Source: Acidobacteriota bacterium (GTDB lineage: Bacteria > Acidobacteriota > Holophagae > Holophagales > Holophagaceae). From it: DNA of 64,000 nt. The stretch lies in NCBI GenBank assembly GCA_016192145.1, contig JACPUT010000016.1:1-64000 (forward strand). The letters run 5' to 3'. Of this stretch, positions 1 through 64,000 are shown piece by piece. Below the pieces are notes generated by a model. The model was not told the origin of the DNA, did not search any database, and worked only from the letters and a program-made list of their open reading frames with translations. The position numbers were made by a program, and so were the translations under genes. Within the stretch, counting starts at the first letter, position 1. Each line of letters starts with the position of its first letter.

Positions 1-139
1 CATTGCTACAGGTGCTATCGGTTTCCATTTTCGAGAAAACCGAGCTGGGAAGCGCCTTTGCATCGGTCAGCGAGGGGGTCCTGGAGGCCAACATCCCTAA
101 ACAACTGACAATGCTTGAGATTTAACCGGACACTAGTGG
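1..139 (+). mobile_element. Right end of an IS4-like insertion sequence (partial)
   Basis: The window opens inside an insertion sequence. It holds the last 40 codons of a transposase (stop at 123-125) followed at once by a candidate terminal repeat that reads CACTAGTGTCCGG inward from about position 139. Directly beyond it begins the middle of a PAS domain, so the element appears to have landed inside a sensor kinase gene. The left end and any target duplication lie outside the window. The exact right boundary is uncertain by a few bases. Confidence 0.7.
3..125 (+). CDS. IS4 family transposase, C-terminal fragment
   Basis: The frame open from position 3 to the TAA at 123-125 ends in residues LLQVLSVSIFEKTEL, then about 20 further residues, then NQL-like KQLTMLEI. 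This is the usual tail of IS4-family DDE transposases, where a conserved LQxLSxxxFEKT stretch is followed by a variable stretch and a hydrophobic-acidic end. Only the tail is visible; the DDE catalytic residues are upstream of the window. The family call rests on remembered similarity of the tail and has not been confirmed by a search. Confidence 0.65.
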   Translation: MLQVLSVSIFEKTELGSAFASVSEGVLEANIPKQLTMLEI

Positions 140-151
140 TGGCACACCATC

Positions 152-1978
152 ATGGAGGGGCGAGTCTGGCGGGGCGAAATCTGCAACCGGTCCAAGAGAG
201 GCGCCCACTATTGGGTGGATGCCACCATCGTTCCTTGGCTGGGCCCGGATGGAGAGCCCGAGCGATTCATGGCCCTGAGGAAGGTGATCACCGAACGGAA
301 GCAGGCCGAGGAGCGGGCCCGGCGAAGGGAGGAGCAGCTCGAGGTGCTGCTTCAGATCAGCCGGGATCTGAACCGGGATTTGGATCAGTCCGTGGTGCTG
401 CGCAAGGTGGTGTTAGCGGCCCTCAAGCTCACGGGAGCCCCCTGCGGCGCCGCGGGGGTGATGGAGCAAGGAAAGGTCCGCTTCGCGGAATGCCATCGGG
501 AAGGCGCCTGGCATCCCATGGTGGTTGAATTCGAGCCCGGGGAAGGGGTGCCCGGAACCGTGATCGAATCCAGGCTCCCATACCGGTCCGAGGGAAAACC
601 CGGGGTGGGCCTCGAATCCGAACCGGCCCCCCTGGAATCCGATTTTGCCTGGGGCGCCTGCATTCCCATTCTGGATTGGGACGGCCGAAGCCTGGGTTGC
701 CTCGGGATCCAAGGACCCTCCTCGGGCGCCGGAATCACCGAAGAAGACGTGGCCCTGCTCATGGGCCTTGGGAACGCGGCCTCGGTGGCCCTCGTCAACG
801 CCCGGGACATCGCCCAGCGTGAAACCCATCGAAGGGCCATGGAGCACACCCAAAAGCTAGAAAGCCTCGGAGTCCAGGCGGGGGGAATCGCCCACGACTT
901 CAACAACCTCCTCTCCGCCATCGCGGGCAATGTCGCCTTGGCGCAACTCCACGAGGAAGACGGCCAGGCGGCCCACTACCTGGAAAACGTGAACACCACC
1001 ATCCAAAGGGCGGCGGACCTGACGCACCAGCTCCTGGCCTACGCAGGCAGGGGCAGGTCCGAACGGAAACATGTCCAACTCCATACCCTCGTGGGAGGGA
1101 TGGTGAAACTCCTTAAGGTATCAGTCTCAAAAATGGCCAGGATCCACCTGGACCTCCCCTCGCACCTCCCCACCATCCTGGCCGTCCCTTCAGAACTCCA
1201 GCAGGTGGTCATGAACCTGGTGATCAATGCCTCCGACGCGCTGGGTGAAAAGGAAGGGGATATTTTCCTGACCACCCGACTGGCGGAGCAGGAGCAGCTC
1301 CCCTCCAAGCTCGATGCGGAGGGAAGAACGATTCCCCTTGGAACCTACGTGTGTCTCGAGATTCGTGATACCGGATGCGGGATGCCCACCGAGGTCCAGG
1401 CGAGGATCTTCGACCCATTCTTCACCACCAAATCAACGGGCCGCGGCCTTGGCTTGAGTGCCATCCTGGGGATCCTCCGCCACCACAACGCCTGGATCCA
1501 ACTCGAATCAGCCCCTGGACGGGGCACCACCTTCACCTTGCTGTTCAGCGCGGCAAGCGGGCCCGCTGAGATGCAGGAGGAAGGCCGGATGGAGCCTTGC
1601 TGGATGGGTCATGGCCGCGTTTTGTTGGCCGACGATGAAGTCGATGTGCGCCAATCCACCGCCGACTTGCTCCGCAGGTTTGGGTTTGAAGTGGTGGAAG
1701 CCAGGGATGGAGCCGAAGCCATGAGCTTGTTCGCGGCGGGGCCCCCATTTCAACTCGTGCTCACGGACCTGACCATGCCTCAAATGGATGGCCTCGAATT
1801 GGCGAGGCTGCTTCGGCGCCTGGCCCCTGAGGTCAAGGTGGTGATCTACAGCGGCTTGCCCTTCGAGTTGAATTCCGCGGCCATGGCCGACCTCTCAGGG
1901 CAGCTTCTAAAACCCTTCAAATGGCAGGAACTGAACCAGCTGATGAAGCGATTGCTGGCCCCCTCGGATGAACCTTAG
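152..1978 (+). CDS. Hybrid sensor histidine kinase/response regulator, 5' end cut off by the IS
   Basis: The visible frame encodes 608 residues: the second half of a PAS domain (about 1-50, with RVWRGEICNR and YWVDATIVP), a GAF domain (about 65-220), a HisKA dimerisation segment with the phospho-acceptor His248 in AHDFNN, an HATPase_c domain with a GCGMP and GRGLGL box (about 360-475), and a receiver domain with Asp539 in LTDLTMP. PAS homologues continue upstream with a conserved W-x-T-I segment; here WHTI is present in frame just before ATG 152, but a TAG at 134-136 closes the frame at the IS junction. The gene is therefore a truncated remnant. It could still be translated from ATG 152 if transcribed from the IS, but it would lack its N-terminal sensing part. 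Confidence 0.85.
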   Translation: MEGRVWRGEICNRSKRGAHYWVDATIVPWLGPDGEPERFMALRKVITERKQAEERARRREEQLEVLLQISRDLNRDLDQSVVLRKVVLAALKLTGAPCGAAGVMEQGKVRFAECHREGAWHPMVVEFEPGEGVPGTVIESRLPYRSEGKPGVGLESEPAPLESDFAWGACIPILDWDGRSLGCLGIQGPSSGAGITEEDVALLMGLGNAASVALVNARDIAQRETHRRAMEHTQKLESLGVQAGGIAHDFNNLLSAIAGNVALAQLHEEDGQAAHYLENVNTTIQRAADLTHQLLAYAGRGRSERKHVQLHTLVGGMVKLLKVSVSKMARIHLDLPSHLPTILAVPSELQQVVMNLVINASDALGEKEGDIFLTTRLAEQEQLPSKLDAEGRTIPLGTYVCLEIRDTGCGMPTEVQARIFDPFFTTKSTGRGLGLSAILGILRHHNAWIQLESAPGRGTTFTLLFSAASGPAEMQEEGRMEPCWMGHGRVLLADDEVDVRQSTADLLRRFGFEVVEARDGAEAMSLFAAGPPFQLVLTDLTMPQMDGLELARLLRRLAPEVKVVIYSGLPFELNSAAMADLSGQLLKPFKWQELNQLMKRLLAPSDEP

Positions 1979-2035
1979 GCTCCGGCCACCAGGACCGCTC
2001 GGATCGGCTTCGAACCCCCTCCGGGCGAGAGGGGC

Positions 2036-3622
2036 TCATACCTTGAACACCCGGATGTTGTCGTGCAGCAATTCCGCCGCCTTGGCCAGATCCATGGCCG
2101 TGCGGCTCACTTCGTGCACGGTGGCGGCCATCTCCTCGGAGGCGGCCGCGTTTTCCGAGCTCTGGTCCCGGGCCCTCTCGAGCTGGTGATTCACTTCGTT
2201 GGCCGTGCGGGCCTGTTCCCCGGTGGCCTGCCCGATCTCCAGTGCGATGTGGGAGAGAGCTTCGGACTGCTCCCGGATCCGATCGATGGCGACGACGGTG
2301 GAGGTGACCAGCTCCTCCGTCTCCTTCACGGAGGTATCGCAGGCATGGATGAGGGCGGCGATCTCCTTGGCCGACACGGAGGAACGCTCGGCCAGCTTGC
2401 GCACTTCCTCCGCCACCACGGCGAAGCCCTTGCCCATGGCGCCCGCCTTGGCGGCCTCGATGGCCGCGTTGAGGGAGAGCAGGTTGGTCTGGCGGGCGAT
2501 GTCCTGGATGACCTGGACGGCCCGCACCATCTGCACCATGGAATCATGCAGCCGGGCCATGGCCTCGGAGGTGGCTTGACCCGATTCGGCACCGGCCTGG
2601 GCGGCCCTGCGGGATTCCTCGGTCTGCTTCTGGGAAGCGTTCGCGTTGCCCGCCACCTGCTCCACGGAGGCCGAAAGCTCGTGCATGGCCGCGGCGATCT
2701 GCTCCGAGAGGGAGCGCTGGAATTCCACGTTCTTGGCGATCTGGTCCGAGGTCTGGCTCATCTCCACGGCCCCGGCCGAGAGTTCCTGGGAGCTGCTGGC
2801 CACGGTCGTGGAAATCCCCGTGAGGTTCCTCACCACCTGCTCGAAGTGGGCCACGGAGGCATTCAGGCTCCGGGTGACCTCGCCGAGCTCGTCCTCGCTG
2901 AGCACCGGGGCCCGGTAGCTGAGGTCGTTCTGGTCCATGCGGGCGGCCAACCCCACGATGGCCTTCACGCTGCCATTGATCCCGCCGATGATCCGCGCCG
3001 CCAGCCAGGCCGCGGCGGAGAAGCCCGCGGCCAGGAGCATCAGGTTCCACAGGAGGCTCGTCTGGTAGCGCTCCTGGGCGCCCCGGGCCTCCTCATCCGC
3101 CACCCGGATCTGGAGGTCCACGAGCTTGCTGATCTCCCCCGTGAGGGGATCGAAGGTCTGGTACAGCTCGGTTTTCACGAAGACGTCCAGATCCGGGGCG
3201 TTCCTCGCGTCGATGATCCCCATGAGGCGGGCCACCTTGGCATCGGAGGCGGCCATGAGGGGCTTGACGCGATCCACGATGGCCTGTTCCTCCGGGGCCA
3301 TGGCGGTGCCGAGGTAGGCGCTCCACTGGGTCTGGATCGTGGCCGTGGCGTCGCGAACGGCCTTGGCCCCCTCGGCCCAGTCCAGGTTCCCGTTCCGGAC
3401 CTTGTGGGAGGTGTCCACGATGTTCACGGCGTACATGTCGGACACGGCCTTCAGCTGGCCCAAGGGGACCACGCGGTCCGCCTGGATGGAGGTCATGGCC
3501 TGATTGGACTGGCGCATGCCCCAGAAGCCGAAGCCCCCCACCAGCAGGGTGAGGAGGGACAGCATTCCCACGAGGAAGATCAGCCGCCTGCGGATGCTCT
3601 GCTTGGATACCGAGGACGCCAT
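2036..3622 (-). CDS. Methyl-accepting chemotaxis protein
   Basis: A 528-residue transmembrane chemoreceptor. It has a membrane segment at about 12-35, a periplasmic four-helix-bundle type sensor region (about 36-188), a second membrane segment (about 190-212), a HAMP linker and a long methyl-accepting signalling domain. The hairpin tip that contacts CheA and CheW reads [18 protein letters not shown] at about 374-391, close to the family consensus. No CheR-binding pentapeptide is visible at the C-terminus, which ends in [11 protein letters not shown]. It fits with the many flagellar genes in the window, but its ligand cannot be told from sequence. It is transcribed away from bioB across a 195-bp gap. 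Confidence 0.95.
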
Positions 3623-3817
3623 GGCAACTCCAACGGATCGGGCCCGGCCTTGGCCGAGGGTCGGCGATTCAAGAGAGACGGACCCGGTGGTAGGCCCCTC
3701 TTCGGCCGCATTTGTCAGGAACCTTGAGATCCGGCCGGGGACCTTGGGAATTCTTCGAGCTGAGGGTGCCCGGGGCCCCCGTGGTAATCTTGCCGTTTAT
3801 CTAAAGGGATCCAGGCC

Positions 3818-4771
3818 ATGCGCACCGTCGACGAGATCCGCGCCCTCCACGACCTCCCCTTCCCGGAACTGCTCTACCGGGCGGCCACCGTGCACCGGGA
3901 GCACTGGGACGCCCAGGACATCCAGTTCTGCACCCTGGACAGCATCAAGACGGGCGCCTGTCCGGAAGATTGCTCCTACTGCCCCCAGAGCGCCCGCTAC
4001 GCCACCGAGGTGAAGGTGGAGCCCCTCAAGGAAGTGGAGCGCGTGCTGGAGGGGGCCAAGGCCGCCCAGGCCGCCGGTTCCACCCGCTACTGCATGGGCG
4101 CCGCCTGGCGCGAGGTGCGCGAGGGCGAGCAGTTCGACGCCGTCATCGACATGGTGAAGGGCGTGAAGGGCCTCGGCATGGAGGTCTGCGTCACCCTCGG
4201 CATGGTGAACAAGGATCAGGCCCTGCGCCTGAAGGACGCCGGCTGCGACGTGTACAACCACAACATCGATAGCAGCCGCGAGTTCTACGAGAAGATCATC
4301 ACCACCCGCACCTACGACGACCGCCTCAACACCCTGAAGACCGTGCGCGAGGCGGGCCTCGAAGTCTGCAGCGGCGGCATCCTGGGCATGGGCGAGACGC
4401 AGGAGGACCGCATCCACTTCCTCCACGAGCTCACGAAGCTGGAGCCCGCCCCCGAGAGCGTGCCCATCAACCAGCTCGTGGCCACGGAGGGCACGCCCCT
4501 GGCCGATGCCAAGCCCCTGCCCCCCTTCGACCTCGTGCGCATGATCGCCACGGCCCGCATCCTCTTCCCCACGAGCCGCGTGCGCCTCAGCGCCGGCCGA
4601 ACGGCCATGACGGACGAGCTGCAGGCCCTCTGCTTCTTCGCGGGCGCCAACAGCCTCTTCACCGGCGACAAGCTCCTCACGGCCCCCAACCCCGGCCAGA
4701 GCCACGATCACTCCCTGGTCCAGGCCCTGGGCATGAAGGTGGAGCGCGGCGCGGCGGCCGTCCACGCCTGA
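3818..4771 (+). CDS. bioB: Biotin synthase
   Basis: Radical SAM enzyme that inserts sulfur into dethiobiotin, the last step of biotin synthesis. The 317-residue protein has the radical-SAM cysteine triad Cys48, Cys52, Cys55 in GACPEDCSYC, the following YCPQSARY, and the biotin-synthase C-terminal part with RLSAGR and LCFFAGANS. Length is normal for BioB. An AAAGGGA purine run precedes the ATG by about eight bases. No other bio genes lie nearby, and no BirA-type operator was recognised upstream, so it seems to be a single-gene unit. A tandem-arm inverted repeat follows it. Confidence 0.97.
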   Translation: MRTVDEIRALHDLPFPELLYRAATVHREHWDAQDIQFCTLDSIKTGACPEDCSYCPQSARYATEVKVEPLKEVERVLEGAKAAQAAGSTRYCMGAAWREVREGEQFDAVIDMVKGVKGLGMEVCVTLGMVNKDQALRLKDAGCDVYNHNIDSSREFYEKIITTRTYDDRLNTLKTVREAGLEVCSGGILGMGETQEDRIHFLHELTKLEPAPESVPINQLVATEGTPLADAKPLPPFDLVRMIATARILFPTSRVRLSAGRTAMTDELQALCFFAGANSLFTGDKLLTAPNPGQSHDHSLVQALGMKVERGAAAVHA

Positions 4772-4783
4772 GGCGGAACCTTG

Positions 4784-4933
4784 GATCGTGCGTCTGGTCC
4801 CACGCCTGGAAGGCGATCGGCTCTAGGCTATTGGCTTTAGCTGATTCCGAAAACACAAGGGGCCGACCGGAATTCCGTTCCCAGCAAGAGCCAAGAGCCA
4901 AGAGCCGAAAGCCTAGAGTCACCCGCACGATCG
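4784..4933. repeat. Tandem-arm inverted repeat A, GGCTYTN heptamer family
   Basis: The outer ends are a perfect 9-bp inverted pair, GATCGTGCG at 4784-4792 and its complement at 4924-4932. Inside, CTCTAGGCT at 4821-4829 pairs with 4910-4918. The left arm is made of heptamers GGCTCTA, GGCTATT, GGCTTTA (4819-4839). The right arm is AAGAGCC three times (4886-4906) then GAAAGCC. The unpaired middle contains GGCCGACC and a CGAAAACAC stretch. It lies between bioB and the convergent GH2 gene and contains no coding sequence that I recognise. Confidence 0.8.
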
Positions 4934-4944
4934 GGGTTGGAGCG

Positions 4945-7419
4945 CTATTCCGGGCCCCGGACGGTGAGCGTCTCGGCCGTGTTCAGGGCGCTGAGGTGGG
5001 CCTTGAAGCGCCGGGGGGATTCGCCCAGGGCCGTGAAGCGCAGGTGCTTCACCTGGCCGGGCACCAGATGGAAATAGTCATCGTCGGGCCTCCAGCCAGG
5101 AGCCTCCACCGCCACGGATTGGAGGAAGGCGCTCCCCGAGAGCTTCAGGATCAGCTCGGTGGAGGTGGTCACCTGGACCTCCGCCCTCCAGCCCACGTTC
5201 TCCACGGGCGCCAGGGCGAGCCCGCTCGGGAAGTGGACATCCTCCGAGATCACGTCGCCCGTGACCGCATCCCGCAACCGGGCCACGGTGGCGTGGTGCT
5301 TGGGCGGCCCGAAGCGGTAGGCGTAGGTGATGTCGGTGAAGGTGCCCAGCAGGGCGTCGGCGGAACGCAGCTCCGTGGAGAAGGGCGCCACCCGCAGGGC
5401 CTCGGAGCCCTTGCCCACGGAAGTCCGGGGGCCCTGCCACAGCTCCAGCTCCACCTGCGCCTCGAGGGGCGCTGGTGAATCGTTCACCACATGAACGCCC
5501 AGGCCATCCAAGCCCTCATCCGAGAGGTGGATGCTCCGGGGTGCCCAGGCCCGGCGGGCATACCAGTAGGCGGCCTTGGGGCGGCCCAGGCTGTCCAGGA
5601 GCCCCCAGCCCGCACCGGGCCAGAGGTCATTCCAGAACCAGACGAGGGCCCCGCCGCAGGTGCTCCCGGCGCGGCGCCACTCGGCGTAGGTGCGCCGGAT
5701 GAGCTCTCCCGTCACCACCCGGGAGCGGGCGTAGTAGCCCTCGGGATCCGCCGCGCGGAGCGCCACGGGATCCACTCCGAAGCCCTCCCGCAGATAGTGG
5801 TCGCGCACGTCCTCGAAGTCCCACCCGGCGCCGGAGTCGCGCGGCACCCGGGCCTTCCAAAGGGGCTGGTGGGGCAGGAGCGGGGCCTCCGGCGAGAGGT
5901 GATCCATCGTCGCGGCATCGGGCACATGGGAGAACCCCAGGCACTCGGGTGTGAACTTCACGGCGGCGGCGCGCGCATCCGCCAGCGGGCGGCGGTAGGC
6001 CCCCACGCCGTAGTAGTGGGTGAGGCCCGTGCCGGTGTGGAAGGGCAGCGCGCCTTCGCAGGGGGTGGACGGGAAGTAGGGAATGCCGGGGTGGAGCCGC
6101 GCGCAGGTGGCGGGTAGTTCCGTGGCGAAGAAGGGGGAGGACCAGTCGGGCCGGGGCAGGCCCAGCATGGCCGCCTGCTGCTCGATCTCGCTGCTCCCGC
6201 AGTAAACCGTGATGCAGGGGTGCTTCTGCAGGCGGGAGAGCTGGGCCACGATCTCCGCTTCCACATCGGCCCGGAAAGGCTCATCGCCAAAGGGGTAGTC
6301 CATGTTGGCGAACATGAAGTCCTGCCACACCATGAGGCCCAGCTCATCGCAGAGGGTGTAGAAGGCCTCGGTTTCGTAGGTCATGGTGCCGCCTACACGG
6401 AGCATGTTCGCGCCCGCGTCCCGCGCCGCCGTGAGGGAGGCCCGCAGCGCCGGGGGATCCGCGGCGAGGGTCACCATGTCCGAGGTGGTCCAGCAGGCGC
6501 CCCGGGCGAAGACGGCCACGCCGTTCACCCGGACCTGCACGAGGCCGCCCGCGCGCTCCACCTGCACGGCCTTGAAGCCCACGCGGCCGCAGGGAAAGGA
6601 GCGGTTCCCCTCCTCGGAGGACAGCTCGATGGCAGCGTCCAGAAGCTGCGGCGCGCCGTGGGTGTGGGGCCACCAGAGGGGGATCTCCGGCAGATCGAAG
6701 GCGCCCTCCAGGTGCAGCGCGTCGCCCTCCCGGGAGGCCCGCAGCGCCAGCTGCTGCTTGCCGACGCGGAGCAGGGCCTCGCTTTTCGCCCACTGGGCGG
6801 GGAGGCGCACCACCGCCTTCAGTTCCACCCGGCCCGTGGTGCCCACGGCCCAGGTGCGCAGATCCAACCAGCGCATCGCCGGGGCGTCCCAGGAGGTCCA
6901 GGTGACGGCCCGCCAGGGGCCCACGGCCTGAATGGGCGGAGTCCAGCCGGGGATGCGGCCCAGCAGCGTGGTGCGGATCCACCGCAGGTTCTGGTTCCGC
7001 ACGAGGGAGGTCTTCCACCGGGGCCGGGGCCGGCGTCCGGCCAGCTCCGCCTCGAGGGACCGGAAGCGGATCACCAGCTCGTGGGGCCCCGCACCCAGGT
7101 CCGGGAGGTCCACTTCGTGGGGGCGGAACATGTTCCGGGATTGCAGGATGAACCGGCCATCCAGCCAGACCTCCGCCAGGGTGGCGAGCCCCTCGAAGTT
7201 CAAGGTGCCGGGCCCCTCGGCGTTGAGCGTGGTGCGGTACCACCAGTCCTGGGAATCGAAGGCTCCCGGCTGATCCACGGAGAGGCCCAGCGTCTGCGCC
7301 ACGGTGCCCGGCACCACCGCGCTGGCCCAGGGGCCTTCATTCATCCAGGGGCCCGGTTCCGCGTGGAGGCCCGGCTCCGTGGGACGCAGCTGCCAGCCGG
7401 TTCCGAAGGGCCCGGTCAT
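4945..7419 (-). CDS. Glycoside hydrolase family 2, beta-mannosidase-like
   Basis: A protein of 824 residues with the GH2 layout: an N-terminal jelly-roll sugar-binding domain (with VWLDGRF and a conserved DWWYRT segment), an immunoglobulin-like middle domain, a TIM barrel and C-terminal beta domains. The acid/base position reads YCGSSEIEQQ where beta-mannosidases usually have GNNE, and the likely nucleophile lies in FTPECLGF. Both glutamates are kept although their neighbours differ, so the substrate may not be a normal mannoside. No signal peptide is seen, so it probably acts in the cytoplasm. The start is set at ATG 7419, which overlaps the upstream stop as ATGA. This coupling ties it to the carrier-protein operon. 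A longer upstream frame exists but is out-of-frame sequence of the neighbour. Confidence 0.85.
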   Translation of the reverse strand: MTGPFGTGWQLRPTEPGLHAEPGPWMNEGPWASAVVPGTVAQTLGLSVDQPGAFDSQDWWYRTTLNAEGPGTLNFEGLATLAEVWLDGRFILQSRNMFRPHEVDLPDLGAGPHELVIRFRSLEAELAGRRPRPRWKTSLVRNQNLRWIRTTLLGRIPGWTPPIQAVGPWRAVTWTSWDAPAMRWLDLRTWAVGTTGRVELKAVVRLPAQWAKSEALLRVGKQQLALRASREGDALHLEGAFDLPEIPLWWPHTHGAPQLLDAAIELSSEEGNRSFPCGRVGFKAVQVERAGGLVQVRVNGVAVFARGACWTTSDMVTLAADPPALRASLTAARDAGANMLRVGGTMTYETEAFYTLCDELGLMVWQDFMFANMDYPFGDEPFRADVEAEIVAQLSRLQKHPCITVYCGSSEIEQQAAMLGLPRPDWSSPFFATELPATCARLHPGIPYFPSTPCEGALPFHTGTGLTHYYGVGAYRRPLADARAAAVKFTPECLGFSHVPDAATMDHLSPEAPLLPHQPLWKARVPRDSGAGWDFEDVRDHYLREGFGVDPVALRAADPEGYYARSRVVTGELIRRTYAEWRRAGSTCGGALVWFWNDLWPGAGWGLLDSLGRPKAAYWYARRAWAPRSIHLSDEGLDGLGVHVVNDSPAPLEAQVELELWQGPRTSVGKGSEALRVAPFSTELRSADALLGTFTDITYAYRFGPPKHHATVARLRDAVTGDVISEDVHFPSGLALAPVENVGWRAEVQVTTSTELILKLSGSAFLQSVAVEAPGWRPDDDYFHLVPGQVKHLRFTALGESPRRFKAHLSALNTAETLTVRGPE

Positions 7420-8393
7420 GCGGGGAACCGGTTCCGGAGGGCCCCCATGCCGCGATCCCAGGCCGCGCCCAGGGCATCGATGACGGCCACATCGAAGGGG
7501 CGCTTCCGTGCCATGGAACGAGCCAGCTGGAACTGATAGGCCTTGGTGGTGGTGCTGATCTCCCGGAAGGCCGCCTCGGCTTCCCCGAGCCCTTCGACGC
7601 CCTGCCGGCCGAGCCACTGCAGGTAGGTGGCGGCCAACTCGTAGCAGGCGCCGAACTGGCGGAAGGTGGCGAAGGAGTAAGCGTGGAAGAGTTCGATGTC
7701 GGCCTTGAGCAGCCACTCCGAATCCGCCTCCAGCCGGGCCTTGAAGGGCCCGAAGGGATTCCGCTCCGGCGCCCGGGCGAGCTGATCCTTCAGCAGCTCC
7801 AGGGAAATGGCCACTTGCTCCTCGGGGGAGGGCTTGCGGAAGTGGCGGAGGAACTTCACGTACTCGATGTAGGGCGGCATCATCCGCGCGTGGACGAGGC
7901 CCTCGGTCTGGAAGATGTCCCTGAAGTCCTGCCCTTCGAGGGCGTGGTAGCCCTGGTTGTGGAAGTAGCCCATCCACTCCCGGGCGGGATCGATGGCGTT
8001 CACGGACACGGTGGATTTCACGTGGGCCAGCTTGTAGGCCGTCCCCGCGGTATCCGGAAGGAAGAAGCTATCCAGCTCCACGAGCACCGGATGCCCCTGG
8101 GCCACCTGTTCCTCGATGTGGGCCACGAGGGGGCGCCAGGGCGCCAGCTCGTGGACCTCGAAGCCGTAGAGGCGCATGAGATCCGCATGCTCGAACTTGA
8201 AGAAGGTCCACTGATCCCCCTCGAAGTCGATGGCCAGGGTGAAGGCCATGGCGGCGAGGGGTTCATGCCCCATCCCGTGGAGCAGCTCCACGATCACGTC
8301 GGTGTAGCAGTTCGTCTCCACCCACGTGCGATCCTCCCCATGGATGAGGTGGCGCTGGTAGGTGGCGGGATCCAGGGGCGCGATGGACTTCAT
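7416..8393 (-). CDS. DUF1839 family protein
   Basis: A 325-residue soluble protein of the DUF1839 family, recognised from LDPATYQRHLIHGEDRTW, the WVETNCYTDV segment, FEGDQWTFFKF and the PVLVELDSFFLPDTAGTAY region. A cysteine-histidine-aspartate arrangement (NCY, HVK, D in AIDP) recalls papain-fold proteins such as BtrH-type acyltransferases. That comparison is an inference. It starts 8 nt after the ligase gene and overlaps the GH2 start by four bases. DUF1839 genes are known to accompany amino acid:[carrier protein] ligases, so a role in handling the aminoacyl group on the carrier protein is plausible. Confidence 0.8.
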   Translation of the reverse strand: MKSIAPLDPATYQRHLIHGEDRTWVETNCYTDVIVELLHGMGHEPLAAMAFTLAIDFEGDQWTFFKFEHADLMRLYGFEVHELAPWRPLVAHIEEQVAQGHPVLVELDSFFLPDTAGTAYKLAHVKSTVSVNAIDPAREWMGYFHNQGYHALEGQDFRDIFQTEGLVHARMMPPYIEYVKFLRHFRKPSPEEQVAISLELLKDQLARAPERNPFGPFKARLEADSEWLLKADIELFHAYSFATFRQFGACYELAATYLQWLGRQGVEGLGEAEAAFREISTTTKAYQFQLARSMARKRPFDVAVIDALGAAWDRGMGALRNRFPA

Positions 8394-8401
8394 GCGGCCC
8401 C

Positions 8402-9328
8402 TCAGGCGCCCAGCTCGAGCACCTTCCGCACGGCGACAGGCCAGGTGGCGGGATCGAGGCCGTGGACCTTGAAGAGGGCCAAGGCGATGCGCTCCAGACC
8501 GAAGCCGATGCAGGCGGTGTGGGCGGGCTGGCCATCCGCGGTGCGGATGTCGAAGGCGTGGCCGAAATAATCGAGGTGGAGGTTGCAGGAGGTGATGGCC
8601 GTGGGCTTCTCCTCGGAGCAGATGGGGATCACCAGCTCGAACTTGAGCACCTGTTCGCGCTGGGTGGCCTTGGCCATGCGGCCGCCGCGCCCGAAAAAGG
8701 GATCGTTGGCCACCACCGACTCCACGGGGAGCCCCACGGAGTGGAGGATCCCCTTTCCCCGCTCCAACCACTCGTCGCGGTGGGCCAGGGCCTGCCCCGC
8801 GGTGCCCAGGCGCACGAATTCCCGCTGACGGAAGATCTGCATGCGCGCGGGGTCATCGGAGGGCTCGTGGCGGAAGACGTAGCCCTGCAGATCCACCAGC
8901 CGGCCGCCCTCGGGCAAGGTCCCCGTGGAGGCCGGATAGAGGGGGTAGCAGGCCGCGGGGATCATCATCACTTCGCTGGGTTCGAGGTCGCGGGTCCAAT
9001 CCTCCCCCCCCTCGAACTTGCGGATCATCTCGGCGTGTTCCGGGTCCTTGCCCATGAAGCTGTGCACGGAGCCCATGAGGTCGGGGAAGTTGTGGATGTG
9101 GTTGATCTCGCAATAGTGCGCCCGGCTGAAGATGGGGGGGAAGCACACCACCTCGGCCTTCATCGGGGCGGCATGCCGCGTGACCAGGGCCTCGAACCGG
9201 GTGATGATCTCCTCGAATCGGCCGCTGCGCCCGTAGACGCCCCGCACCCCGCTGGGGATCAGGAGGCCCGAGTTCACCAGGTCCTCCTGGTAGAGCTTGT
9301 AGGGATCGAGTTCGATGGCTCCGCACAT
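8402..9328 (-). CDS. Amino acid:[carrier protein] ligase (class II aaRS-like)
   Basis: A 308-residue homologue of the catalytic core of seryl-tRNA synthetase without a tRNA-binding arm. Motif 2-like residues are in FRHEP...FRQREFVRLG and motif 3 is CIGFGLERIAL. Cysteines in AACYPLYP and TSCNLHLDYFG with the Glu of QREFVR match the zinc-binding positions of atypical SerRS-like enzymes. Members of this family studied in Bradyrhizobium and Agrobacterium load glycine or alanine on the phosphopantetheine of a small carrier protein rather than on tRNA. Here such a carrier protein is encoded two genes upstream. The start ATG 9328 lies 4 nt after the stop of the upstream gene. The amino acid specificity cannot be read from sequence. 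Confidence 0.88.
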   Translation of the reverse strand: MCGAIELDPYKLYQEDLVNSGLLIPSGVRGVYGRSGRFEEIITRFEALVTRHAAPMKAEVVCFPPIFSRAHYCEINHIHNFPDLMGSVHSFMGKDPEHAEMIRKFEGGEDWTRDLEPSEVMMIPAACYPLYPASTGTLPEGGRLVDLQGYVFRHEPSDDPARMQIFRQREFVRLGTAGQALAHRDEWLERGKGILHSVGLPVESVVANDPFFGRGGRMAKATQREQVLKFELVIPICSEEKPTAITSCNLHLDYFGHAFDIRTADGQPAHTACIGFGLERIALALFKVHGLDPATWPVAVRKVLELGA

Positions 9329-9332
9329 AAAC

Positions 9333-10523
9333 CTAGCTCTCCCGCATCGCGACCTGGATCGTGGAGCTCTGCCCCAGGATCCGGTCGTTGTTGACCATGA
9401 GCTGCGCCCCGTAGGCATCCCGCAGATGCCGGCCCAGCGAGAACTTGGAATCGTTCCGGTACCCGGAGATGCCGCAGATGATCATGGCCTTGCCCACCAC
9501 CTCCACGAGGAACTGGGAGGTGGCGATCTTGAGGTTGTTGGTGCGCAGGGCGAAGCCGTAATTGGAGGTGAAGGCGTCCGGGGCGTCTTCCCTCAGCAGC
9601 TGGTTGTACTCGGCGATGGACTGGTACACCCCCCCGCGCATGGAGAAGAGCACCGTGTCCAGCTCCGCGAGGCGCAGGGCCGAGGGCGGCAGGGTGCCCG
9701 GCGTCTTGCGGGCTTCCGCCCGCACGAAGGCGCGGGCCTTGCTCATGGCATCCATGGCGATGCCCAGCCAGAGGGAGCTCCATACGCCATGGGAGAAGGG
9801 GTGCATGGTCTTGGCGTGGATCTCGGCGTAGGGCACGGGAAGGATCTGTTCGGCGGCACCCGTCGCGGTGAGGGTGAAGCCCGAGCTGCAGGTGCCCCGG
9901 AAGCCCAAGGTGTCCCAGCCCGAGAGGGGCTTGAGGGTGCAGTCCTCCTTGCGCACGAGCACGTGGGACTGGTCGTTCCGGCCCGCGTCCGGGGCCCGGC
10001 GACAGGTGACGAGGATGGCGTCGGCCGCCTCGCCGTAGGAGATCACGGGGGCCTGCTTTTCCAGGGTGAAGGAACCATCGGTGACGTTCACCGCGCAGAG
10101 GCTGGAGCGCACGTCGCCCCCGATGCCCAGCTCCGTGGTGGCGGAGGCCAGCAGGTACTGCTTCTCCACCAGGTCGCGGATGTAGCCCTGGAAAAAGGTG
10201 GAACCCAGGGCGTGGTGGACGATGCAGGCCACCTGGATCTGATGCATGGCGAAGATCATGGCCGTGGAGCCGCAGTGCAGGGCGAGGGCCTCGCAGATCC
10301 TAGAGAGGTCGGAGATGGTGAGGCCCATGCCCCCGAATTCCTCGGGAACATAGCAACTGAGCAGCTTCGCCGATTTCAGGGCGTCGAAGGCCTCCACGGG
10401 GAAGCGGGCGTCGCGGTCCACGGCCTCCGCGTGGGGCGCGATGGATTCGCGACCGATGAGGTGCACCTGCTCCAGGATGGAGGCGAGCTGATCGTGGGTC
10501 TGGGGCAGGGTGGACGCGCTCAT
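9333..10523 (-). CDS. Acyl-CoA dehydrogenase family protein
   Basis: A protein of 396 residues with the acyl-CoA dehydrogenase fold: an N-terminal helical domain (about 10-120), a middle beta domain with SATTELGIGGD and a GWDTLGFRGTCS segment, and a C-terminal four-helix domain. In standard members the catalytic glutamate lies in a YEGT-like motif near the C-terminus. Here the matching segment reads MVNNDRILGQSSTIQ, so no glutamate is present there. It lies between the carrier protein and ligase genes, so its substrate is probably an acyl or aminoacyl group on the carrier. Whether it is an oxidase, a dehydrogenase with a displaced base, or a non-redox enzyme is open. Confidence 0.85.
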   Translation of the reverse strand: MSASTLPQTHDQLASILEQVHLIGRESIAPHAEAVDRDARFPVEAFDALKSAKLLSCYVPEEFGGMGLTISDLSRICEALALHCGSTAMIFAMHQIQVACIVHHALGSTFFQGYIRDLVEKQYLLASATTELGIGGDVRSSLCAVNVTDGSFTLEKQAPVISYGEAADAILVTCRRAPDAGRNDQSHVLVRKEDCTLKPLSGWDTLGFRGTCSSGFTLTATGAAEQILPVPYAEIHAKTMHPFSHGVWSSLWLGIAMDAMSKARAFVRAEARKTPGTLPPSALRLAELDTVLFSMRGGVYQSIAEYNQLLREDAPDAFTSNYGFALRTNNLKIATSQFLVEVVGKAMIICGISGYRNDSKFSLGRHLRDAYGAQLMVNNDRILGQSSTIQVAMRES

Positions 10524-10543
10524 GGTGACTCCGGGGAACCTGC

Positions 10544-10783
10544 TCAGGACTGCAGTTCCGAGATCGCCTCGGAGATGGACTGGATGCTCTCGAAGGTCTT
10601 GCGACTCAGCATCTTGTCGGGAAACTCCACGCTGAAGTGGTCCTCCAGGGCCAGCATCAGGTGCACCGTGGTGAGGGACGTCAGGCCAGCGGTGTAAAGA
10701 TCGCTGGTGGGGCCCAGCTCCTCGGGCTTGGAAGAAAGGCGGGCGTGCTGAATAACGATGTCGCGAATTTGCTCAACGATCAT
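10544..10783 (-). CDS. Acyl carrier protein-like aminoacyl acceptor
   Basis: A 79-residue carrier protein, first gene of the operon. It has the four-helix ACP pattern. The probable phosphopantetheine attachment serine is in AGLTSLTTVHLM, where most ACPs have DSL. The ATG at 10783 is preceded by a good AGGAAA ribosome site about 6 nt away, which is why I prefer it to an in-frame start 12 codons earlier. Followed by the dehydrogenase-like gene after 20 nt. Because an amino acid:[carrier protein] ligase is in the same operon, this is likely its acceptor rather than the fatty-acid ACP. Confidence 0.87.
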   Translation of the reverse strand: MIVEQIRDIVIQHARLSSKPEELGPTSDLYTAGLTSLTTVHLMLALEDHFSVEFPDKMLSRKTFESIQSISEAISELQS

Positions 10784-11024
10784 TGATATTTCCTCGCAGT
10801 TCCGGCGGTGATCCACCATTAGACCCTACCGGAATCCAGTAGGCAACCGATCCCCTGGGCTTGGAGTAACCTCGCCATTCGAGGTCATCCAGACCAATTC
10901 CCCCTGCCCTTCCGACCCCTTCCCCTTCGCCGGGAACCGGCCGGAAGCCTATGGAAATCAACGACCTGACTCCTTCAACCGATTCGAAACCAGCCTTCCT
11001 GGCCCCGGAGGGCGAAGGGGTCCG

Positions 11025-12104
11025 ATGTTCGGTTGGTTGCGCGATTGGCTGAAAAGGAAAGGCCCGGGAGGACCTCCGGGGAAGGTATCCGCACCCGCCG
11101 GGCCTCCGCCCCCCGCCGGTTCCCCTCCCTCGGCAAAACCGAACCCGCTGGAGTTTCCTGGATTCGAAGAAGCCTGGGCCACCCTGCATCAGGCGGGTGG
11201 GGCTCCCCCCCCTGTCCCGAAGTTCGCCGCGGAGGAAGGCGAGCAGGTGGAACGCCTCCGGTATCGGGTGATGGAGGAATTCTCCGCGAACCCACCCGAG
11301 CCCGCCTCTTTTCCTTCGGTGGCCGTGGAGGTCATCGATCTCCTCGAGCATCCGGATCCCGACCTGCATGACCTGCTCGCCTTGGTGGATCGGGACCCCG
11401 CCATCGCCCTCCAGCTCCTGCGGCTGGCCAACAGCACCTACTATGCCCGGGACCGGGAAGCCCAGGATCTGCGGGATGCCGTGATGCGCCTGGGGGTGCG
11501 GGCCTCGGGGGAGATCGCCGTGGCCGTGGCCGGTCACACCCTCTTCGATATGGGACTCCGGGCGGAGTACCAGATCTTCATGCCGCGCCTCATGGACCTC
11601 TACCACGACGCGCTCACCGTGGGCTTCGGAGCCAGCGAGATCGCATTCCGGGAGCAGGCCGGCAAGCCCAACCAGGCCTTCCTCGGGGGGCTTTTCCATG
11701 GCATCGGCCATTCCCTGGCCCTCCGCTCCCTCGCGGGCCTGATGATCCAGGGGCGCATCCCGCCGGTCGAAGACTCCACCATCCTGGATGAGGTGCTCGA
11801 GCGGGTGGGCCTGGAGATCGGCTCGACGGCGCTCCTGCTTTGGGGGCTCCCCACCTACCTCGGCGTGATCTGCGCGCGCTTCCACGATCCGGAAGTTCCC
11901 CCCGGTCCCGCCTTCGGGAATCTCCACACGATCCGCGTGGCCTCGGGCCTCCTTCGCCTGGTGCGGAACCCCCTGGATGGCCGCCATGCGGCCGAGACTC
12001 GCCAGAGCCTCCAGGCGCTGGGCATTTCCCGGGCCCGGGCGGCCCAGCTCTACGCCCTCATGGCCCACCACCGGGAGCGGGCTGTGGGCATGCTCTCCGC
12101 CTAG
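11025..12104 (+). CDS. HDOD domain protein
   Basis: A 359-residue protein with a proline-rich N-terminal stretch (about 12-60) and an HDOD domain (about 100-300). The HDOD part shows VIDLLEHPDPDLHDLLALV, then DPAIALQLLRLANSTYY and RDAVMRLGVRA, and a FLGGLFHGIGHSLALRSL segment. HDOD domains resemble HD phosphohydrolases but usually lack metal-binding catalysis and act in signalling, often with chemotaxis or c-di-GMP proteins. No other output domain is visible. It is read away from the carrier-protein operon. Confidence 0.85.
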   Translation: MFGWLRDWLKRKGPGGPPGKVSAPAGPPPPAGSPPSAKPNPLEFPGFEEAWATLHQAGGAPPPVPKFAAEEGEQVERLRYRVMEEFSANPPEPASFPSVAVEVIDLLEHPDPDLHDLLALVDRDPAIALQLLRLANSTYYARDREAQDLRDAVMRLGVRASGEIAVAVAGHTLFDMGLRAEYQIFMPRLMDLYHDALTVGFGASEIAFREQAGKPNQAFLGGLFHGIGHSLALRSLAGLMIQGRIPPVEDSTILDEVLERVGLEIGSTALLLWGLPTYLGVICARFHDPEVPPGPAFGNLHTIRVASGLLRLVRNPLDGRHAAETRQSLQALGISRARAAQLYALMAHHRERAVGMLSA

Positions 12105-12212
12105 GAGACGGGCGAACCCACGTGTAAACTGGTCCATTGGGCCCGAGGAGCCTCCGCCGCGCGAGGCTGGATCCCGGCGCCCGACCGGTTCCACCGATTC
12201 TGCGAGTGACCC

Positions 12213-14828
<2,616 letters not shown>

Positions 14829-14850
14829 CGCCAGCCCTGGCCCCAGGGAT

Positions 14851-14864
14851 AGCTAGGCCTAGCT
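14851..14864. repeat. 14-bp perfect palindrome between valS and pcm
   Basis: AGCTAGGCCTAGCT reads the same on both strands and follows a weaker CCCTGG/CCAGGG hairpin at 14835-14848. Together they fill the 44-bp gap. There is no T run, so a terminator is unlikely; a protein-binding site or chance are both possible. Confidence 0.4.
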
Positions 14865-14872
14865 TTCAGACC

Positions 14873-15574
14873 ATGAATGGAGTCGCGGCAACCATCCTGG
14901 TGGCGGCCCTCACCCTCGGCTCGCCTCAGATCCCCACCATGGAAGAAGCCTTCGCCTCCGAGCGCGAAGGGATGGTCCGGGAACAGCTCCTGCCCCGGGG
15001 GATTTCCCATCCGGGCGTGCTCGCAGCCATGGGCCGGGTGCCCCGGCACGCCTTCGTGCCCGAAGCCCTGCGGAGCCAGGCCTACGGCGACCACCCCCTC
15101 CCCATCGGGCTGGGCCAGACCATCTCCCAGCCCTTCATCGTCGCCTTCATGACCCAGGCCCTGGAGCCCCGCCCCTCGGACCGGGTGCTGGAGATCGGCA
15201 CGGGCTCGGGCTACCAGGCCGCCGTCCTCTCCACCCTGGTCGCCCAGGTCTACTCCATGGAGCTCCTGGAGCCCCTGGCCCGGCGGGCGGAGGGGGATCT
15301 GCGGCGCCTGGGCTTCCGCAACGTGCGCGTGCGCTGCGGGGATGGTTACAAGGGGTGGCCCGAGGAGGCCCCCTTCGACACCATCATCGTGACCTGCGCG
15401 CCCGAGCAGGTACCCCAGCCCCTGATCGATCAACTCAAGGAGGGCGGGCGGATGATCATCCCCGTGGGGATCCGGGAGCAGCAGCAGCTGGTCCTCCTCC
15501 ATAAACGCGACGGCCAGCTGCTGCGCCGGGCCGTCCTCCCCGTCCGTTTCGTGCCCATGGTTCCGGGTGGTTGA
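14873..15574 (+). CDS. pcm: Protein-L-isoaspartate O-methyltransferase, possibly exported
   Basis: Repairs isoaspartyl residues in aged proteins using S-adenosylmethionine. The 233-residue protein has the family features: REGMVREQLLPRGI, the VPRHAFVP segment, GLGQTISQPFIVAFM, the SAM site VLEIGTGSGYQAAVL and VTCAPEQVPQPLIDQL. Compared with the usual cytosolic enzyme it has a short hydrophobic N-terminus, MNGVAATILVAALTLGS, that could be a signal peptide or membrane anchor. The next methionine that would remove it is far inside the family domain except MEEAF at residue 23, so a cytosolic form starting there is possible. It follows valS by 44 bp in the same direction. Confidence 0.9.
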   Translation: MNGVAATILVAALTLGSPQIPTMEEAFASEREGMVREQLLPRGISHPGVLAAMGRVPRHAFVPEALRSQAYGDHPLPIGLGQTISQPFIVAFMTQALEPRPSDRVLEIGTGSGYQAAVLSTLVAQVYSMELLEPLARRAEGDLRRLGFRNVRVRCGDGYKGWPEEAPFDTIIVTCAPEQVPQPLIDQLKEGGRMIIPVGIREQQQLVLLHKRDGQLLRRAVLPVRFVPMVPGG

Positions 15575-15619
15575 TTTTCAGGTCGAGCCATTCCGGCCGG
15601 GCCGCGATACCCTGGAGGG

Positions 15620-16048
15620 ATGATCAAGTCCTTCTACGCCGGTATGGATCTGGATGCCCCCTGCGGGCGGTGCAAGGGGGAAACCCGGCACCAAGTCCTG
15701 ACGATCACGGATGGCGTTCCCGAGAAGCTCATCTGCGGGAACTGCCGCTCCGTGCATAAGTACCGGGCCGAAAAACCCAAGGCCGAGCCCAAGGCGCGCC
15801 CCACCGCCTCCGCGAAGCACACCCTCCAGGCCCAGCGCCCGGTGCAGAGCCTGGCCACGATGTTCCAGCGCGTCCTCGCCGAGGAGCAGGGCGGCGCCTC
15901 CGCCCGCCCCTACAGCCCCGCCACCCGCTTCGACGAAGGCCAGTGGATGGATCACACCAGCTTCGGCCTCGGAAAGGTGCAGAAGCGCCTGGGTAAGAAG
16001 GTCGACGTCCTCTTCCGCGACGGACTCAAGACCCTCATCAGCGGGTGA
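15620..16048 (+). CDS. Zinc-ribbon protein of unknown function
   Basis: A 142-residue protein with an N-terminal zinc ribbon formed by CGRC (about 15-18) and CGNC (about 39-42), a lysine/alanine/proline linker, and a C-terminal part FGLGKVQKRLGKKVDVLFRDGLKTLI. That last segment resembles the small beta-barrel SH3-like tails seen at the end of some RNA polymerase-binding proteins (CarD/UvrD tail-like FGxGxV motif). This similarity is only a pattern match. It is located 45 bp after pcm and before inverted repeat D. No specific function is proposed. Confidence 0.75.
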   Translation: MIKSFYAGMDLDAPCGRCKGETRHQVLTITDGVPEKLICGNCRSVHKYRAEKPKAEPKARPTASAKHTLQAQRPVQSLATMFQRVLAEEQGGASARPYSPATRFDEGQWMDHTSFGLGKVQKRLGKKVDVLFRDGLKTLISG

Positions 16049-16068
16049 GCGGCTTCGGGCGTTCTTGG

Positions 16069-16198
16069 GATCGCGAATAGCGCGAATAAGGGCGCGAATG
16101 GGGTGACGTGGTTGGTCCCGGTCCTGGGGCCGGGTCCACCTTTATTCAGGTTTTTTCCCTTCGCGCCATTCGCGCCTTTATTCGCGCCATTCGCGATC
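16069..16198. repeat. Tandem-arm inverted repeat D, GCGAAT family
   Basis: Left arm 16069-16101 and right arm 16166-16198 pair at 31 of 33 positions. Each arm holds three copies of GCGAAT (left arm at 16073, 16082, 16094), spaced 9 and 12 nt. The 64-nt middle contains a GC-rich GGTCCCGG...CCGGGTCC foldback and a run of six T at 16151-16156. It fills the gap between the zinc-ribbon gene and the YdeP-like gene and ends 33 bp before the latter. Confidence 0.85.
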
Positions 16199-16231
16199 TT
16201 CTTTTCCAACCGAATGTGATGAGATGGAGGG

Positions 16232-18397
16232 ATGGCCCGATCCCGAGTCTCAGCCGCCGGTGGCCTTGCCGCCATGAAGTACGTCTTCGCCAAGGGGCGT
16301 CAGACGGGCTTCCTGCGCCTGTGGAAGCGCCTGCACTCCCGCAACGCCTGCAAAACCTGCGCGCTGGGCATGGGCGGCGCCAAGGGCGGCATGGTGAACG
16401 AGGCGGGCCACTTCCCCGAGGTGTGCAAGAAGGGCATCCAGGGCATGGCCGCCGACCTCATGGGCGCCATCCAGGAGTCCTTCTTCCGGGACACCCCCAT
16501 CGCGCGCCTCCAGTGGATGACGCCGCGGGAGTTGGAGTCCCTGGGCCGCCTCGCCTTCCCCCTGATCAAGGCACCCGGCGATACCCACCTGCGCCGCTGC
16601 ACCTGGGAGGAGGCCCTGGCCCGCACGGCGGAGGCCTTCAAGGGCGCGAAGCCCGAGGAGGCCTTCGTCTACGCCTCCGGCCGCGCCAGCAACGAGGCGG
16701 CCTTCCTGCTGGGCCTCGTGGCCCGGGCCTACGGCACGTCCAACGTGCACAACTGTTCCTTCTACTGCCACCAGGCCAGCGGGGTCGCGCTTTCCCAGAT
16801 CTACGGCAGCGGCACGTCGAGCCTCGTGCTCGAGGACCTCGGGAAGGCCGACCTCGCCTTCGTCATCGGCGCCAATCCCGCCTCCAACCACCCCCGCCTC
16901 ATCACCCAGCTGGTGGAGCTGCGCAAGCGCGGCGGCACGGTGATCGTCGTGAACCCGCTCAAGGAGCTGGGCCTCGTGCGCTTCCGCGTGCCGAGCCTCC
17001 CCATGAGCATGGTCTTCGGCTCGCAGATCAGCGACCACTACCTGCAGCCCCGCATCGGAGGGGACATCGCCCTGCTCAAGGCGCTGCTCAAGGGGGTGCT
17101 GGAGCGGGGTGGATTGAACGAAGCCTTCATCGGGGCGCACACCGCGGGCTTCGAGGCCGTCCGCGCGGATGTGGAAGCGACGCCCTGGGACACGCTGCAT
17201 GCGGAATCCGGCGTTCCCCGCGCTCCGATCGACGCCGTGGTCAGCGCCCTGCTCAAGGCCAAGGCGGGCATCGCCCTCTGGGCCATGGGCCTCACCCACC
17301 ACACCCACGGCGTGGACAACATCCTGGCCCTGGGCAACCTCTGGCTGTCCCGGGGCTGGCTGGGCCGGGAAGGTGCCGGCCTGCTGCCCATCCGCGGCCA
17401 CAGCAACGTGCAGGGCGTGGGCTCCATGGGCGTGTCGCCCGTGTTGAAGGAAGCCTTCGCGAACCGCCTCAAGGAACTCTACGGCCTGCCCCTGCTGCCC
17501 CCGGGCCAGGACACCATGGCCTCCATGCGCGCCGCCGCCGAAGGGCGCATCCGGGTAAGCCTGCAATTGGGCGGCAACCTTTACGGCTCCAACCCGGATG
17601 CGGCCTTCGCCGCATCCGCATTGAAAAACATTTCGTTCACGGCGATGGTGAGCACGAAGCTGAATACCAACCACGCGCATGGACTGGGGGAGACGTCCGT
17701 GATCCTGCCCGCCCTCACGCGCGACGAGGAACCCCAGGCCACCAGCCAGGAGAGCATGTTCAATTACGTGCGGTTCTCGGAAGGGGGCGAGCCCAGCCTC
17801 GAAGGCGAGATGCGGAGCGAGGTCTCCATTCTCTCCGATCTGGCCTCCCGCATCCTCCCCGAAGGGCGGTTCGAGTGGGGCCGAATGCGGAACCACGCGG
17901 CCCTTCGGGAAGAAATAGCGAAGGCCGTGCAGGGCTTCGAGCAGCTCCGCGAGGGCCATGAGTTCCAAGTGCCGGGCCGCACCTTCCACACGCCCGCATT
18001 CGCCACCCCTGATGGCAAAGCTCATTTCTCAGTTACCCCCCTCCCCCGTTTCGCCGAAACGGGGGAGCTCCGCCTCATGACCATCCGCAGCGAAGGCCAG
18101 TTCAACACCGTCGTCTACGAGGATGAGGATCTTTACCGCGGCATCCCCCGCCGGGACGCCGTGCTGGTGAACGAAGCCGATGCCCGGGCCCTGGGCCTGA
18201 AGGAGGGCGACCGCGTGAAGGTGCGCTCCTCCGTGGGCGCCATGGCCGCCACCCTCTACACCACGGACATTTCCCGGGGCAGCTGCGCCATGTACTGCCC
18301 CGAGGCCAACGTGCTCGTGCCTTCCGACCTGGATCCCCGCTCCAAGACGCCGGCCTTCAAGCACATCAGCGTCAGCCTTGAGGCGTGGAAATCCTAA
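16232..18397 (+). CDS. FdhF/YdeP family molybdopterin oxidoreductase
   Basis: A protein of up to 721 residues with the formate-dehydrogenase-alpha type fold: a cysteine region CKTCALGMGG and VCKKG near the N-terminus, a molybdopterin-binding core with HNCSFYCHQASGVAL, VIGANPASNHPR and GHSNVQGVGSMG, and a C-terminal dinucleotide-binding barrel (SEGQFNTVVYEDEDLYRGI). The N-terminal CxxC...C pattern has fewer cysteines than a full [4Fe-4S] site, a feature of YdeP-like proteins. In Escherichia coli YdeP is linked to acid resistance; the reaction is not settled. The start is unsure: ATG 16232 has GGAGGG directly against it, and ATG 16274 is an alternative. No fdhD or subunit genes are adjacent. 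Confidence 0.85.
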   Translation: MARSRVSAAGGLAAMKYVFAKGRQTGFLRLWKRLHSRNACKTCALGMGGAKGGMVNEAGHFPEVCKKGIQGMAADLMGAIQESFFRDTPIARLQWMTPRELESLGRLAFPLIKAPGDTHLRRCTWEEALARTAEAFKGAKPEEAFVYASGRASNEAAFLLGLVARAYGTSNVHNCSFYCHQASGVALSQIYGSGTSSLVLEDLGKADLAFVIGANPASNHPRLITQLVELRKRGGTVIVVNPLKELGLVRFRVPSLPMSMVFGSQISDHYLQPRIGGDIALLKALLKGVLERGGLNEAFIGAHTAGFEAVRADVEATPWDTLHAESGVPRAPIDAVVSALLKAKAGIALWAMGLTHHTHGVDNILALGNLWLSRGWLGREGAGLLPIRGHSNVQGVGSMGVSPVLKEAFANRLKELYGLPLLPPGQDTMASMRAAAEGRIRVSLQLGGNLYGSNPDAAFAASALKNISFTAMVSTKLNTNHAHGLGETSVILPALTRDEEPQATSQESMFNYVRFSEGGEPSLEGEMRSEVSILSDLASRILPEGRFEWGRMRNHAALREEIAKAVQGFEQLREGHEFQVPGRTFHTPAFATPDGKAHFSVTPLPRFAETGELRLMTIRSEGQFNTVVYEDEDLYRGIPRRDAVLVNEADARALGLKEGDRVKVRSSVGAMAATLYTTDISRGSCAMYCPEANVLVPSDLDPRSKTPAFKHISVSLEAWKS

Positions 18398-18479
18398 TGG
18401 ACCGCCGGGGCGATCCCCGGGACGGTGAGCAGGCAATCGGCCGCCACCGGCAGCGGCCAGGTGGCCGGGTTCTTCAGGC

Positions 18480-18929
18480 TCAGGCGAGGCGCCGGCGGAA
18501 GCGCATCACGGCCAGCTCGTCGAGCTGGGCCGCTTCCAGGCGATCCTGATCCTGGTCGTGCTCCAGCTTGCGCCGTTCCTTCAAGCGCTCGAGGCTGAGC
18601 CGGTCCCGGTGGGCGCGCCGCAGGGCTTCGCGGCAGGCCTCGGTGCGGCCATGGGCCAGTTCCAGGTCGGCCCGGGCCTGCAGTTCCTTGCGCTCCAGGG
18701 CGACGAGGTGGCGCTCCACATCGCGCCAGGCCTGGATATCCACGTAGCGGCCCGGTTCGCTCCGGCGGCTCTCGAAGGAGGCCGCGCGGGCCGCGGCGAT
18801 GGCCTCGATCTGGCGCTCCAGGGCCTGCTCCTCCTGGAGGGAGCGGGCGAGGCTCCGCTCCGCCTCCTTCTCCAGCGCCGCGCGCAGGTGGAGGAGGGAT
18901 TCCAGGCGGAAGTGGAAGCGCTTGGCCAT
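18480..18929 (-). CDS. fliJ: Flagellar export protein FliJ
   Basis: A 149-residue, highly charged, almost entirely coiled-coil protein that begins MAKRFHFRLESLLHLRA, the usual FliJ opening (F-x-F-x-L-x-x-L-L-x-x-R). FliJ is a soluble stalk component of the type III export apparatus that links the FliI ATPase ring to FlhA. Last gene of the minus-strand flagellar operon, directly after fliI. Repeat element E separates it from fliI, and its likely ribosome site (GAGGA about 9 nt before ATG) sits at the edge of that element. After its TGA the same frame stays open for 27 more codons. Confidence 0.88.
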   Translation of the reverse strand: MAKRFHFRLESLLHLRAALEKEAERSLARSLQEEQALERQIEAIAAARAASFESRRSEPGRYVDIQAWRDVERHLVALERKELQARADLELAHGRTEACREALRRAHRDRLSLERLKERRKLEHDQDQDRLEAAQLDELAVMRFRRRLA

Positions 18930-18937
18930 GGGGAGTC

Positions 18938-19069
18938 CTCAGGCTGGAGGCTGGAGACTGGAGGCCGATTTGACCGGCGCCACAGGCGCCGGTCGTTTAT
19001 TGAATGTCGCGGCCCCAAGGGCCGCCACCGTCCCCTCCTCCAGCCTCCGGTCTCCGGTCTCCAGCCTCA
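18938..19069. repeat. Tandem-arm inverted repeat E, GGCTGGA family
   Basis: The left arm is GGCTGGA, GGCTGGA, GACTGGA (18942-18962). The right arm holds the complementary heptamers TCCAGCC, TCCGGTC, TCCGGTC, TCCAGCC (19039-19066) followed by TCA, which is the fliI stop codon. Between the arms are two perfect small hairpins: GACCGGCGCC/GGCGCCGGTC (18972-18994, 3-nt loop) and GCGGCCC/GGGCCGC (19009-19025, 3-nt loop). The same two-hairpin plan is found in element F. It lies inside the flagellar operon between fliI and fliJ. Confidence 0.85.
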
Positions 19070-20413
19070 CGCCCCCTCCTTCAGGAACGGCGCCAGATCG
19101 ATCCCGAAGATCTTGCCCATGTCGAGGATCGTCTGCCGCTGGGAACTGTTCTCGGCCGTGGCCTGCCGGAGGAAGGCCTGGATGCCGGGCTGGAACTGGA
19201 TGGCCTGGTCGATGGTGGGGCTGGAGCCCTTGGTGTAGGCGCCGATCTGGATGAGATCCTCGGCGTCGGCGTAGGTGGCCATGAGGTCGCGCACCTTGGC
19301 GCTGAGCTGCTTCTGCTCGGGGAGGGCCAGGGCGCTGAAGAGTCGGCTGAGGCTGCCGAGCACGTCGATGGCCGGGTAGTGGTTGCGGGAGGCCAGCTTT
19401 CGGCTGAGCACGATGTGGCCATCCAGGATGCCCCGCACGGTATCGCTGATGGGCTCGTTGAGGTCGTCGCCCTCCACCAGCACGGTGTAGAGGCCCGTGA
19501 TGGAACCCGCCTCCTCGAAGGAACCGGCCCGCTCCATGAGGCGCGGCAGCAGGGCGAACACCGAGGGCGTGTAGCCCCGGCTGGAGGGCGGCTCCCCGGC
19601 GCTGAGGCCCACCTCGCGCTGGGCCATGGCGAAGCGGGTGACGCTGTCCATCATCATGAGGACGTCGCGCCCATCCTTCATGAAGTGCTCCGCGACGGCC
19701 GTGGCGGCGAGGGCGCAGCGGAGGCGGAGGAGGGGCGAAAGGTCGCTGGTGGCCACGACCACGACGCTGCGCTTGAGGCCCTCGGGGCCCAGGTCGTGCT
19801 CGATGAACTCGCGCAGCTCGCGGCCCCGCTCGCCCACGAGGGCGATGACGTTGACGTCGGCGGCGGTGTTGCGGGCCATCATGCCCAGGAGCGTGGACTT
19901 GCCCACGCCGGAGCCGGCGAAGATGCCCACGCGCTGCCCCTTGCCCAGGGTGAGCAGGCCATCCACCACCCGCACGCCCACGCTCAGGGATTCGCGGATG
20001 GGGCGGCGCCGCATGGGATTGCGGGGCTGCCCGTGCAAGGGCGCGTGGTGCACCAGATTGAGCTCCGGCCCCCCATCCAGGGGCCGCCCCAGGGGATCGA
20101 TGACCCGGCCCAGCAGCTCCTCGCCCACGGGGATCATGGCGGGATGGCCCGCGGCTTCCACGCTCATGCCGGGGCGGATGCCCTCGGTGTCCTCGAGCGG
20201 CATGAGCAGCACGCGCTTGTCATGGAAGCCCACCACCTCCGCGTGGATGACGCGGCCCCAGCCCGCATGGATGAGCACCTGCTCCCCGATGCTGCAGTCG
20301 GGCCCCACGCTCTCCACCACGAGGCCCACCACCTTCGTCACCTTGCCCATCCACTCGGCGGAGGGGAGCTTGCCGATGCGGGCGATGAGGTGATCGTAGG
20401 CGGGGACCGTCAT
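19067..20413 (-). CDS. fliI: Flagellum-specific ATP synthase FliI
   Basis: ATPase of the flagellar type III secretion apparatus, 448 residues, related to the F1 beta subunit. The P-loop is GSGVGKST in a GIFAGSGVGKSTLLGMM context (about residue 165). Other family marks are VVVVATSDLSPLLRLR, MMMDSVTRFAMAQREVGLSAGEPPSSRGY and GSITGLYTVLVEGDD. It hexamerises at the base of the export gate with FliH and FliJ, whose genes flank it. Its TGA stop lies within the right end of repeat element E and its upstream gap holds element G. Confidence 0.97.
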   Translation of the reverse strand: MTVPAYDHLIARIGKLPSAEWMGKVTKVVGLVVESVGPDCSIGEQVLIHAGWGRVIHAEVVGFHDKRVLLMPLEDTEGIRPGMSVEAAGHPAMIPVGEELLGRVIDPLGRPLDGGPELNLVHHAPLHGQPRNPMRRRPIRESLSVGVRVVDGLLTLGKGQRVGIFAGSGVGKSTLLGMMARNTAADVNVIALVGERGRELREFIEHDLGPEGLKRSVVVVATSDLSPLLRLRCALAATAVAEHFMKDGRDVLMMMDSVTRFAMAQREVGLSAGEPPSSRGYTPSVFALLPRLMERAGSFEEAGSITGLYTVLVEGDDLNEPISDTVRGILDGHIVLSRKLASRNHYPAIDVLGSLSRLFSALALPEQKQLSAKVRDLMATYADAEDLIQIGAYTKGSSPTIDQAIQFQPGIQAFLRQATAENSSQRQTILDMGKIFGIDLAPFLKEGA

Positions 20414-20448
20414 CAGGGTTCCAGGGGTCGGGAAAAGGAAAAGGTCTT

Positions 20449-20561
20449 ACCACCAAGACACCAAGACACCAAGAAAAGCAGCTGATGAAAGGGGATCCAT
20501 GCCCCCATGGTCCATGACCCGTGGTCTATTCCCTTCCTGGGTGTCTTGGTGTCTTGGTGGT
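20449..20561. repeat. Tandem-arm inverted repeat G, CCAAGACA octamer family
   Basis: A perfect 22-bp inverted pair (20449-20470 with 20540-20561). The left arm is octamers CCAAGACA, CCAAGACA, CCAAGAAA (20453-20476); the right arm has two complementary TGTCTTGG units (20542-20557), followed after a few bases by eight T (20564-20571). The 69-nt middle itself shows a drifting 7-nt pattern (ATGGTCC, ATGACCC, GTGGTCT at about 20507-20527). The 5' flank is TCGGGAAAAGG. It lies between fliH and fliI. The T run would suit a terminator on the plus strand, opposite to the operon. Confidence 0.88.
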
Positions 20562-20591
20562 GATTTTTTTTGGGTTGATCGGAGTGCATCT

Positions 20592-21353
20592 TCAACCCTC
20601 CAACAACCGGCCCAGCAGCTCCATGAGCCGCTGCCGCCGCCGCTCTAACGTGGCGTCCAATACCCCATCCTCGGCTTCGAGGCTGAGGCTGCCGCGGGAG
20701 AGGGAGGCATCCTCCACGAGGCGCAGGCCCAGGTGGCCCACGTAGTGGTCGCCCAGCTGCTCGAGGTCATGGGGGTTGAGGTGGACGACCAGGGGCTTCT
20801 CGCCCGTCTCCCGGGTGCGGGGAACGGGAAAGGGCAGGCGCTCCAGCACCCGGTCCACCAGGGCTTTGACGCTATCCGACGAGCGCTCGATCTGCTGGGC
20901 GGCGAGGTGTTCTCCCACGGCGAGGCAGAGGGCGAGCATCTGCTCATCGGCCTGATCCTTCACCAGGCCGGTGGCCTCGGCGAGCTCCTTGAGCTCCCCT
21001 TCAAGGCGCTGGATGTAGGTACGGTACTGGCTCTCGCCGAAGGCGCGGCCCTCCGCCTCACCGGCCTGGAAGCCCCGCTCGAAGGCCGCTTGCTCGATTT
21101 CCGTGGCCTTGCGCTCGGCCTCCTGCATGCGTTCGTAGATGATCTGGTCCACGGAGATGAGGCGGGCGGCATCCTCCTCCGCGCTGCTCAGCTGGGAACC
21201 GATGGACTCGTCATCCACGTCCCCCGCCTCGGCGGCCATGGCCAGTTCCGGATCGATGGCCCGGTAGGCGAAGGCCGCCAACTGGGCGTCCTGCACCTGC
21301 TCCGCGGGGATGAACCGCGCGCCGGGCCGGGATGCGGGCCGATTAGGAGACAT
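20592..21353 (-). CDS. fliH: Flagellar assembly protein FliH
   Basis: About 253 residues from ATG 21353 (MSPNRPASRPGARFIPAEQ). It regulates the FliI ATPase and carries it to the export gate. The middle is a long charged helix (residues about 65-140) with a GxxxG-like FERGFQAGEAEGRAFGE segment typical of FliH, followed by the globular C-terminal half with LEDAxLxRGxxxLE-type residues EDASLSRGSLSLE. The proposed start overlaps the end of fliG by 11 bases; a start six codons earlier is also possible. Confidence 0.9.
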   Translation of the reverse strand: MSPNRPASRPGARFIPAEQVQDAQLAAFAYRAIDPELAMAAEAGDVDDESIGSQLSSAEEDAARLISVDQIIYERMQEAERKATEIEQAAFERGFQAGEAEGRAFGESQYRTYIQRLEGELKELAEATGLVKDQADEQMLALCLAVGEHLAAQQIERSSDSVKALVDRVLERLPFPVPRTRETGEKPLVVHLNPHDLEQLGDHYVGHLGLRLVEDASLSRGSLSLEAEDGVLDATLERRRQRLMELLGRLLEG

Positions 21354-22347
21354 AGTCCTCTCCACCGCCACCGCCGATGGAGATGACGCCTTCCTCCTCG
21401 AGCTGCCGCACGATCTCCACGATCTCGTGCTGGGCCTTCTCCACTTCCTTGAGCTTCACGGGGCCCATGAACTCCATCTCCTCCTTCATCATCTCCACCG
21501 CGCGGCTGGACATGTTCCGGAAGAACTGGTTCTGGAGTTCCTCGCTGGTGCCCTTGAGGGCCACGGTGAGGGTCTTCTTGTCGGCCCGCTTGAGGATCTC
21601 GTTGATGCCGTTGTCGTCCACGAGGAGGATGTCGTCGAAGACGAACATGAGGTCGCGGATGCTGGCGGCCAGCTGGGGGTTCTCGGTCTCGATCTTCTCC
21701 AGCACCGTGCGGCCCACGTTGCGCTCCATGCGGTTGAAGAGTTCGGCCACGGCGCGGACGCCGCCGTAGGCTTCCGTGGCGAAGGAGCCCAGGGCCTCCA
21801 GCTTTTGCTCGAGGATGAGGCTGATGCGGCGCACCACCTCGGGGCTGATCTCCTGCAGGCTCGCCATGCGCATGGCCACGTCGCTGCGCAGGGCCTCGGG
21901 CAGGGAGCTGATGAGCTCCGCCGCCTGGCTGGCATTGAGGTGGGCGAGGATGAGGGCGATGGTTTGGGGATGCTCGCTCTGGATGAACTTGGAGAGCTGC
22001 TGGGGGTTGGCGCGTTCCAGGCTGGTGAAGCCGGCGCTGCTCTCCAGGGCCTTCACGAGGCGGTCGATGATCTTGCGGGCCACTTCGGGGCCCACGGACT
22101 TGATGAGGAGCTTCTTCGCGTACTCGATGCCGCCCTGGCTGATGTAGCTCTTGGCCATGGCCATGGTGTGGAATTCCTCGATCACCTCGTCGGCCTGTTC
22201 CGGCTGCACGTGCTTGGTGACGGCGATCTCGCGGGAGATCTGCTGGATCTCGTCCTCTTCGAGGTATTTGAAGATGCTGGACGCGGTGTCATCGCCCAGG
22301 GAGACCATGAGGATGGCCGTCTTTTGTAGTCCGGTGAGTTTCGCCAT
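21343..22347 (-). CDS. fliG: Flagellar motor switch protein FliG
   Basis: Rotor protein that binds the MS ring (FliF) and interacts with the stator to give torque, 334 residues. Recognised from LTGLQKTAILMVSLGDD, the armadillo-like EHPQTIALILAHL segment, the middle GGVRAVAELFNRMER region and the C-terminal motor segment IREILKRADKKTLTVALKG-like NGINEILKRADKKTLT with charged residues. The C-terminus adds a short glycine run, GGGGGEDYVS. Follows fliF by two bases, so both are translated together. Confidence 0.97.
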   Translation of the reverse strand: MAKLTGLQKTAILMVSLGDDTASSIFKYLEEDEIQQISREIAVTKHVQPEQADEVIEEFHTMAMAKSYISQGGIEYAKKLLIKSVGPEVARKIIDRLVKALESSAGFTSLERANPQQLSKFIQSEHPQTIALILAHLNASQAAELISSLPEALRSDVAMRMASLQEISPEVVRRISLILEQKLEALGSFATEAYGGVRAVAELFNRMERNVGRTVLEKIETENPQLAASIRDLMFVFDDILLVDDNGINEILKRADKKTLTVALKGTSEELQNQFFRNMSSRAVEMMKEEMEFMGPVKLKEVEKAQHEIVEIVRQLEEEGVISIGGGGGEDYVS

Positions 22348-22349
22348 GG

Positions 22350-24011
22350 CTACCTCCCGTCCTCAAGGAGCCAGCTGCGGACCAGGGCGGCGATGCTCTC
22401 CGGATCCTCCACGCCCACTTCCTGGATGCGTCGCTTCATCATTTCCCGGCGCTTGGCCTCGGGCGCCTGGCTGGCCCCGGCGAGGTTCAGCTCGGCCTCG
22501 ATCTCGGCCTCCAGCTCCTGCATGGTCTTGACCGGGGCCATCTTGGGCGTGAGATGGAGGCCCTCCTCCCCGGCGATGCGGAGGGGCACGGGCTTGTTGA
22601 TGGCTTCGGACAGGCGCTTCAACATGGGGATCACCAGGAAGAAGAGGACCAACCCTCCCACGATGGTCCAGAAAAAGGTCGGCGCAAACTGCTTCGCCAG
22701 ATCGATCCAGAACTGCCGCTTGGCCTCGGCCTCCTCCTTGGGATTGCTCATGGAGGCGAAGGCGATGTTTTCGACCGTGAGCAGGTCGCCCCGCTGGGGA
22801 TTGATCCCCACGGCGCTGGAGACCTGATCCCGGAGCTTCTTGAGCTCGTCGGGGGTGCGGGCCACGGCCTTGGCCACCTGTTCGCCCTTGGCATCCTTCT
22901 CCCACACCGTGGCGCTATCCACGATGACCGAGAGGGTGAGGCGCTTGATGGAGCCCGGGGCCTGCTCCACGGCCCGCACGGTCTTGCTGATCTCGAAGTT
23001 GGTGGTGCTCTCCTTCTTCTCGCTCTGCTCCAGGATCCCGGCCTGGCCGCCGCCGCCCGTGGCCGGGGCCACGTTGGAGGGGGTGCCGGGCACGCCCGTG
23101 GCGCCATCCCGCTTCGTGACCTTCTCCTCCTTGGTATTGATGCTCCGCTCCACCTGCTCCTGGGGATTGAAGCGCTCCTCGTTGAGCTTCACCTTGTCGA
23201 AATCCAGCTCCACGTGGGCCGTGGCGCGCACCTTCCCAAGACCCACGACGGGTTCCAGGAGTTCGGTCACGCGGGAGACGAGGTGCTCCTCCTCCTCCCG
23301 GGCCACCTTCTTCTGGGAATCCGAGGCCCCCACCATGGGATCGCGCCCGGAGCGGGAGAGGATGCGGCTGTGCTGATCCACCACCACCACCTGTTCGGAC
23401 TTCAAACCCTCCACGGAGGCGGCGACGAGGTTCTGGATGGCGCTGGTGTTCTCCTCAGGCAGCACGCGGCTGCCCCGGAGCTTCAGGACGACGGAAGCCT
23501 TGGCCTCCTCCTTGTCGGAAACGAAGGGGCTGTCCGAGGCGGGGCTGATGTGGACGACGGCGTCTTGCACCTGCTGCAGGCTCTTGATGGTCTTGGCGAG
23601 GTCCGCCTCCAGGGCCCGGCGGTGCATGACCTTGCGGCTGAAGTCGTCGGCCGTGAGGGGGGCATTCTCGAGCTTCTCCCAGCCCAGCTTGTCGCCGGTC
23701 AGGAGGCCATCCCCGGCGAACTTGAGGCGGAGCTCGCCCACCCGGTCCTTGGGGGCGTAGAGGGTGCGCTGGTCGCTGGAGAGGTCGTAGGGGACCCCCT
23801 GCTTCTTGAGGCTCTCCACCATGGCGTTGGCGTCCGTGGGGGCCAGGTTGGAGGCCAGGACGTCCATCTGCTCCTGGCTGGCCCAGAAGACGAGACCCGC
23901 CAGGGCGAGGACCACGGTCAAGGAAATGGCCCCTACCACCGCCTTTTGCGTGGAGGTCATATCCCTGAAGGCCTTCACCAACTGGTCGCTGAAACTGTTC
24001 CCCTCGGCCAT
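22350..24011 (-). CDS. fliF: Flagellar MS-ring protein FliF
   Basis: A 553-residue inner-membrane ring protein that nucleates the basal body. The first membrane segment is at about 25-46, the second at about 441-462 (FFWTIVGGLVLFFLVIPML). Between them are the ring-building domains (NLAPTDANAMVESLKKQGVPY, then ALEADLAKTIKSLQQVQDAVVHI, VVVDQHSRILS). The C-terminal cytoplasmic tail carries the FliG-binding region (RREMMKRRIQEVGVEDPESIA). It is separated from fliE by a 305-bp gap almost filled by a small inverted-repeat-bounded element, which probably interrupts what was one transcript. Confidence 0.97.
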   Translation of the reverse strand: MAEGNSFSDQLVKAFRDMTSTQKAVVGAISLTVVLALAGLVFWASQEQMDVLASNLAPTDANAMVESLKKQGVPYDLSSDQRTLYAPKDRVGELRLKFAGDGLLTGDKLGWEKLENAPLTADDFSRKVMHRRALEADLAKTIKSLQQVQDAVVHISPASDSPFVSDKEEAKASVVLKLRGSRVLPEENTSAIQNLVAASVEGLKSEQVVVVDQHSRILSRSGRDPMVGASDSQKKVAREEEEHLVSRVTELLEPVVGLGKVRATAHVELDFDKVKLNEERFNPQEQVERSINTKEEKVTKRDGATGVPGTPSNVAPATGGGGQAGILEQSEKKESTTNFEISKTVRAVEQAPGSIKRLTLSVIVDSATVWEKDAKGEQVAKAVARTPDELKKLRDQVSSAVGINPQRGDLLTVENIAFASMSNPKEEAEAKRQFWIDLAKQFAPTFFWTIVGGLVLFFLVIPMLKRLSEAINKPVPLRIAGEEGLHLTPKMAPVKTMQELEAEIEAELNLAGASQAPEAKRREMMKRRIQEVGVEDPESIAALVRSWLLEDGR

Positions 24012-24021
24012 GGATCCCCCT

Positions 24022-24293
24022 AGAGCCTGTTTCTGAATCCGCGGGGGCCGTGCGATGGGCGCCGGCGGAGCGAGCCGAGGCGACCGACCGAGGCCGCACC
24101 GGGAGTGCGGTGAGGGAGGTCAACGCAGGGTCGCGACAGCCGCCGCCCGTCGCCCACAGGGTTGGCCGCCAGCCGCTCCCCCAGCTGCGTCACAGCCCTT
24201 GGGCGATGCAACCACATCGCCCTGCGGGCACTTCCTTGCTGGATGAAGCGGCTGACGACCAACACGACCCCCGGGGATTCAGAAACAGGCTCT
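24022..24293. mobile_element. 272-bp non-autonomous element with terminal inverted repeats (MITE-like)
   Basis: The ends are a perfect 19-bp inverted pair, 24022-24040 (AGAGCCTGTTTCTGAATCC) and 24275-24293, and partial pairing goes on for about ten more bases (CGGGGG on one side, CCCCCG on the other). The inside has a hairpin GGGCGATG/CATCGCCC at 24201-24222 and no gene that I can support. No clear target duplication is seen in the flanks. Size and structure fit a deletion derivative of an insertion sequence moved in trans. It fills most of the 305 bp between fliF and fliE. Confidence 0.75.
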
Positions 24294-24316
24294 GAAGGCC
24301 GGGCTTTTCACGGGGA

Positions 24317-24613
24317 TCACAGCTGCGTGCGCATGACCTCGCGATAGGCATCGATCAGCTTGGATCGGACGGCCATCATCATCTGGAAGCTCAAATCGGC
24401 CTTCTGGACTGCCAGCATGGCCGAGTGCATGTCTGCACTCTCACCCAACATCAAGTTCCGTGCCTCTCCTTCAGCCGTCTGGGAAGCCTGGTTCACTTCG
24501 TTGAGGGCCTGCTTGAGGAGGTCGCCGAAATCGGGGCCTCCTTCCGGGCTGGGCTTGGCGCCATCCAGGGTGGGCTGGAGGGAACTGAGGCCTTGGAGTT
24601 TCAGGGGGTCCAT
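24317..24613 (-). CDS. fliE: Flagellar hook-basal body protein FliE
   Basis: A 98-residue small basal-body protein that joins the MS ring to the rod. The C-terminal half DLSFQMMMAVRSKLIDAYREVMRTQL is the conserved FliE part, with FGDLLKQALNEVNQ and MHSAMLAVQKADLS upstream in the usual order. It is placed after flgC and before fliF, as in many flagellar operons (flgB-flgC-fliE-fliF). The start ATG 24613 follows a weak GGAACC purine stretch. Confidence 0.93.
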   Translation of the reverse strand: MDPLKLQGLSSLQPTLDGAKPSPEGGPDFGDLLKQALNEVNQASQTAEGEARNLMLGESADMHSAMLAVQKADLSFQMMMAVRSKLIDAYREVMRTQL

Positions 24614-24676
24614 ATGGGTTCCAGGATGGGCTTAGAGGTGGGGGCGTGCCAGTCGAAAATCCGTCATTCTCTTGAT

Positions 24677-25096
24677 TTAACTAACGCGAAGGATGTCCAT
24701 GGCGCTCTGGGCCATGGCCTTGGCGCTTCGGATCACGGCCACGTTGGCCTCGAAGGAGCGGGAGGCGGAGGTGAGGTTCACCATCTCCTCCACGGGGTTC
24801 ACGTTGGGGTAGGAGACGATGCCCTCGGCATTGGCGTCGGGGTGCCCGGGCTCGTAGCGGGTGAGGAAGGGTTCTTTGGAGGTCTGGATATCGGCCACCC
24901 GCACGCCGGCGTTCCGCAGTTCCCCGGTGAACCCCAGATCCTCGGCCATGAACACGGCATCCTTGCGGCGAAAGGGGCCACCTTCCTTGGTGCGGGTGGT
25001 TTCGCTGTTCGCGATGTTGCCCGCGATGAGCTGGACCCGGAGGCGCTGGGCCCGCATGCCGCTGGCCGCGATATCGAAGATGGTCGGGATGGCCAT
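24677..25096 (-). CDS. flgC: Flagellar basal-body rod protein FlgC
   Basis: A 139-residue proximal rod protein. N-terminal rod signature FDIAASGMRAQRLRVQLIAGNIANSET is seen (shown here only in part: ASGMRAQRLR and NIANSETTR), as is the FlgC-type VNPVEEMVNLTSASRSFEANVAVI ending (VNPVEEMVNL, RSFEANV). N- and C-terminal helices form the coiled coil shared by rod and hook proteins. Its start codon directly abuts the flgB stop, so the two are translationally linked. Confidence 0.95.
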   Translation of the reverse strand: MAIPTIFDIAASGMRAQRLRVQLIAGNIANSETTRTKEGGPFRRKDAVFMAEDLGFTGELRNAGVRVADIQTSKEPFLTRYEPGHPDANAEGIVSYPNVNPVEEMVNLTSASRSFEANVAVIRSAKAMAQSAMDILRVS

Positions 25097-25525
25097 TTAC
25101 TTGCTCCCTTCCCGGATGGCCACGTAGAGGCGGCGGAGTTCGGATTGCAGGAACTGGCTGGAGAGCTGGTAAGTCTGCTGGGTGCGGGCCAGAAGGAGGT
25201 TTTCCCGGTCGAGGCTCACATCGTTGCCATCGTTGCGCTCGTAATTAGGGCGGATGGGATCCTCCGTGGGGGGGAGGCTGACCGAGGGCGAGGCGCCCAG
25301 GTGCATGGCATGGGTGACCCGAAGGGAAGAGCTCGGTGAATATTGCCCGCTCTGGGAGTCCAAAGCGTTCTTCAAGGCGCCTTCAAAGCTGAAGTCCCGG
25401 GTGCGGTATTGGGGGGTATCCACGTTCGCCAAGTTGGAGGCGATGAGGGCCTGTCGGCGGGAAGCCAGGCTGAGGCTGGCATCCATGAGCCCGATCATCC
25501 CGTTGTTCTTCGTCAGGTCGAACAC
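25097..25525 (-). CDS. flgB: Flagellar basal-body rod protein FlgB
   Basis: A 142-residue proximal rod protein and first gene of the minus-strand operon. The rod signature ALIASNLANVDTPQYRTRDF is present at about 27-46, and the C-terminal part VSLDRENLLLARTQQTYQLS matches FlgB. The start codon is GTG at 25525 (MFDLTKNNG). A sigma-54-type sequence lies about 50 bp upstream at 25576-25591, which would fit class-type control of basal-body genes. Confidence 0.94.
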   Translation of the reverse strand: MFDLTKNNGMIGLMDASLSLASRRQALIASNLANVDTPQYRTRDFSFEGALKNALDSQSGQYSPSSSLRVTHAMHLGASPSVSLPPTEDPIRPNYERNDGNDVSLDRENLLLARTQQTYQLSSQFLQSELRRLYVAIREGSK

Positions 25526-25575
25526 GATCCACCCTGCAAAAGGGGCCCGGAAAGTGGGCTCCTGGGGCGAAAGGA

Positions 25576-25591
25576 TGCAGTCCGCGTGCCA
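25576..25591 (-). promoter_or_regulatory. Sigma-54-type promoter for flgB operon
   Basis: On the minus strand the sequence TGGCACGCGGACTGCA matches the -24/-12 consensus TGGCAC-N5-TTGCA in every position but one, with the invariant GG and GC ten bases apart. Transcription would start near 25564, leaving a leader of about 40 nt before the GTG of flgB. No activator gene is in the window. Confidence 0.65.
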
Positions 25592-25616
25592 GGGCGGCGC
25601 CTCCCGTTGCTAAACC

Positions 25617-25644
25617 TTGGCAAAGCTCACCCCGTTGATACACT
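25617..25644 (+). promoter_or_regulatory. Possible sigma-70-type promoter for the STAS gene
   Basis: TTGGCA at 25617-25622 and TACACT at 25639-25644 are 16 bp apart, 27 bp before the ATG at 25671. Five of six and four of six positions fit the housekeeping consensus. A good GAGGAG ribosome site follows at 25659-25664. This site lies back to back with the flgB sigma-54 site. Confidence 0.4.
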
Positions 25645-25670
25645 GAGCCCCTATTCCCGAGGAGTCACCC

Positions 25671-26009
25671 ATGGCGAAGATCACGTCCCGGACCGAGAAA
25701 GACGTCACCCTCCTCTATCCGGAAGGCAAGATCACGCTGGGGGACGGCGACCAGGAACTGGGCGAGGCGGTGCGGCAGACGCTGAACGCCGGCGCCAAGA
25801 AGATCGTCATCAACTTCGAGAAGGTCACCTACCTGGATTCCAGTGGCGTGGGCGAACTCGTCGGCTGCTTCACTTCCATCAAGAACAAGCAGGGCGAGCT
25901 CCGCATCTGCGGCATGAACAACCGCATCTTCAGCCTCATCAAGATGACCAGCCTGCACTCGGTGTTCTCGGTGCTGGACAGCGAGGCCGAGGCCCTGGCC
26001 AACTTTTGA
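25671..26009 (+). CDS. STAS domain anti-anti-sigma factor
   Basis: A 112-residue single STAS domain of the SpoIIAA/RsbV type. The phosphorylatable serine is in YLDSSGVGELVG (about residues 56-67); the N-terminal strand TLLYPEGKITLGDGDQEL and the C-terminal SLHSVFSVLDSEAEAL are typical. Such proteins bind a kinase/anti-sigma partner when unphosphorylated. No partner kinase or phosphatase gene lies beside it, so the regulated sigma factor is unknown. It stands alone, read away from flgB, and its stop is 12 bp before the BamA-like gene. Confidence 0.92.
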   Translation: MAKITSRTEKDVTLLYPEGKITLGDGDQELGEAVRQTLNAGAKKIVINFEKVTYLDSSGVGELVGCFTSIKNKQGELRICGMNNRIFSLIKMTSLHSVFSVLDSEAEALANF

Positions 26010-26021
26010 GTTTGATCTGAA

Positions 26022-29000
26022 GTGACCAGGCCGCTCGCGAGCCTGCTTCTCCTCCCGGGGGCGCTGGTACCCACGTGGTGCCAGGCCCCCGGTCCTACGT
26101 CGGCGCCCATCCTCACCGGGCTCGTGCTGGAGGGCGGAGATGGCGACGATCAGCGGCTCGCGCGCGCCGCGTCGGGGCTCAAGGCCCAGGACGCCCTGGA
26201 TGAAGCCGCCCTGGCCAGGGCCCTGGAGGCCATCACCCGCATCGACCGGTTCGCGAAGGTGGACGGGCGGCGCCTCGAGGATGGCCGGTTGCTCATCCGC
26301 CTCGAACCGCTGCGGCCGCTTGCCGAACTTCAGGTGGTGTCTTCTTTGCCCGCCAAGCAGGTGACCTCCTTCTTCCCCGGGTTGAGGCTCGGCATCCGGG
26401 TGGGGGATCTCCGGCTTCAGGAGTGGCAGGCCAATGCCCAACTCCGCCTTCAGGATTCCGGCTACCCCCTGGCCACGGTGAAGCTCACCCGCACGGAACA
26501 CGGGGATGGCCTCCGGATCCAGGTGGAGCCGGGCGCCCCCGCCCTCATCCGGGCCGTGGAGCTGGCCCAACCCGTGGCGGGCTATTCCCGGGCCCGGCTC
26601 TTGAAGCTGGCGGGGATCAAGCCCAACGTGAGCCTGTGGTCCCAGGCGCTCGAACGCAGTGCCGTGTCCGCCCTCCGGGAGCGCTTCCTCAGGGATCGCC
26701 GCTATGAGGGCAGCGCCAGAATCGACTTCGACGCCGCCACCGGCATCGCCCGGCTGGAGGTGCAACCCGGCCCCAGAGTCGACCTGCGTGCCGAAGGCGC
26801 CCGCGTGGGTGGATTCCTTGGAGGTCAGCGCGTGCTGGCCGAGCTGGTGCTCTTCACCCGCGCCGCGCAGTGGAGCCCCTCCCTCCTCGCCGAGGGCGAA
26901 CGCCACCTGGTGCGCTACTTCCGGGAAAAGGGACATCAAAACGTGAAGGTGCGCCACGAGCGCAAGGTGGTGCTGGGCCCCGGGGATGCGCCTGAAAAAG
27001 TGCGGGTGACCTACCACATCGATCCGGGGCCCTCCTTCGGGCTCCAGGCCATCCGCTTCATGGGCAATCACGAGCTGCCCGAGGAGGAGCTCCGCGCGGC
27101 CACCCGCGCGGGCCTGCAGCGCCTCTTCCGCCTCAATACCGCCACCCCTGAGCTGGTGCGGGGGTTGGAGGAGCGGGTCCGGAACCTCTACCTCGCGAAC
27201 GGCTTCGCGGATGTGCGGGTGCGCGGCCGCCTCACACCCGCCAGCCCTGGACGCATGGACCTCGCCTTCGAGATCCGCGAGGGCAGGGCCCGGCATTTGA
27301 AGGCCCTCCAGTTGGATGTGGCCGGCCAGCCTGGCCTGGATCCCGGCCGGCTAGCCCCGGCCCTCGCCCTGTGGCTGGCGGATCGGCCCCTGCGCAAAGG
27401 CGCTGCCGGCACCATCACCACCTGGCCCGCGGATCGCCCCCATTTGAAGGGGGTGGTGGGCCAACTCACCGAGGAGACGACCCCGGAGGGAACCCACCGG
27501 TACCGGCTTGCGACGAGCCGCGGCATCCCCTTCGTCAAGGGAGATCTGGGGCTCGTGCTCGCCGATCTGCGCCAGCGGCTGGCGGGCCTGGGCAGCCCCC
27601 GCCCCGAGCTCCACTTCCGCGAGGATGCCGACGAGGAAGTGGCTACTTTTGAAATTCCCGTGCAGGCCCTCGAACCCCTGCGGCGCCTGGTGGTTCGGGG
27701 ATTGGATCGCACCCGGGCCCTCGCCGTGCTGCGGGAGTTCCCCGAGACTCCCTCTCCGGCGTTGGACCCCGGCGCCCTGGACTCGGGCCTTTCGGGCCTT
27801 TCCAATCTCGGCGCCTTCGGCCGAACGGATCTCCAGAGCCTGGGCGATGTTCCCGGGCAGGAGGAACGGGGGTGGCGCCGCGGCGATGTGGAACTTCGCG
27901 CCGAGGAGCGCAACCCCTGGACCTTCAGCTCCGGCTTCGGCTATGACCGCGCCCAAGGCTACCGTGTGCTCGGCGGCGTTCAGCGGGCCAACCTCAGCGG
28001 CATGGGCCGCAGCGTGGACCTGGGCATCCGCGCCGGCGACCAGACGCTGCGCTCCAAGGCCCTGCGCGACGCTTTCCCCACGGGGGACGTGAACCGCAGC
28101 CTCGACAGCTACTCCATCGGCTACACGGATCCCTGGTTCCTGCCTGGATCCCTCGACAACCTGCTCCACGCCCGTACCCGAATGCGCCTCGAGGGCGCCT
28201 ATCTGGAGGAGGCCAACGCCGGGTTCTTCGCGCGGCGCCGGCGTTTCCTCGGCAGCCTGGAGTGGCGCATCACCCAAGCGCAAACCGTGCAGCTGGGCTA
28301 CCGCTTCGAGCGCGCCGAAGTGGCCAGCGCGCAGGACGCCGATGGCAAACCCCTCTTCGATGCCACCGAGTTGTTCACCCTCTCCCGCTCACCCGAGCGC
28401 AGCATCATCTCCAGCTTCAATGGCGCCATCACCCTCGATCGCCGGGATCGGGCCGCGGATCCGACCAGCGGCACCTTTTTCAACGGATACCTGGAATTCG
28501 CGCCCCAGGGTCTGGGCACCAGCAGCAACAGCAGCTTCGTGAAACTGGATCTGCGCCACCAATGGAACTGGCCCGTGGGCTTCAGGGCCGAAGCCGGCGT
28601 GATCACCGCCAACCTGCGCCTGGGCATCGCCCGGCCCACCGCCAGCTCCGCTCGGGATCTGCCCCTCACGGAACGATTCTTCGGCGGCGGCCCCTTCTCC
28701 GTGCGCGGCGTGGAGCCGGGATTCCTCGGCCCGGTGCAGGAGCTCCCCAAGCGCGACGCCTCGGGGAACAAGATCCCCATCCCCGGAAGCCCCGGCACCT
28801 ACGAGACGCAGCTCACCCCGCTCGGAGGTCAGGTGCTGGCCATGGCCAGCTTCGAGTACCGCTTCCCCCTGCCCTGGATCGGGAACACCCTCTGGGCCGA
28901 GATCTTCCTGGACGGCGGGCAGGTATACGCCCAGGCCCACGCCCGGCCCGAGGATCGCACCACCACCGTGCCCGACCCAAGCAGCCCCGGCGGCTTCCGG

Positions 29001-29192
29001 GTGGTGGACAACGGCGCCCCCTACCCCGCCTGGCGCGTCACCCCCGGGTTCGGCCTCATCCTCAAGTTCGGCTTCCCGATCAAGGTCGAGTACGCCACCG
29101 ATTGGCGCCGCATCCTGGGCCGCAGCCGCAGCCCGAATGACCGTGACACCCAGCTGCGGACACTGTTGATCTCGGCGGGCTTCCAGTTCTAG
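26022..29192 (+). CDS. Omp85-family outer-membrane assembly protein (BamA/TamA-like)
   Basis: A 1056-residue exported protein with a signal peptide (MTRPLASLLLLPGALVPTW), a long series of POTRA-like domains (about 30-640, several with VRVTYHIDPGPSF- or VEPGAPALI-type strands) and a C-terminal 16-strand barrel ending in aromatic phenylalanine (LLISAGFQF). The barrel loop signature GGGPFSVRGVEPG, with the conserved RG pair, marks the family. It differs from classic BamA by its greater length and by not lying next to ompH or lpxD, so a TamA-like role in exporting selected proteins is as likely. GTG start at 26022. Confidence 0.85.
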   Translation: MTRPLASLLLLPGALVPTWCQAPGPTSAPILTGLVLEGGDGDDQRLARAASGLKAQDALDEAALARALEAITRIDRFAKVDGRRLEDGRLLIRLEPLRPLAELQVVSSLPAKQVTSFFPGLRLGIRVGDLRLQEWQANAQLRLQDSGYPLATVKLTRTEHGDGLRIQVEPGAPALIRAVELAQPVAGYSRARLLKLAGIKPNVSLWSQALERSAVSALRERFLRDRRYEGSARIDFDAATGIARLEVQPGPRVDLRAEGARVGGFLGGQRVLAELVLFTRAAQWSPSLLAEGERHLVRYFREKGHQNVKVRHERKVVLGPGDAPEKVRVTYHIDPGPSFGLQAIRFMGNHELPEEELRAATRAGLQRLFRLNTATPELVRGLEERVRNLYLANGFADVRVRGRLTPASPGRMDLAFEIREGRARHLKALQLDVAGQPGLDPGRLAPALALWLADRPLRKGAAGTITTWPADRPHLKGVVGQLTEETTPEGTHRYRLATSRGIPFVKGDLGLVLADLRQRLAGLGSPRPELHFREDADEEVATFEIPVQALEPLRRLVVRGLDRTRALAVLREFPETPSPALDPGALDSGLSGLSNLGAFGRTDLQSLGDVPGQEERGWRRGDVELRAEERNPWTFSSGFGYDRAQGYRVLGGVQRANLSGMGRSVDLGIRAGDQTLRSKALRDAFPTGDVNRSLDSYSIGYTDPWFLPGSLDNLLHARTRMRLEGAYLEEANAGFFARRRRFLGSLEWRITQAQTVQLGYRFERAEVASAQDADGKPLFDATELFTLSRSPERSIISSFNGAITLDRRDRAADPTSGTFFNGYLEFAPQGLGTSSNSSFVKLDLRHQWNWPVGFRAEAGVITANLRLGIARPTASSARDLPLTERFFGGGPFSVRGVEPGFLGPVQELPKRDASGNKIPIPGSPGTYETQLTPLGGQVLAMASFEYRFPLPWIGNTLWAEIFLDGGQVYAQAHARPEDRTTTVPDPSSPGGFRVVDNGAPYPAWRVTPGFGLILKFGFPIKVEYATDWRRILGRSRSPNDRDTQLRTLLISAGFQF

Positions 29193-29196
29193 GAAA

Positions 29197-31410
29197 TCAA
29201 TACTTCCAACCGACGCTGAGGTAGGCCCGTCGGAGATCCTGGGGGGCGCCCACGAACTCGATGCTGCTCGGTTGATCCGTGGCGGCCTGGTTGATGTGGT
29301 AGTGGCGTTTGTTGGTGAGATTGGTGACTCCCAGGGCGCCGTAGAAGCCCGTGCCAAAGTCCGCCCGGACATTCAGATCCACCACCGTGTACCCATCGAG
29401 CTGGAGGCGCCGATCGCCCGCGGCGTTCAAGGCCTCCATGCGTTGGGTTCCGACCTTGCTGATCCGGAGGCTCCCGCTGAACAGGGCGGCCTGCACATCC
29501 AGGCCCGCGCGGATGATGTTCGGGGCCACGCGGCCGATTTCGATCTCCGTCCCATCCTCCCTCGGATCCACCGTGCCATCCACGTGGCTCCAGGACAGGT
29601 ACGGATTCACCTGGATCCCATTGCCGAAGAAGTTGAGGTAGTCCACCCGGAGGGTGCCACCCGTGTTCGTCTGCTTGCCGAGGTTCGTCTTCACCTCGAT
29701 GTAGGCGACATCCAGCCCCTTGTAGACGCCGTTGTAGAGCTGGGTGGTGGTGGCGTCATTCTGCAGGGAATAGAGGTTGCGCAGCTCCGTGCGGAATACG
29801 GTGGCCGAGAGGCTGAGGGTGCCGGACAGGTACCCCTTGTACCCCACCTCCAGGCTGCGCTCCTTGATGGGCTTGAGGCCGGGGTTGGGCAGGCGCCAGA
29901 AGAAGGACTCGGGGCCGGGCCCATTGGTGGTGGTATTGAAGCTTCCGAAGTGGCCGAAGGCCGCATAGGGACTCGGGGCGAGGAACGCCGTCCCGTAGAG
30001 CACTTTCAGCGTGTGACTGGGTGCGAGGTGCCACACGAGGCCCAGCCTCGGATTGGTGGAGCCGCCGTAGCGGCTGTTGTCGTCGTACCGCACCCCGGCG
30101 GTGAGGGTGATGGAGCTGGAGGCCACGTATTGCCCCTGCAGGTAGGCCCCGAAGTTGTGGTAGTTCAATGGGAAGAAGTCCGCCGGAAGGTTCGTGCCGC
30201 GGATGGTGCCGGCCACGGCTCCGCTGGGATCGACCGGCGCGTTGAGATCCGTCGACCAGGGCACCGCGTGGGTGTTCTCCAGGCTCAGGCCGCCGATGAG
30301 GTTGAGGGTTGCCTGGGGCGACCAAGTGACCTGCTCCTCGGCCTTCAAGGTGCCGCTCTCCGCGTACTTGTACCCCGTACCGATGGTGGTGGCATCCGCG
30401 GTGAAGGCATTCCGGAAATTGCTATTGGGATTCAGGCGGTATTCCCCCGATTGCAGCGAGCTCTGGAAGGCGAAGGGGCCGGCCTGGGCCGTGTGGGAGA
30501 GCCCGAGCACCGTGAGCCGGTGCCCCACGAAGACATCCTCGTTGTAAATGGCGCTGCCGGGTTTGTTATCGACGCTGGAGGGGGTCCGCGAGCTGTTCGT
30601 GAAGAAGGAGAAGCGCACGCCGCCGCCGGAGATTGCGCCGAACAGGGCCTGCGTCTTCACGGTGAAGGAAGGATTCGGGTCGTAGCCGGAGGCCGTCCGG
30701 GGCCCGAAAATCGTATTGAAGCTGCCCGTGCGTTGAGGCGCGAAGCCTTCGAACTCCGGATAGTCCTTCGAGAGGTCGGGCTGGTCATCCTGGGACCACT
30801 GCCCTCCCACGGCGAGCCTCAGCCCCGCCGCCAACGGCGTGAACACGAAGAAATTCCCCAGGCGGGATCCGTTCTGGCCGCCGCGCAGCTCGGCCTCGAC
30901 CCCCTGCTCCCGGTCCCCCGAGATGATGTTGATGACCCCCGACACCGCGTCCGGGCCGTAAAGGGCCGAAGCAGGCCCCAGCACGACCTCCACCTGCTTG
31001 GCGAAGTGGATGGGGTAGTTCTCCAGCAGGGGGATCTGCTCGTTGGCTGGCGAGCTGATCTTGATGCCATCCAGGAGGATCACGAACTTGTCGTGGCCCG
31101 GCACGCCCCGGACGGTGACATCCGTGTACCACTCCACGTCGGCGCGGTTCTCCACCTTGTAGTCCGGCAGATCCTTGAGGAGATCCGCCAGGGAGTGATA
31201 TCCCCGCCGTTTGATCTGATCCTCCCGCACCACCAGCACCGTGGCCGGCGCGTCGTCCGCCCCCTGGCTGAACCGTGAGGCCGTGACGATCTGTACGTTG
31301 AGCAGGGCCTGCAGCTCCGCCAGTTCGTCCTTCGGCTTCGCGCTACCCTCCGGGGCCTGCTGGGCCACCAGGGCGGTCGCAATCAAGGGCAACATCCACG
31401 ATTTCGTCAT
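29197..31410 (-). CDS. TonB-dependent outer-membrane receptor
   Basis: About 737 residues from ATG 31410 with a signal peptide (MTKSWMLPLIATALVAQQ). The plug domain follows (TASRFSQGADDAPATVLVV, then VVLGPASALYGPDAVSGVINI), and the rest is a 22-strand barrel that ends in YLSVGWKY, an aromatic C-terminal signal. It imports a scarce nutrient through TonB energy; the substrate (siderophore, cobalamin, carbohydrate) is not evident. Closest style is the vitamin B12/colicin-type receptor (BtuB-like). It converges with the BamA-like gene, with only 4 bp between the two stops. Confidence 0.92.
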   Translation of the reverse strand: MTKSWMLPLIATALVAQQAPEGSAKPKDELAELQALLNVQIVTASRFSQGADDAPATVLVVREDQIKRRGYHSLADLLKDLPDYKVENRADVEWYTDVTVRGVPGHDKFVILLDGIKISSPANEQIPLLENYPIHFAKQVEVVLGPASALYGPDAVSGVINIISGDREQGVEAELRGGQNGSRLGNFFVFTPLAAGLRLAVGGQWSQDDQPDLSKDYPEFEGFAPQRTGSFNTIFGPRTASGYDPNPSFTVKTQALFGAISGGGVRFSFFTNSSRTPSSVDNKPGSAIYNEDVFVGHRLTVLGLSHTAQAGPFAFQSSLQSGEYRLNPNSNFRNAFTADATTIGTGYKYAESGTLKAEEQVTWSPQATLNLIGGLSLENTHAVPWSTDLNAPVDPSGAVAGTIRGTNLPADFFPLNYHNFGAYLQGQYVASSSITLTAGVRYDDNSRYGGSTNPRLGLVWHLAPSHTLKVLYGTAFLAPSPYAAFGHFGSFNTTTNGPGPESFFWRLPNPGLKPIKERSLEVGYKGYLSGTLSLSATVFRTELRNLYSLQNDATTTQLYNGVYKGLDVAYIEVKTNLGKQTNTGGTLRVDYLNFFGNGIQVNPYLSWSHVDGTVDPREDGTEIEIGRVAPNIIRAGLDVQAALFSGSLRISKVGTQRMEALNAAGDRRLQLDGYTVVDLNVRADFGTGFYGALGVTNLTNKRHYHINQAATDQPSSIEFVGAPQDLRRAYLSVGWKY

Positions 31411-31506
31411 GGGGCCTCCGGATAATGGCTGACCCATCGGCCCTGCCCACTGGATCATAAGTAACGGCCCTTGACCCTCCATTTCCCTCCCTGCTCCCAT
31501 GGAAGG

Positions 31507-31662
31507 ATGCCGCCCCGGCCCACCCCCTGCATCCACGTCTGCGAGATGGACGAGGAAGGCCTCTGCAAAGGCTGCCACCGCTCCGCCGCGGAGATCTGCC
31601 GGTGGCCCGGTTCCCTGGGCGGAACCCCCGACTGGACAAAGCGCCCCGATCCTGTAAAATAA
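31507..31662 (+). CDS. DUF1289 family small cysteine protein
   Basis: A 51-residue protein with the DUF1289 pattern: CIHVC, then DEEGLCKGCHRSAAEI and W. The four cysteines (CxxxC and CxxC) probably bind zinc or an iron-sulfur cluster. ATG 31507 is preceded by GGAAGG at seven bases. The family is widespread in Gram-negative bacteria and has no firm function. Its last codons overlap the promoter of the tRNA-Val gene. Confidence 0.8.
   Translation: MPPRPTPCIHVCEMDEEGLCKGCHRSAAEICRWPGSLGGTPDWTKRPDPVK
31633..31660 (+). promoter_or_regulatory. Sigma-70-type promoter of tRNA-Val
   Basis: TGGACA at 31633-31638 and TAAAAT at 31655-31660 stand 16 bp apart, each five of six to consensus. Transcription would begin near 31667, seven bases before the mature tRNA. 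The sequence overlaps the end of the DUF1289 gene. Confidence 0.65.
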
Positions 31663-31673
31663 ACGTTCTCTAT

Positions 31674-31748
31674 TGGCGCGTAGCTCAGCGGTAGAGCACC
31701 ACCTTGACACGGTGGGGGTCGGCGGTTCGAGACCGCCCGCGCCAACCA
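31674..31748 (+). tRNA. tRNA-Val (anticodon GAC)
   Basis: A 75-nt cloverleaf. The acceptor stem TGGCGCG (31674-31680) pairs with CGCGCCA (31738-31744). The D arm is AGCTCAGCGGTAGAGC. The anticodon stem CCACC/GGTGG encloses TTGACAC with anticodon GAC. The T arm is GGCGG-TTCGAGA-CCGCC. The discriminator A is followed by an encoded CCA. A hairpin terminator follows 6 bp later. Confidence 0.96.
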
Positions 31749-31754
31749 ACGAAC

Positions 31755-31776
31755 GGCCGCCGAAAGGCGGCCTTTT
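31755..31776 (+). terminator. Terminator of tRNA-Val
   Basis: A perfect 7-bp stem GGCCGCC/GGCGGCC with a GAAA loop is followed by TTTT. An outer AACGAA/TTCGTT pair extends the stem through a C bulge, so the hairpin is strong. Confidence 0.85.
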
Positions 31777-31777
31777 C

Positions 31778-31915
31778 GTTGGCGCGGGCGGTCTCGAGCC
31801 GCCGACCATTCGGAGGGCGCGCAGGTAGGGCCCACCTATGACCCTGCGGGGCAGGGTCGTAGGTGAATAGGCCCGTGCGCAGCCCGACGCAGGTTCGAGA
31901 CCGCCCCGCGTCAAA
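31778..31915. repeat. Mirrored copy of the tRNA-Val 3' end plus long hairpin
   Basis: Bases 31778-31806 are the reverse complement of the tRNA 3' part and trailer (31718-31746) with 28 of 29 matches. A central hairpin CACCTATGACCCTGC/GCAGGGTCGTAGGTG (31833-31865) follows. Then comes a direct 15-nt copy of the tRNA T-arm, GGTTCGAGACCGCCC, at 31892-31906. The whole forms an imperfect inverted repeat with tRNA-like arms. It is not a tRNA gene: no D or anticodon arm is present. It could be a trace of an element that used the tRNA as integration site. Confidence 0.7.
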
Positions 31916-31920
31916 CTAGC

Positions 31921-31943
31921 GAGGGGCGGCTCCGCCGCCCCTC
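31921..31943 (-). terminator. Terminator of glmS
   Basis: A perfect 9-bp stem GAGGGGCGG/CCGCCCCTC with a 5-nt loop lies 30 bp after the glmS stop. There is no strong T run on the minus strand (TAGTTT), so termination efficiency is uncertain. Confidence 0.55.
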
Positions 31944-31972
31944 GTGCTCTGAAACTATGCACTTCGAAACGC

Positions 31973-33805
<1,833 letters not shown>

Positions 33806-34087
33806 GGATCAACCTCATAAGCAACCAGGACAGTCTGCTCCCAGTCTAGAACGGGACCCAGGTGGTAGAAAAGCCGCATGATGTGGGTGGCGAGAGCACC
33901 TCAGGGTGTGGCCCGGAGGCCCCGCTTTCCCCGGAGGGCTCGCGATTCAGGATTTGACCCCTGCTTCCAAGCCTCCGATCCCTCAGTTGAGAGGGAACGG
34001 TATTTGGTCACAGCAATTTCCCATGTGGTGTTCCAACTCTAATCTGGTTGACTGGTAGGAATATCGACGCGAGGGTCGGGAGGCTCC

Positions 34088-35335
<1,248 letters not shown>

Positions 35336-35342
35336 TTCAACT

Positions 35343-35382
35343 CCAACGAAAAGGGCCCCGCGCGCGGGGCCCTTTTCGTTGG
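35343..35382. terminator. Bidirectional terminator between gltA and fliN/Y
   Basis: A perfect 40-bp palindrome: each half reads CCAACGAAAAGGGCCCCGCG from its end. The stem gives a GC core and a T-rich tail (CCTTTTCGTT) on either strand. It lies 7 bp past the gltA stop and 11 bp past the stop of the convergent fliN/Y gene, serving both. Confidence 0.85.
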
Positions 35383-35392
35383 GGGGTGAACA

Positions 35393-36331
35393 TCACCCGA
35401 GGCTGCGGATCCGGGACGCCTTGCTTTCGATCTCGGTGATGCGGAAGGCGAAGTTGCCTTCGACCACCACCACCTCGCCCTTGGCGATGAGCTTGCCGTT
35501 CACGAGCAGCTCCACGGGCGCGTCGGCGCTGCGGTTCATTTCCAGGATGGAGCCCGGCGTGAGTTTGAGGAGTTCCCCCATCTGCATTTCCGTCTGCCCC
35601 ATGCGCACGACGAGCTGCAGTTCGATATCCAGCAGCAGGTCCAGGTTGCCGGGGTCCACGGCGGGGCCCGCGGCCAGGGGAGCCGAGGTCATGGCGGAGG
35701 CGGCGGCCGCCCGGGGCGTGGCGGCAGCGGGAGCCTCCACCGCCGGGGCGGCGGCCGCCGCGGCGAAGCCCAGCTTGCGCTGGAACTGCTGGGCCAGGAG
35801 ATCCGGCATGAGGATGTAGATCTTGGCCTGGATGGAATCCTGCTTGGTATCGATGGGCATCACCTGGAAGGGGCCGGTGCCGATCCAATCCCCCACGGGA
35901 CCCGCTTCGGAAGCAAAGGCCCCGATTTCCACGTTGCTGATGGAGAAGGTCTCGCCCGCCTGATCCGAGAAGCTCTGGTTGGCGCTGCCCATGGCCTGAT
36001 TGAAGGTCTCCGCCAGGGCATCCTTGCTATCGCCCTCGATGCTGTCGGCGGCGGCGCCGTCGCCCCCCAGCATGAGGTCCACGAGCATGGTGCCTTCCTT
36101 CAGGGGGAGGGCGAAGTAGAGGGTGCCGGTCACCCCCTTCTGGTAGTGGGCCTTCACGTAGACGGATTGCCCCGAGAGGAGCCCCGCCACGGCGGGCGCC
36201 GCGTCCAGGGTCTGGGCGGGTTCGCCGGTGAGGTGGAAATCCCGGCCCGTCAGCATCCCGAAGACGCTGCCCATGGCCTCGGTGAAGACGGTGCCGACCT
36301 TTTGGTAGAACTCCTGTTCCTTGGGATCCAC
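35393..36331 (-). CDS. fliN: Flagellar motor switch protein FliY/FliN
   Basis: A 312-residue C-ring protein. The N-terminal part (about 1-195) resembles the CheC/FliY phosphatase-like domain (LAETFNQAMGSANQ, with a similar E-x-x-N pattern), an alanine/proline-rich linker follows (about 196-235), and the last 75 residues are a SpoA/FliN domain (DIELQLVVRMGQTEMQMGEL, then GSILEMNRSADAPVELLVNG and AFRITEI). It thus matches FliY of Firmicutes, Leptospira and epsilonproteobacteria rather than the short FliN. It forms the switch with FliM and FliG, and its gene follows fliM by 9 bp. Confidence 0.9.
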   Translation of the reverse strand: MDPKEQEFYQKVGTVFTEAMGSVFGMLTGRDFHLTGEPAQTLDAAPAVAGLLSGQSVYVKAHYQKGVTGTLYFALPLKEGTMLVDLMLGGDGAAADSIEGDSKDALAETFNQAMGSANQSFSDQAGETFSISNVEIGAFASEAGPVGDWIGTGPFQVMPIDTKQDSIQAKIYILMPDLLAQQFQRKLGFAAAAAAPAVEAPAAATPRAAAASAMTSAPLAAGPAVDPGNLDLLLDIELQLVVRMGQTEMQMGELLKLTPGSILEMNRSADAPVELLVNGKLIAKGEVVVVEGNFAFRITEIESKASRIRSLG

Positions 36332-36340
36332 GAGTTCCTC

Positions 36341-37369
36341 CTACTTGTCCAGAAGCGGTTGCGTGACCTGGAAGACGCGGTTGTTGTTCGCGTCCAGGGC
36401 CATGAAGCCCTTGTACCGGGGCAGGCCGTCCACGGTGAGATCCAACTCCGCGTCGAAGCGCTTGCGCAGGGGGATCAGGTCCCCGGCCTTGAGCTTGAGC
36501 ACCTCGCTCACGGACATGGGCGTGCCCATGATCTCCGCGGCCACCGTCATGTCCAGCTTCTTGAGGCTTTCCATCAGGAGGCGCGCCTCATCGAAGGTGC
36601 CGCTCTTCTTGTAGCCCGTGAACATCTCCTGATCGAAGCGGGCCGCCACGGGTTCCAGGATGATGCTCGGGATGGCCAGGTTGATCATCCCGTTCACGCC
36701 GCCCATCTTCACCTCGAAGACGACGAGCAGGACGACCTCGTTGGGGGCCACGATCTGGATGAGCTGGGGGCTCGTCTCCTTCGCCTGGATCTTGAAGTCC
36801 AGATCGATGATGCTGTGCCAGGCCTCGCGCAGATCTTCCAGGATCAGCTTGAGGATGCCGTCGAAGATGCTCTGCTCGATGTCCGTCATCGTCCGCAGGT
36901 TCTTCAGGGGTTCCCCAGGGCCGCCCAGCATCTTGTCGATGATGGGGAACACCAGCGTGGGGTTCACCTCCAGGGCCAGGGCCCCTTCCAGGGGCTTGAT
37001 GGAGATGGCGTTGAAACAGGTGGGCTCAGGCACCGAGAGGAGGAACTCCTGGTAGCTGAGCTGCTCCACGGAGACGAGGTTCACCTCGGTGATGGAGCGG
37101 AGGTAGGCGCTGAGGCTGGAGCTGAAGTTCCGGGCGAAGCGATCGTGCATGAAATGCAGCGAACGCATCTGCTCCCGGCTGACCCGATCGGGGCGGCGGA
37201 AGTTGTAGAGGGTGACCTTCTTCTGGGCTTGGGCCTTTTTTGCCCCGCCCGGCGCGCCCCGCTCGGCCACGGCCGCGGGAGCGGCGGCGGAGGATGCCTG
37301 GGCCTTCGGCCCTCCGGTGTGGGACCGGAGGAGGGCATCGACTTCGTCTTGGCTGAGGATCTTGGCCAC
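36341..37369 (-). CDS. fliM: Flagellar motor switch protein FliM
   Basis: A 342-residue C-ring protein that receives CheY-P. The N-terminal CheY-binding segment is ILSQDEVDALL; the middle domain has SREQMRSLHFMHDRFARN and VEQLSYQEFLLSVPEPTC; the end is a SpoA domain (SVSEVLKLKAGDLIPL). A poorly conserved Ala/Gly/Pro stretch joins segment and middle domain (about 15-45). The start is GTG 37369. It lies between the sigma-28 gene and fliN/Y. Confidence 0.95.
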   Translation of the reverse strand: MAKILSQDEVDALLRSHTGGPKAQASSAAAPAAVAERGAPGGAKKAQAQKKVTLYNFRRPDRVSREQMRSLHFMHDRFARNFSSSLSAYLRSITEVNLVSVEQLSYQEFLLSVPEPTCFNAISIKPLEGALALEVNPTLVFPIIDKMLGGPGEPLKNLRTMTDIEQSIFDGILKLILEDLREAWHSIIDLDFKIQAKETSPQLIQIVAPNEVVLLVVFEVKMGGVNGMINLAIPSIILEPVAARFDQEMFTGYKKSGTFDEARLLMESLKKLDMTVAAEIMGTPMSVSEVLKLKAGDLIPLRKRFDAELDLTVDGLPRYKGFMALDANNNRVFQVTQPLLDK

Positions 37370-37415
37370 GGGAGGGACCTACGAAATGCCGGGGAGAGGG
37401 GACTGAGGGAGCCCC

Positions 37416-38333
37416 TCAGCCTTCGATCTGCCGTTCCAGGAGCTTGCCCCGGAGCCGCAGCATGGCCTTGGTATGCAATTGTGATACCCGAGACTCGGTG
37501 ATGTTGAGGAGGGTACCGATCTCCTTCATCGTCAATTCGTCGAAATAGTAGAGTTGAACGACGAATTTTTCTTTCTTGGGGAGCAGTTCCACGGAGGCCT
37601 TGAGGATCTCCTTGAGCTCCGAGGCCTGGAAAACCTGACTCGGATCCTCGGCATCGGGATCGGGCACGAAGCTAATGAGGCTCTCGCCCTCCCCATCCTC
37701 CCCCGCCTCGGCGAAGGCGCCCAGGGTGACGCCCTTGAGCTCATCGAGGTTCTTGTGGAGCTCTTCCAGCGGCACGCCCAACTGGGTGGCCACTTCTTCG
37801 TCCGTGGCCGCCCGGCCCAGGCGCTGCTCGATGGCGTGGTAGGCTCCTTCGATGTCCTTCTTCTTCCGGCGCAGGGAGCGGGGCACCCAGTCCAGGTCCC
37901 GGAGGCCATCCAGGATGGCGCCCTTCACGCGCAGCTCGGCGTAGGTCTTGAACTTGATGCCGCGACCCGGATCGAACTTCTCCACCGCGTCCATGAGGCC
38001 GAGGATGCCGCTGTGGATGAGGTCGTCCAGCTCCACATGGCTGGGCAGCCGGTTGCTGATGCGGTGGGCGACGAACTTCACCAGGGGCACGTAATCCTTG
38101 ATGATCTGCTCGCGGTTGGCCCGATCGAAGGCCTCGGGTTCCACCAGGGCCACGGCCTCGCCCACCGGAAGATCGAAATCCGGGTCTTCCTCCTCCTCAT
38201 CGGGCGCGGCGAGATCAGGGGCCGGGGTGGCAGCGGGAGCTGGGGAGCCGTAGGCCTTGGAGGCCATGAGGCGCACCCAGGGCAGAAGGGCCGAGGGCCC
38301 CTTCGGGGTGGAATCTTCCGGCGGCATCGTCAT
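37416..38333 (-). CDS. fliA: RNA polymerase sigma factor FliA/WhiG (sigma-28)
   Basis: A 305-residue group 3 sigma factor that would transcribe late flagellar and chemotaxis genes. It shows region 2 (DLIHSGILGLMDAVEKFDPG, KFKTYAELRVKGAILDGLR, DWVPRSLRRK), region 3 and region 4 (LTMKEIGTLLNITESRVSQL). Compared with the usual 235-260 residues it has an extra N-terminal stretch of about 60 residues rich in Pro, Asp and Glu (EEEEDPDFDLP) of unknown role. No flgM anti-sigma gene is in the window. Spaced 4 bp from the flhG stop. Confidence 0.95.
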   Translation of the reverse strand: MTMPPEDSTPKGPSALLPWVRLMASKAYGSPAPAATPAPDLAAPDEEEEDPDFDLPVGEAVALVEPEAFDRANREQIIKDYVPLVKFVAHRISNRLPSHVELDDLIHSGILGLMDAVEKFDPGRGIKFKTYAELRVKGAILDGLRDLDWVPRSLRRKKKDIEGAYHAIEQRLGRAATDEEVATQLGVPLEELHKNLDELKGVTLGAFAEAGEDGEGESLISFVPDPDAEDPSQVFQASELKEILKASVELLPKKEKFVVQLYYFDELTMKEIGTLLNITESRVSQLHTKAMLRLRGKLLERQIEG

Positions 38334-38337
38334 GGAG

Positions 38338-39201
38338 CTAGCTGTCCTCGGTGGTCAGGTTTCTCCAGAATGACGGGATGCCGTCCGCTTGCAAGGGCAC
38401 CTGCGCCTTGATCTGTTTCGCCAGGGCCTGGAAGGCCTGGCCCGAGGGGCTGGTCGGGTAGAGGTCGGCGACGCTGTGCTGCTGGCGGACGGATTGGAGG
38501 ATGTGCGGATCCGAGGGGATCACGCCCAGCACCTTCAGCTGTTTGCCGAGGAAGCGCTGCACGGCGGCCTGGAGCTGGCCGATGGTCTCCTCGGCCTCAT
38601 CGAGGTTCTGGCCGTTGTTCACGAGGAGCCAGACCTCCTTCTCGGGATCCCGGAGGTGCAGCACCTTCACCATGGCGTAGGCGTCCACGAGGCTCGTGGG
38701 CTCGGGCGTGGTGACGAGGATGACCTCCTGGGCGGCCATGAGCAGCTTCACCACGGAATCGTGGATGCCCGCGGCCGTGTCGATGAGGAGCCAGTCGGAG
38801 GTCTCCGCCACCCGCTGCAACCCCTGCACGAGGCGCAACTCCGCCATGGTGTCCAGGCGTGTCAGCTCCTGGATTCCGCTGGAGGCGGGGATGATGCGGA
38901 TGCCCATGGGGCCGTCCAGCAGGATCTCCTCCAGCAGCTTCTCGCCCCGCAGCACGTGCTCCAGGGTGTACTGGGGCGAGAGCCCGAGCAGGATGTCCAG
39001 GTTGGCGAGGCCGAAGTCGGCGTCCATCACCACCACCCGCTGGCCCATGCGGGCCAGGGAGATGGCGAGGCCCGCCACCACGTTCGTCTTGCCCACACCG
39101 CCCTTGCCGGAGGTGATGGCCACCACGCGACCGTGGAAATAGGTCTTGGGGGCCTGCTGACCCTGGGCCAGGGCGCGAAGGCGGGAGGCCTGGTCGGTCA
39201 T
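38338..39201 (-). CDS. flhG: MinD-like ATPase FlhG (YlxH)
   Basis: A 287-residue ParA/MinD-family ATPase that controls flagellar number and placement with FlhF. The deviant Walker A is TSGKGGVGKTNVVAGLAISL, with DADFGLANLDILLGL (switch I) and WLLIDTAAGIHDSV (Walker B). It is placed between fliA and flhF as in many polar or peritrichous flagellates. Its ATG 39201 lies 14 bp from repeat element B, which separates it from flhF. Confidence 0.94.
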   Translation of the reverse strand: MTDQASRLRALAQGQQAPKTYFHGRVVAITSGKGGVGKTNVVAGLAISLARMGQRVVVMDADFGLANLDILLGLSPQYTLEHVLRGEKLLEEILLDGPMGIRIIPASSGIQELTRLDTMAELRLVQGLQRVAETSDWLLIDTAAGIHDSVVKLLMAAQEVILVTTPEPTSLVDAYAMVKVLHLRDPEKEVWLLVNNGQNLDEAEETIGQLQAAVQRFLGKQLKVLGVIPSDPHILQSVRQQHSVADLYPTSPSGQAFQALAKQIKAQVPLQADGIPSFWRNLTTEDS

Positions 39202-39214
39202 CGGGCCCTCCGGG

Positions 39215-39366
39215 CAGGCTTCAGGCTTTGGGCTCTTGGCTCTAGTTGATATCGACCCACGAAATCCCCACAGCCGACACCACGAAACACGTTTTCGAAG
39301 GACCCAGCCGAAACCTTTGCGTGGGTCGGCCCCAGCCAGAGCCGAAAGCCTAAAGCCGAGAGCCTC
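39215..39366. repeat. Tandem-arm inverted repeat B, GGCTYTN heptamer family
   Basis: The left arm is four heptamers GGCTTCA, GGCTTTG, GGCTCTT, GGCTCTA (39217-39244). The right arm (39333-39366) is the complementary series, whose reverse complement reads GGCTCTC, GGCTTTA, GGCTTTC, GGCTCT. Inside, CGACCCACG (39253-39261) pairs perfectly with CGTGGGTCG (39320-39328), and a CGAAACACGTTTTCG foldback sits in the middle. It ends two bases before the flhF stop codon, between flhF and flhG in the flagellar operon. Confidence 0.85.
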
Positions 39367-39367
39367 T

Positions 39368-40678
39368 TCATTGCACGCCCCCGGGCAAGATCAGATCCGC
39401 AACCCGTCGGCTGGTGGCCATCTCCAGGGCCTCGGGCACCTCCTGGCCCGTGGCCAGGTAGCTGAGCGGGCGCTTCACGCGCACCAGAGTGCCCAGAAGG
39501 GGACCGTAGGTGGAAGTCTCATCGAGCTTGGTGAAGATCATGCGGGTGGGTTTCAGGGCTTCGTAGCGCTGGGCGATCTCGGCGAGATCCCGGGGCTTGG
39601 TGGTGGCGGAGAGGACGAGGTGCGTCTCGCAGTTGGGCAGCTCATCCAGGAAGGTGCGGAGCTGGGCGAGCATGGTTTCATCCTTGGGGCTGTGGCCCGG
39701 CGTATCCACGAGCACGAGGCTGCGGTCCTGGTAGAAGCGCATGGCCGAGCGCAGATCCTCCACCGTCAGCGCCACGTGGAGGGGCACCTGGAGGATGCGG
39801 GCGTACTCCTGGAGCTGGTCGACGGCGGCGAGGCGGTAAGTGTCCAGGGTGACGAGGGCCACCTTCTGCTTGAGGTGCAGCTGGGCATAGGCCGCGAGCT
39901 TGGCCAACGTGGTGGTCTTGCCCACGCCGGTGGGGCCCACGAGCACGGCCACTTGCGTCTTGCCCGGCTCCAGCTGGATGGGGCTCGCCACGGGGATGTA
40001 GTCGGCGATGACGCGGCGCAGGAAGAGGCGGGCCTTCTCGGGGTCGATGACGTCGGCGTCGTCGTGCCCCTCCTGCTCCATGAGGCTGCGCTGGGCGAAT
40101 TCGCAGAGCCGCAGGGCGAGCATGGGCTCCAGATCGTTGGAGACCAGATCGCCGTACAGGGAGAGCATGGCCGGGGGGAGGGCCAGCTGGCTGGGGGGCA
40201 TCCCCTGCTTCTGGAGGCGGCCCATCATGCCCTTGAGCTCATCCAGCTCGCGCAGGATGGCGGTGTTCTTCGTCTCCTGATCCTTCAGCGCGGCGACGGC
40301 ACCCTTGATCTCCAGCAGCTCGCGGCGGATGGGCTGGAGGTCCATGGGGGGCGGGGGGGGCGCCGGATGGGCGGCTTGGGCGGCGGGCCTCGCAGGCTGG
40401 GAGGCCGCCGCGCGGGCCGGGCCGGATTCCAGGGCGGGGCGCAAACCGTAGGTGAGGGGCGCGGCGACCTTCAGTTCCTCGGCGCCCGCCGCCTTGGCGG
40501 GGGGGGCCGCGTCATCGGTGGCGGCGGTCACCTCGATGAGGGTCTCCTCCCGCAGGCCGAAACCACCGGCCTTCTTCTTGGTCTTCGTGGAGAGGATGAA
40601 GGCCTCCTCGCCCATTTCCTTTTTGATGGTGTCCAGGGCCTCCTGCATGGAGGCGGCCTCGAAGGTCTTTACGCGCAT
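39368..40678 (-). CDS. flhF: Flagellar biosynthesis GTPase FlhF
   Basis: A 436-residue SRP-type GTPase that sets flagellar position. N-terminal basic/variable region with MRVKTFEAASMQEALDTIK, a long Pro/Ala linker (about 80-140), an N domain and the G domain with P-loop VGPTGVGKTTTLAKLAAY, LVTLDTYRLAAVDQLQEY, VDTPGHS and TKLDET. The C-terminus is short (ILPGGVQ). It forms a functional pair with FlhG encoded next to it and follows flhA by 25 bp. Confidence 0.96.
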   Translation of the reverse strand: MRVKTFEAASMQEALDTIKKEMGEEAFILSTKTKKKAGGFGLREETLIEVTAATDDAAPPAKAAGAEELKVAAPLTYGLRPALESGPARAAASQPARPAAQAAHPAPPPPPMDLQPIRRELLEIKGAVAALKDQETKNTAILRELDELKGMMGRLQKQGMPPSQLALPPAMLSLYGDLVSNDLEPMLALRLCEFAQRSLMEQEGHDDADVIDPEKARLFLRRVIADYIPVASPIQLEPGKTQVAVLVGPTGVGKTTTLAKLAAYAQLHLKQKVALVTLDTYRLAAVDQLQEYARILQVPLHVALTVEDLRSAMRFYQDRSLVLVDTPGHSPKDETMLAQLRTFLDELPNCETHLVLSATTKPRDLAEIAQRYEALKPTRMIFTKLDETSTYGPLLGTLVRVKRPLSYLATGQEVPEALEMATSRRVADLILPGGVQ

Positions 40679-40703
40679 GGTTCAGCCCCCAGAGTCGGTG
40701 CGG

Positions 40704-42791
40704 TCATGAAACGGTTCCCAGGTTGACCACGCGGATGTCCATGGGGACCTCGGCATGGGAGAGCACCACCAGGTGCGGCAGGGCGCGCTCCAGGAGGCGC
40801 CGCAGGTGGGGGCGGATGACGGGGGAGGTGAGCAGCACCGGCTGGGCCCCGGGGAGGAGGCTCGTGATGCCGTTGGCGATGCGGGAGAGCAGCTCCTGGG
40901 TGCGGCCCGGTTCCAGGGCCAGGAAGGAACCCCGGTCGCTGGCCTCGATGCCGCCCTGGAGGGTCTGTTCGATCTGGGGATCCAGCACGAGCACGCCCAG
41001 TTCGCCGCCATCGTTGAGGTGGGGGGCGGCGAGGCTGCGGCCCAGGTGCTGCCGCACGTACTCGGTGATGAGGGTGGGATCCTTGGTGGCCGAGGCGGCA
41101 TCCGCCGTGGCTTCGAGGATGCGGGAGAGGTCGCGCACGCTGACCCGCTCGCGCAGGAGGTTGTGGAGCACCTTCTGCAGCAGGCCGTAGGTGACCAGGT
41201 TGGGGATGAGGTCCTCCACCAGCTTGGGGGCGCTCTCTTTGAGGGTGTCGAGGAGGTGTTGCACGTCGCCGCGGCCGAGCAGCTCGGGCGCGTGCTGCTT
41301 GATGAGCTCCGAAAGGTGGGTGGTGAGCACGGTCCCAGGTTCCACCACCGTATAGCCCAGAAGCTGGGCGCGGTCCTTGAGGTTCTCGGGAATCCAGAAG
41401 GCGGGCAGGCCGAAGGCGGGTTCCGTGGTGGGCAGGCCGGCGATGTCCTCGGAGGCGGTGCCGGGGTTCATGGCCATCCACTGGCCGGGCATGAGCTCGC
41501 CCTTGGCGATCTCCTCGCCCCGGAGCAACACGCGATACCCGTTGGGGGCCATCTGGAGGTTATCCCGGATGCGCACGGGGGGTACCACGAGGCCCAGCTC
41601 CTGCGCCAGTTGCCGACGGATGCCCTTGATTCGCTCCAGCACGGTGCCGCCCTGATGCACGTCCAGGAGGGGGATGAGGTTGTAGCCCACCTCGAGGCCC
41701 AGGGGATCCACCTTGAGCAGCCCCTCCACCCGTTCGGGCTCGGCGGCGGCGGCCTTCGTCGCCTTTTCGGCGGCGGCCCGCTCGGCCAGCTCCGCGGGTT
41801 TGGGCGCCTTGTGGGCCGCATAGCCGAGGATTCCGAAGACGAAGCCCATGAACCAGAAGGGCACCAGGGGCAGGCCGGGCACGATGCCGAAGAAGAAGAG
41901 CACCACGGCGGCGATGCCCAGGGGGCGAGCGTCCGCCCCCAGCTGGCCCAGCACCTCCCCTCCCAGGGTGTTGCCGCTGCCGCTGCGGGTGGTGAGGATG
42001 GCGCCGCCCACGCTGATGAGCAGGGAGGGGATCACGGTGACGAGGCCATCACCCACGGTCAGAAGGGTGTAGGTCTGGGCCGCGAGGGTCACGGGCATGT
42101 TGAACTGGACGACGCCGATGATGATGCCGGCGATGATGTTCACGGCCAGCACGATGAGGGCCGCCACGGCGTCCCGCTGGGTGAACTTCACGGCGCCATC
42201 CATGGCCCCGTAGAAGTTGGCTTCCTCCTGAAGGTCCTTGCGGCGGGCCCGGGCCTCCATCTCGTCGATGTAGCCGGCGTTCAGGTCCGCGTCGATGGCC
42301 ATCTGCTTGCCCGGCATGGCATCCAGGGTGAAGCGGGCCGTCACTTCCGCGATGCGGCCGGCGCCGTGGTTGATCACGAGGAACTGGATGGCCAGCAGGA
42401 TCAGGAAGACCACGAGGCCGATGACGTAGCTGCCGCCCACCACGAATTGGCCGAAGGCCTGCACCATGTGCCCAGCCGCCCCGGTGCCTTCCTGCCCGAA
42501 CAGCAGGATCCGGCGGGTGGTGGCCACGTTGATGGCGAGCCGGAAAAGCGTCACCACCAGGAGGATGGAGGGGTAGGCGCTGAACTCCTTGGGGCGGGCC
42601 ACGTACATGCCCACCAGGAGGATCATCAGGCTCAGGGTGATGTTCAAGGTGATGAGCAGATCGAGCATGAAGGCGGGCAGCGGCACCACCATCACCACCA
42701 TGACGATCAGGATGAATACAGGCACCGCCAGGTCCGCCCGCTTGGCGAGGCGGCCCACGAAAGGCAATAGGCGATCCAGGAAGGTCAACAT
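40704..42791 (-). CDS. flhA: Flagellar export gate protein FlhA
   Basis: A 695-residue membrane protein of the type III export gate. The N-terminal half has eight predicted membrane segments (VFILIVMVVMVVPLPAF, LITLNITLSLMILLVGM, and others) with the conserved cytoplasmic loop FTLDAMPGKQMAIDADLNAG. The C-terminal half is the soluble ring domain that docks FliI/FliJ and chaperones. I prefer ATG 42791 (MLTFLDRLL) because the family begins near this point; an upstream start would run into the neighbouring kinase stop. First gene of the second flagellar operon. Confidence 0.95.
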   Translation of the reverse strand: MLTFLDRLLPFVGRLAKRADLAVPVFILIVMVVMVVPLPAFMLDLLITLNITLSLMILLVGMYVARPKEFSAYPSILLVVTLFRLAINVATTRRILLFGQEGTGAAGHMVQAFGQFVVGGSYVIGLVVFLILLAIQFLVINHGAGRIAEVTARFTLDAMPGKQMAIDADLNAGYIDEMEARARRKDLQEEANFYGAMDGAVKFTQRDAVAALIVLAVNIIAGIIIGVVQFNMPVTLAAQTYTLLTVGDGLVTVIPSLLISVGGAILTTRSGSGNTLGGEVLGQLGADARPLGIAAVVLFFFGIVPGLPLVPFWFMGFVFGILGYAAHKAPKPAELAERAAAEKATKAAAAEPERVEGLLKVDPLGLEVGYNLIPLLDVHQGGTVLERIKGIRRQLAQELGLVVPPVRIRDNLQMAPNGYRVLLRGEEIAKGELMPGQWMAMNPGTASEDIAGLPTTEPAFGLPAFWIPENLKDRAQLLGYTVVEPGTVLTTHLSELIKQHAPELLGRGDVQHLLDTLKESAPKLVEDLIPNLVTYGLLQKVLHNLLRERVSVRDLSRILEATADAASATKDPTLITEYVRQHLGRSLAAPHLNDGGELGVLVLDPQIEQTLQGGIEASDRGSFLALEPGRTQELLSRIANGITSLLPGAQPVLLTSPVIRPHLRRLLERALPHLVVLSHAEVPMDIRVVNLGTVS

Positions 42792-42859
42792 AACGACACC
42801 GGCTGGGCCGGGGGCGAGGGTCGTGCCGATGCCGTCCCCTCGCTTTTTGAAGCCCCATC

Positions 42860-45800
42860 TCACCCCTTGGGCAGGGTGAACCAGAAGATGGTTCCGTCTG
42901 TCCGGCTATGGAACCCGATGGTGCCCCCCATGGCCTCCACCAGGGCCCGGGAGATGGCCAGGCCCAGGCCCGTGCCCCTCACATCCCGGGTGCTCCCGCC
43001 CGCGGCCTGGGCGAATTTCTGGAAGATCTTCCCCCGGAAGGCCTCTGGAATCGGCTCCCCTGAGTTCCGGACCCAGATGCGGACATGATCTCCCTCCGCG
43101 GAGGCACCCAGGTGGACGATGCCATCCTTCCCGGAGAATTTGGTGGCGTTGGACAGGAGGTTGGCCAGCACCTGCGCCACTCGCAGGCCATCCCCCTGGA
43201 CCCGGGCGGGGATCCCCTCCCGCTCCAGATCGATGGAAACCCCCAAGGCCTGGGCGTAAGGGCCGTTCACCGCCGTGGCCTCCGCGAGGAGGGTGGGTAG
43301 GTTGAGGGTTTGGATCTCCAGATCCATGCCCCCCGATTCGATGCGTTTCATATCCAGCAGATCGTTGACGAGCTGGAGCAGGCGCTCCGTGTTGCGCCGG
43401 GCCATCTCCATGAGGTTGCGACGCTGGTCCTCCGGCAGGCTCACGTTTTCGCTGCCCAGGAGCCCCAGCGAGCCCCGGATGGCCGTGAGGGGGGTCCTCA
43501 GCTCGTGGCTCACCACGGAGATGAACTCATCCTTCACCCGCTCGGCGGCGCTCCGTTCCTGGATTTCCCGCTGGAGATCGTCGTTGAGGCCGGTCAGGGC
43601 GGAGGTCCGTTCGGCCACCTCCACTTCGAGGCGGGCATTGCGGGAGAGGTGCAGGCGTTCCCGCGTGCGGAGACCGGCGAAGAGCAGCCCCACGAGCAGG
43701 AGACCCAATGCGGCCTGCACCAGGGGCCGCTGCCAAAGGGAGGGCAGCACCTGGAAGGCGTAGTCCAAGCTGCCGGGTAAGAGTCCCCGCCCATCCCGGG
43801 CCCAAACCTTCAGCCGGTAATTGCCCGGGCGCAGGCCCACGAATTCACGCTCCCCAGAGCGAACCCAACCCGTGGGCCGATCCTCCAGCCCCTCGAGTTG
43901 GGTCTGGTAGCGGAAGCCCTGCTCCCCGTGAAAGGCCAGGATCGCGTAGGCAAAGGCAATCCGCTGTTCCGAAGGATCGAGGCTCAGGGTCGAGGCCTTT
44001 TCCCCATCAATCACGGGCTGGCCGTTCACGCTCACCCGCCGCATCCGAAGCGGGGGCCGGGAGGCATCTTCGGGCAAGCGGGCGGGATCGAGCATGGCGA
44101 GGCCGCCCCTCGTGCCCACCCAGATCCTTCCGTTCCGATCCACGAGGATGGCGTGGGGATTCGCGTTGGCCGAAGGCAGGCCATCATCCTCCGTGAACAC
44201 CCGCAAGGGGAGGTGTTCAGGATCCCGGGTCGCCTGGGGGGCCACACGGACCACGCCCAGATTGGTGGCCAGCCAGATCGCGCCATCGGCCGTGGTGGCC
44301 ATCGCCGTCACGGCGTCCGAGGGGATGACGCTGTTGGTGCGGGCGGAGATCACCGGGCCGCCCGCCTCCGGATGATCGGGATCGAGGATGCAGACGCCCC
44401 CGCCATTGGTGGCCACCCACAGCTCCCGGGCGCCCGCGGGGCTCGTGACCATGAGGAGGTGGGTCACCAGATTGCTGGGCAGCACACCCTGCTCCCGACC
44501 GAAGCGCGTCACGCGTCCCTTGTGCAGGCGCCAGATGCCGGCGTTCCGGGTACCCACCCAGAGGACGGTCCTCCCATCTTGCAGTCCTCCATCCACCAGG
44601 GTGTCGACCACCGCGTCTTCGAAGCCCTCCTCCCCGGAGACGCCCTCCCAGCGGCCTCCGCGGAGCACCTTGAGCCCCTTGGCCGTGCCCGCCCATGCCC
44701 TGGGGCCGTCCCGGTCGATCGTTACGGCGATGGAGCTGACCGCGGGGCTGATGAGCCCGTCGCGGGCGTCGTAGACCCGCCATTTCCCGCGAAAGTAGCG
44801 GGCCAGCCCCCCGAGGGCCCCCACCCAGAGTTCGGATTCCCCGCCCGGCAGGGCCCGGGTGACCAACGCATTGATCCGAACGCCCTCCAGCGACTTGGGC
44901 ACGGGCCAGGTCTCCCAAGATTTCCCATTGAAGGAACTGAGCCCCCGGCCTGAGGCCGCCAAGAGGTAGGTACGGCCCCGATCCTGCATTTCCGCCAGGC
45001 ACCAGGCCACGCTGCCGGCCAATCCGGAGTATGCGTCGTGGGTTCGCCACCCCCCCTCCCGGAGGGCCAGGAGGCCAGCCCCGGAACTGCCGATCCACAG
45101 CGTGAAGGGGCCTTCCTGAGGTTGCTCCACGTGGAGCCGATACAGGGTTTCCGTCGGTAATCCGGAACGGAAGGTATAGGACTTGAAGCGGGTGGCGTGG
45201 GGTTCGAGGTAGGCCAACCCCCCATGGGTGGTCGCCCAGATCACCCGATCCCCTTGGCGGGAGATGGTTTCGGCCAGGTCCGTGCAAAAGGCATCCGGCA
45301 CACCTTCCTTCTGTCCGAAGAGCTTCCAGCTCCCCTTCGAGAACCGGGCCACGCCCGCTCCATAGGTGCTGGCCCAGATGACTTCCGAGCCATCCAGCGC
45401 CCGGCGCTGGAGCACCTGATTGACACTCACGTTGGGCAAGCCCTCGAAGGGCTCCACCCCCGCCGGGCTCACCCGGGCCAGGGTTCCCTCCTCTCCGGCC
45501 ACCCAGAAGGCATCCGGCCGCCCCGGCACCGCAGCCAGTTTCCAGAGCTTCTTGCTCTTGAGGGGAAGCGGCACGCCACTCCACCGGGTGCCATCCCAGC
45601 GGGCCAAGCCCCCCCCGTAGGTGGCGGCCCAGATGGATGGCTTCCCGGAGGCCTCCCGGGTTTCCAGGAGGGAATGCACCCGATCCGCCGGCAGGCCCTC
45701 CGCCTGCGACCACAGCGTCCACTTCCCATGGAGCAGGCGGGCCACGCCCCCTTCCTGCCGGGCGAACCAGAGGCCGCCATCCGAGGCGGGAAGCACGGAG

Positions 45801-46087
45801 TGAACGTAGTTCCCGATCCGGTGGTCGGGCATGTCCACGCGCGACCAGCTGCGCCCGTCATAACAAGCCGCCCCATCCTGGGTCCCCACCCAGAGGAGGC
45901 CCTCCTGATCGAGGGTCACCGCCATGATGCTGCTGTTGGGCAAGCCCTCCTTCACCCCGAAGGCGCGGAACCGGGGCCGCCCGGCCTCGAGCAGATTCAG
46001 CGCTTTCGTGGGTTGCTGCGCTGAAGCCACCTGGCATGTGAGCAGGCAGGTCAGCAGCATCCCCAGGAGGCGGTGAAAGGGCATCAT
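42860..46087 (-). CDS. Propeller-type sensor histidine kinase
   Basis: A 1075-residue membrane kinase. It has a signal peptide (MMPFHRLLGMLLTCLLTC), two sets of beta-propeller Reg_prop repeats with WVGT or WAAT strands (about 40-690), a Y_Y_Y domain (about 700-765), one membrane segment (PLVQAALGLLLVGLLFAGL, about 785-803), a HisKA domain with phospho-acceptor His in SHELRTPLTAIRG and an HATPase domain (GTGLGLAISRALVEAMGG). It lacks the receiver and DNA-binding parts found in Bacteroidetes one-protein hybrids, and no response regulator gene lies beside it. Signals may be periplasmic oligosaccharides or others. A separate HK sits right upstream of flhA only by position. Confidence 0.93.
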   Translation of the reverse strand: MMPFHRLLGMLLTCLLTCQVASAQQPTKALNLLEAGRPRFRAFGVKEGLPNSSIMAVTLDQEGLLWVGTQDGAACYDGRSWSRVDMPDHRIGNYVHSVLPASDGGLWFARQEGGVARLLHGKWTLWSQAEGLPADRVHSLLETREASGKPSIWAATYGGGLARWDGTRWSGVPLPLKSKKLWKLAAVPGRPDAFWVAGEEGTLARVSPAGVEPFEGLPNVSVNQVLQRRALDGSEVIWASTYGAGVARFSKGSWKLFGQKEGVPDAFCTDLAETISRQGDRVIWATTHGGLAYLEPHATRFKSYTFRSGLPTETLYRLHVEQPQEGPFTLWIGSSGAGLLALREGGWRTHDAYSGLAGSVAWCLAEMQDRGRTYLLAASGRGLSSFNGKSWETWPVPKSLEGVRINALVTRALPGGESELWVGALGGLARYFRGKWRVYDARDGLISPAVSSIAVTIDRDGPRAWAGTAKGLKVLRGGRWEGVSGEEGFEDAVVDTLVDGGLQDGRTVLWVGTRNAGIWRLHKGRVTRFGREQGVLPSNLVTHLLMVTSPAGARELWVATNGGGVCILDPDHPEAGGPVISARTNSVIPSDAVTAMATTADGAIWLATNLGVVRVAPQATRDPEHLPLRVFTEDDGLPSANANPHAILVDRNGRIWVGTRGGLAMLDPARLPEDASRPPLRMRRVSVNGQPVIDGEKASTLSLDPSEQRIAFAYAILAFHGEQGFRYQTQLEGLEDRPTGWVRSGEREFVGLRPGNYRLKVWARDGRGLLPGSLDYAFQVLPSLWQRPLVQAALGLLLVGLLFAGLRTRERLHLSRNARLEVEVAERTSALTGLNDDLQREIQERSAAERVKDEFISVVSHELRTPLTAIRGSLGLLGSENVSLPEDQRRNLMEMARRNTERLLQLVNDLLDMKRIESGGMDLEIQTLNLPTLLAEATAVNGPYAQALGVSIDLEREGIPARVQGDGLRVAQVLANLLSNATKFSGKDGIVHLGASAEGDHVRIWVRNSGEPIPEAFRGKIFQKFAQAAGGSTRDVRGTGLGLAISRALVEAMGGTIGFHSRTDGTIFWFTLPKG

Positions 46088-46147
46088 GGCCTTATCGGCG
46101 CTGGCTGGAGAAGGTCGAGGATGGGAGGGGTGGTCGATCCGTGGAAT

Positions 46148-46217
46148 GGCCTACCGCGGCGGGCCCAACCCATCCCACCGCTCCACGGGATGGAAGCGGC
46201 AGCGCCAGCCGGCCCAA
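46148..46217. repeat. 70-bp direct repeat, copy 1
   Basis: Identical over 70 bp to 46322-46391, which encodes the last residues of the YraN-like gene. The copy here lies in the intergenic gap 46088-46324. A strong hairpin GGAGGCCCC/GGGGCCTCC at 46258-46279 lies between the two copies. Confidence 0.85.
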
Positions 46218-46257
46218 GGGGGACCCACTCCGCGATCCGCGTCAGCGGAGCGCGGGA

Positions 46258-46279
46258 GGAGGCCCCGGGCGGGGCCTCC
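46258..46279. terminator. Possible terminator hairpin after the YraN-like gene
   Basis: A 9-bp perfect GC stem with a GGGC loop between the two copies of a 70-bp direct repeat. Beyond it on the plus strand is GTTCGTGG, with no T run; on the minus strand there is also none. Its role as terminator is therefore uncertain. Confidence 0.35.
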
Positions 46280-46321
46280 GTTCGTGGGCTGCCAGACGTG
46301 AGCTGAGGTCGGCTGGAGGTC

Positions 46322-46391
46322 GGCCTACCGCGGCGGGCCCAACCCATCCCACCGCTCCACGGGATGGAAGCGGCAGCGCCAGCCGGCCCAA
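46322..46391. repeat. 70-bp direct repeat, copy 2
   Basis: The second copy of the repeat at 46148-46217, offset exactly 174 bp. It contains the stop and last 22 codons of the YraN-like gene. A partial tandem duplication is the simplest origin. Confidence 0.85.
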
Positions 46392-46717
46392 CTCACCCGC
46401 TGGAAGGTCACCTCCGCAGGCCAGGGCCGGCGATCCAACCAGCCCGTCAGGGCCCGCTGCAGCCTCACGCGCTGCTCGGGCCCCAGGGCGAGATCAGCTC
46501 CCACCCAGGATCCCCTGGCGCGGGCCTTCACCTCCACCACCCGCAGCTCCCCGCCGCGGGCGAGGATCAAATCCAGCTCCAGCCGCCCGACCCTCTCCCG
46601 CCAGCCCACGGCCTCGAAGCCGCGGAACCAGAGGAGCCAGAAGGTGAGGCGCTCCGCCCACTGGCCATAGCGGCGGGCGGCCTCACCGCGACGGGTCGGA
46701 GCTGGGGAGGCGGACAT
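46325..46717 (-). CDS. YraN family (UPF0102) endonuclease-like protein
   Basis: About 130 residues from ATG 46717 (MSASPAPTRRGEAARRYGQ). It has the Mrr/Holliday-resolvase-like core of UPF0102: GEAARRYGQWAERL, then RVGRLELDLILARGGELRVVEVKAR with Asp, and the E-V-K signature VEVKAR. Some members cleave DNA; the cell role is unclear. A start 12 codons earlier would overlap the upstream gene by 26 bases, so I use the internal one. Its 3' end is repeated in the gap downstream. Confidence 0.85.
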   Translation of the reverse strand: MSASPAPTRRGEAARRYGQWAERLTFWLLWFRGFEAVGWRERVGRLELDLILARGGELRVVEVKARARGSWVGADLALGPEQRVRLQRALTGWLDRRPWPAEVTFQRVSWAGWRCRFHPVERWDGLGPPR

Positions 46718-46727
46718 GGCGCGCCCG

Positions 46728-47180
46728 TCAATGCATCGGGATCTTCTCGACACCGGGTTTCCGCAGGAGCTTTAACCCCGGGGCGGGAGCCTCGTAGGTG
46801 TCGGGGCCGAAGAAGCTCATCAACCGCCCCTTGATGGGTCGAAGATCCGCGGGATTCCGGGCCACACCCAACAACCAGGCGTTCGCCCGGATCTTGATGG
46901 GGTAGACCTCCCCCTCGAAGCCCTCCCGGTGGGATGACATCTCGTAACCCCCCGGCGCCAGGCCGCCGACCTTGAACTGGCCCCTCCCATCCGTCACCGC
47001 CACCCAAGCGCGGCCATCCCGATGCTTGACGAGGACCTGGACCCCCGCGATCGGCGCGCCCGCCGCATCGCGGACCTCCGCCTTGATCCCGCCCGTGGTG
47101 CCGGAGATGGTGGTCGCGGCGGGAACCGGATTTCCCGAGGGCTGGGCGAGCAGGCAAAGCGTGAGGATCGCGACGTTCAT
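46728..47180 (-). CDS. Exported carboxypeptidase-regulatory-like domain protein
   Basis: A 150-residue secreted protein. It starts MNVAILTLCLLAQPSGNP, a signal peptide, followed by a CarboxypepD_reg-like beta-sandwich with IKAEVRDAAGAPIAGVQVLV and GLAPGGYEMSSHREGF. The remainder (about 100-150) has no recognised domain (RLMSFFGPDTYEAPAPG). Such domains are common in outer-surface proteins of Acidobacteria and Bacteroidetes. It precedes the YraN-like gene by 10 bp. Function unknown. Confidence 0.75.
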   Translation of the reverse strand: MNVAILTLCLLAQPSGNPVPAATTISGTTGGIKAEVRDAAGAPIAGVQVLVKHRDGRAWVAVTDGRGQFKVGGLAPGGYEMSSHREGFEGEVYPIKIRANAWLLGVARNPADLRPIKGRLMSFFGPDTYEAPAPGLKLLRKPGVEKIPMH

Positions 47181-47232
47181 GGAACACCTTGCGCAGGAGC
47201 GAGCGGATCCGGAGCCGATGCGGGGGAAGGCA

Positions 47233-47595
47233 CTACCGGGTCCGATCCGCCGGGGGAGGCTGGTTGAGCCAATAAAAGGCCGCGAGGGCTCCCGCCGCCA
47301 ACTGGCGGACGACTCCCCAGGCGGGAAGGAATAGGCCGGAGTTGTCCTCCCAGAGTTCGGGATGATCCGAGGCGCTCAGGGTTTCGATCTCGCGGTTCAG
47401 CAAACGCAGGGCGTGGCGTTGGGACTCGGACCAACTCACTTCGCTCTCCGCGTTGGCCCGCCGGAAGGCCTCCCCGAACTCCAGGATCAACTCATCGGTC
47501 ACCACCTCCATGCCCGGGTAGAGCTTGGGCTGCACGGCAGCCGGCTGGGCCAGGGCCTGCAGCGCCCATTGGAGGTTCTGTTCGGATTCGCGCAT
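47233..47595 (-). CDS. Hypothetical protein
   Basis: A 120-residue cytoplasmic protein that I do not recognise. It is mostly helical (MRESEQNLQWALQALAQP, SESQRHALRLLNREIETL), with a tail that is partly hydrophobic (LAAGALAAFYWLNQPPP) and could touch the membrane. Codon use is like that of its neighbours. It stands between the exported protein gene and a small membrane-protein gene, all in the same direction, separated by 45-52 bp. Confidence 0.6.
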   Translation of the reverse strand: MRESEQNLQWALQALAQPAAVQPKLYPGMEVVTDELILEFGEAFRRANAESEVSWSESQRHALRLLNREIETLSASDHPELWEDNSGLFLPAWGVVRQLAAGALAAFYWLNQPPPADRTR

Positions 47596-47640
47596 GGGTC
47601 ACCTGGTCAACGGGAATGGGGAGTCCGGCAGCGTATGCCC

Positions 47641-48210
47641 CTACTCATCCCGCCGGGGCATCAACAGGCTCCGCTGCACGCGCTCCAGGTTGCCCTGCAG
47701 GCGCACGAGCTTCCAGGCGAGCACCATGGCGTACCCAAGCCACACCCAGAGGAGGCGGGGATCCACGGGCGTCCGTTTGAGGACTTCGGTACCGATGTCC
47801 AGCCGCAGCCCGTAGAGGAACCACACCACGCCGCCGTAGCCGATGATGAGGTGGCCCCACTGGATCCAGTGGGGGCGGAGACACTCCTTCACCTTCCAGC
47901 GGAAGAGCAGGAAGCGCGTCATGAGGTCGCTCTTCTCCTCGGAGAAGTGGAGGGCGATGAGGCGGTCCACGCTGGGGGCGTATCGATGCACCTTCAGCTC
48001 CTCGATCTCCTCCGCGCCATTGAGCTTGCGCAGCAGGGCGCTGCGGATCTTCCCCACCGCCTCCTCCCAGGGCGCTTCCTCCCGGCTCAAGGTCAGGTGG
48101 AGCCGCACGAGCCCCACCCAGAGCAGCGCCTGGGCCAGCAGCACCGCCCAAAGAGCCGTGCCCTGCCAACCATAGCCGCGCGCCAGTTCGAGGAATTTGC
48201 CGAGATCCAT
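47641..48210 (-). CDS. Hypothetical membrane protein
   Basis: A 189-residue protein from ATG 48210 (MDLGKFLELARGYG). It has an N-terminal membrane segment (WQGTALWAVLLAQALLWVGL, about 13-32), a charged middle (LRKLNGAEEIEELKVHRYAPSV as two pieces, about 55-95) and two further segments (IIGYGGVVWFLYGL and LLWVWLGYAMVLAWKL). No family recognised. It is divergent from the large exported protein gene with about 107 bp between starts. Confidence 0.65.
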   Translation of the reverse strand: MDLGKFLELARGYGWQGTALWAVLLAQALLWVGLVRLHLTLSREEAPWEEAVGKIRSALLRKLNGAEEIEELKVHRYAPSVDRLIALHFSEEKSDLMTRFLLFRWKVKECLRPHWIQWGHLIIGYGGVVWFLYGLRLDIGTEVLKRTPVDPRLLWVWLGYAMVLAWKLVRLQGNLERVQRSLLMPRRDE

Positions 48211-48317
48211 GGGTGATAGGATGCCGCATCCGACCATGCGACCGCATCTATTCCTCCTGGCGTGAACAAATCGATGAGGTGGTTCAACCCTTCCCCCAAT
48301 GGGAGGATCCTTTCCCC

Positions 48318-50639
48318 GTGCGCACCTCCATCCTGCTCCTCACGCTGCCCCTGCTCGCCCAGCCCGCCCCAGGCCCTTCGGGGCAGGCCTCGGGCGGACC
48401 GGGCCAGGGAAGGCCCCAGGGCGGGCCCGCAATTCCAGGGGGGGGCCGCGGCGGCGTGACCAACCGCCCGGCCTTCGACTTGGGTGCCTCTCCCGTCCAC
48501 CGGCTCTGGACCCGCGAGGTGGATCTCTCCGCAGGGTGGTCCCGCGCGGATCCGGAAATGCGCCTCCTCTGGAACGAGGAGCTGCACCTCGACACCCCCA
48601 CCGAAGCGCAGGTGCAAGCCCTCTGGGAGAAGGAAGGCTGGAACCTCGACGATCCCCGGGTGGTGCTCGTGGGCGCGGAGGATCGCGTCGTGGCGTCCTG
48701 GGCCGGGGAGCCCCGCCCCGAGGAGGTGCTCGCCGCGCTGAAGGGGGGCGGGTGGGCCTCGCGGCAGATGCGCCTGCAGGAGTTCCTCCGGGAGCATCCC
48801 GATCAGGGGCAGACGCGGCTCGCCCTGATCCAGGTTTTCGCGGCCCGGGCCCGCCGCCTCGATCCTGAACAGGACGCCGCCCTCAGCGCCGCCAACGCGG
48901 CGGCCCTCGAGGCGCAGCTGGAGCGCCTGCGCGAACTTCCCGATTGGGCCGTTCGCAGCTCCGGCCAGGCCTGGAATTCCATGCTGCGGAACACCCTCGA
49001 CCGCGACCCTGCGCCCATCGGCCCTGACCTTCGACGCCACCTGAAGGAGGACGTGGCGGCGGAGATCCTCCGCAATCCCGCCGACGGCGCCCTTTGGTCC
49101 CTCTGGGGCCTCCTCGCCACCGAGCCCAGCGACGCGGAGGCGCTCATCGCCCAGGTGCCCCGGCTCCCGGGGCAGCCCCTGCTTCCCCCAGGCGCCGTGC
49201 AACCCCTCGTGGAGTTCCACCTGCGCACGGGCGCCTGCGCCGCCCTGGAGGCCCTGGCCAGCCGCATCATCCCCGAGACCCCCACCTGGAGCGCGGACGC
49301 CGCATGGCGCTCGGCGCGGGTGGCGGCCCTCATCGGTCAGCGACGCAAGGAGGAGGCTTTCCGTACGATGCAGTCCGATCAGGAGGCCCTGCCCGAGGTG
49401 GGTTTCATGGGCCGCGTGATGGGCCTGCTCCCCTTGCTGCAGCAGCTCCCCGGCGGGGAACCCTACCTCACCCCGGAGGATCGGGTGCGGCTCTTCAGTA
49501 TCATCAACGAGGGCGGCCAGTTGGCCCGGGCGAAGGCCAAGGCCCGCCGCGCCGACGAGGACGAGAAGGCCCCCGTGCTCCGCCTGGAGGTGGGTGGCGG
49601 CCCCCCCTGGGCCAAGGACTGGGCGGGCCTCGCCAAGCACCCCGCCTTCGACGAGTGGGGCCCGTCGGAGCTCGCCTTCGGCAACTTGGAAGGCAGGCCC
49701 TGGCAGGCCCTGCGGGAACGGAAGGGCTGGGGTCCGGAAGCCCGCTGGATCCTGCGCAAGGGCGACGACGTCTTCGCCTCGGGCACGGAGGCGCCCACGG
49801 CCCAGGCCCTGGCGGACGCGGCCCGCGCCCAGGGGGAGCCCCACCTCGCCCAGTTGCGCAAAATCATGAAGGAACACCCGGACCTCCTCGCGGCGAGAAG
49901 CCTGCGGTTGGCCTACTTGAAGGAGCGCATGCCCCACCCGCGCCTGGAGGCGCTGCTCCTGGAGGACGCCCAGAAACTCGATTCCGGCTTCCTTCCCGAG
50001 GGCTTCAAGCCCCTGCCCGAGCTGTGGGCGGGGCCCGCCCGGCGCAAGACGACGGAGCTCGAAGGGGCCCTTGCGCGCTGGCCCCAGAGCCTCCCCCTCT
50101 GGCGGGCCTGGCTGGATTGGTCCCAGGTCGCCGGCCAAGGCGACGCGGCGGCCCTGCTCCAGGCCCTGCCCCAGCCGCCCCTGGAGCCCGGGGAGGAGGG
50201 TCCCCTGCCTGCGGACTTGGGTGGTTCCATCGCGAATCGCCTGGAGGAGCTGGGGCGGCTGAAGGAACTGGCCGCCTTCGGCCGGCCCTTCTGGGAATCC
50301 ATGAAGACGCGCCTATCCCATGCGATCCGCACGGCGGAAGGTGCCCGCAGGGGCGGCCCTCCCGTGGACTCCCCCAAAGCCCCCACCCCCGAAGCCATGC
50401 GGCGGATGGCCCAAGGCCAGGTGGCCCTCACCCAGATCCGCTCGACCATGGGCCTCCTGCGCCCCTGGGTGGCAGCCTTACGCGCCACCCGCCAGGGCCC
50501 GGAGGCGGATGCGGTGGTGGCCACCCTGGAGGCCATCCAACCGGGCCTCAGTCAGCGTCTCAACGCCGGGAGCCGGCGCGAAGCCCCTACAGCCCCTTCC
50601 ACCCCAGCTCGCCCCACTGGAGGAAATCCTCCGCGCTGA
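48318..50639 (+). CDS. Large exported protein with internal duplication, unknown function
   Basis: A 773-residue protein. I place the start at GTG 48318, preceded by GGAGG at about 12 bases, because it gives a signal peptide (VRTSILLLTLPLLAQPAPG). Then come a Gly/Pro-rich stretch and two related halves: about 75-140 (VLVGAEDRVVASW, LQEFLREHPDQGQTRLALIQ) and about 455-545 (ILRKGDDVFASG, LRKIMKEHPDLLAARSLRL). Helical, repeat-like segments in between recall TPR-type solenoids. No catalytic motif is seen. Its last 53 bp overlap the convergent exonuclease gene. A Pro/Ala-rich C-terminus follows. Confidence 0.7.
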   Translation: MRTSILLLTLPLLAQPAPGPSGQASGGPGQGRPQGGPAIPGGGRGGVTNRPAFDLGASPVHRLWTREVDLSAGWSRADPEMRLLWNEELHLDTPTEAQVQALWEKEGWNLDDPRVVLVGAEDRVVASWAGEPRPEEVLAALKGGGWASRQMRLQEFLREHPDQGQTRLALIQVFAARARRLDPEQDAALSAANAAALEAQLERLRELPDWAVRSSGQAWNSMLRNTLDRDPAPIGPDLRRHLKEDVAAEILRNPADGALWSLWGLLATEPSDAEALIAQVPRLPGQPLLPPGAVQPLVEFHLRTGACAALEALASRIIPETPTWSADAAWRSARVAALIGQRRKEEAFRTMQSDQEALPEVGFMGRVMGLLPLLQQLPGGEPYLTPEDRVRLFSIINEGGQLARAKAKARRADEDEKAPVLRLEVGGGPPWAKDWAGLAKHPAFDEWGPSELAFGNLEGRPWQALRERKGWGPEARWILRKGDDVFASGTEAPTAQALADAARAQGEPHLAQLRKIMKEHPDLLAARSLRLAYLKERMPHPRLEALLLEDAQKLDSGFLPEGFKPLPELWAGPARRKTTELEGALARWPQSLPLWRAWLDWSQVAGQGDAAALLQALPQPPLEPGEEGPLPADLGGSIANRLEELGRLKELAAFGRPFWESMKTRLSHAIRTAEGARRGGPPVDSPKAPTPEAMRRMAQGQVALTQIRSTMGLLRPWVAALRATRQGPEADAVVATLEAIQPGLSQRLNAGSRREAPTAPSTPARPTGGNPPR

Positions 50640-51219
50640 GGCCCTGCGCTTCCGCCCGCCCCATCAGGTGCTGCAGCAGCTCCGCCGTGGCCTCCGCATC
50701 CTGCAAGGCCCGATGGGCCCGGGTGTTCACGATGCCGAAGTGCTCGCATAGCTTCTGCAGGCTGTAGCCCTTGGCTTCCGGCGCCAGGGCCTGGGCCAGT
50801 TTCTTGGTGCACACCAGCCGATGGCGCGACCACATCCCCGCCGGCAGGTAGGCCTTGAGGAAGGAGCCATCGAAGGCCGCGTGGTGCGCCACCCACACGG
50901 TGCCCTCCACGAAGGGCGCCAACTCCAGCGCCACCCGCTCCAGGGGCGGCGCATCGGCCAGCATGGCGCCCGTGATGCCCGTGAGCTTCGTGATGATGGG
51001 GCTCACGTAGCCCTCGATGGCGCAGAGCCGCTGGAAGCGCTCCTGCACGACGAGGCCCTGGAGCCTCACCACCCCGAACTCCGTGATCTCCGCCGCGGCC
51101 CTGAACGTGCCCGTCTTCCTCCACCCGGAGTGGGGCGACATGCCCGTCGTCTCCAGGTCGATGACGGAGAAGCTGAGGTCGCGCGGGGCCTGGGGCGGAA
51201 GGGGAAGGAGTTCGTCCAT
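50587..51219 (-). CDS. DnaQ-like 3'-5' exonuclease
   Basis: A 210-residue DEDDh-family exonuclease. ExoI is FSVIDLETTG (Asp and Glu), ExoII is HHAAFDGSFL and ExoIII is RAHRALQDAEATAEL (His and Asp). The family includes the proofreading epsilon subunit of DNA polymerase III, RNase T and stand-alone repair enzymes. No clamp-binding motif could be identified, so the exact role is unsettled. An insertion of about ten residues after ExoI (MSPHSGWRKTGTFRAAAEI) is unusual. Convergent with and overlapping the end of the upstream exported-protein gene. Confidence 0.88.
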   Translation of the reverse strand: MDELLPLPPQAPRDLSFSVIDLETTGMSPHSGWRKTGTFRAAAEITEFGVVRLQGLVVQERFQRLCAIEGYVSPIITKLTGITGAMLADAPPLERVALELAPFVEGTVWVAHHAAFDGSFLKAYLPAGMWSRHRLVCTKKLAQALAPEAKGYSLQKLCEHFGIVNTRAHRALQDAEATAELLQHLMGRAEAQGLSAEDFLQWGELGWKGL

Positions 51220-51242
51220 GGGACTAGATCATCGCGTGAGTA

Positions 51243-51309
51243 GCGGGAAAGGGATGAACCACCAAGACACCAAGGCACCAAGAAAAGCCAAAAGGCATTT
51301 GGTGGTTCA
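51243..51309. repeat. Tandem-arm inverted repeat H, CCAAGACA octamer family (short)
   Basis: The left arm is octamers CCAAGACA, CCAAGGCA, CCAAGAAA (51262-51285). An 11-bp inverted pair, TGAACCACCAA (51255-51265) with 51299-51309, forms the outer stem. The 5' flank GCGGGAAAGG is the same as in element I, and the arm ends in GAAAAGCC as in G and I. The right arm has mostly been lost. Further hairpins GCTTTCAAAGC (51310-51320) and CCTGCGTC/GACGCAGG (51349-51372) fill the rest of the 174-bp gap. Confidence 0.7.
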
Positions 51310-51393
51310 GCTTTCAAAGCTTCGGCCTCCCTTTTGCGCCCTTCCCCGCCTGCGTCGCTTCCTTGACGCAGGGTTGTCCACGACGAGGTCCCC

Positions 51394-51948
51394 ATGAACC
51401 CCAAAATGCTCGCCTGGGTCGCGCTCCCCATCATCCTCAGCGCCGGGGTGATCTGGATGTCCGCCCAGGAGGCCCAGGAGGGGGCCAAGGCCCCGGCGGC
51501 GACGGGCGTGAAGGTGGCCGACCTGGCCCAGACCCTCCAGGCCAAGGAGAAGCAACTGGCCCAGAAGGAACAGGAGCTGCGGGAACTGGAGCAACGGCTC
51601 TACACCCTGCAGGCCACCCTCGACACCCAACGAAACGAAGTGCTGGCGAAGGAGAAGCTCATCCTCGAGGAGATCAAGAAGCTCGAGGACCTCCGCACCC
51701 GCAAGCCCATCGACCCCCAGCTCATCAACACCTACGCGGCCATGGACCCCACCCCGGGGGCCGCGGCCCTGAAGGAACTGGCCAACCGCAACCTGGATGT
51801 GGCCGTGGCCCTGCTGGGCGGCATGAATCCCAAGAAGGCGGCCAAGCTCATGGATGCCCTGGCCCTCCTGGACGCGCCCCTGGCGGGCCGGGTGAGCGAA
51901 AAAGTGGGCCTCAGCAAGCAGCCCGAGGGTGCCCCCGCTGCTCCTTGA
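51394..51948 (+). CDS. MotE-like flagellar protein
   Basis: A 184-residue protein with an N-terminal membrane anchor (MLAWVALPIILSAGVIWM), a coiled coil (about 45-105) and a C-terminal MgtE-N-like helical domain (LINTYAAMDPTPGAAALKEL, then LLGGMNPKKAAKLMDAL). MotE proteins of this shape act as periplasmic or membrane chaperones of the stator MotC or FliG-interacting partners. It is the first gene of the third flagellar cluster, followed 84 bp later by fliK. ATG 51394 is preceded by GAGG. Confidence 0.75.
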   Translation: MNPKMLAWVALPIILSAGVIWMSAQEAQEGAKAPAATGVKVADLAQTLQAKEKQLAQKEQELRELEQRLYTLQATLDTQRNEVLAKEKLILEEIKKLEDLRTRKPIDPQLINTYAAMDPTPGAAALKELANRNLDVAVALLGGMNPKKAAKLMDALALLDAPLAGRVSEKVGLSKQPEGAPAAP

Positions 51949-51989
51949 GACCAAATCGGCCTTGACCCGGTCAAATTAGCCCGCTGCAT

Positions 51990-52005
51990 CGGCACGAGGC
52001 TGGCC
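51990..52005 (+). promoter_or_regulatory. Possible sigma-54-type promoter before fliK
   Basis: CGGCACGAGGCTGGCC fits the GG and GC spacing of the -24/-12 consensus, with a C for the first T and a G in the -12 motif. Transcription would start near 52016, about 16 bp ahead of ATG 52032. Weaker than the flgB site; a related TGGCACGAGCC at 53641 before flgD has the -24 but not a good -12 half. Confidence 0.4.
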
Positions 52006-52031
52006 CAGTGAAGGGTCAAGCCGAGGTACCC

Positions 52032-53639
52032 ATGCAAGCCTTGCCCGTGACATCCCCGAGCAGCCCCGCCCCTCGCCGGGACGAGGGCCCGGACCTCCAG
52101 GACGGCCGCTTCGGCGCCGTCATGGCCTCCTTCCTGCCCTTCCAGGCGGCCCCGGCGCCCGAGGCCCCCGTGGTCCGGGAAGCCACCCAGGCCCCCGAAT
52201 CCACCGACCCCAGCCCCCGACGCGAGCTGGCCAGACGGACGGAACGGGGGCAATTCGCGGCGAAGGCCCCGCACCAGGTTCAGGAACAGGCCCAGGCCAA
52301 GGCCCCGGAAATGCCGGAGGGAGCCCCCGCCAACGCCAAACCGGAGCCCATGGCGCCAACCCAAGGGCCCGAGCGCTTCCCCCCGGCCGAAAAGGCCCAA
52401 GGGCCCGGCGCCATTTCGGAGGCCAGGCCCACCGCCCCCTTCGCGCCCGCCCCGCTTCCGATTCCGACCCAGGCTGCCCTTCCGGAGACCCTACCCCCCA
52501 CCTCCGCGCCAGCCCAGGCCCCGGCCCAGGGCCTGATCGCGGTGGACCTCCCCCCTGCGGGGACCTCGGCCCTTGAAGTGGATCCCTCCGGGGCCTCGGC
52601 CGCCCCCCGCTCGCCTGCGGTTCCCCATGGGGCCGCCACGCCTCCCCCCGTGCCTGACATCACGCTCTCCCTGGGGGCGGCCCCCGAGGCGAACAAGCTC
52701 CCGGCCCCGGCCCCCGAGGCGGAAGTGGCCTCTGGACCGTCCCTACCCCCGACCACTCCCGGGAGCGCGACCCTGCCACCCTCCCCCTTGGCACCTCCCC
52801 AGACGTCCCAACCCACCGAGGTACCCCCGCCCAAGGCCCCCTTCCCCCCCAAGGGTGCCCCCAGCCTGGCGGCCTCAGGCCCAGCCCAGCTCGCGGCCGT
52901 CCCGAGCGGGAGCCCCTCGGCCGGGTCCGGGTCCGATGCCTCCCTGCTGGAAGAGGGCGGACAGCCCCCGGCCCAGTCCGAAGGTGAAGGCACCCGCCCG
53001 AGGCCCGTTTCCGGGAGGGCATTCACCGAGGAGGCCCCGCGGACCTCCGAGCCTCAAAAGCCCTTCGCCCCCGAGCCCATCCCCCACCGGGTGGAAGCCG
53101 CCCGCCCCGAAACCCCCAAGGCGGAAGGCCCCAAGTTCCAGGTGCAGCCCGGCTTCACCCGCGACCTGGCCCTGGCCATGCCCACGGTGGCCCCCGCAGT
53201 CAGCCCCAGCGCCGAGATGAAGGCCTCGTCCTCCCCGGTGGTGAACCAAGTGGAGGGCACCCTCCGCTGGATGGTCAAGGGCGCCGTCCCCGAAGCCCGC
53301 CTGCAGCTCCACCCCGAGAGTCTGGGCAAGGTCTCCATCGAGTTGAAGCTCGAAGACGGGCAGGTGCACGCCAAGGTCTGGGTGCAAGATCCGGCGGCCA
53401 TGCAGGCGCTGCAGGATGGTCGCGCCTCCCTGGAGCAGGCCCTCAAGCAATCCGGCCTCCAGCTGGGCAGCTTCGATCTGCAGCAGGGCGGCGACGCCTC
53501 CCGCCAGGCGCCCGAACCCAATTCCCATCACCTCATGAGCCGGAAGGAAGATCCCACCCTCCCCACGGCCCGGCAGGAAGCGCCCCCCGTGGGGGGGCCG
53601 CGCCCCGCGAACTCGCGTCGCATCGAGCTTTACGCCTGA
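52032..53639 (+). CDS. fliK: Flagellar hook-length control protein FliK
   Basis: About 535 residues, very rich in Pro and Ala up to residue 400, as FliK often is. The conserved C-terminal domain shows RLQLHPESLGKVSIELKLED and VWVQDPAAMQALQDG, followed by a Gln-rich tail (SFDLQQGGD). FliK measures hook length and switches the export gate. ATG 52032 has GAGG seven bases before; a GTG at 52008 would add eight residues. The gene order fliK-flgD-flgE supports the call. Confidence 0.88.
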   Translation: MQALPVTSPSSPAPRRDEGPDLQDGRFGAVMASFLPFQAAPAPEAPVVREATQAPESTDPSPRRELARRTERGQFAAKAPHQVQEQAQAKAPEMPEGAPANAKPEPMAPTQGPERFPPAEKAQGPGAISEARPTAPFAPAPLPIPTQAALPETLPPTSAPAQAPAQGLIAVDLPPAGTSALEVDPSGASAAPRSPAVPHGAATPPPVPDITLSLGAAPEANKLPAPAPEAEVASGPSLPPTTPGSATLPPSPLAPPQTSQPTEVPPPKAPFPPKGAPSLAASGPAQLAAVPSGSPSAGSGSDASLLEEGGQPPAQSEGEGTRPRPVSGRAFTEEAPRTSEPQKPFAPEPIPHRVEAARPETPKAEGPKFQVQPGFTRDLALAMPTVAPAVSPSAEMKASSSPVVNQVEGTLRWMVKGAVPEARLQLHPESLGKVSIELKLEDGQVHAKVWVQDPAAMQALQDGRASLEQALKQSGLQLGSFDLQQGGDASRQAPEPNSHHLMSRKEDPTLPTARQEAPPVGGPRPANSRRIELYA

Positions 53640-53680
53640 TTGGCACGAGCCATGTACTGCCTTCCGAGCAGGAGCACCCC

Positions 53681-54349
53681 ATGAGCGTCACCACCCTCAG
53701 CGCCATCGATCCCACTTCCCAGCTCCCGGGATCCCAAAAGACCACCGCCAAGAACGAGATGGGCCAGGATGCCTTCCTCAAGCTCCTCGTGGCGCAGCTG
53801 CAGAACCAGGATCCCACCGGCGAAGGGCAGGATCCCAACCAGATGGTGCAGCAGCTCACGGCCTACAGCAGCCTCGAGCAGGCCACCAAGACCAACACCC
53901 TGCTCTCGGGCATCCAGGGCCAGAACAACGGCCTCGCCCAGTTCCAGGCCGCCGCCCTCGTGGGCCGCACCGTCAAGGTGGTGGGCTCCGGCTTCGCCCT
54001 CCAGGATGGCAAATCGACCATGGCCATCAACCTCGCCGGCGACGCCAAAGTGGCCCTCACCGTGAAGGACGCGAACGGCAAGGTGATCACCACCCTCGAT
54101 CAGGGGCAGCTCGGCAAGGGCCTCCACAACATTGCCTGGAATGGCCTCGATGCCAACGGCGACAAGGTGCCCGATGGCACCTACAGCGTCACCGTGGCAG
54201 CCACCGACCCTGGCACCGGCAAAAACGTGGACTTCACCACCGCCTTCCTCATGAAGGTGAGCGCCGTGAGCTTCCTCGACGGGCAGATCCTCCTCCAGTC
54301 CGGTGCCGCCAGCTTCCTCCTCTCCGACGTCCTCGAAGTCACTTCCTAG
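53681..54349 (+). CDS. flgD: Flagellar hook assembly protein FlgD
   Basis: The hook-capping scaffold protein, 222 residues. Conserved N-terminal part QDAFLKLLVAQLQNQDPT (about 28-45) and LTAYSSLEQATKTN; the C-terminal half is a Tudor-like/Fn3 fold with HNIAWNGLDANGDKVPDGTY. ATG 53681 follows AGGAGC. It sits between fliK and flgE. The gap that precedes it holds a TGGCACGAGCC sequence resembling half of the sigma-54 site. Confidence 0.95.
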   Translation: MSVTTLSAIDPTSQLPGSQKTTAKNEMGQDAFLKLLVAQLQNQDPTGEGQDPNQMVQQLTAYSSLEQATKTNTLLSGIQGQNNGLAQFQAAALVGRTVKVVGSGFALQDGKSTMAINLAGDAKVALTVKDANGKVITTLDQGQLGKGLHNIAWNGLDANGDKVPDGTYSVTVAATDPGTGKNVDFTTAFLMKVSAVSFLDGQILLQSGAASFLLSDVLEVTS

Positions 54350-54357
54350 TCCACCTT

Positions 54358-54377
54358 CCTCCAGCCTCCAGCCTGAA
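54358..54377. repeat. Single arm of the GGCTGGA heptamer repeat
   Basis: CCTCCAGCCTCCAGCC between flgD and flgE is two copies of the TCCAGCC unit of elements E and F, with no opposite arm nearby. It may be a remnant of such an element. The flgE ribosome site AAAGG follows directly. Confidence 0.4.
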
Positions 54378-54386
54378 AGGAACCCC

Positions 54387-55661
54387 ATGTCCCTCTTCTC
54401 CGCCTTCTACTCCGGCCTCAGCGGCCTCGCCACCAACGCCAACGCGCTGAACGTGATCGGCAACAACCTCTCGAACCTCAACACCGTGGGCTACAAGGGC
54501 AGCTCCACGACGTTCCGGGACATCTTCAGCACGAGCCTCGGCGGCGTGAGCACCCAGGGCAACGGCAACCCCATCCAGTTCGGCCTCGGCGTGCAGATCA
54601 ACAGCGTGGCCCAGGACTTCAGTCAGAGCAGCTTCCAGTCCACGGGCAACTCCCTGGACATGGCCGTCCAGGGCGCGGGCTTCTTCGTGCTGCAGCCCCT
54701 GGGGGGCGGTCAGACCTTCACCCGGGCGGGCAACTTCAACCGCAACAACAACGGATTCCTCGTGGCCGCCAACGGCGCCAACGTCATGGGCTGGGGCCGC
54801 GATCCCGTCACGGGCCTCGTGAACACGAGCACCGCCATCGCGCCCATCCAGATCTCCAACGGCGCCACCTCCAGCGCCTTCGCCACCCAAAACTTCCGCC
54901 TGGGGGTGAACCTCAACGCCGCTTCGGCCACGGGGGCATCCTCGGTGCTCACGACCCCCATCCAGGTCTACGACTCCCAGGGCAACCCCCAGAACCTCAT
55001 CGTCACCTACACGAAGACGGCGGCGAACACGTGGGATTACACCGTCACCGGGCCCGCCCTCGCCACGCCCGTGCCCCTGTCCACCGGCACCCTGGTCTTC
55101 TCCGCCTCGGGCACCCTGGCCACCATCAATGGCTTGCCCGCGACCCTCGCGAACAACCCCACGTTCACGCCCAACTGGAACAACGGCACCAACCCCGGGG
55201 TACTGACCACGTTCAACATCATCAACCCCGATGGAAGCTCCAACTTCACCCAGTACAGCGCCCCCAGCGGCACCAGCAGCAGCTACCAGGACGGCTACGG
55301 CGCCGGCACCCTGAGGGATCTCACCGTGGACCAGAACGGCATCATCACCGGCTCCTTCACCAACGGCCAGGTGATCCCCCTCGGGCAGGTGGCCCTGGCC
55401 ACCTTCAACAACAACAATGGCCTCATTCAGCAGGGCAACAACCAGTGGAGCCAGAGCCTCGCCTCCGGCAGCCCCACCATCGGCGTGGCCAACAGCGGCG
55501 GCCGCGGCGGCGTGCTGGGCGCCAACCTGGAACTCGCCAACGTGGATATCGCCAGCGAGTTCACCAAGCTGATCCTCAGCCAGCGGGGTTACCAGGCCAA
55601 TGGCAAGATCGTCACCACCACCGACCAGCTGCTTCAGGAAACGCTGAATCTGAAGCAGTAG
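54387..55661 (+). CDS. flgE: Flagellar hook protein FlgE
   Basis: About 424 residues from ATG 54387, the hook subunit. The N-terminal helix is SLFSAFYSGLSGLATNANAL with NNLSNLNTVGYKGSS; the C-terminal helix ends YQANGKIVTTTDQLLQETLN. Middle domains D1-D2 contain GFFVLQPLGGGQTFTRAG. An asparagine-rich low-complexity segment (FNNNNG, NNQWSQ) is usual. It begins after AAAGG. It lies last in the cluster and is followed by repeat element C, whose inner hairpin is a terminator. Confidence 0.95.
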   Translation: MSLFSAFYSGLSGLATNANALNVIGNNLSNLNTVGYKGSSTTFRDIFSTSLGGVSTQGNGNPIQFGLGVQINSVAQDFSQSSFQSTGNSLDMAVQGAGFFVLQPLGGGQTFTRAGNFNRNNNGFLVAANGANVMGWGRDPVTGLVNTSTAIAPIQISNGATSSAFATQNFRLGVNLNAASATGASSVLTTPIQVYDSQGNPQNLIVTYTKTAANTWDYTVTGPALATPVPLSTGTLVFSASGTLATINGLPATLANNPTFTPNWNNGTNPGVLTTFNIINPDGSSNFTQYSAPSGTSSSYQDGYGAGTLRDLTVDQNGIITGSFTNGQVIPLGQVALATFNNNNGLIQQGNNQWSQSLASGSPTIGVANSGGRGGVLGANLELANVDIASEFTKLILSQRGYQANGKIVTTTDQLLQETLNLKQ

Positions 55662-55671
55662 GCCCCGGGCG

Positions 55672-55759
55672 ATAGGCTCTGGGCTTTTGCAGGCGCCGAC
55701 CCACCCTGGGTCGGCGCCTGTTTTTAACTAGAGCCCAGAGCCGAGAGCCCAAAGCCTTA
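55672..55759. repeat. Tandem-arm inverted repeat C, GGCTYTN heptamer family
   Basis: The left arm is GGCTCTG, GGCTTTT (55675-55688). The right arm (55729-55759) is a complementary series of four heptamers, whose reverse complement reads GGCTTTG, GGCTCTC, GGCTCTG, GGCTCTA. The middle is a perfect 14-bp hairpin (55690-55703 with 55707-55720) containing GCCGACCCA, the sequence also paired inside element B. The 27 bp after the right arm lead to the ispG start. Confidence 0.85.
55690..55725 (+). terminator. Terminator of flgE within element C
   Basis: A perfect 14-bp stem CAGGCGCCGACCCA with a CCC loop is followed by five T. It is the strongest intrinsic terminator in the window on the plus strand and stands 28 bp after the flgE stop. 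Confidence 0.85.
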
Positions 55760-55786
55760 CAATGGACCTTCCGAGGTCGACGCCCC

Positions 55787-56887
55787 ATGTCCGAATTGCA
55801 GCCCCTGTCCCCCCGCCGCAAGACCCGCCAGATCATGGTGGGCAAGGTGCCCGTGGGCGGCGACGCCCCCATCTCCGTGCAGAGCATGACGAAGACGGAC
55901 ACGCGGGACGTGGAGGCCACGGTCAGCCAGATCTACAGCTATGCCGGCGCGGGCTGCGAGATCGTGCGCGTCTCGGTACCCACGAAGAAGGCCGGCGAGG
56001 TCTTCCACGAGATCACGGCCCGGAGCCCCATCCCCGTGGTCGCCGACATCCACTTCGATTACCGCCTCGCCCTCGTGGCCGCCGATGGCGGCGCCGCCTG
56101 CCTCCGCATCAATCCCGGCAACATCGGCGGCCAGGATCGCGTGCGCGCCGTGGTGGAGAAGGCCGGAGAAAAGGGCATCCCCATCCGCATCGGCGTGAAT
56201 GGCGGCTCCCTCGAAAAGGAGCTGCTGGAGAAATTCGGCACCGCCACGCCCGAGGCCATGGTGGAGAGCGCCCTGCGCCACTTGGAGCTGCTCGAGAAGG
56301 AGGGCTTCACCAACACGAAGATCTCCCTCAAGGCCTCCGACGTGATCCGCACCGTGCAGGCCTACCGCCTCCTGGCGAAACAAGTGGACTACCCCTTCCA
56401 CCTGGGCGTCACGGAAGCGGGAACCCCCTTTGGCGGCACCATCCGCAGCTCGCTGGGCCTGGGCATCCTCATGGCCGAGGGCATCGGCGACACCATCCGC
56501 GTCTCGCTGACCGGCGAGGGCACGGAGGAGTGCAAGGTGGGCCACGAGATGCTGCGGGCCCTGGGCCTGCGCGAGGGCGGCTTCCGCATGGTGAGCTGCC
56601 CCAGCTGCGGCCGCGTGCAGATCGACCTCAACCGCGTGGCCAATGAAATCGAAGCGGGCCTCAAGGAGATCGACCACACGGGCATCACCTACGCCGTCAT
56701 GGGCTGCGTGGTGAACGGCCCCGGCGAGGCCATGGACGCGGACCTGGGCGTGGCGGGCGGCGCCGGCGAGGGCCTCATCTACCGCAAGGGCGTGCTCGTG
56801 CGGAAGGTGAAGGAGGAGGACCTCGTCCCCGCCTTCCTCGACGAGGCCCGGGCCTATAAAGAAGAGATGTCCAAGGCCGGGGCATGA
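55787..56887 (+). CDS. ispG: 4-hydroxy-3-methylbut-2-enyl diphosphate synthase
   Basis: Iron-sulfur enzyme of the methylerythritol-phosphate isoprenoid pathway, 366 residues. It starts LSPRRKTRQIMVGKVPVGG, then the TIM barrel with SVQSMTKTDTRD, ADIHFDYRLAL and LRINPGNIG, and the ferredoxin-like C-terminal domain with cluster cysteines in CPSCGR and GCVVNGPGE. The last bases overlap the next gene as ATGA, so yidD is translationally coupled. Confidence 0.97.
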   Translation: MSELQPLSPRRKTRQIMVGKVPVGGDAPISVQSMTKTDTRDVEATVSQIYSYAGAGCEIVRVSVPTKKAGEVFHEITARSPIPVVADIHFDYRLALVAADGGAACLRINPGNIGGQDRVRAVVEKAGEKGIPIRIGVNGGSLEKELLEKFGTATPEAMVESALRHLELLEKEGFTNTKISLKASDVIRTVQAYRLLAKQVDYPFHLGVTEAGTPFGGTIRSSLGLGILMAEGIGDTIRVSLTGEGTEECKVGHEMLRALGLREGGFRMVSCPSCGRVQIDLNRVANEIEAGLKEIDHTGITYAVMGCVVNGPGEAMDADLGVAGGAGEGLIYRKGVLVRKVKEEDLVPAFLDEARAYKEEMSKAGA

Positions 56888-57198
56888 AACGCATGGCCCA
56901 GCTGGTGATCTGGATTTCGATCCATCCCCTCTGGACCCTCGCCATCCTCCTCGGCCTCGAAGCCCTGCTGCCCGTGTACCTCCAGCCCACGGCCTGGGCC
57001 GCGAGGGGCGCCATCCGGGCCTATCAGATCGTCCTCTCGAAGAACCTGCCCACGGCGTGCAAGTTCCACCCCACCTGCAGCCACTACGGACTCGGGTGCG
57101 TGCGCAAGTTCGGCACCCTGCGGGGTGGCCTGCTCACGACGTGGCGGCTGCTGAAATGCTCCCCGCTGACGAATGGGGGCGAGGACCCGGTGCCTTGA
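56884..57198 (+). CDS. yidD: Membrane protein insertion efficiency factor YidD
   Basis: A 104-residue small protein that helps YidC insert membrane proteins. The core is RAYQIVLSKNLPTACKFHPT followed by CSHYGLGCVRKFG and LLTTWRLLKCSPL; the cysteines are typical. It has an extra N-terminal membrane-type segment (LVIWISIHPLWTLAILLGL) compared with the short YidD. Overlaps the ispG stop by four bases. Its TGA is directly followed by repeat element F. Confidence 0.9.
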   Translation: MKRMAQLVIWISIHPLWTLAILLGLEALLPVYLQPTAWAARGAIRAYQIVLSKNLPTACKFHPTCSHYGLGCVRKFGTLRGGLLTTWRLLKCSPLTNGGEDPVP

Positions 57199-57356
57199 GA
57201 GGCTGGAGACCGGAGGCTGGAGACCGGAGGCTGGAGACCGGAGGCTGGAGGCGGGAATCGGTGCGGGCGCCAGGGGCGCCCGACTTAGGGAAGGTGCGGC
57301 CCTCAGGGCCGCGGCGCATTCCCCCTCCAGCCTCCGGTCTCCAGCCTCTAGCCTCA
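57199..57356. repeat. Tandem-arm inverted repeat F, GGCTGGA family (longest)
   Basis: The left arm is eight heptamers in a row alternating GGCTGGA and GACCGGA (57201-57256). The right arm is TCCAGCC, TCCGGTC, TCCAGCC, TCTAGCC (57326-57353) and then TCA, the stop codon of the minus-strand gene that follows. Between them lie two small hairpins, CGGGCGCC/GGCGCCCG (57264-57282) and GCGGCCC/GGGCCGC (57296-57312), with 3-nt loops, matching element E in order and type. It begins at the yidD stop codon. Confidence 0.88.
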
Positions 57357-57572
57357 GCCCGCATCCCGCAGGCTGAACCGATCCACGCTGCCCGCCGTCT
57401 CCACCAGGGTCGCGGCCCGCTGCATCCGCAGGGTGTGCTGCACCGTCTGCATGGCGCTCATGAGGGGCAGATCGATGCCCAGGCGCTGGAGATCGGCCTG
57501 GGTGAACCAGGTGGTGTCGCCATGGCCCTTGCGGGCCTGATGGTCGGATAGGACTTTTTCGGTGATGCCCAC
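57354..57572 (-). CDS. Hypothetical small protein
   Basis: A 72-residue soluble protein with GTG start at 57572 and a clear AAGGAG ribosome site six bases before it. It reads VGITEKVLSDHQARKGHGDT at the start, then a region with DLQRLGIDLPLMSAMQTVQ; no family is recognised. The strong ribosome site and normal codon use support that it is real. It ends inside repeat element F and is read away from plsC, with only 48 bp between the two starts. Confidence 0.6.
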   Translation of the reverse strand: MGITEKVLSDHQARKGHGDTTWFTQADLQRLGIDLPLMSAMQTVQHTLRMQRAATLVETAGSVDRFSLRDAG

Positions 57573-57620
57573 GGGAAACTCCTTGCCCTGCTACGTTTGA
57601 AATAGCACAAGGAGCGTTGG

Positions 57621-58352
57621 GTGGCCAGCTTCAGGGACAATTGGGCATTCGGAATTGTGACGATGGTCTGGGGCGCGATCATGGTGGTCGTCACCGTGGT
57701 GAGCATCCTGATCGCGGCACCCTTCCTCGGCCCGCGGAAGGCCTTCTTCACCATCGCGCCCATGTTCTATCGGAGCGTCTTCAGGGTGTGCGGCGTCACC
57801 TGGGCCATCGAAGGGTGGGAGGAGCTGCCCGAGGCGATCCGGAACGGCACCCAGCCCTGCATCTTCATGTGCAACCACGAGAGCCAACTGGACCCGCCCT
57901 TCCTCGTGGGCATCCTGCCCGCGCACCCCGTCTTCATCGCGAAGAAGGAAGTGAAGTACATCCCCTTCGTGGGCTGGGCGGCCATGTGCGCCGGCGTGAT
58001 CTTCATCGACCGCGGCCACCGGGAACGGGCCATCGGCAGCCTCTCCCAGGCCGCCGCCGGCATCCGCTCGGGTAAGAGCGTGGTGGTGTTCCCCGAGGGC
58101 ACCCGCACCCGTACCGGTGAGTTGCTCCCGCTCAAGAAGGGTTCCTTCAACCTCGCCATCGAAGCCCAGGTGCCCGTCGTGCCCATGGGGCTCAACGGCG
58201 CCTACCAGGTGCTGGCCCCCGGCGCGAGGCGCATTTCCCCGGGCCACTACCGGCTGCGCGTGGGCGCCCCGCTGGATCCCGCCTCCTTCCAGGACCGGGA
58301 AGCCCTCATGGCCGAGACGCGGCAGAGCATCCTGCGGCTTTCCCGAGGCTAG
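57621..58352 (+). CDS. plsC: 1-acyl-sn-glycerol-3-phosphate acyltransferase
   Basis: Makes phosphatidic acid in phospholipid synthesis, 243 residues. It has an N-terminal membrane segment (FGIVTMVWGAIMVVVTVV), the HX4D catalytic motif in CNHESQLDPPF, FVGWAAMCAGVIFIDR and the FPEGTRTRTG substrate motif, plus VPVVPMGLNGAYQV. The start GTG 57621 follows AAGGAG by six bases. It is read away from the small minus-strand gene. Confidence 0.93.
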   Translation: MASFRDNWAFGIVTMVWGAIMVVVTVVSILIAAPFLGPRKAFFTIAPMFYRSVFRVCGVTWAIEGWEELPEAIRNGTQPCIFMCNHESQLDPPFLVGILPAHPVFIAKKEVKYIPFVGWAAMCAGVIFIDRGHRERAIGSLSQAAAGIRSGKSVVVFPEGTRTRTGELLPLKKGSFNLAIEAQVPVVPMGLNGAYQVLAPGARRISPGHYRLRVGAPLDPASFQDREALMAETRQSILRLSRG

Positions 58353-58361
58353 GAAAAGGGT

Positions 58362-60887
<2,526 letters not shown>

Positions 60888-60934
60888 GGGGTCTGGGCCG
60901 TGAGCCCCAAGTATAGGGCTTGTTACCCTGGGGC

Positions 60935-61657
60935 ATGACCACCCCTGATCCCGACTTCAATCCCTACCAACCGCCCACCGTGGGCGATCTGGAACCTGCC
61001 CGGCCCGAGGCGCAGGCCCCGGCCCCCCTGCCCTGGGAGGATCGGGAGCGATTCCCGGGCTTCTGGAAGCGCGTGGGCGAGATGTTCCACCTGGTATTCA
61101 ACGACCCTTTGGGATTCTTCGAGCGGGTGCCTCGGGGCTCCGGCTTCACGCGGCCCTGGCAGTTCCAGCTGCTTCTGTTGACCCCCGTCTTCCTCATCCT
61201 GTTGCTGGTGTTCGGTGCGCTGGGCGTGGCGGGCAGCTTGGCCACCCTGGGGACCCCCAGCAAGGACGCGCCTCCGGCTTGGATCTTCCCGCTGTTGATC
61301 CCCGCATTCCTCATCCTGATCCCCGCGTTCATGTTCCTGGGGATGCTCATCGGCGGCCTGTTCTCCCACTTCTTCCTCTGGCTCTGGGGCGGACTGAAGG
61401 CCGGGGAACCCCTGCACCACACGATTCGGGCCCAGGGCTACGCCAGCGCCTTCATCTCGCTCGGGGGAATGATCCCCTACCTCGGCATCCTCGTGCAGTT
61501 GGCGGGGTTCGTGTGGATGGGCATGGGCCTGGCACGGATGCACCGCACCGACACCTGGCGTGGCATCTGCGCGATGCTCACGCCGATCTTCCTCTGCTGT
61601 TGCGTTGCCATCCTGGCCGCGATCATGATCCCCGCGCTGATCGCCGCCCGCCACTGA
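60935..61657 (+). CDS. YIP1-like membrane protein
   Basis: A 240-residue integral membrane protein. A proline-rich cytoplasmic head (MTTPDPDFNPYQPPTVGDLE) is followed by FKRV- and FFERVPRG-like residues (FWKRVGEMFHLVFNDPLGFF) and five hydrophobic segments, an arrangement seen in bacterial YIP1-domain proteins. A small double-cysteine run (LCCCVAIL) lies near the C-terminus. Function unknown. Start ATG 60935 lies 47 bp from the kinase start on the opposite strand; the 3' end overlaps the next gene by 35 bp. Confidence 0.75.
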   Translation: MTTPDPDFNPYQPPTVGDLEPARPEAQAPAPLPWEDRERFPGFWKRVGEMFHLVFNDPLGFFERVPRGSGFTRPWQFQLLLLTPVFLILLLVFGALGVAGSLATLGTPSKDAPPAWIFPLLIPAFLILIPAFMFLGMLIGGLFSHFFLWLWGGLKAGEPLHHTIRAQGYASAFISLGGMIPYLGILVQLAGFVWMGMGLARMHRTDTWRGICAMLTPIFLCCCVAILAAIMIPALIAARH

Positions 61658-62303
61658 GCCATTGCGTCACCGCGGGTGCGGCCACTTCAGGCGCCAGCAC
61701 CCGCTGGACGGCCCCGGCTTCCAGGGCCTGACTCGCGTCCCAGTGTTCCAGGGACGCGAAGAGCCGGTCCGCCCCGGTTTCCCCCAGCAATTCCACGAGG
61801 CGCACGGTGCCGCCAAAGCCCGTGAGGATGCCGTGCTTGGCCGCGGGGTGCGCCAGGCGGAGCCCCTCCACCGCCCAGCGTTCCTGGCCGTGGAGCAGCA
61901 GATCGCAACCGCCGCCCATGGCCACGCCACTGCCCAGGGTGAGGGTGCGCCAGCCGGGCCACAGCAGGTGCGACATCACCTGCTGACCCAGCCGAGCGAA
62001 GGGCTCCGCCGTATTGGGATCGAGGCTGCCCACTTCGTTGAGGTCCGCACCCGCACAGAAGTGATGTCCCGTACCCTCCATCCAGGCCGCGCCGGAGAGG
62101 GCGATCCGCCGGACACCCGACCACCGCAGCTCGATGAAGCAGCGATCCAAGGCCTTCAGCGTATCGGCGTGCAGCCGGTGGAAGCCATCACCACTGCGTA
62201 AGCCTATCCAGGCCCAGCCGGGCCCCCGGGCCACGTCCACGTGGGTGCGCCCCTCAAAGTAGCGGTCGGGATTCACCAGGCCACCCCAGCGATCGCCTTG
62301 CAT
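61623..62303 (-). CDS. Enoyl-CoA hydratase/isomerase family protein
   Basis: A 226-residue crotonase-fold protein. The oxyanion hole regions are FCAGADLNEVGS and LGSGVAMGGGCDLLLHG, and the later HPAAKHGILTGFGGTVRL fits the catalytic region. Crotonases hydrate, isomerise or hydrolyse acyl-CoAs; in this one the usual Glu of hydratases at the second site is not evident (AKHGILTG), so the reaction is uncertain. It is convergent with the YIP1-like gene and overlaps it by 35 bp. Confidence 0.8.
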   Translation of the reverse strand: MQGDRWGGLVNPDRYFEGRTHVDVARGPGWAWIGLRSGDGFHRLHADTLKALDRCFIELRWSGVRRIALSGAAWMEGTGHHFCAGADLNEVGSLDPNTAEPFARLGQQVMSHLLWPGWRTLTLGSGVAMGGGCDLLLHGQERWAVEGLRLAHPAAKHGILTGFGGTVRLVELLGETGADRLFASLEHWDASQALEAGAVQRVLAPEVAAPAVTQWLSGGRRSARGS

Positions 62304-62712
62304 CCGACCGGCGGGATCGGTTGGTTTCCATCCCCTGCATCCCCTTGATCCGGGCGATCAGAAAAGCGGTTCTCCAATGGATTCCGAGGAGTGCCTGGGT
62401 GTTCTATGCACCACGTGGTCCCAAGCGGGAAAGGCAGAACGCAGAGGCACAGAGGCGCGGAGGCGCGGAGGAAAAGCCTTGGGGCTGGAGCATCCCGATC
62501 CATCCCTGGTTTGGCCCGGCCCGGCTTCCTTTCTCTGCGCCTCTGCGCCTCTGCGCCTCTGCGTTGGCATTTGCCTTTCACGCCCTGGATTCCCGGCGTA
62601 GGAGCCCTGAAACCTTCGCGCATTCGATCCGCCCCAACCGGGGCGCTTCGAAGCAAGGCCTCCAACGCCTCGATCGCGAGTGGCTCGCCCTTGGTGCTCC
62701 ACGGCGTAGTCA
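62304..62712. other. 409-bp gap between the crotonase-like gene and miaA
   Basis: No convincing gene is found here. About 150 bp are repeat element I (62424-62579). The remainder is unique DNA with GATCCGGGCGATC-type partial symmetry and no clear promoter. No T-rich terminator was found for miaA. Confidence 0.5.
62424..62579. repeat. Tandem-arm inverted repeat I, CAGAGGCG octamer family
   Basis: The left arm (62429-62478) contains CAGAGGCA, CAGAGGCG, CGGAGGCG, CGGAGGAA (62442-62473). The right arm (62523-62579) has four complementary CTCTGCGC units (62533-62564). Outer GAAAGGCA pairs with TGCCTTTC. The flank GCGGGAAAGG is shared with element H, and the arm ends in GGAAAAGCC as in G and H. 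The loop of 44 nt is GC-rich. Confidence 0.85.
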
Positions 62713-63594
62713 TCAGGGAATCCCCAAACGAGAAAAGGCTTCTTCAATGGGCTCAGTATCGGGATCCCAAGCGGGCACTTTGGGCCACTGATTGCCGAAG
62801 AAGGTCGTCTGCCGTTTTGCGAATTGCCGCGTGGCCGTCACGATGGCCGCCTCAATTTCCGCGGGGTCCCCGCCCGCCGCCCACTGCGCGTATCCCAGGG
62901 GACGCAGGGCCTCCAGATCGGGGCCGTGGCCCGCCGCCACGAGGCTCTCCACCTCCGCGGGCCAGCCCGCCGCCACCTGCCCGCGAATGCGCCGCTCGAC
63001 CCGCGCCCGCTGGGCCTCCCGTGTGGGCTGCATGACGAGGGCCCGCCACCCCTCGGGCACGCCCGTGGCCACGCCGCCGAAGATCTCCGAGGGCCTTCGC
63101 CCCGTCGCGAGGTGGAGGGCCAGGGCCCGCTGCACGCGGGCGGAATCGTTGGGGTGCAGCTCCGCCGCCCGGTCGGGATCCACGGCCGCGAGGTATCGGT
63201 GGAGGGCCGGCATCCCGAGGGCCCGGCCCCAGGCGCGCACCCGCTCCACGGTCCCCCCCGGCACGTCGGGCAGATCCGTGAGCTGATCCCAGATCCCCCG
63301 CAGGTAGAGCCCCGACCCCGTCACGAGCACGGGCCGCTCCACGGAAGCCAGCCACCCCCGCACGAGGGCGCCAAATTCCTTCGGATTGGGCCGCGCCGAA
63401 AGGGGCAGCACCCCATAGCCCACGTGCGGCACTCCCTGACGCTCCGCCTCGTCCGGCTGCCCCGTCCCGATGGCAAGCCCCTTCAGGGCCTGGAAGGGAT
63501 CCCCATTCACCACCGCCCCCCCCACCCGCGCCGCCACCGCCACGGCCAAGGAAGACTTGCCGGAGGCGGTGGGGCCGAGGAGGGCGATGGGCAT
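62713..63594 (-). CDS. miaA: tRNA dimethylallyltransferase
   Basis: Adds dimethylallyl to A37 of tRNAs reading UNN codons, 293 residues. P-loop LLGPTASGKSSLAVAVA, VLVTGSGLYLRGI, and the C-terminal QFAKRQTTFFGNQ are family marks. The usual DSxQ motif reads GDPFQA, so Ser is replaced by Pro while Asp and Gln are kept. Its start lies 19 bp from the palindromic terminator shared with the OmpA-family gene. No hfq gene follows. Confidence 0.93.
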   Translation of the reverse strand: MPIALLGPTASGKSSLAVAVAARVGGAVVNGDPFQALKGLAIGTGQPDEAERQGVPHVGYGVLPLSARPNPKEFGALVRGWLASVERPVLVTGSGLYLRGIWDQLTDLPDVPGGTVERVRAWGRALGMPALHRYLAAVDPDRAAELHPNDSARVQRALALHLATGRRPSEIFGGVATGVPEGWRALVMQPTREAQRARVERRIRGQVAAGWPAEVESLVAAGHGPDLEALRPLGYAQWAAGGDPAEIEAAIVTATRQFAKRQTTFFGNQWPKVPAWDPDTEPIEEAFSRLGIP

Positions 63595-63612
63595 GATCTA
63601 AGATACTCAGCT

Positions 63613-63658
63613 CCCCAAAACACGAAGGGCCCCGCGAGGGGCCCTTCGTGTTTTGGGG
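63613..63658. terminator. Palindromic terminator of the OmpA-family gene
   Basis: A perfect 21-bp inverted pair with a GCGA loop (63613-63633 with 63638-63658). The core AAGGGCCCC and the AT-rich foot CCCCAAAACACG give a T-rich tail (TTTTGGGG) on each strand. It lies 5 bp beyond the OmpA gene stop and just upstream of miaA. Confidence 0.85.
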
Positions 63659-63662
63659 AAGG

Positions 63663-64000
63663 TTACTTCTTCTTCGGAGTTTTCAGCTTGGCCTTTGGCG
63701 TGGGAGCCTCGGCATCCACCGTGCTCGTATCCGTGCGGGTTTTTTCGACGGTGTCGGCGGTCTTGACGTCGATTTCCACGCGGCGGTTCTTGCTTTGGCC
63801 GGCGCGGGTCTTGTTCTCGGAGACGGGCTGATCGGGGCCGAGGCCGATGGCGCTGACGCGGGCGGCGGGGACGCCGGCTTCGACGAGCACCTTCGCCACG
63901 GACTGGGCGCGGCGGAGGGAGAGGGCCTTGTTATGGGCTTTGGGACCGAGGCTGGAAGTGTGGCCGCTGACGACGAGGGTGTACGCGCCGGGGTAGGCTT
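63663..64000 (-). CDS. OmpA family peptidoglycan-binding protein, C-terminal part
   Basis: The last 112 residues of an OmpA-like domain protein; the 5' end is outside the window. It has SGHTSSLGPKAHNKALSLRR, then RAQSVAKVL and NRRVEI, so the conserved LSxxRAxxV and NRRV residues are present. The classical Asp after GHT is Ser. A Lys/Pro/Thr-rich tail of about 25 residues (AEAPTPKAKLKTPKKK) follows the domain. It would anchor the outer membrane to peptidoglycan. Confidence 0.9.
   Translation of the reverse strand, partial: AYPGAYTLVVSGHTSSLGPKAHNKALSLRRAQSVAKVLVEAGVPAARVSAIGLGPDQPVSENKTRAGQSKNRRVEIDVKTADTVEKTRTDTSTVDAEAPTPKAKLKTPKKK

What the first reader, a model, noticed from the sequence alone, without database searches (positions are those of the whole stretch)
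4784..62579. At least nine intergenic inverted repeats whose arms are tandem 7-, 8- or 9/12-nt units
Elements at 4784-4933, 16069-16198, 18938-19069, 20449-20561, 39215-39366, 51243-51309, 55672-55759, 57199-57356 and 62424-62579 share one plan: a left arm of short tandem units, a 40-90 nt middle with its own hairpins, and a right arm of the complementary units. About one per 7 kb, none inside a gene. This is not a REP or BOX layout that I know. The arms are more alike within an element than between elements of the same family, which suggests that arms are made or corrected together, for example by template switching or a reverse-transcription-like step. The function is open: mobile element, RNA-stability structure, nucleoid or replication signal.
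Basis: partly seen in the sequence, partly recalled or inferred. Interest (0 to 1): 0.85.

Follow-up and report, generated by a model that had tools for sequence, protein, structure and literature searches.

The report
Tiny mobile elements with repeat-array ends
The odd paired repeats between genes look like gene-less relatives of two kinds of tiny, apparently mobile DNA elements, each carrying one small protein of unknown function (a nuclease-like one or a helix-bundle one) between mirrored rows of 7-10-letter repeats, and the same plan turns up in many bacterial phyla.

Summary
All nine elements are real; one (51243) has lost most of its right arm. In 864 kb of this Holophagaceae-like genome a strict scan finds 47 such structures, against 0 in six shuffles. 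They are insertions: three flagellar gene junctions that hold one here are empty in the relatives fetched (11, 11 and 6). Longer copies show what they are: the same arms bracket single genes. Arms of 8-10-nt units bracket GxxExxY genes (PF13366, PD-(D/E)XK nuclease superfamily); arms of mostly 7-nt units bracket S23 'four helix bundle' genes (PF05635). 63 of 77 GxxExxY and 29 of 36 S23 places carry inverted tandem arms, against 0 of 301 control places in the same loci; none of the 63 has period 7. Eight plasmid loci tested afterwards fit, 8 of 8. In two families gene-less copies share subterminal sequence with gene-bearing ones, so they look like internal-deletion, MITE-like derivatives. RAYT and reverse transcriptase genes were not found in this genome, nor target duplications in 113 copies of one family. 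Best reading: two parallel classes of small mobile element whose protein acts on the arms. Architecture is shown; movement by these proteins is inferred. Nearest in print: Xanthomonas inverted heptamers and 23S rRNA IVSs.

The parts
4784..4933 (.). gene-less element, 7-nt units (GGCTCTAGGCTATTGGCTTTAG / AAGAGCCAAGAGCCAAGAGCC), S23 class by period; core arms 4817-4843 and 4882-4908
16069..16198 (.). gene-less element, CGCGAATRR units; same unit as two GxxExxY-bearing elements of this genome (C7:381857, C1:19870); arms 16069-16101 and 16166-16198
18938..19069 (.). gene-less element, 7-nt AGGCTGG/AGACCGG units, between fliI and the next gene (fliJ position); same unit as the S23-bearing element at C1:468701
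20449..20561 (.). gene-less element, 8-nt CACCAAGR units, between fliI and the gene at 20592 (fliH position); arms 20449-20470 and 20540-20561
39215..39366 (.). gene-less element, 7-nt GGCTCTD units with subterminal CGACCCA, between the SRP54-type GTPase gene (flhF position) and the gene at 38338
51243..51309 (.). truncated CACCAAGR element: three units on the left, about one on the right
55672..55759 (.). gene-less element, 7-nt GGCTCTD units; middle is a GC-rich hairpin containing CGACCCA
57199..57356 (.). gene-less element, 7-nt AGGCTGG/AGACCGG units, begins where the preceding called gene ends
62424..62579 (.). gene-less element, 8-nt GCRCRGAG units; arms 62438-62470 and 62533-62565
19067..20413 (-). 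FliI-type ATPase gene (T3SS/flagellar), the conserved gene whose two flanking gaps hold elements here and not in the relatives fetched
39368..40678 (-). SRP54-type GTPase gene (flhF position), neighbour of the 39215 element

Best explanation
The nine structures are non-autonomous (MITE-like) copies of two parallel classes of very small mobile element. A complete element is about 0.4-0.7 kb: one small gene (roughly 100-140 codons) between two inverted arms, each arm a short array of tandem units. Class 1 carries a GxxExxY protein (PD-(D/E)XK nuclease superfamily) and has 8-, 9- or 10-nt units; class 2 carries an S23 four-helix-bundle protein and has mostly 7-nt units. Gene-less copies arise by internal deletion and keep the arms plus some subterminal sequence. 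Proposed working: many copies of the small protein bind the unit arrays at both ends, pair them and cut the element out or copy it; it lands in gaps between genes without a detectable target duplication, and gene-less copies are moved in trans while a cognate gene-bearing copy lives in the genome. Shown: the architecture, the link of arms to genes, the period rule, insertion at sites empty in relatives. Supported by inspection: derivation of gene-less copies in two families. Inferred: that these proteins do the moving, how they cut, and any role of the hairpin.
For: Arms around genes: 63 of 77 GxxExxY and 29 of 36 S23 places with inverted tandem arms, 0 of 301 control places in the same loci; 0 of 400 random places in the own-genome sample at score >=17, 5 at >=14. 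Period: GxxExxY 8/9/10 in 62 of 63 and 7 in 0; S23 7 in 23 of 29 (Fisher 1.7e-16). Later sets: 8 of 8 plasmid loci, S23 5 of 5 at period 7, GxxExxY 3 of 3 at 8-10 (8 of 33 records listed were fetched); viral contigs, S23 33 of 44, 30 at period 7 and 3 at 8, some loci near-duplicates. Own genome: the CGCGAATRR, AGGCTGG and TCCTTAG units of gene-less copies also bracket GxxExxY or S23 genes. Insertion: the gaps beside fliI hold no element in 11 of 11 and 11 of 11 relatives fetched, the flhF gap in 6 of 6. Protein identity tracks arm sequence (62 elements, Mantel rho 0.38, 0 of 1000 permutations). Cognate nuclease (>=200 bits) in 7 of 13 genomes with 20 or more CACCAAG hits, 0 of 29 with fewer; Spearman over the 42 is 0.40, p 0.009. 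23 of 24 genomes of other groups, chosen for gene-less CACCAAG elements, hold GxxExxY genes; 3 of 14 control genomes do. D..ExK and GxxExxY residues invariant in 25 of 25 aligned.
Against: No movement was seen. No base-level empty site: relatives are too diverged, and 'empty' IS copies in G006 look like deletion scars. No target duplication in 113 CACCAAG elements, which also withholds the usual proof of transposition. The own genome has 66 CACCAAG hits but its best relative of the cognate nuclease scores 116 bits (46% identity), so copies are orphans there and in 5 other genomes with 20 or more hits; the 200-bit line was set after seeing the data, and at 165 bits the table is 7 of 13 against 4 of 29. 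14 of 77 GxxExxY and 7 of 36 S23 places fail the arm test; some have weak arms, some none seen. 6 of 29 S23 elements have 8- or 9-nt units. Azospirillum gene-less copies showed no subterminal sharing with the gene-bearing copy. Linkage alone would also make arms and protein diverge together, and close paralogues feed the correlation.
Confidence: 0.7

Rival explanations
1. The gene-plus-arms units are selfish and mobile, but the small proteins do not move them: host replication or repair, or another element's enzyme, copies hairpin-forming DNA, and the proteins do something else (nuclease addiction, regulation, RNA binding).
For: No known transposase or recombinase match in the gene-bearing copies scanned; orphan gene-less families; one element in G050 carries a DUF4268 gene instead, matching a candidate phage-defence model; in G006 an IS amplified a GxxExxY element as passenger.
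Against: Two unrelated proteins recur between arms across phyla, each with its own unit length; nuclease-type residues stay invariant.
Confidence: 0.2
2. They are host structures (bidirectional terminators or mRNA-stabilising hairpins) kept for their fold, made and corrected locally.
For: Very stable folds; convergent gaps over-represented, 16 of 47 against 125 of 670 junctions and 36 of 259 gaps of 100 nt or more; A/T-leaning sequence outside the CACCAAG arms; inner arm halves more alike within an element.
Against: Arms bracket genes; the same 8-mer pair recurs in several phyla; 0-100 hits among genomes of one family; the outer linkers of the two arms do not covary; insertions between flagellar genes absent in relatives. 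A secondary role remains possible.
Confidence: 0.07
3. REPIN/RAYT or a MITE of a DDE transposase.
For: Inverted ends, intergenic, many copies.
Against: No PF01797 match in the own genome or in the high-copy G050; no target duplication of 3-9 nt in 113 elements; gene-bearing copies scanned carry no transposase.
Confidence: 0.02
4. Reverse transcription of a hairpin RNA, S23 acting like the retroelement protein Avd.
For: One S23 of this genome matches the Avd model weakly (E 5e-4, 20 bits against a cut-off of 80).
Against: No RVT_1 match in G000, G050 or G046 (5 of 25 genomes have one), so at least there no standard reverse transcriptase is at hand now.
Confidence: 0.02

Closest known systems
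GGGAATC heptamer repeats of Xanthomonas (PMC4692102; passages read)
   Same: Tandem heptamers; 70 and 75 cases of paired sites on opposite strands close together, i.e. inverted repeats, in two species
   Different: Studied as G-quadruplex repeats; the passages read link them to no gene or mobile element. The best structural match of our S23 is 2gsc (XCC0516), presumably the X. campestris S23p whose structure PMC4990558 cites; not tested whether its gene lies in GGGAATC arms
Intervening sequences (IVS) of 23S rRNA, e.g. Coxiella (PMC4990558; abstract and passages read)
   Same: Small selfish element with an S23p gene and tandem heptamers (GACAGAT) before it; mobility hypothesised there
   Different: Sits in a 23S rRNA helix and is cut out by RNase III; here elements lie between protein genes and most copies found are gene-less; the GxxExxY class is not mentioned in the passages
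REPIN/RAYT
   Same: Short inverted intergenic elements moved in trans, by analogy (recalled)
   Different: Tandem arrays as arms and no RAYT gene found
MITEs of DDE insertion sequences
   Same: Internal-deletion derivatives keeping the ends (recalled)
   Different: No transposase in gene-bearing copies scanned, no target duplication found
TAACTGA direct repeats of Beggiatoaceae (PMC4679880) and heptamers of Nostoc (PMC4692102); passages read
   Same: 7-nt tandem intergenic repeats; S23 genes on two Nostoc plasmids sit between 7-nt arms here
   Different: Reported mainly as direct, not inverted, arrays

Membership tests
REPIN/RAYT | Y1-type TnpA_REP (PF01797) in the genome | tested here: not met
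   no match in G000 or G050; 4 of 28 genomes have one
REPIN/RAYT | arms are REP palindromes with a conserved tetranucleotide tag (recalled) | not tested
   arms are tandem 7-10-nt units; no search for the tag was made
MITE of a DDE transposon | target-site duplication | tested here: not met
   no excess of flanking direct repeats of 3-9 nt, 113 CACCAAG elements; other families not tested
MITE of a DDE transposon | shares ends with a transposase-bearing element | tested here: not met
   gene-bearing copies scanned carry GxxExxY, S23 or DUF4268
23S rRNA intervening sequence (IVS) | encodes S23p (PF05635) | tested here: met
   only for the 7-nt class: two S23 elements in the own genome; the window's copies are gene-less
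23S rRNA intervening sequence (IVS) | located in 23S rRNA and excised by RNase III | tested here: not met
   the nine lie between called protein genes, no rRNA in the window; RNase III not testable
Retroelement (DGR, retron, group II intron) | reverse transcriptase in cis or in the genome | tested here: not met
   no RVT_1 match in G000
GxxExxY / PD-(D/E)XK nuclease superfamily | profile match and catalytic-type residues | tested here: met
   PF13366 and TIGR04256 far over cut-off; D63, E73, K75 and G20, E23, Y26 invariant in 25 of the 77 that I aligned; nuclease activity not tested; the fold model was poor
Known Rfam family | covariance-model match at the gathering score | tested here: not met
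   only a tRNA in the window

The most novel reading that the evidence does not exclude
GxxExxY and S23 four-helix-bundle proteins, found widely and without a known function, are the mobilising proteins of two convergent classes of minimal mobile element whose ends are arrays of short binding units, unit length going with the protein (mostly 7 nt for S23, 8-10 nt for GxxExxY). These elements would be the source of a large share of the enigmatic intergenic heptamer to decamer repeats of bacteria, including those of Xanthomonas and Nostoc, and 23S rRNA IVSs would be S23 elements that landed in rRNA.
Probability: 0.55. Interest if true: 0.95.

Novelty: categorically new. Interest (0 to 1): 0.88.

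Why it matters
It would give a function to two common orphan protein families, explain a large body of unexplained intergenic repeats in many phyla, and define mobile elements with a new kind of end (short-unit arrays) and no known transposase. The unit-length rule and the small size make it directly testable in E. coli with two plasmids. Part of it is in print (Xanthomonas inverted heptamers; IVS with S23p and heptamers); I found no paper that joins arms, genes and gene-less copies (searches; open-access library only).

Tried and rejected
RAYT/REPIN, reverse transcription, target duplications of a DDE transposon, Rfam family and 'arms corrected together' (one family) were tested and not supported. 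G006 first looked like self-amplification of a GxxExxY deletion derivative (49 PF13366 matches); identical flanks showed an IS5-like element (my naming) carrying it. Four copies of that IS match the joined flanks; the three I could read at the site keep two right-arm units and fit a deletion between GATCCT repeats, so they give no target site; the fourth was not found by my script's anchor. Azospirillum alignments show presence/absence at one locus but no base-level junction; the second pair could not be aligned at the site, and a third query found no orthologue. A single-sequence fold of a GxxExxY protein was poor (mean pLDDT 48), so no fold search was made. Viral contigs gave no GxxExxY relative with one query and one with an alignment (the one, L401, has 9-nt arms); none in the phage collection. 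A search of papers for unit strings gave nothing relevant. A 1134-bp pair in L221 is two gene-less elements either side of an ordinary gene, not a long element.
Full report
WHAT IS THERE. 51243-51309 is a truncated copy. The genome (G000, 3.80 Mb, 19 contigs) is Holophagaceae-like: two genomes of its family, G050 and G052, have contigs of exactly the lengths of Geothrix fermentans DSM 14018 and G. fuzhouensis SG12 records; I use those names below on that ground. A strict scan (ungapped arms, both arms tandem at one period) of 40 systematically placed 20-kb stretches finds 43, with periods 7 (19), 8 (8), 9 (8), 10 (7) and 14 (1), and none in three dinucleotide shuffles; with the window, 47 in 864 kb, and none in six shuffles that keep local composition. 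By motif, the 43 fall into nine groups of units, with one left over.

THEY ARE INSERTIONS. The gap after fliI (18938 element), the gap before it (20449) and the gap beside flhF (39215) hold no element, and at most some tens of bases or an overlap, in 11, 11 and 6 relatives. These are the relatives whose regions I fetched: 11 of the 14 same-family genomes with a close fliI hit, and 6 for flhF. The exact unit pair CACCAAGRCACCAAG occurs 0 to 100 times per genome in 61 genomes of the family (32 of 61 have any), with 0 hits of the reversed control. Similarity between the two sides fades within about 5-11 bases outside the first unit (commonest end TTCAC|CACCAAG ... CTTGGTG|GTGAA; 113 elements), so the ends are fairly sharp. 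No target duplication was detected. In Azospirillum canadense one such element stands in a gap where two A. brasilense plasmids and one of A. thermophilum have none, but the junction cannot be resolved to the base.

THE LINK TO GENES. In G050 one pair of CACCAAG arms lies 1.05 kb apart and encloses a 322-codon gene (DUF4268, PF14088), which also matches a candidate phage-defence model, PDC-S11. That led me to test small orphan genes. I chose PF13366 (GxxExxY, PDDEXK_3) and PF05635 (S23, 23S_rRNA_IVP) because I recalled arm-like sequence at the starts of such proteins in databases; the recollection is a lead, the test follows. Of 29 genomes PF13366 is found in 25 (5 copies in G000) and PF05635 in 5 (2 copies in G000); in a wider draw 58 of 119 Acidobacteriota genomes have PF05635. 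With one procedure for all loci, inverted tandem arms directly flank 63 of 77 GxxExxY places and 29 of 36 S23 places, and 0 of 301 random places in the same loci at least 800 bases away. The 77 are the 30 loci the tool returned, 17 further places (15, L040, L219) and the 30 loci; the 36 are 7 genes and the 29 new loci. More matches exist in those genomes than were returned as loci. Left out before the count: 25 truncated G006 copies (L281-L285, L298-L317) and the second piece of one interrupted S23 gene (L277). Among the misses some have visible but short arms (L350, L351, L363) and some none (for example L246, L253, L355). Control: 5 of 400 random places in the own-genome sample reach score 14 and none reaches 17.

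THE PERIOD RULE. GxxExxY arms have period 8 (25), 9 (21), 10 (16) and in one case 6; never 7. S23 arms have period 7 (23), 8 (5), 9 (1) (Fisher for 7 against the rest 1.7e-16). Sets examined later agree: eight plasmid loci, picked by protein match from 26 S23 and 7 GxxExxY records, from cyanobacteria, Sphingomonas, Bernardetia and Bacteroides, all have arms, S23 at 7 (5 of 5) and GxxExxY at 8-10 (3 of 3); S23 in viral contigs, 33 of 44 with arms, 30 at period 7 and 3 at 8, several of the loci being near-duplicates. The plasmid cases show the insertion habit: GxxExxY between fabD and fabG in Sphingomonas, S23 between cas6 and cas4 in Pseudanabaena.

GENE-LESS COPIES LOOK LIKE DERIVATIVES. In the own genome, window element 16069 shares its unit with two GxxExxY elements (L279, L280), and 18938 and 57199 share theirs with the S23 element L273; TCCTTAG copies match the S23 element L276. 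Beyond the arms, gene-less and gene-bearing copies share subterminal sequence in two families: CACCAAGAAAAG and GCAGTTCTTGGTG in G050, and GCTGGCGCCGACCCA-like sequence in the TCCTTAG family of G000; CGACCCA also stands beside GGCTCTD and AGGCTGG arms (read by eye, not scored). For the Azospirillum CACCAAG copies I saw no such sharing. For the GGCTCTD, CACCAAGR and GCRCRGAG units of the window I found no gene-bearing copy in G000; CACCAAG partners exist in G050, G046 and G060, and GCGCGGAG arms bracket a GxxExxY gene in G006 (L287).

PROTEIN AND ARMS TRAVEL TOGETHER. Over 62 GxxExxY elements (the 63 less one whose inverted repeat is not a unit array), protein identity and shared arm 6-mers correlate (Mantel rho 0.38, 0 of 1000 permutations as high); the nearest protein neighbour shares an arm 6-mer in 52 of 62 cases (27.6 expected) and the period in 43 (20.7 expected). 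Close paralogues contribute. A relative of the G050 CACCAAG nuclease at 200 bits or more (76-100% identity) is present in 7 of 13 genomes with 20 or more unit-pair hits and in 0 of 29 with fewer. The 42 genomes are 42 of the 61, the others mostly without hits; the line was drawn after seeing the data; at 180 bits the second count is 1 of 29, at 165 bits 4 of 29, and the rank correlation over all 42 is 0.40 (p 0.009). Six high-copy genomes, G000 among them, lack it: orphans, as with many MITEs (recalled). 23 of 24 genomes chosen by me from the 114 stretches, for spread of organism, carry GxxExxY genes; 3 of 14 well-known control genomes do.

MECHANISM. GxxExxY proteins match PF13366 and TIGR04256 far above cut-off, and 12 columns are invariant in 25 aligned proteins, including the motif and a D..ExK set typical of PD-(D/E)XK nucleases (catalytic role recalled). 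S23 matches the solved proteins 2gsc (E 3.5e-21) and 2rld, five chains each; that the X. campestris S23p is a pentamer is from PMC4990558 (passages). My proposal is that many copies of such a small protein bind the unit array of each arm; this would explain why arms are arrays, why unit length goes with the protein, and why the outer linker base is free to differ between arms: what is kept is the unit more than the pairing. Cutting, strand transfer and target choice are inferred. Elements avoid genes (2 of 52 inside) and lie in tandem (24), convergent (16) and divergent (7) gaps, 3 at stretch ends; all 670 junctions are 439, 125 and 106, and the 259 gaps of 100 nt or more are 154, 36 and 69. 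That fits selection against gene hits plus tolerance, or use, near gene ends.

COMPARISON WITH PRINT. Heptamer GGGAATC repeats with 70 and 75 inverted pairs in two Xanthomonas (PMC4692102, passages), and Coxiella's 23S rRNA IVS with S23p and GACAGAT heptamers, whose mobility was hypothesised (PMC4990558, abstract and passages), are the nearest. Insertions in CPR rRNA genes can encode 23S_rRNA_IVP, called functionally uncharacterised (PMC11270868, passages). 'GxxExxY' occurs in two held papers; in one I read the passage, which is incidental (PMC8934634), the other I saw only in the listing. Ten searches of an open-access library (listed under Why it matters) showed me nothing joining these facts; I saw listings and a few passages, not every paper, and subscription papers were not searchable, so an earlier description cannot be excluded. 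I call the class new because no known enzyme class, end type or element family that I tested fits; the general logic of gene-bearing and gene-less copies is that of ISs and MITEs.

Noticed in passing
window 31674-31807: A tRNA gene (31674-31745) is followed by a 30-nt inverted copy of its 3' part (31717-31746 against 31778-31807).
   Followed up: no
window 24022-24293: Inverted repeat with 31-nt arms 210 nt apart, arms not tandem; nature unknown.
   Followed up: no
   Followed up: partly
L282-L285, L298-L317 (G006): An IS5-like element (my naming, from its transposase end) carries a GxxExxY element, about 359 bp and truncated to 54 codons, in dozens of copies; other copies of the IS show a deletion scar that keeps two right-arm units.
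   Followed up: yes
L221 5860-7100: A 377-codon open frame bracketed by two gene-less 8-nt elements; a composite arrangement or chance.
   Followed up: no
L393 (Pseudanabaena plasmid): S23 element with long 7-nt arms between cas6 and cas4.
   Followed up: no
L209 3882-4422 (G000 C9): CACCAAG arms about 540 bp apart with a GC-rich middle that seems to hold another, 9-nt, unit array and no clear gene; perhaps a nested or decayed element.
   Followed up: no
G015: Seven copies of a reverse transcriptase gene (RVT_1) with the same score in one relative; 20 of 25 genomes searched had no match.
   Followed up: no

Follow-up and report, generated by a model that had tools for sequence, protein, structure and literature searches.

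What could be made by five adjacent genes that combine a free acyl carrier protein (ACP), an enzyme that loads amino acids and a glycosidase? The question is raised by a stretch of 64,000 nucleotides (hereafter, the window) from an Acidobacteriota bacterium of the family Holophagaceae (contig JACPUT010000016.1). SerRS-like carrier-protein ligases have been solved structurally, yet a search of the literature yielded no account of a pathway built on one (subscription papers lay outside its scope, and this is not proof of absence); DUF1839 and the glycoside hydrolase subfamily GH2_14 are likewise without a known role. Our analysis indicates that the cassette is a widely shared, previously unstudied unit, which probably loads an amino acid onto the carrier, oxidises it and attaches it to an amino-bearing sugar.

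Layout and conservation of the cassette

The five genes lie on the reverse strand in the order ACP (10544..10783), acyl-CoA-dehydrogenase-like flavoprotein (ACAD; 9333..10523), SerRS-like amino acid:[carrier protein] ligase (8402..9328), DUF1839 (7416..8393) and glycoside hydrolase family 2 (GH2; 4945..7419). They are separated by gaps of 20, 4 and 8 nt, with a 4-nt overlap (ATGA) between DUF1839 and GH2, exactly as the initial annotation had placed them. Together with a divergent HDOD-domain gene (11025-12104, forward strand), the cassette lies in an insertion (4772..12212) that separates bioB from valS and is specific to the lineage, with no flanking repeats of at least 11 nt found; in a genome of the same genus (L133) and in one of another genus (L134), bioB is directly followed by valS, with no cassette between them.

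The view of the five genes as one unit is borne out by their distribution. The same order recurs in 54 of 76 related loci, spanning Acidobacteriota, Pseudomonadota, Planctomycetota, Chloroflexota, Actinomycetota, Myxococcota and others, the remainder being nearly all contig cuts or single-gene variants, and this linkage is far beyond chance. The attachment of GH2, on which the initial annotation had made its reading depend, also held: among the loci with the downstream flank present, only 2 have no GH2 after DUF1839, and GH2 is found on 51 of the 59 plasmids that carry DUF1839. In most other cassettes a double hydrolase gene is present as well.

Carrier protein, loading enzymes and flavoprotein

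The ACP (79 amino acids; PF00550, PP-binding) scores 102.6 bits against NCBIfam PRK07081 (cut-off 72), and its Ser36, within the motif GLTS, is the expected phosphopantetheine site, kept in 40 of 40 homologues. The ligase matches NCBIfam PRK07080 with 431 bits (cut-off 357), its best match among solved structures being the Bll0957 crystal structures (E 1e-75). The putative zinc ligands of its catalytic core, which by the Bll0957 positions would be Cys127, Glu170 and Cys273, are conserved in 39/39, 36/39 (Asp in 3) and 39/39 aligned sequences, respectively.

A major clue to the ligase function comes from eight gammaproteobacterial cassettes that are devoid of this gene and whose genomes contain no such ligase at all. 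In seven of these genomes there is an orthologous free-standing DltA-like amino-acid adenylation enzyme, 54-67% identical to that of locus L066 (any other adenylation enzyme being at most 37% identical), and the eighth presents an adenylation-enzyme fragment at a contig edge. Relatives of Pleionea, for example Aliikangiella marina, are among the bacteria that have the DltA-like enzyme and not the ligase. The DltA-like gene overlaps a downstream hydrolase gene by 4 nt at L066 and lies directly upstream of ACP-ACAD at L082. The Asp that binds the alpha-amino group is kept in 7/7 of these enzymes, and the pocket, read by hand, is D-N-F-F-I-A-M-V-D-K, which fits no known specificity code with certainty; its large residues may favour a small amino acid as substrate. 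The ligase being swapped for a DltA-like adenylation enzyme in these cassettes, the step supplied is most likely amino acid loading rather than tRNA charging. This replacement strengthens the initial proposal, that the ligase aminoacylates a carrier protein, to most likely; taken with homology, it makes loading of the ACP with an amino acid a near-certain role, as far as sequence can tell.

The ACAD (396 amino acids; Pfam ACAD domains) does not have the catalytic Glu that defines acyl-CoA dehydrogenases, at either the MCAD-376 or the IVD-254 position. The columns of the two usual residues, in alignment to solved ACADs, hold Val/Ile at position 377, which is anchored on those alignments, and Ser/Ala/Thr at position 244, the presumed IVD-254 equivalent. 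Lacking both usual catalytic Glu, the protein may thus be a monooxygenase or another flavoenzyme. Its predicted model (pLDDT 92) resembles ACADs, including TcsD and ColB1, with Z about 40, the values being 37-41 throughout, a range that does not separate dehydrogenases from monooxygenases.

DUF1839 and the glycosidase

DUF1839 (325 amino acids) carries PF08893 (384 bits) as its sole Pfam family; a BtrH-type ACP:aminoglycoside acyltransferase (PF14399) was considered and discarded, there being no BtrH_N match. Cys29 and His145 are found in 46/46 homologues and His124 in 45/46. The predicted model (pLDDT 92) has the two-domain papain-like fold of the condensing enzymes CcbD/LmbD and CtaG. It matches CcbD over its full length with Z 19.1 (290 of 325 residues, rmsd 3.5), followed by the equally full-length matches AziU3 (Z 18.2) and CtaG (Z 17.2), unrelated folds reaching at most 7.3. 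The triad of CcbD is Cys-His-Glu. The likeness is one of fold comparison only, as a DUF1839 profile run against the sequences of solved structures missed every CcbD and CtaG chain, even with the threshold at E 10; DUF1839 would resemble these enzymes at most in its mode of action.

CcbD follows a Cys ping-pong mechanism, in which carrier-bound proline is coupled to a thiooctose through the amine of the sugar (PMC12945683). From its model, DUF1839 is predicted to be a papain-like carrier-protein-dependent aminoacyl transferase, and would likely catalyse carrier-protein-dependent amide formation. CcbD and DUF1839 are only 13% identical and CtaG, which shares the fold, belongs to closthioamide biosynthesis and does not act on a sugar, so the fold is no proof of an amino-sugar acceptor. 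The earlier idea that the modified aminoacyl group is joined to or released from a glycan or glycoside gains backing from the CcbD-like fold, but the key joining enzyme would be DUF1839, to which the initial annotation had given no role.

The GH2 (824 amino acids; PF22666), previously described as beta-mannosidase-like, does have a beta-mannosidase-like protein as nearest solved relative (full-length match to 5N6U), yet in its active site the beta-mannosidase markers are replaced by those of GH2_14 (PMC12243196). Its acid/base is Glu411 and its nucleophile Glu492; the residue preceding Glu411 is Ser410, as in 35/41 homologues, and never Asn, and the invariant Gly344 replaces the mannosidase Trp. 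Assignment to the GH2_13 beta-mannosidases, recognised by an Asn-Glu motif and a Trp near C2/C3, was rejected, both being missing. GH2_14 is an orphan, cytoplasmic subfamily with a Ser-Glu acid/base motif and Gly replacing His/Trp, features that were linked to substituted substrates; it was defined by a sequence network and assayed on stock substrates only, with weak pNP-beta-galactosidase activity at reported rates of 1-3 per minute, and its genome context was not discussed (PMC12243196). In common with BmGH2_14 and SdGH2_14, the cassette GH2 has the Ser-Glu motif, Gly for Trp/His and no signal peptide (its N-terminus is not hydrophobic), a likeness judged by the published markers.

Proposed pathway, alternatives and known systems

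In the pathway that we propose, the SerRS-like ligase would use ATP to activate a small amino acid, which it would load onto the phosphopantetheine arm of the ACP, and the ACAD-like flavoprotein may then oxidise the carrier-held aminoacyl thioester. DUF1839 would accept the aminoacyl group on Cys29 and hand it over to an amine, in the manner of CcbD/LmbD in lincosamide biosynthesis, whereupon the cytoplasmic GH2, whose pocket has more room around C2 of the sugar, might trim or transfer a beta-glycoside bearing the aminoacylated amino sugar. The product could be a free small molecule or a surface-polysaccharide precursor. The amino-sugar acceptor and the GH2 step are what we infer here. This reading, in which the cassette joins an amino acid held on the carrier to an amino group that most likely belongs to an amino sugar, and so yields an aminoacylated amino sugar, has in our view about an even chance of being correct. 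A little less probable is the broader proposal that many environmental phyla share a pathway to such compounds through a lincosamide-synthetase-like core, in which unrelated SerRS-like or DltA-like loaders feed the same carrier and GH2_14 would find its natural role. Besides the limits of the fold match and the missing catalytic Glu residues of the ACAD, some further observations run against the preferred reading: the double hydrolase was not found in the source genome of the window, in a search that lacked a positive control and is weak, no polysaccharide genes adjoin the cassette there, and the context of Bll0957 contains neither DUF1839 nor GH2.

A tentative alternative, clearly less probable, is that the cassette decorates polysaccharide: the aminoacyl group would be placed on an amino sugar, within either a lipid-linked repeat unit or an exopolysaccharide, and GH2 and the double hydrolase would act as editing enzymes; it may be regarded as a special form of the preferred explanation, with another acceptor. 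Clusters with glycosyltransferase, WcaJ-type, UDP-sugar dehydrogenase, Wzx or acyltransferase-3 genes occur at 29/70 genome loci (23/41 long ones), a raw count that is uncorrected for how common such genes are. Moreover, the sixth gene of the cassettes resembles exosortase-A-associated hydrolases 1 and 2, and a Tsukamurella plasmid carries ligase, ACP and a phosphopantetheinyl transferase within an exopolysaccharide cluster. However, the copies of the window, Azospirillum lipoferum and Rhizobium Vaf10 lie outside such clusters, no polysaccharide genes adjoin the cassette in the window, and none of the cassette products appears membrane-bound or exported from the N-termini examined. The initial remark that no export gene is nearby is accurate for the window, but not for many other genomes, where the cassette stands beside polysaccharide assembly genes including flippases.

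The remaining alternatives concern single genes. A 2023 study placed DUF1839 in the papain-like superfamily, with a proposed Cys-Thr/Ser-His triad, and suggested cell-wall glycan processing from genomic context (PMC10318531), from which a cysteine peptidase or amidase acting on cell-wall glycans or peptides could be envisaged. This is improbable, as the best, full-length structural matches are carrier-protein-dependent transferases and not peptidases, an ACP and a loading enzyme always adjoin DUF1839, and its N-terminus is not signal-peptide-like. Slightly more improbable still is a GH2 that is a passenger from unrelated sugar catabolism, the other four genes making an aminoacylated amine without sugar. 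ACP-ACAD-ligase trios without DUF1839 and GH2 do exist in Bradyrhizobium-like and Priestia loci, and L057, L069 and some Rhizobium plasmids have no GH2; however, GH2 of the cassette type is single-copy and located only in the cassette in 14/14 genomes, each of the 51 plasmids on which such a GH2 occurs (at least 37% identity, the next GH2 matches dropping to 29%) also carries DUF1839, and the two genes overlap in the window. As for tRNA charging with a fortuitous gene order, the SerRS ancestry of the ligase speaks for it, but the idea is barely credible for a protein of 308 amino acids that is missing the N-terminal tRNA-binding part, always adjoins its ACP and is replaced in one clade by an adenylation enzyme.

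If the amino-sugar reading is true, free-carrier aminoacylation of amino sugars would be common outside antibiotic producers, perhaps to modify surface polysaccharides, and a family of amino-acid-loading enzymes would be given a job. Tying the ligase, DUF1839 and GH2_14 into one conserved unit provides a testable substrate and partner for each, the proposed mechanism being modelled on a condensing enzyme of antibiotic biosynthesis.

Among characterised systems, Bll0957 of Bradyrhizobium (amino acid:[carrier protein] ligase 1) belongs to the same ligase family, keeps the zinc ligands and has an ACP and an ACAD nearby, but differs in the context already mentioned, as judged from a near-identical copy (96%) at L113. 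ColB1/CaeB1 oxidise a PCP-bound cysteinyl group (PMC8149447) and are, like the proposed ACAD, flavoproteins of the ACAD fold working on a carrier-bound amino acid (ColB1, Z 39.4, a score equalled by many other ACADs); unlike it, they act on an NRPS module. CtaG and AziU3 share the papain-like fold over the full length of DUF1839, but belong to the closthioamide and azinomycin pathways, respectively, which are without GH2. A further parallel is the lincosamide synthetase core, composed of LmbC/CcbC (adenylation), LmbN/CcbZ (carrier) and LmbD/CcbD (condensation), which like the cassette combines a separate loader, a carrier protein and a papain-like condensing enzyme, the lincosamide acceptor being an amino sugar (PMC12945683). 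In contrast to that core, which is found in Streptomyces antibiotic clusters, the cassette is spread across environmental phyla, uses in most cases a SerRS-like loader, includes an extra flavoprotein and GH2, and has no thiooctose pathway.

Composition, distribution and origin of the cassette

The cassette is a real, widespread unit. In the window it occupies the minus strand and comprises genes for an acyl carrier protein (ACP, 10783-10544), an acyl-CoA-dehydrogenase-like flavoprotein (ACAD, 10523-9333), a SerRS-like amino acid:[carrier protein] ligase (9328-8402), a DUF1839 protein (8393-7416) and a glycoside hydrolase of family 2 (GH2, 7419-4945). Spacers of 20, 4 and 8 nt separate the first four, and the last two overlap by 4 nt; genes, order and spacing match the initial annotation exactly. 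NCBIfam pairs two families, PRK07080 and PRK07081; the ligase scores above cut-off in the first and the ACP in the second. Among solved structures, the ligase is best matched by those of Bll0957.

Scanning the genomes of bacteria and archaea yielded 70 loci (Geothrix fermentans, G. campi, many Pseudomonadota, Planctomycetota, Chloroflexota, Actinomycetota and one myxobacterium), which with six plasmid loci made 76. The order ACP-ACAD-ligase-DUF1839-GH2, proposed earlier as the arrangement to seek in other genomes, was present in 54/76; four further loci had a divergent ACP, seven lacked only the ligase, and the remainder were mostly cut by contig ends, with one rearranged in Cupriavidus. GH2, whose lack of conserved linkage in related genomes had been named as refuting the pathway, was absent despite available flank only in two comparison loci (L057 and L069). 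Because the search was seeded by DUF1839 at ≥39% identity, these counts are silent on distant members. In an independent check on plasmids, each cassette protein was searched separately and overlaps were counted by eye from accessions: the 59 records with DUF1839 included 51/51 of those with GH2 at ≥37% identity (next-best GH2 matches fall to 29%) and 56/57 of those with the ligase at ≥42.9%. Moreover, the strong GH2 match was single and inside the cassette in each of 14 genomes (at least 707 bits, versus at most 370 for the next match).

Among 60 relatives searched, PF08893, the DUF1839 family, occurred only in the window's own genome, and the distribution is sporadic (3/274 genomes of one class). 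In one same-genus genome and one of another genus bioB is directly followed by valS, the position that in the window is occupied by the cassette together with an HDOD gene in divergent orientation. The empty junction, together with the sporadic distribution, points to acquisition by transfer; flanking repeats of the insertion were looked for and none was found. The HDOD-domain gene (11025-12104), gained along with the cassette, has closest family relatives only 48-49% identical.

Carrier loading and the flavoprotein

Eight gammaproteobacterial genomes with ligase-less cassettes contain no ligase of this kind anywhere. In seven of them a DltA-like amino-acid adenylation enzyme is encoded as a stand-alone protein, sharing 54-67% identity with its counterpart at comparison locus L066, where the gene has a 4-nt overlap with the cassette end; at another locus, L082, the gene is immediately upstream of ACP-ACAD. 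Other adenylation matches across 12 genomes reached at most 37%, except for one fragment of 145 residues (50%) from the eighth ligase-less genome, and those of the 12 that have the ligase carry distant adenylation enzymes only. The DltA-like enzyme is a non-orthologous replacement of the ligase for one step. This exchange identifies the replaced step as amino acid loading on the carrier and speaks against tRNA charging, backing the earlier prediction that the ligase acts on the carrier protein; loading is almost certainly its role.

The flavoprotein retains the ACAD fold and flavin motifs and lacks both usual catalytic Glu residues. An ACAD-type protein, ColB1/CaeB1, is able to oxidise a carrier-bound amino acid (PMC8149447). 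An oxidation is the likelier function here, either by dehydrogenation or by oxygenation.

Genomic contexts of the cassette and of its ACP-ACAD-ligase part

A double alpha/beta hydrolase similar to exosortase-A-associated hydrolases 1 and 2 occurs in 33/41 long loci, usually directly after GH2; it has no match in the window genome. Clusters with a glycosyltransferase, initiating transferase, UDP-sugar dehydrogenase, flippase or acyltransferase-3 were present in 23/41 (raw count). AcpS lies close to ACP in Ktedonobacter and some Acidimicrobiia.

The ACP-ACAD-ligase part serves other pathways too, and a Bll0957-like locus has neither DUF1839 nor GH2. On Priestia aryabhattai plasmid p-LAD4 (L091:6118-14677), AcpS-ACP-ACAD-ligase is accompanied by a DMT exporter, ATP-grasp enzyme, alanine permease, alanine racemase and D-Ala-D-Ala ligase, a set of genes suggestive of an alanine-like antimetabolite cluster that includes self-resistance. 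An exopolysaccharide cluster on a Tsukamurella tyrosinosolvens plasmid (L090:4731-14900) holds ligase, ACP and phosphopantetheinyl transferase, without ACAD, DUF1839 or GH2. On a Streptomyces sp. NBC_00557 plasmid (L092:1926-10096), a SerRS-like protein that is only distantly related (32% identity) belongs to a polyketide-type cluster together with ACP, ACAD, 3-hydroxyacyl-CoA dehydrogenase, ketosynthase and acyltransferase; this SerRS-like loader could possibly serve aminomalonyl-ACP supply. At L115:6697-9010, a ligase-ACAD pair precedes a homoserine O-succinyltransferase-like protein and a Cys/Met-metabolism PLP enzyme, a further setting for the ligase that perhaps involves a sulfur amino acid.

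Probable condensing step and the glycosidase

A 2023 survey assigned DUF1839 to the papain-like superfamily and, judging by context, guessed a role in processing glycans (PMC10318531). The predicted structure (pLDDT 92) matched three carrier-protein-dependent enzymes, CcbD (Z 19.1 over 290 residues), AziU3 (Z 18.2) and CtaG (Z 17.2), with unrelated folds far below (Z 7.3). Cys29 and His145 are invariant and His124 nearly so. Given the CcbD-like model fold and the kept Cys/His, DUF1839 probably works like CcbD, a likeness of fold that does not imply family membership at sequence level, where profiles detected no relation between the two. CcbD moves proline from a carrier protein onto a cysteine residue before handing it to the amino group of a sugar, a thiooctose (PMC12945683). 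Carrier-dependent amide formation is thus a well-favoured role for DUF1839, and an amino sugar is a slightly preferred acceptor.

The description of GH2 as beta-mannosidase-like stands insofar as beta-mannosidases are its nearest solved structures; its active site departs from them, since the residue preceding the acid/base Glu411 is Ser in 35/41 proteins and Asn in none, and the mannosidase Trp position is an invariant Gly344. The nucleophile Glu492 is invariant and Glu411 is kept in 38/41. In a 2025 division of the family, this Ser and Gly mark GH2_14, whose two tested members were slow beta-galactosidases devoid of mannosidase activity and signal peptide, with a pocket suggested to suit substituted substrates (PMC12243196); the glucosaminidase subfamily has the same Ser. 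A hydrophobic N-terminus was found in 0/41 cassette GH2 proteins. A cytoplasmic GH2 with room for a C2 substituent would be suited to an amino sugar that is N-aminoacylated, and action on such a product is tentatively proposed. The Ktedonobacter robiniae GH2 (L062:10982-13294) carries an in-frame TAG near the C-terminal part; in two close relatives the frame runs its full length.

In summary, the single parts were already known, and their union, the CcbD link and the GH2_14 link were not found in the literature searched. In all likelihood, the cassette core works like the lincosamide condensing system, from which it differs in its loader.
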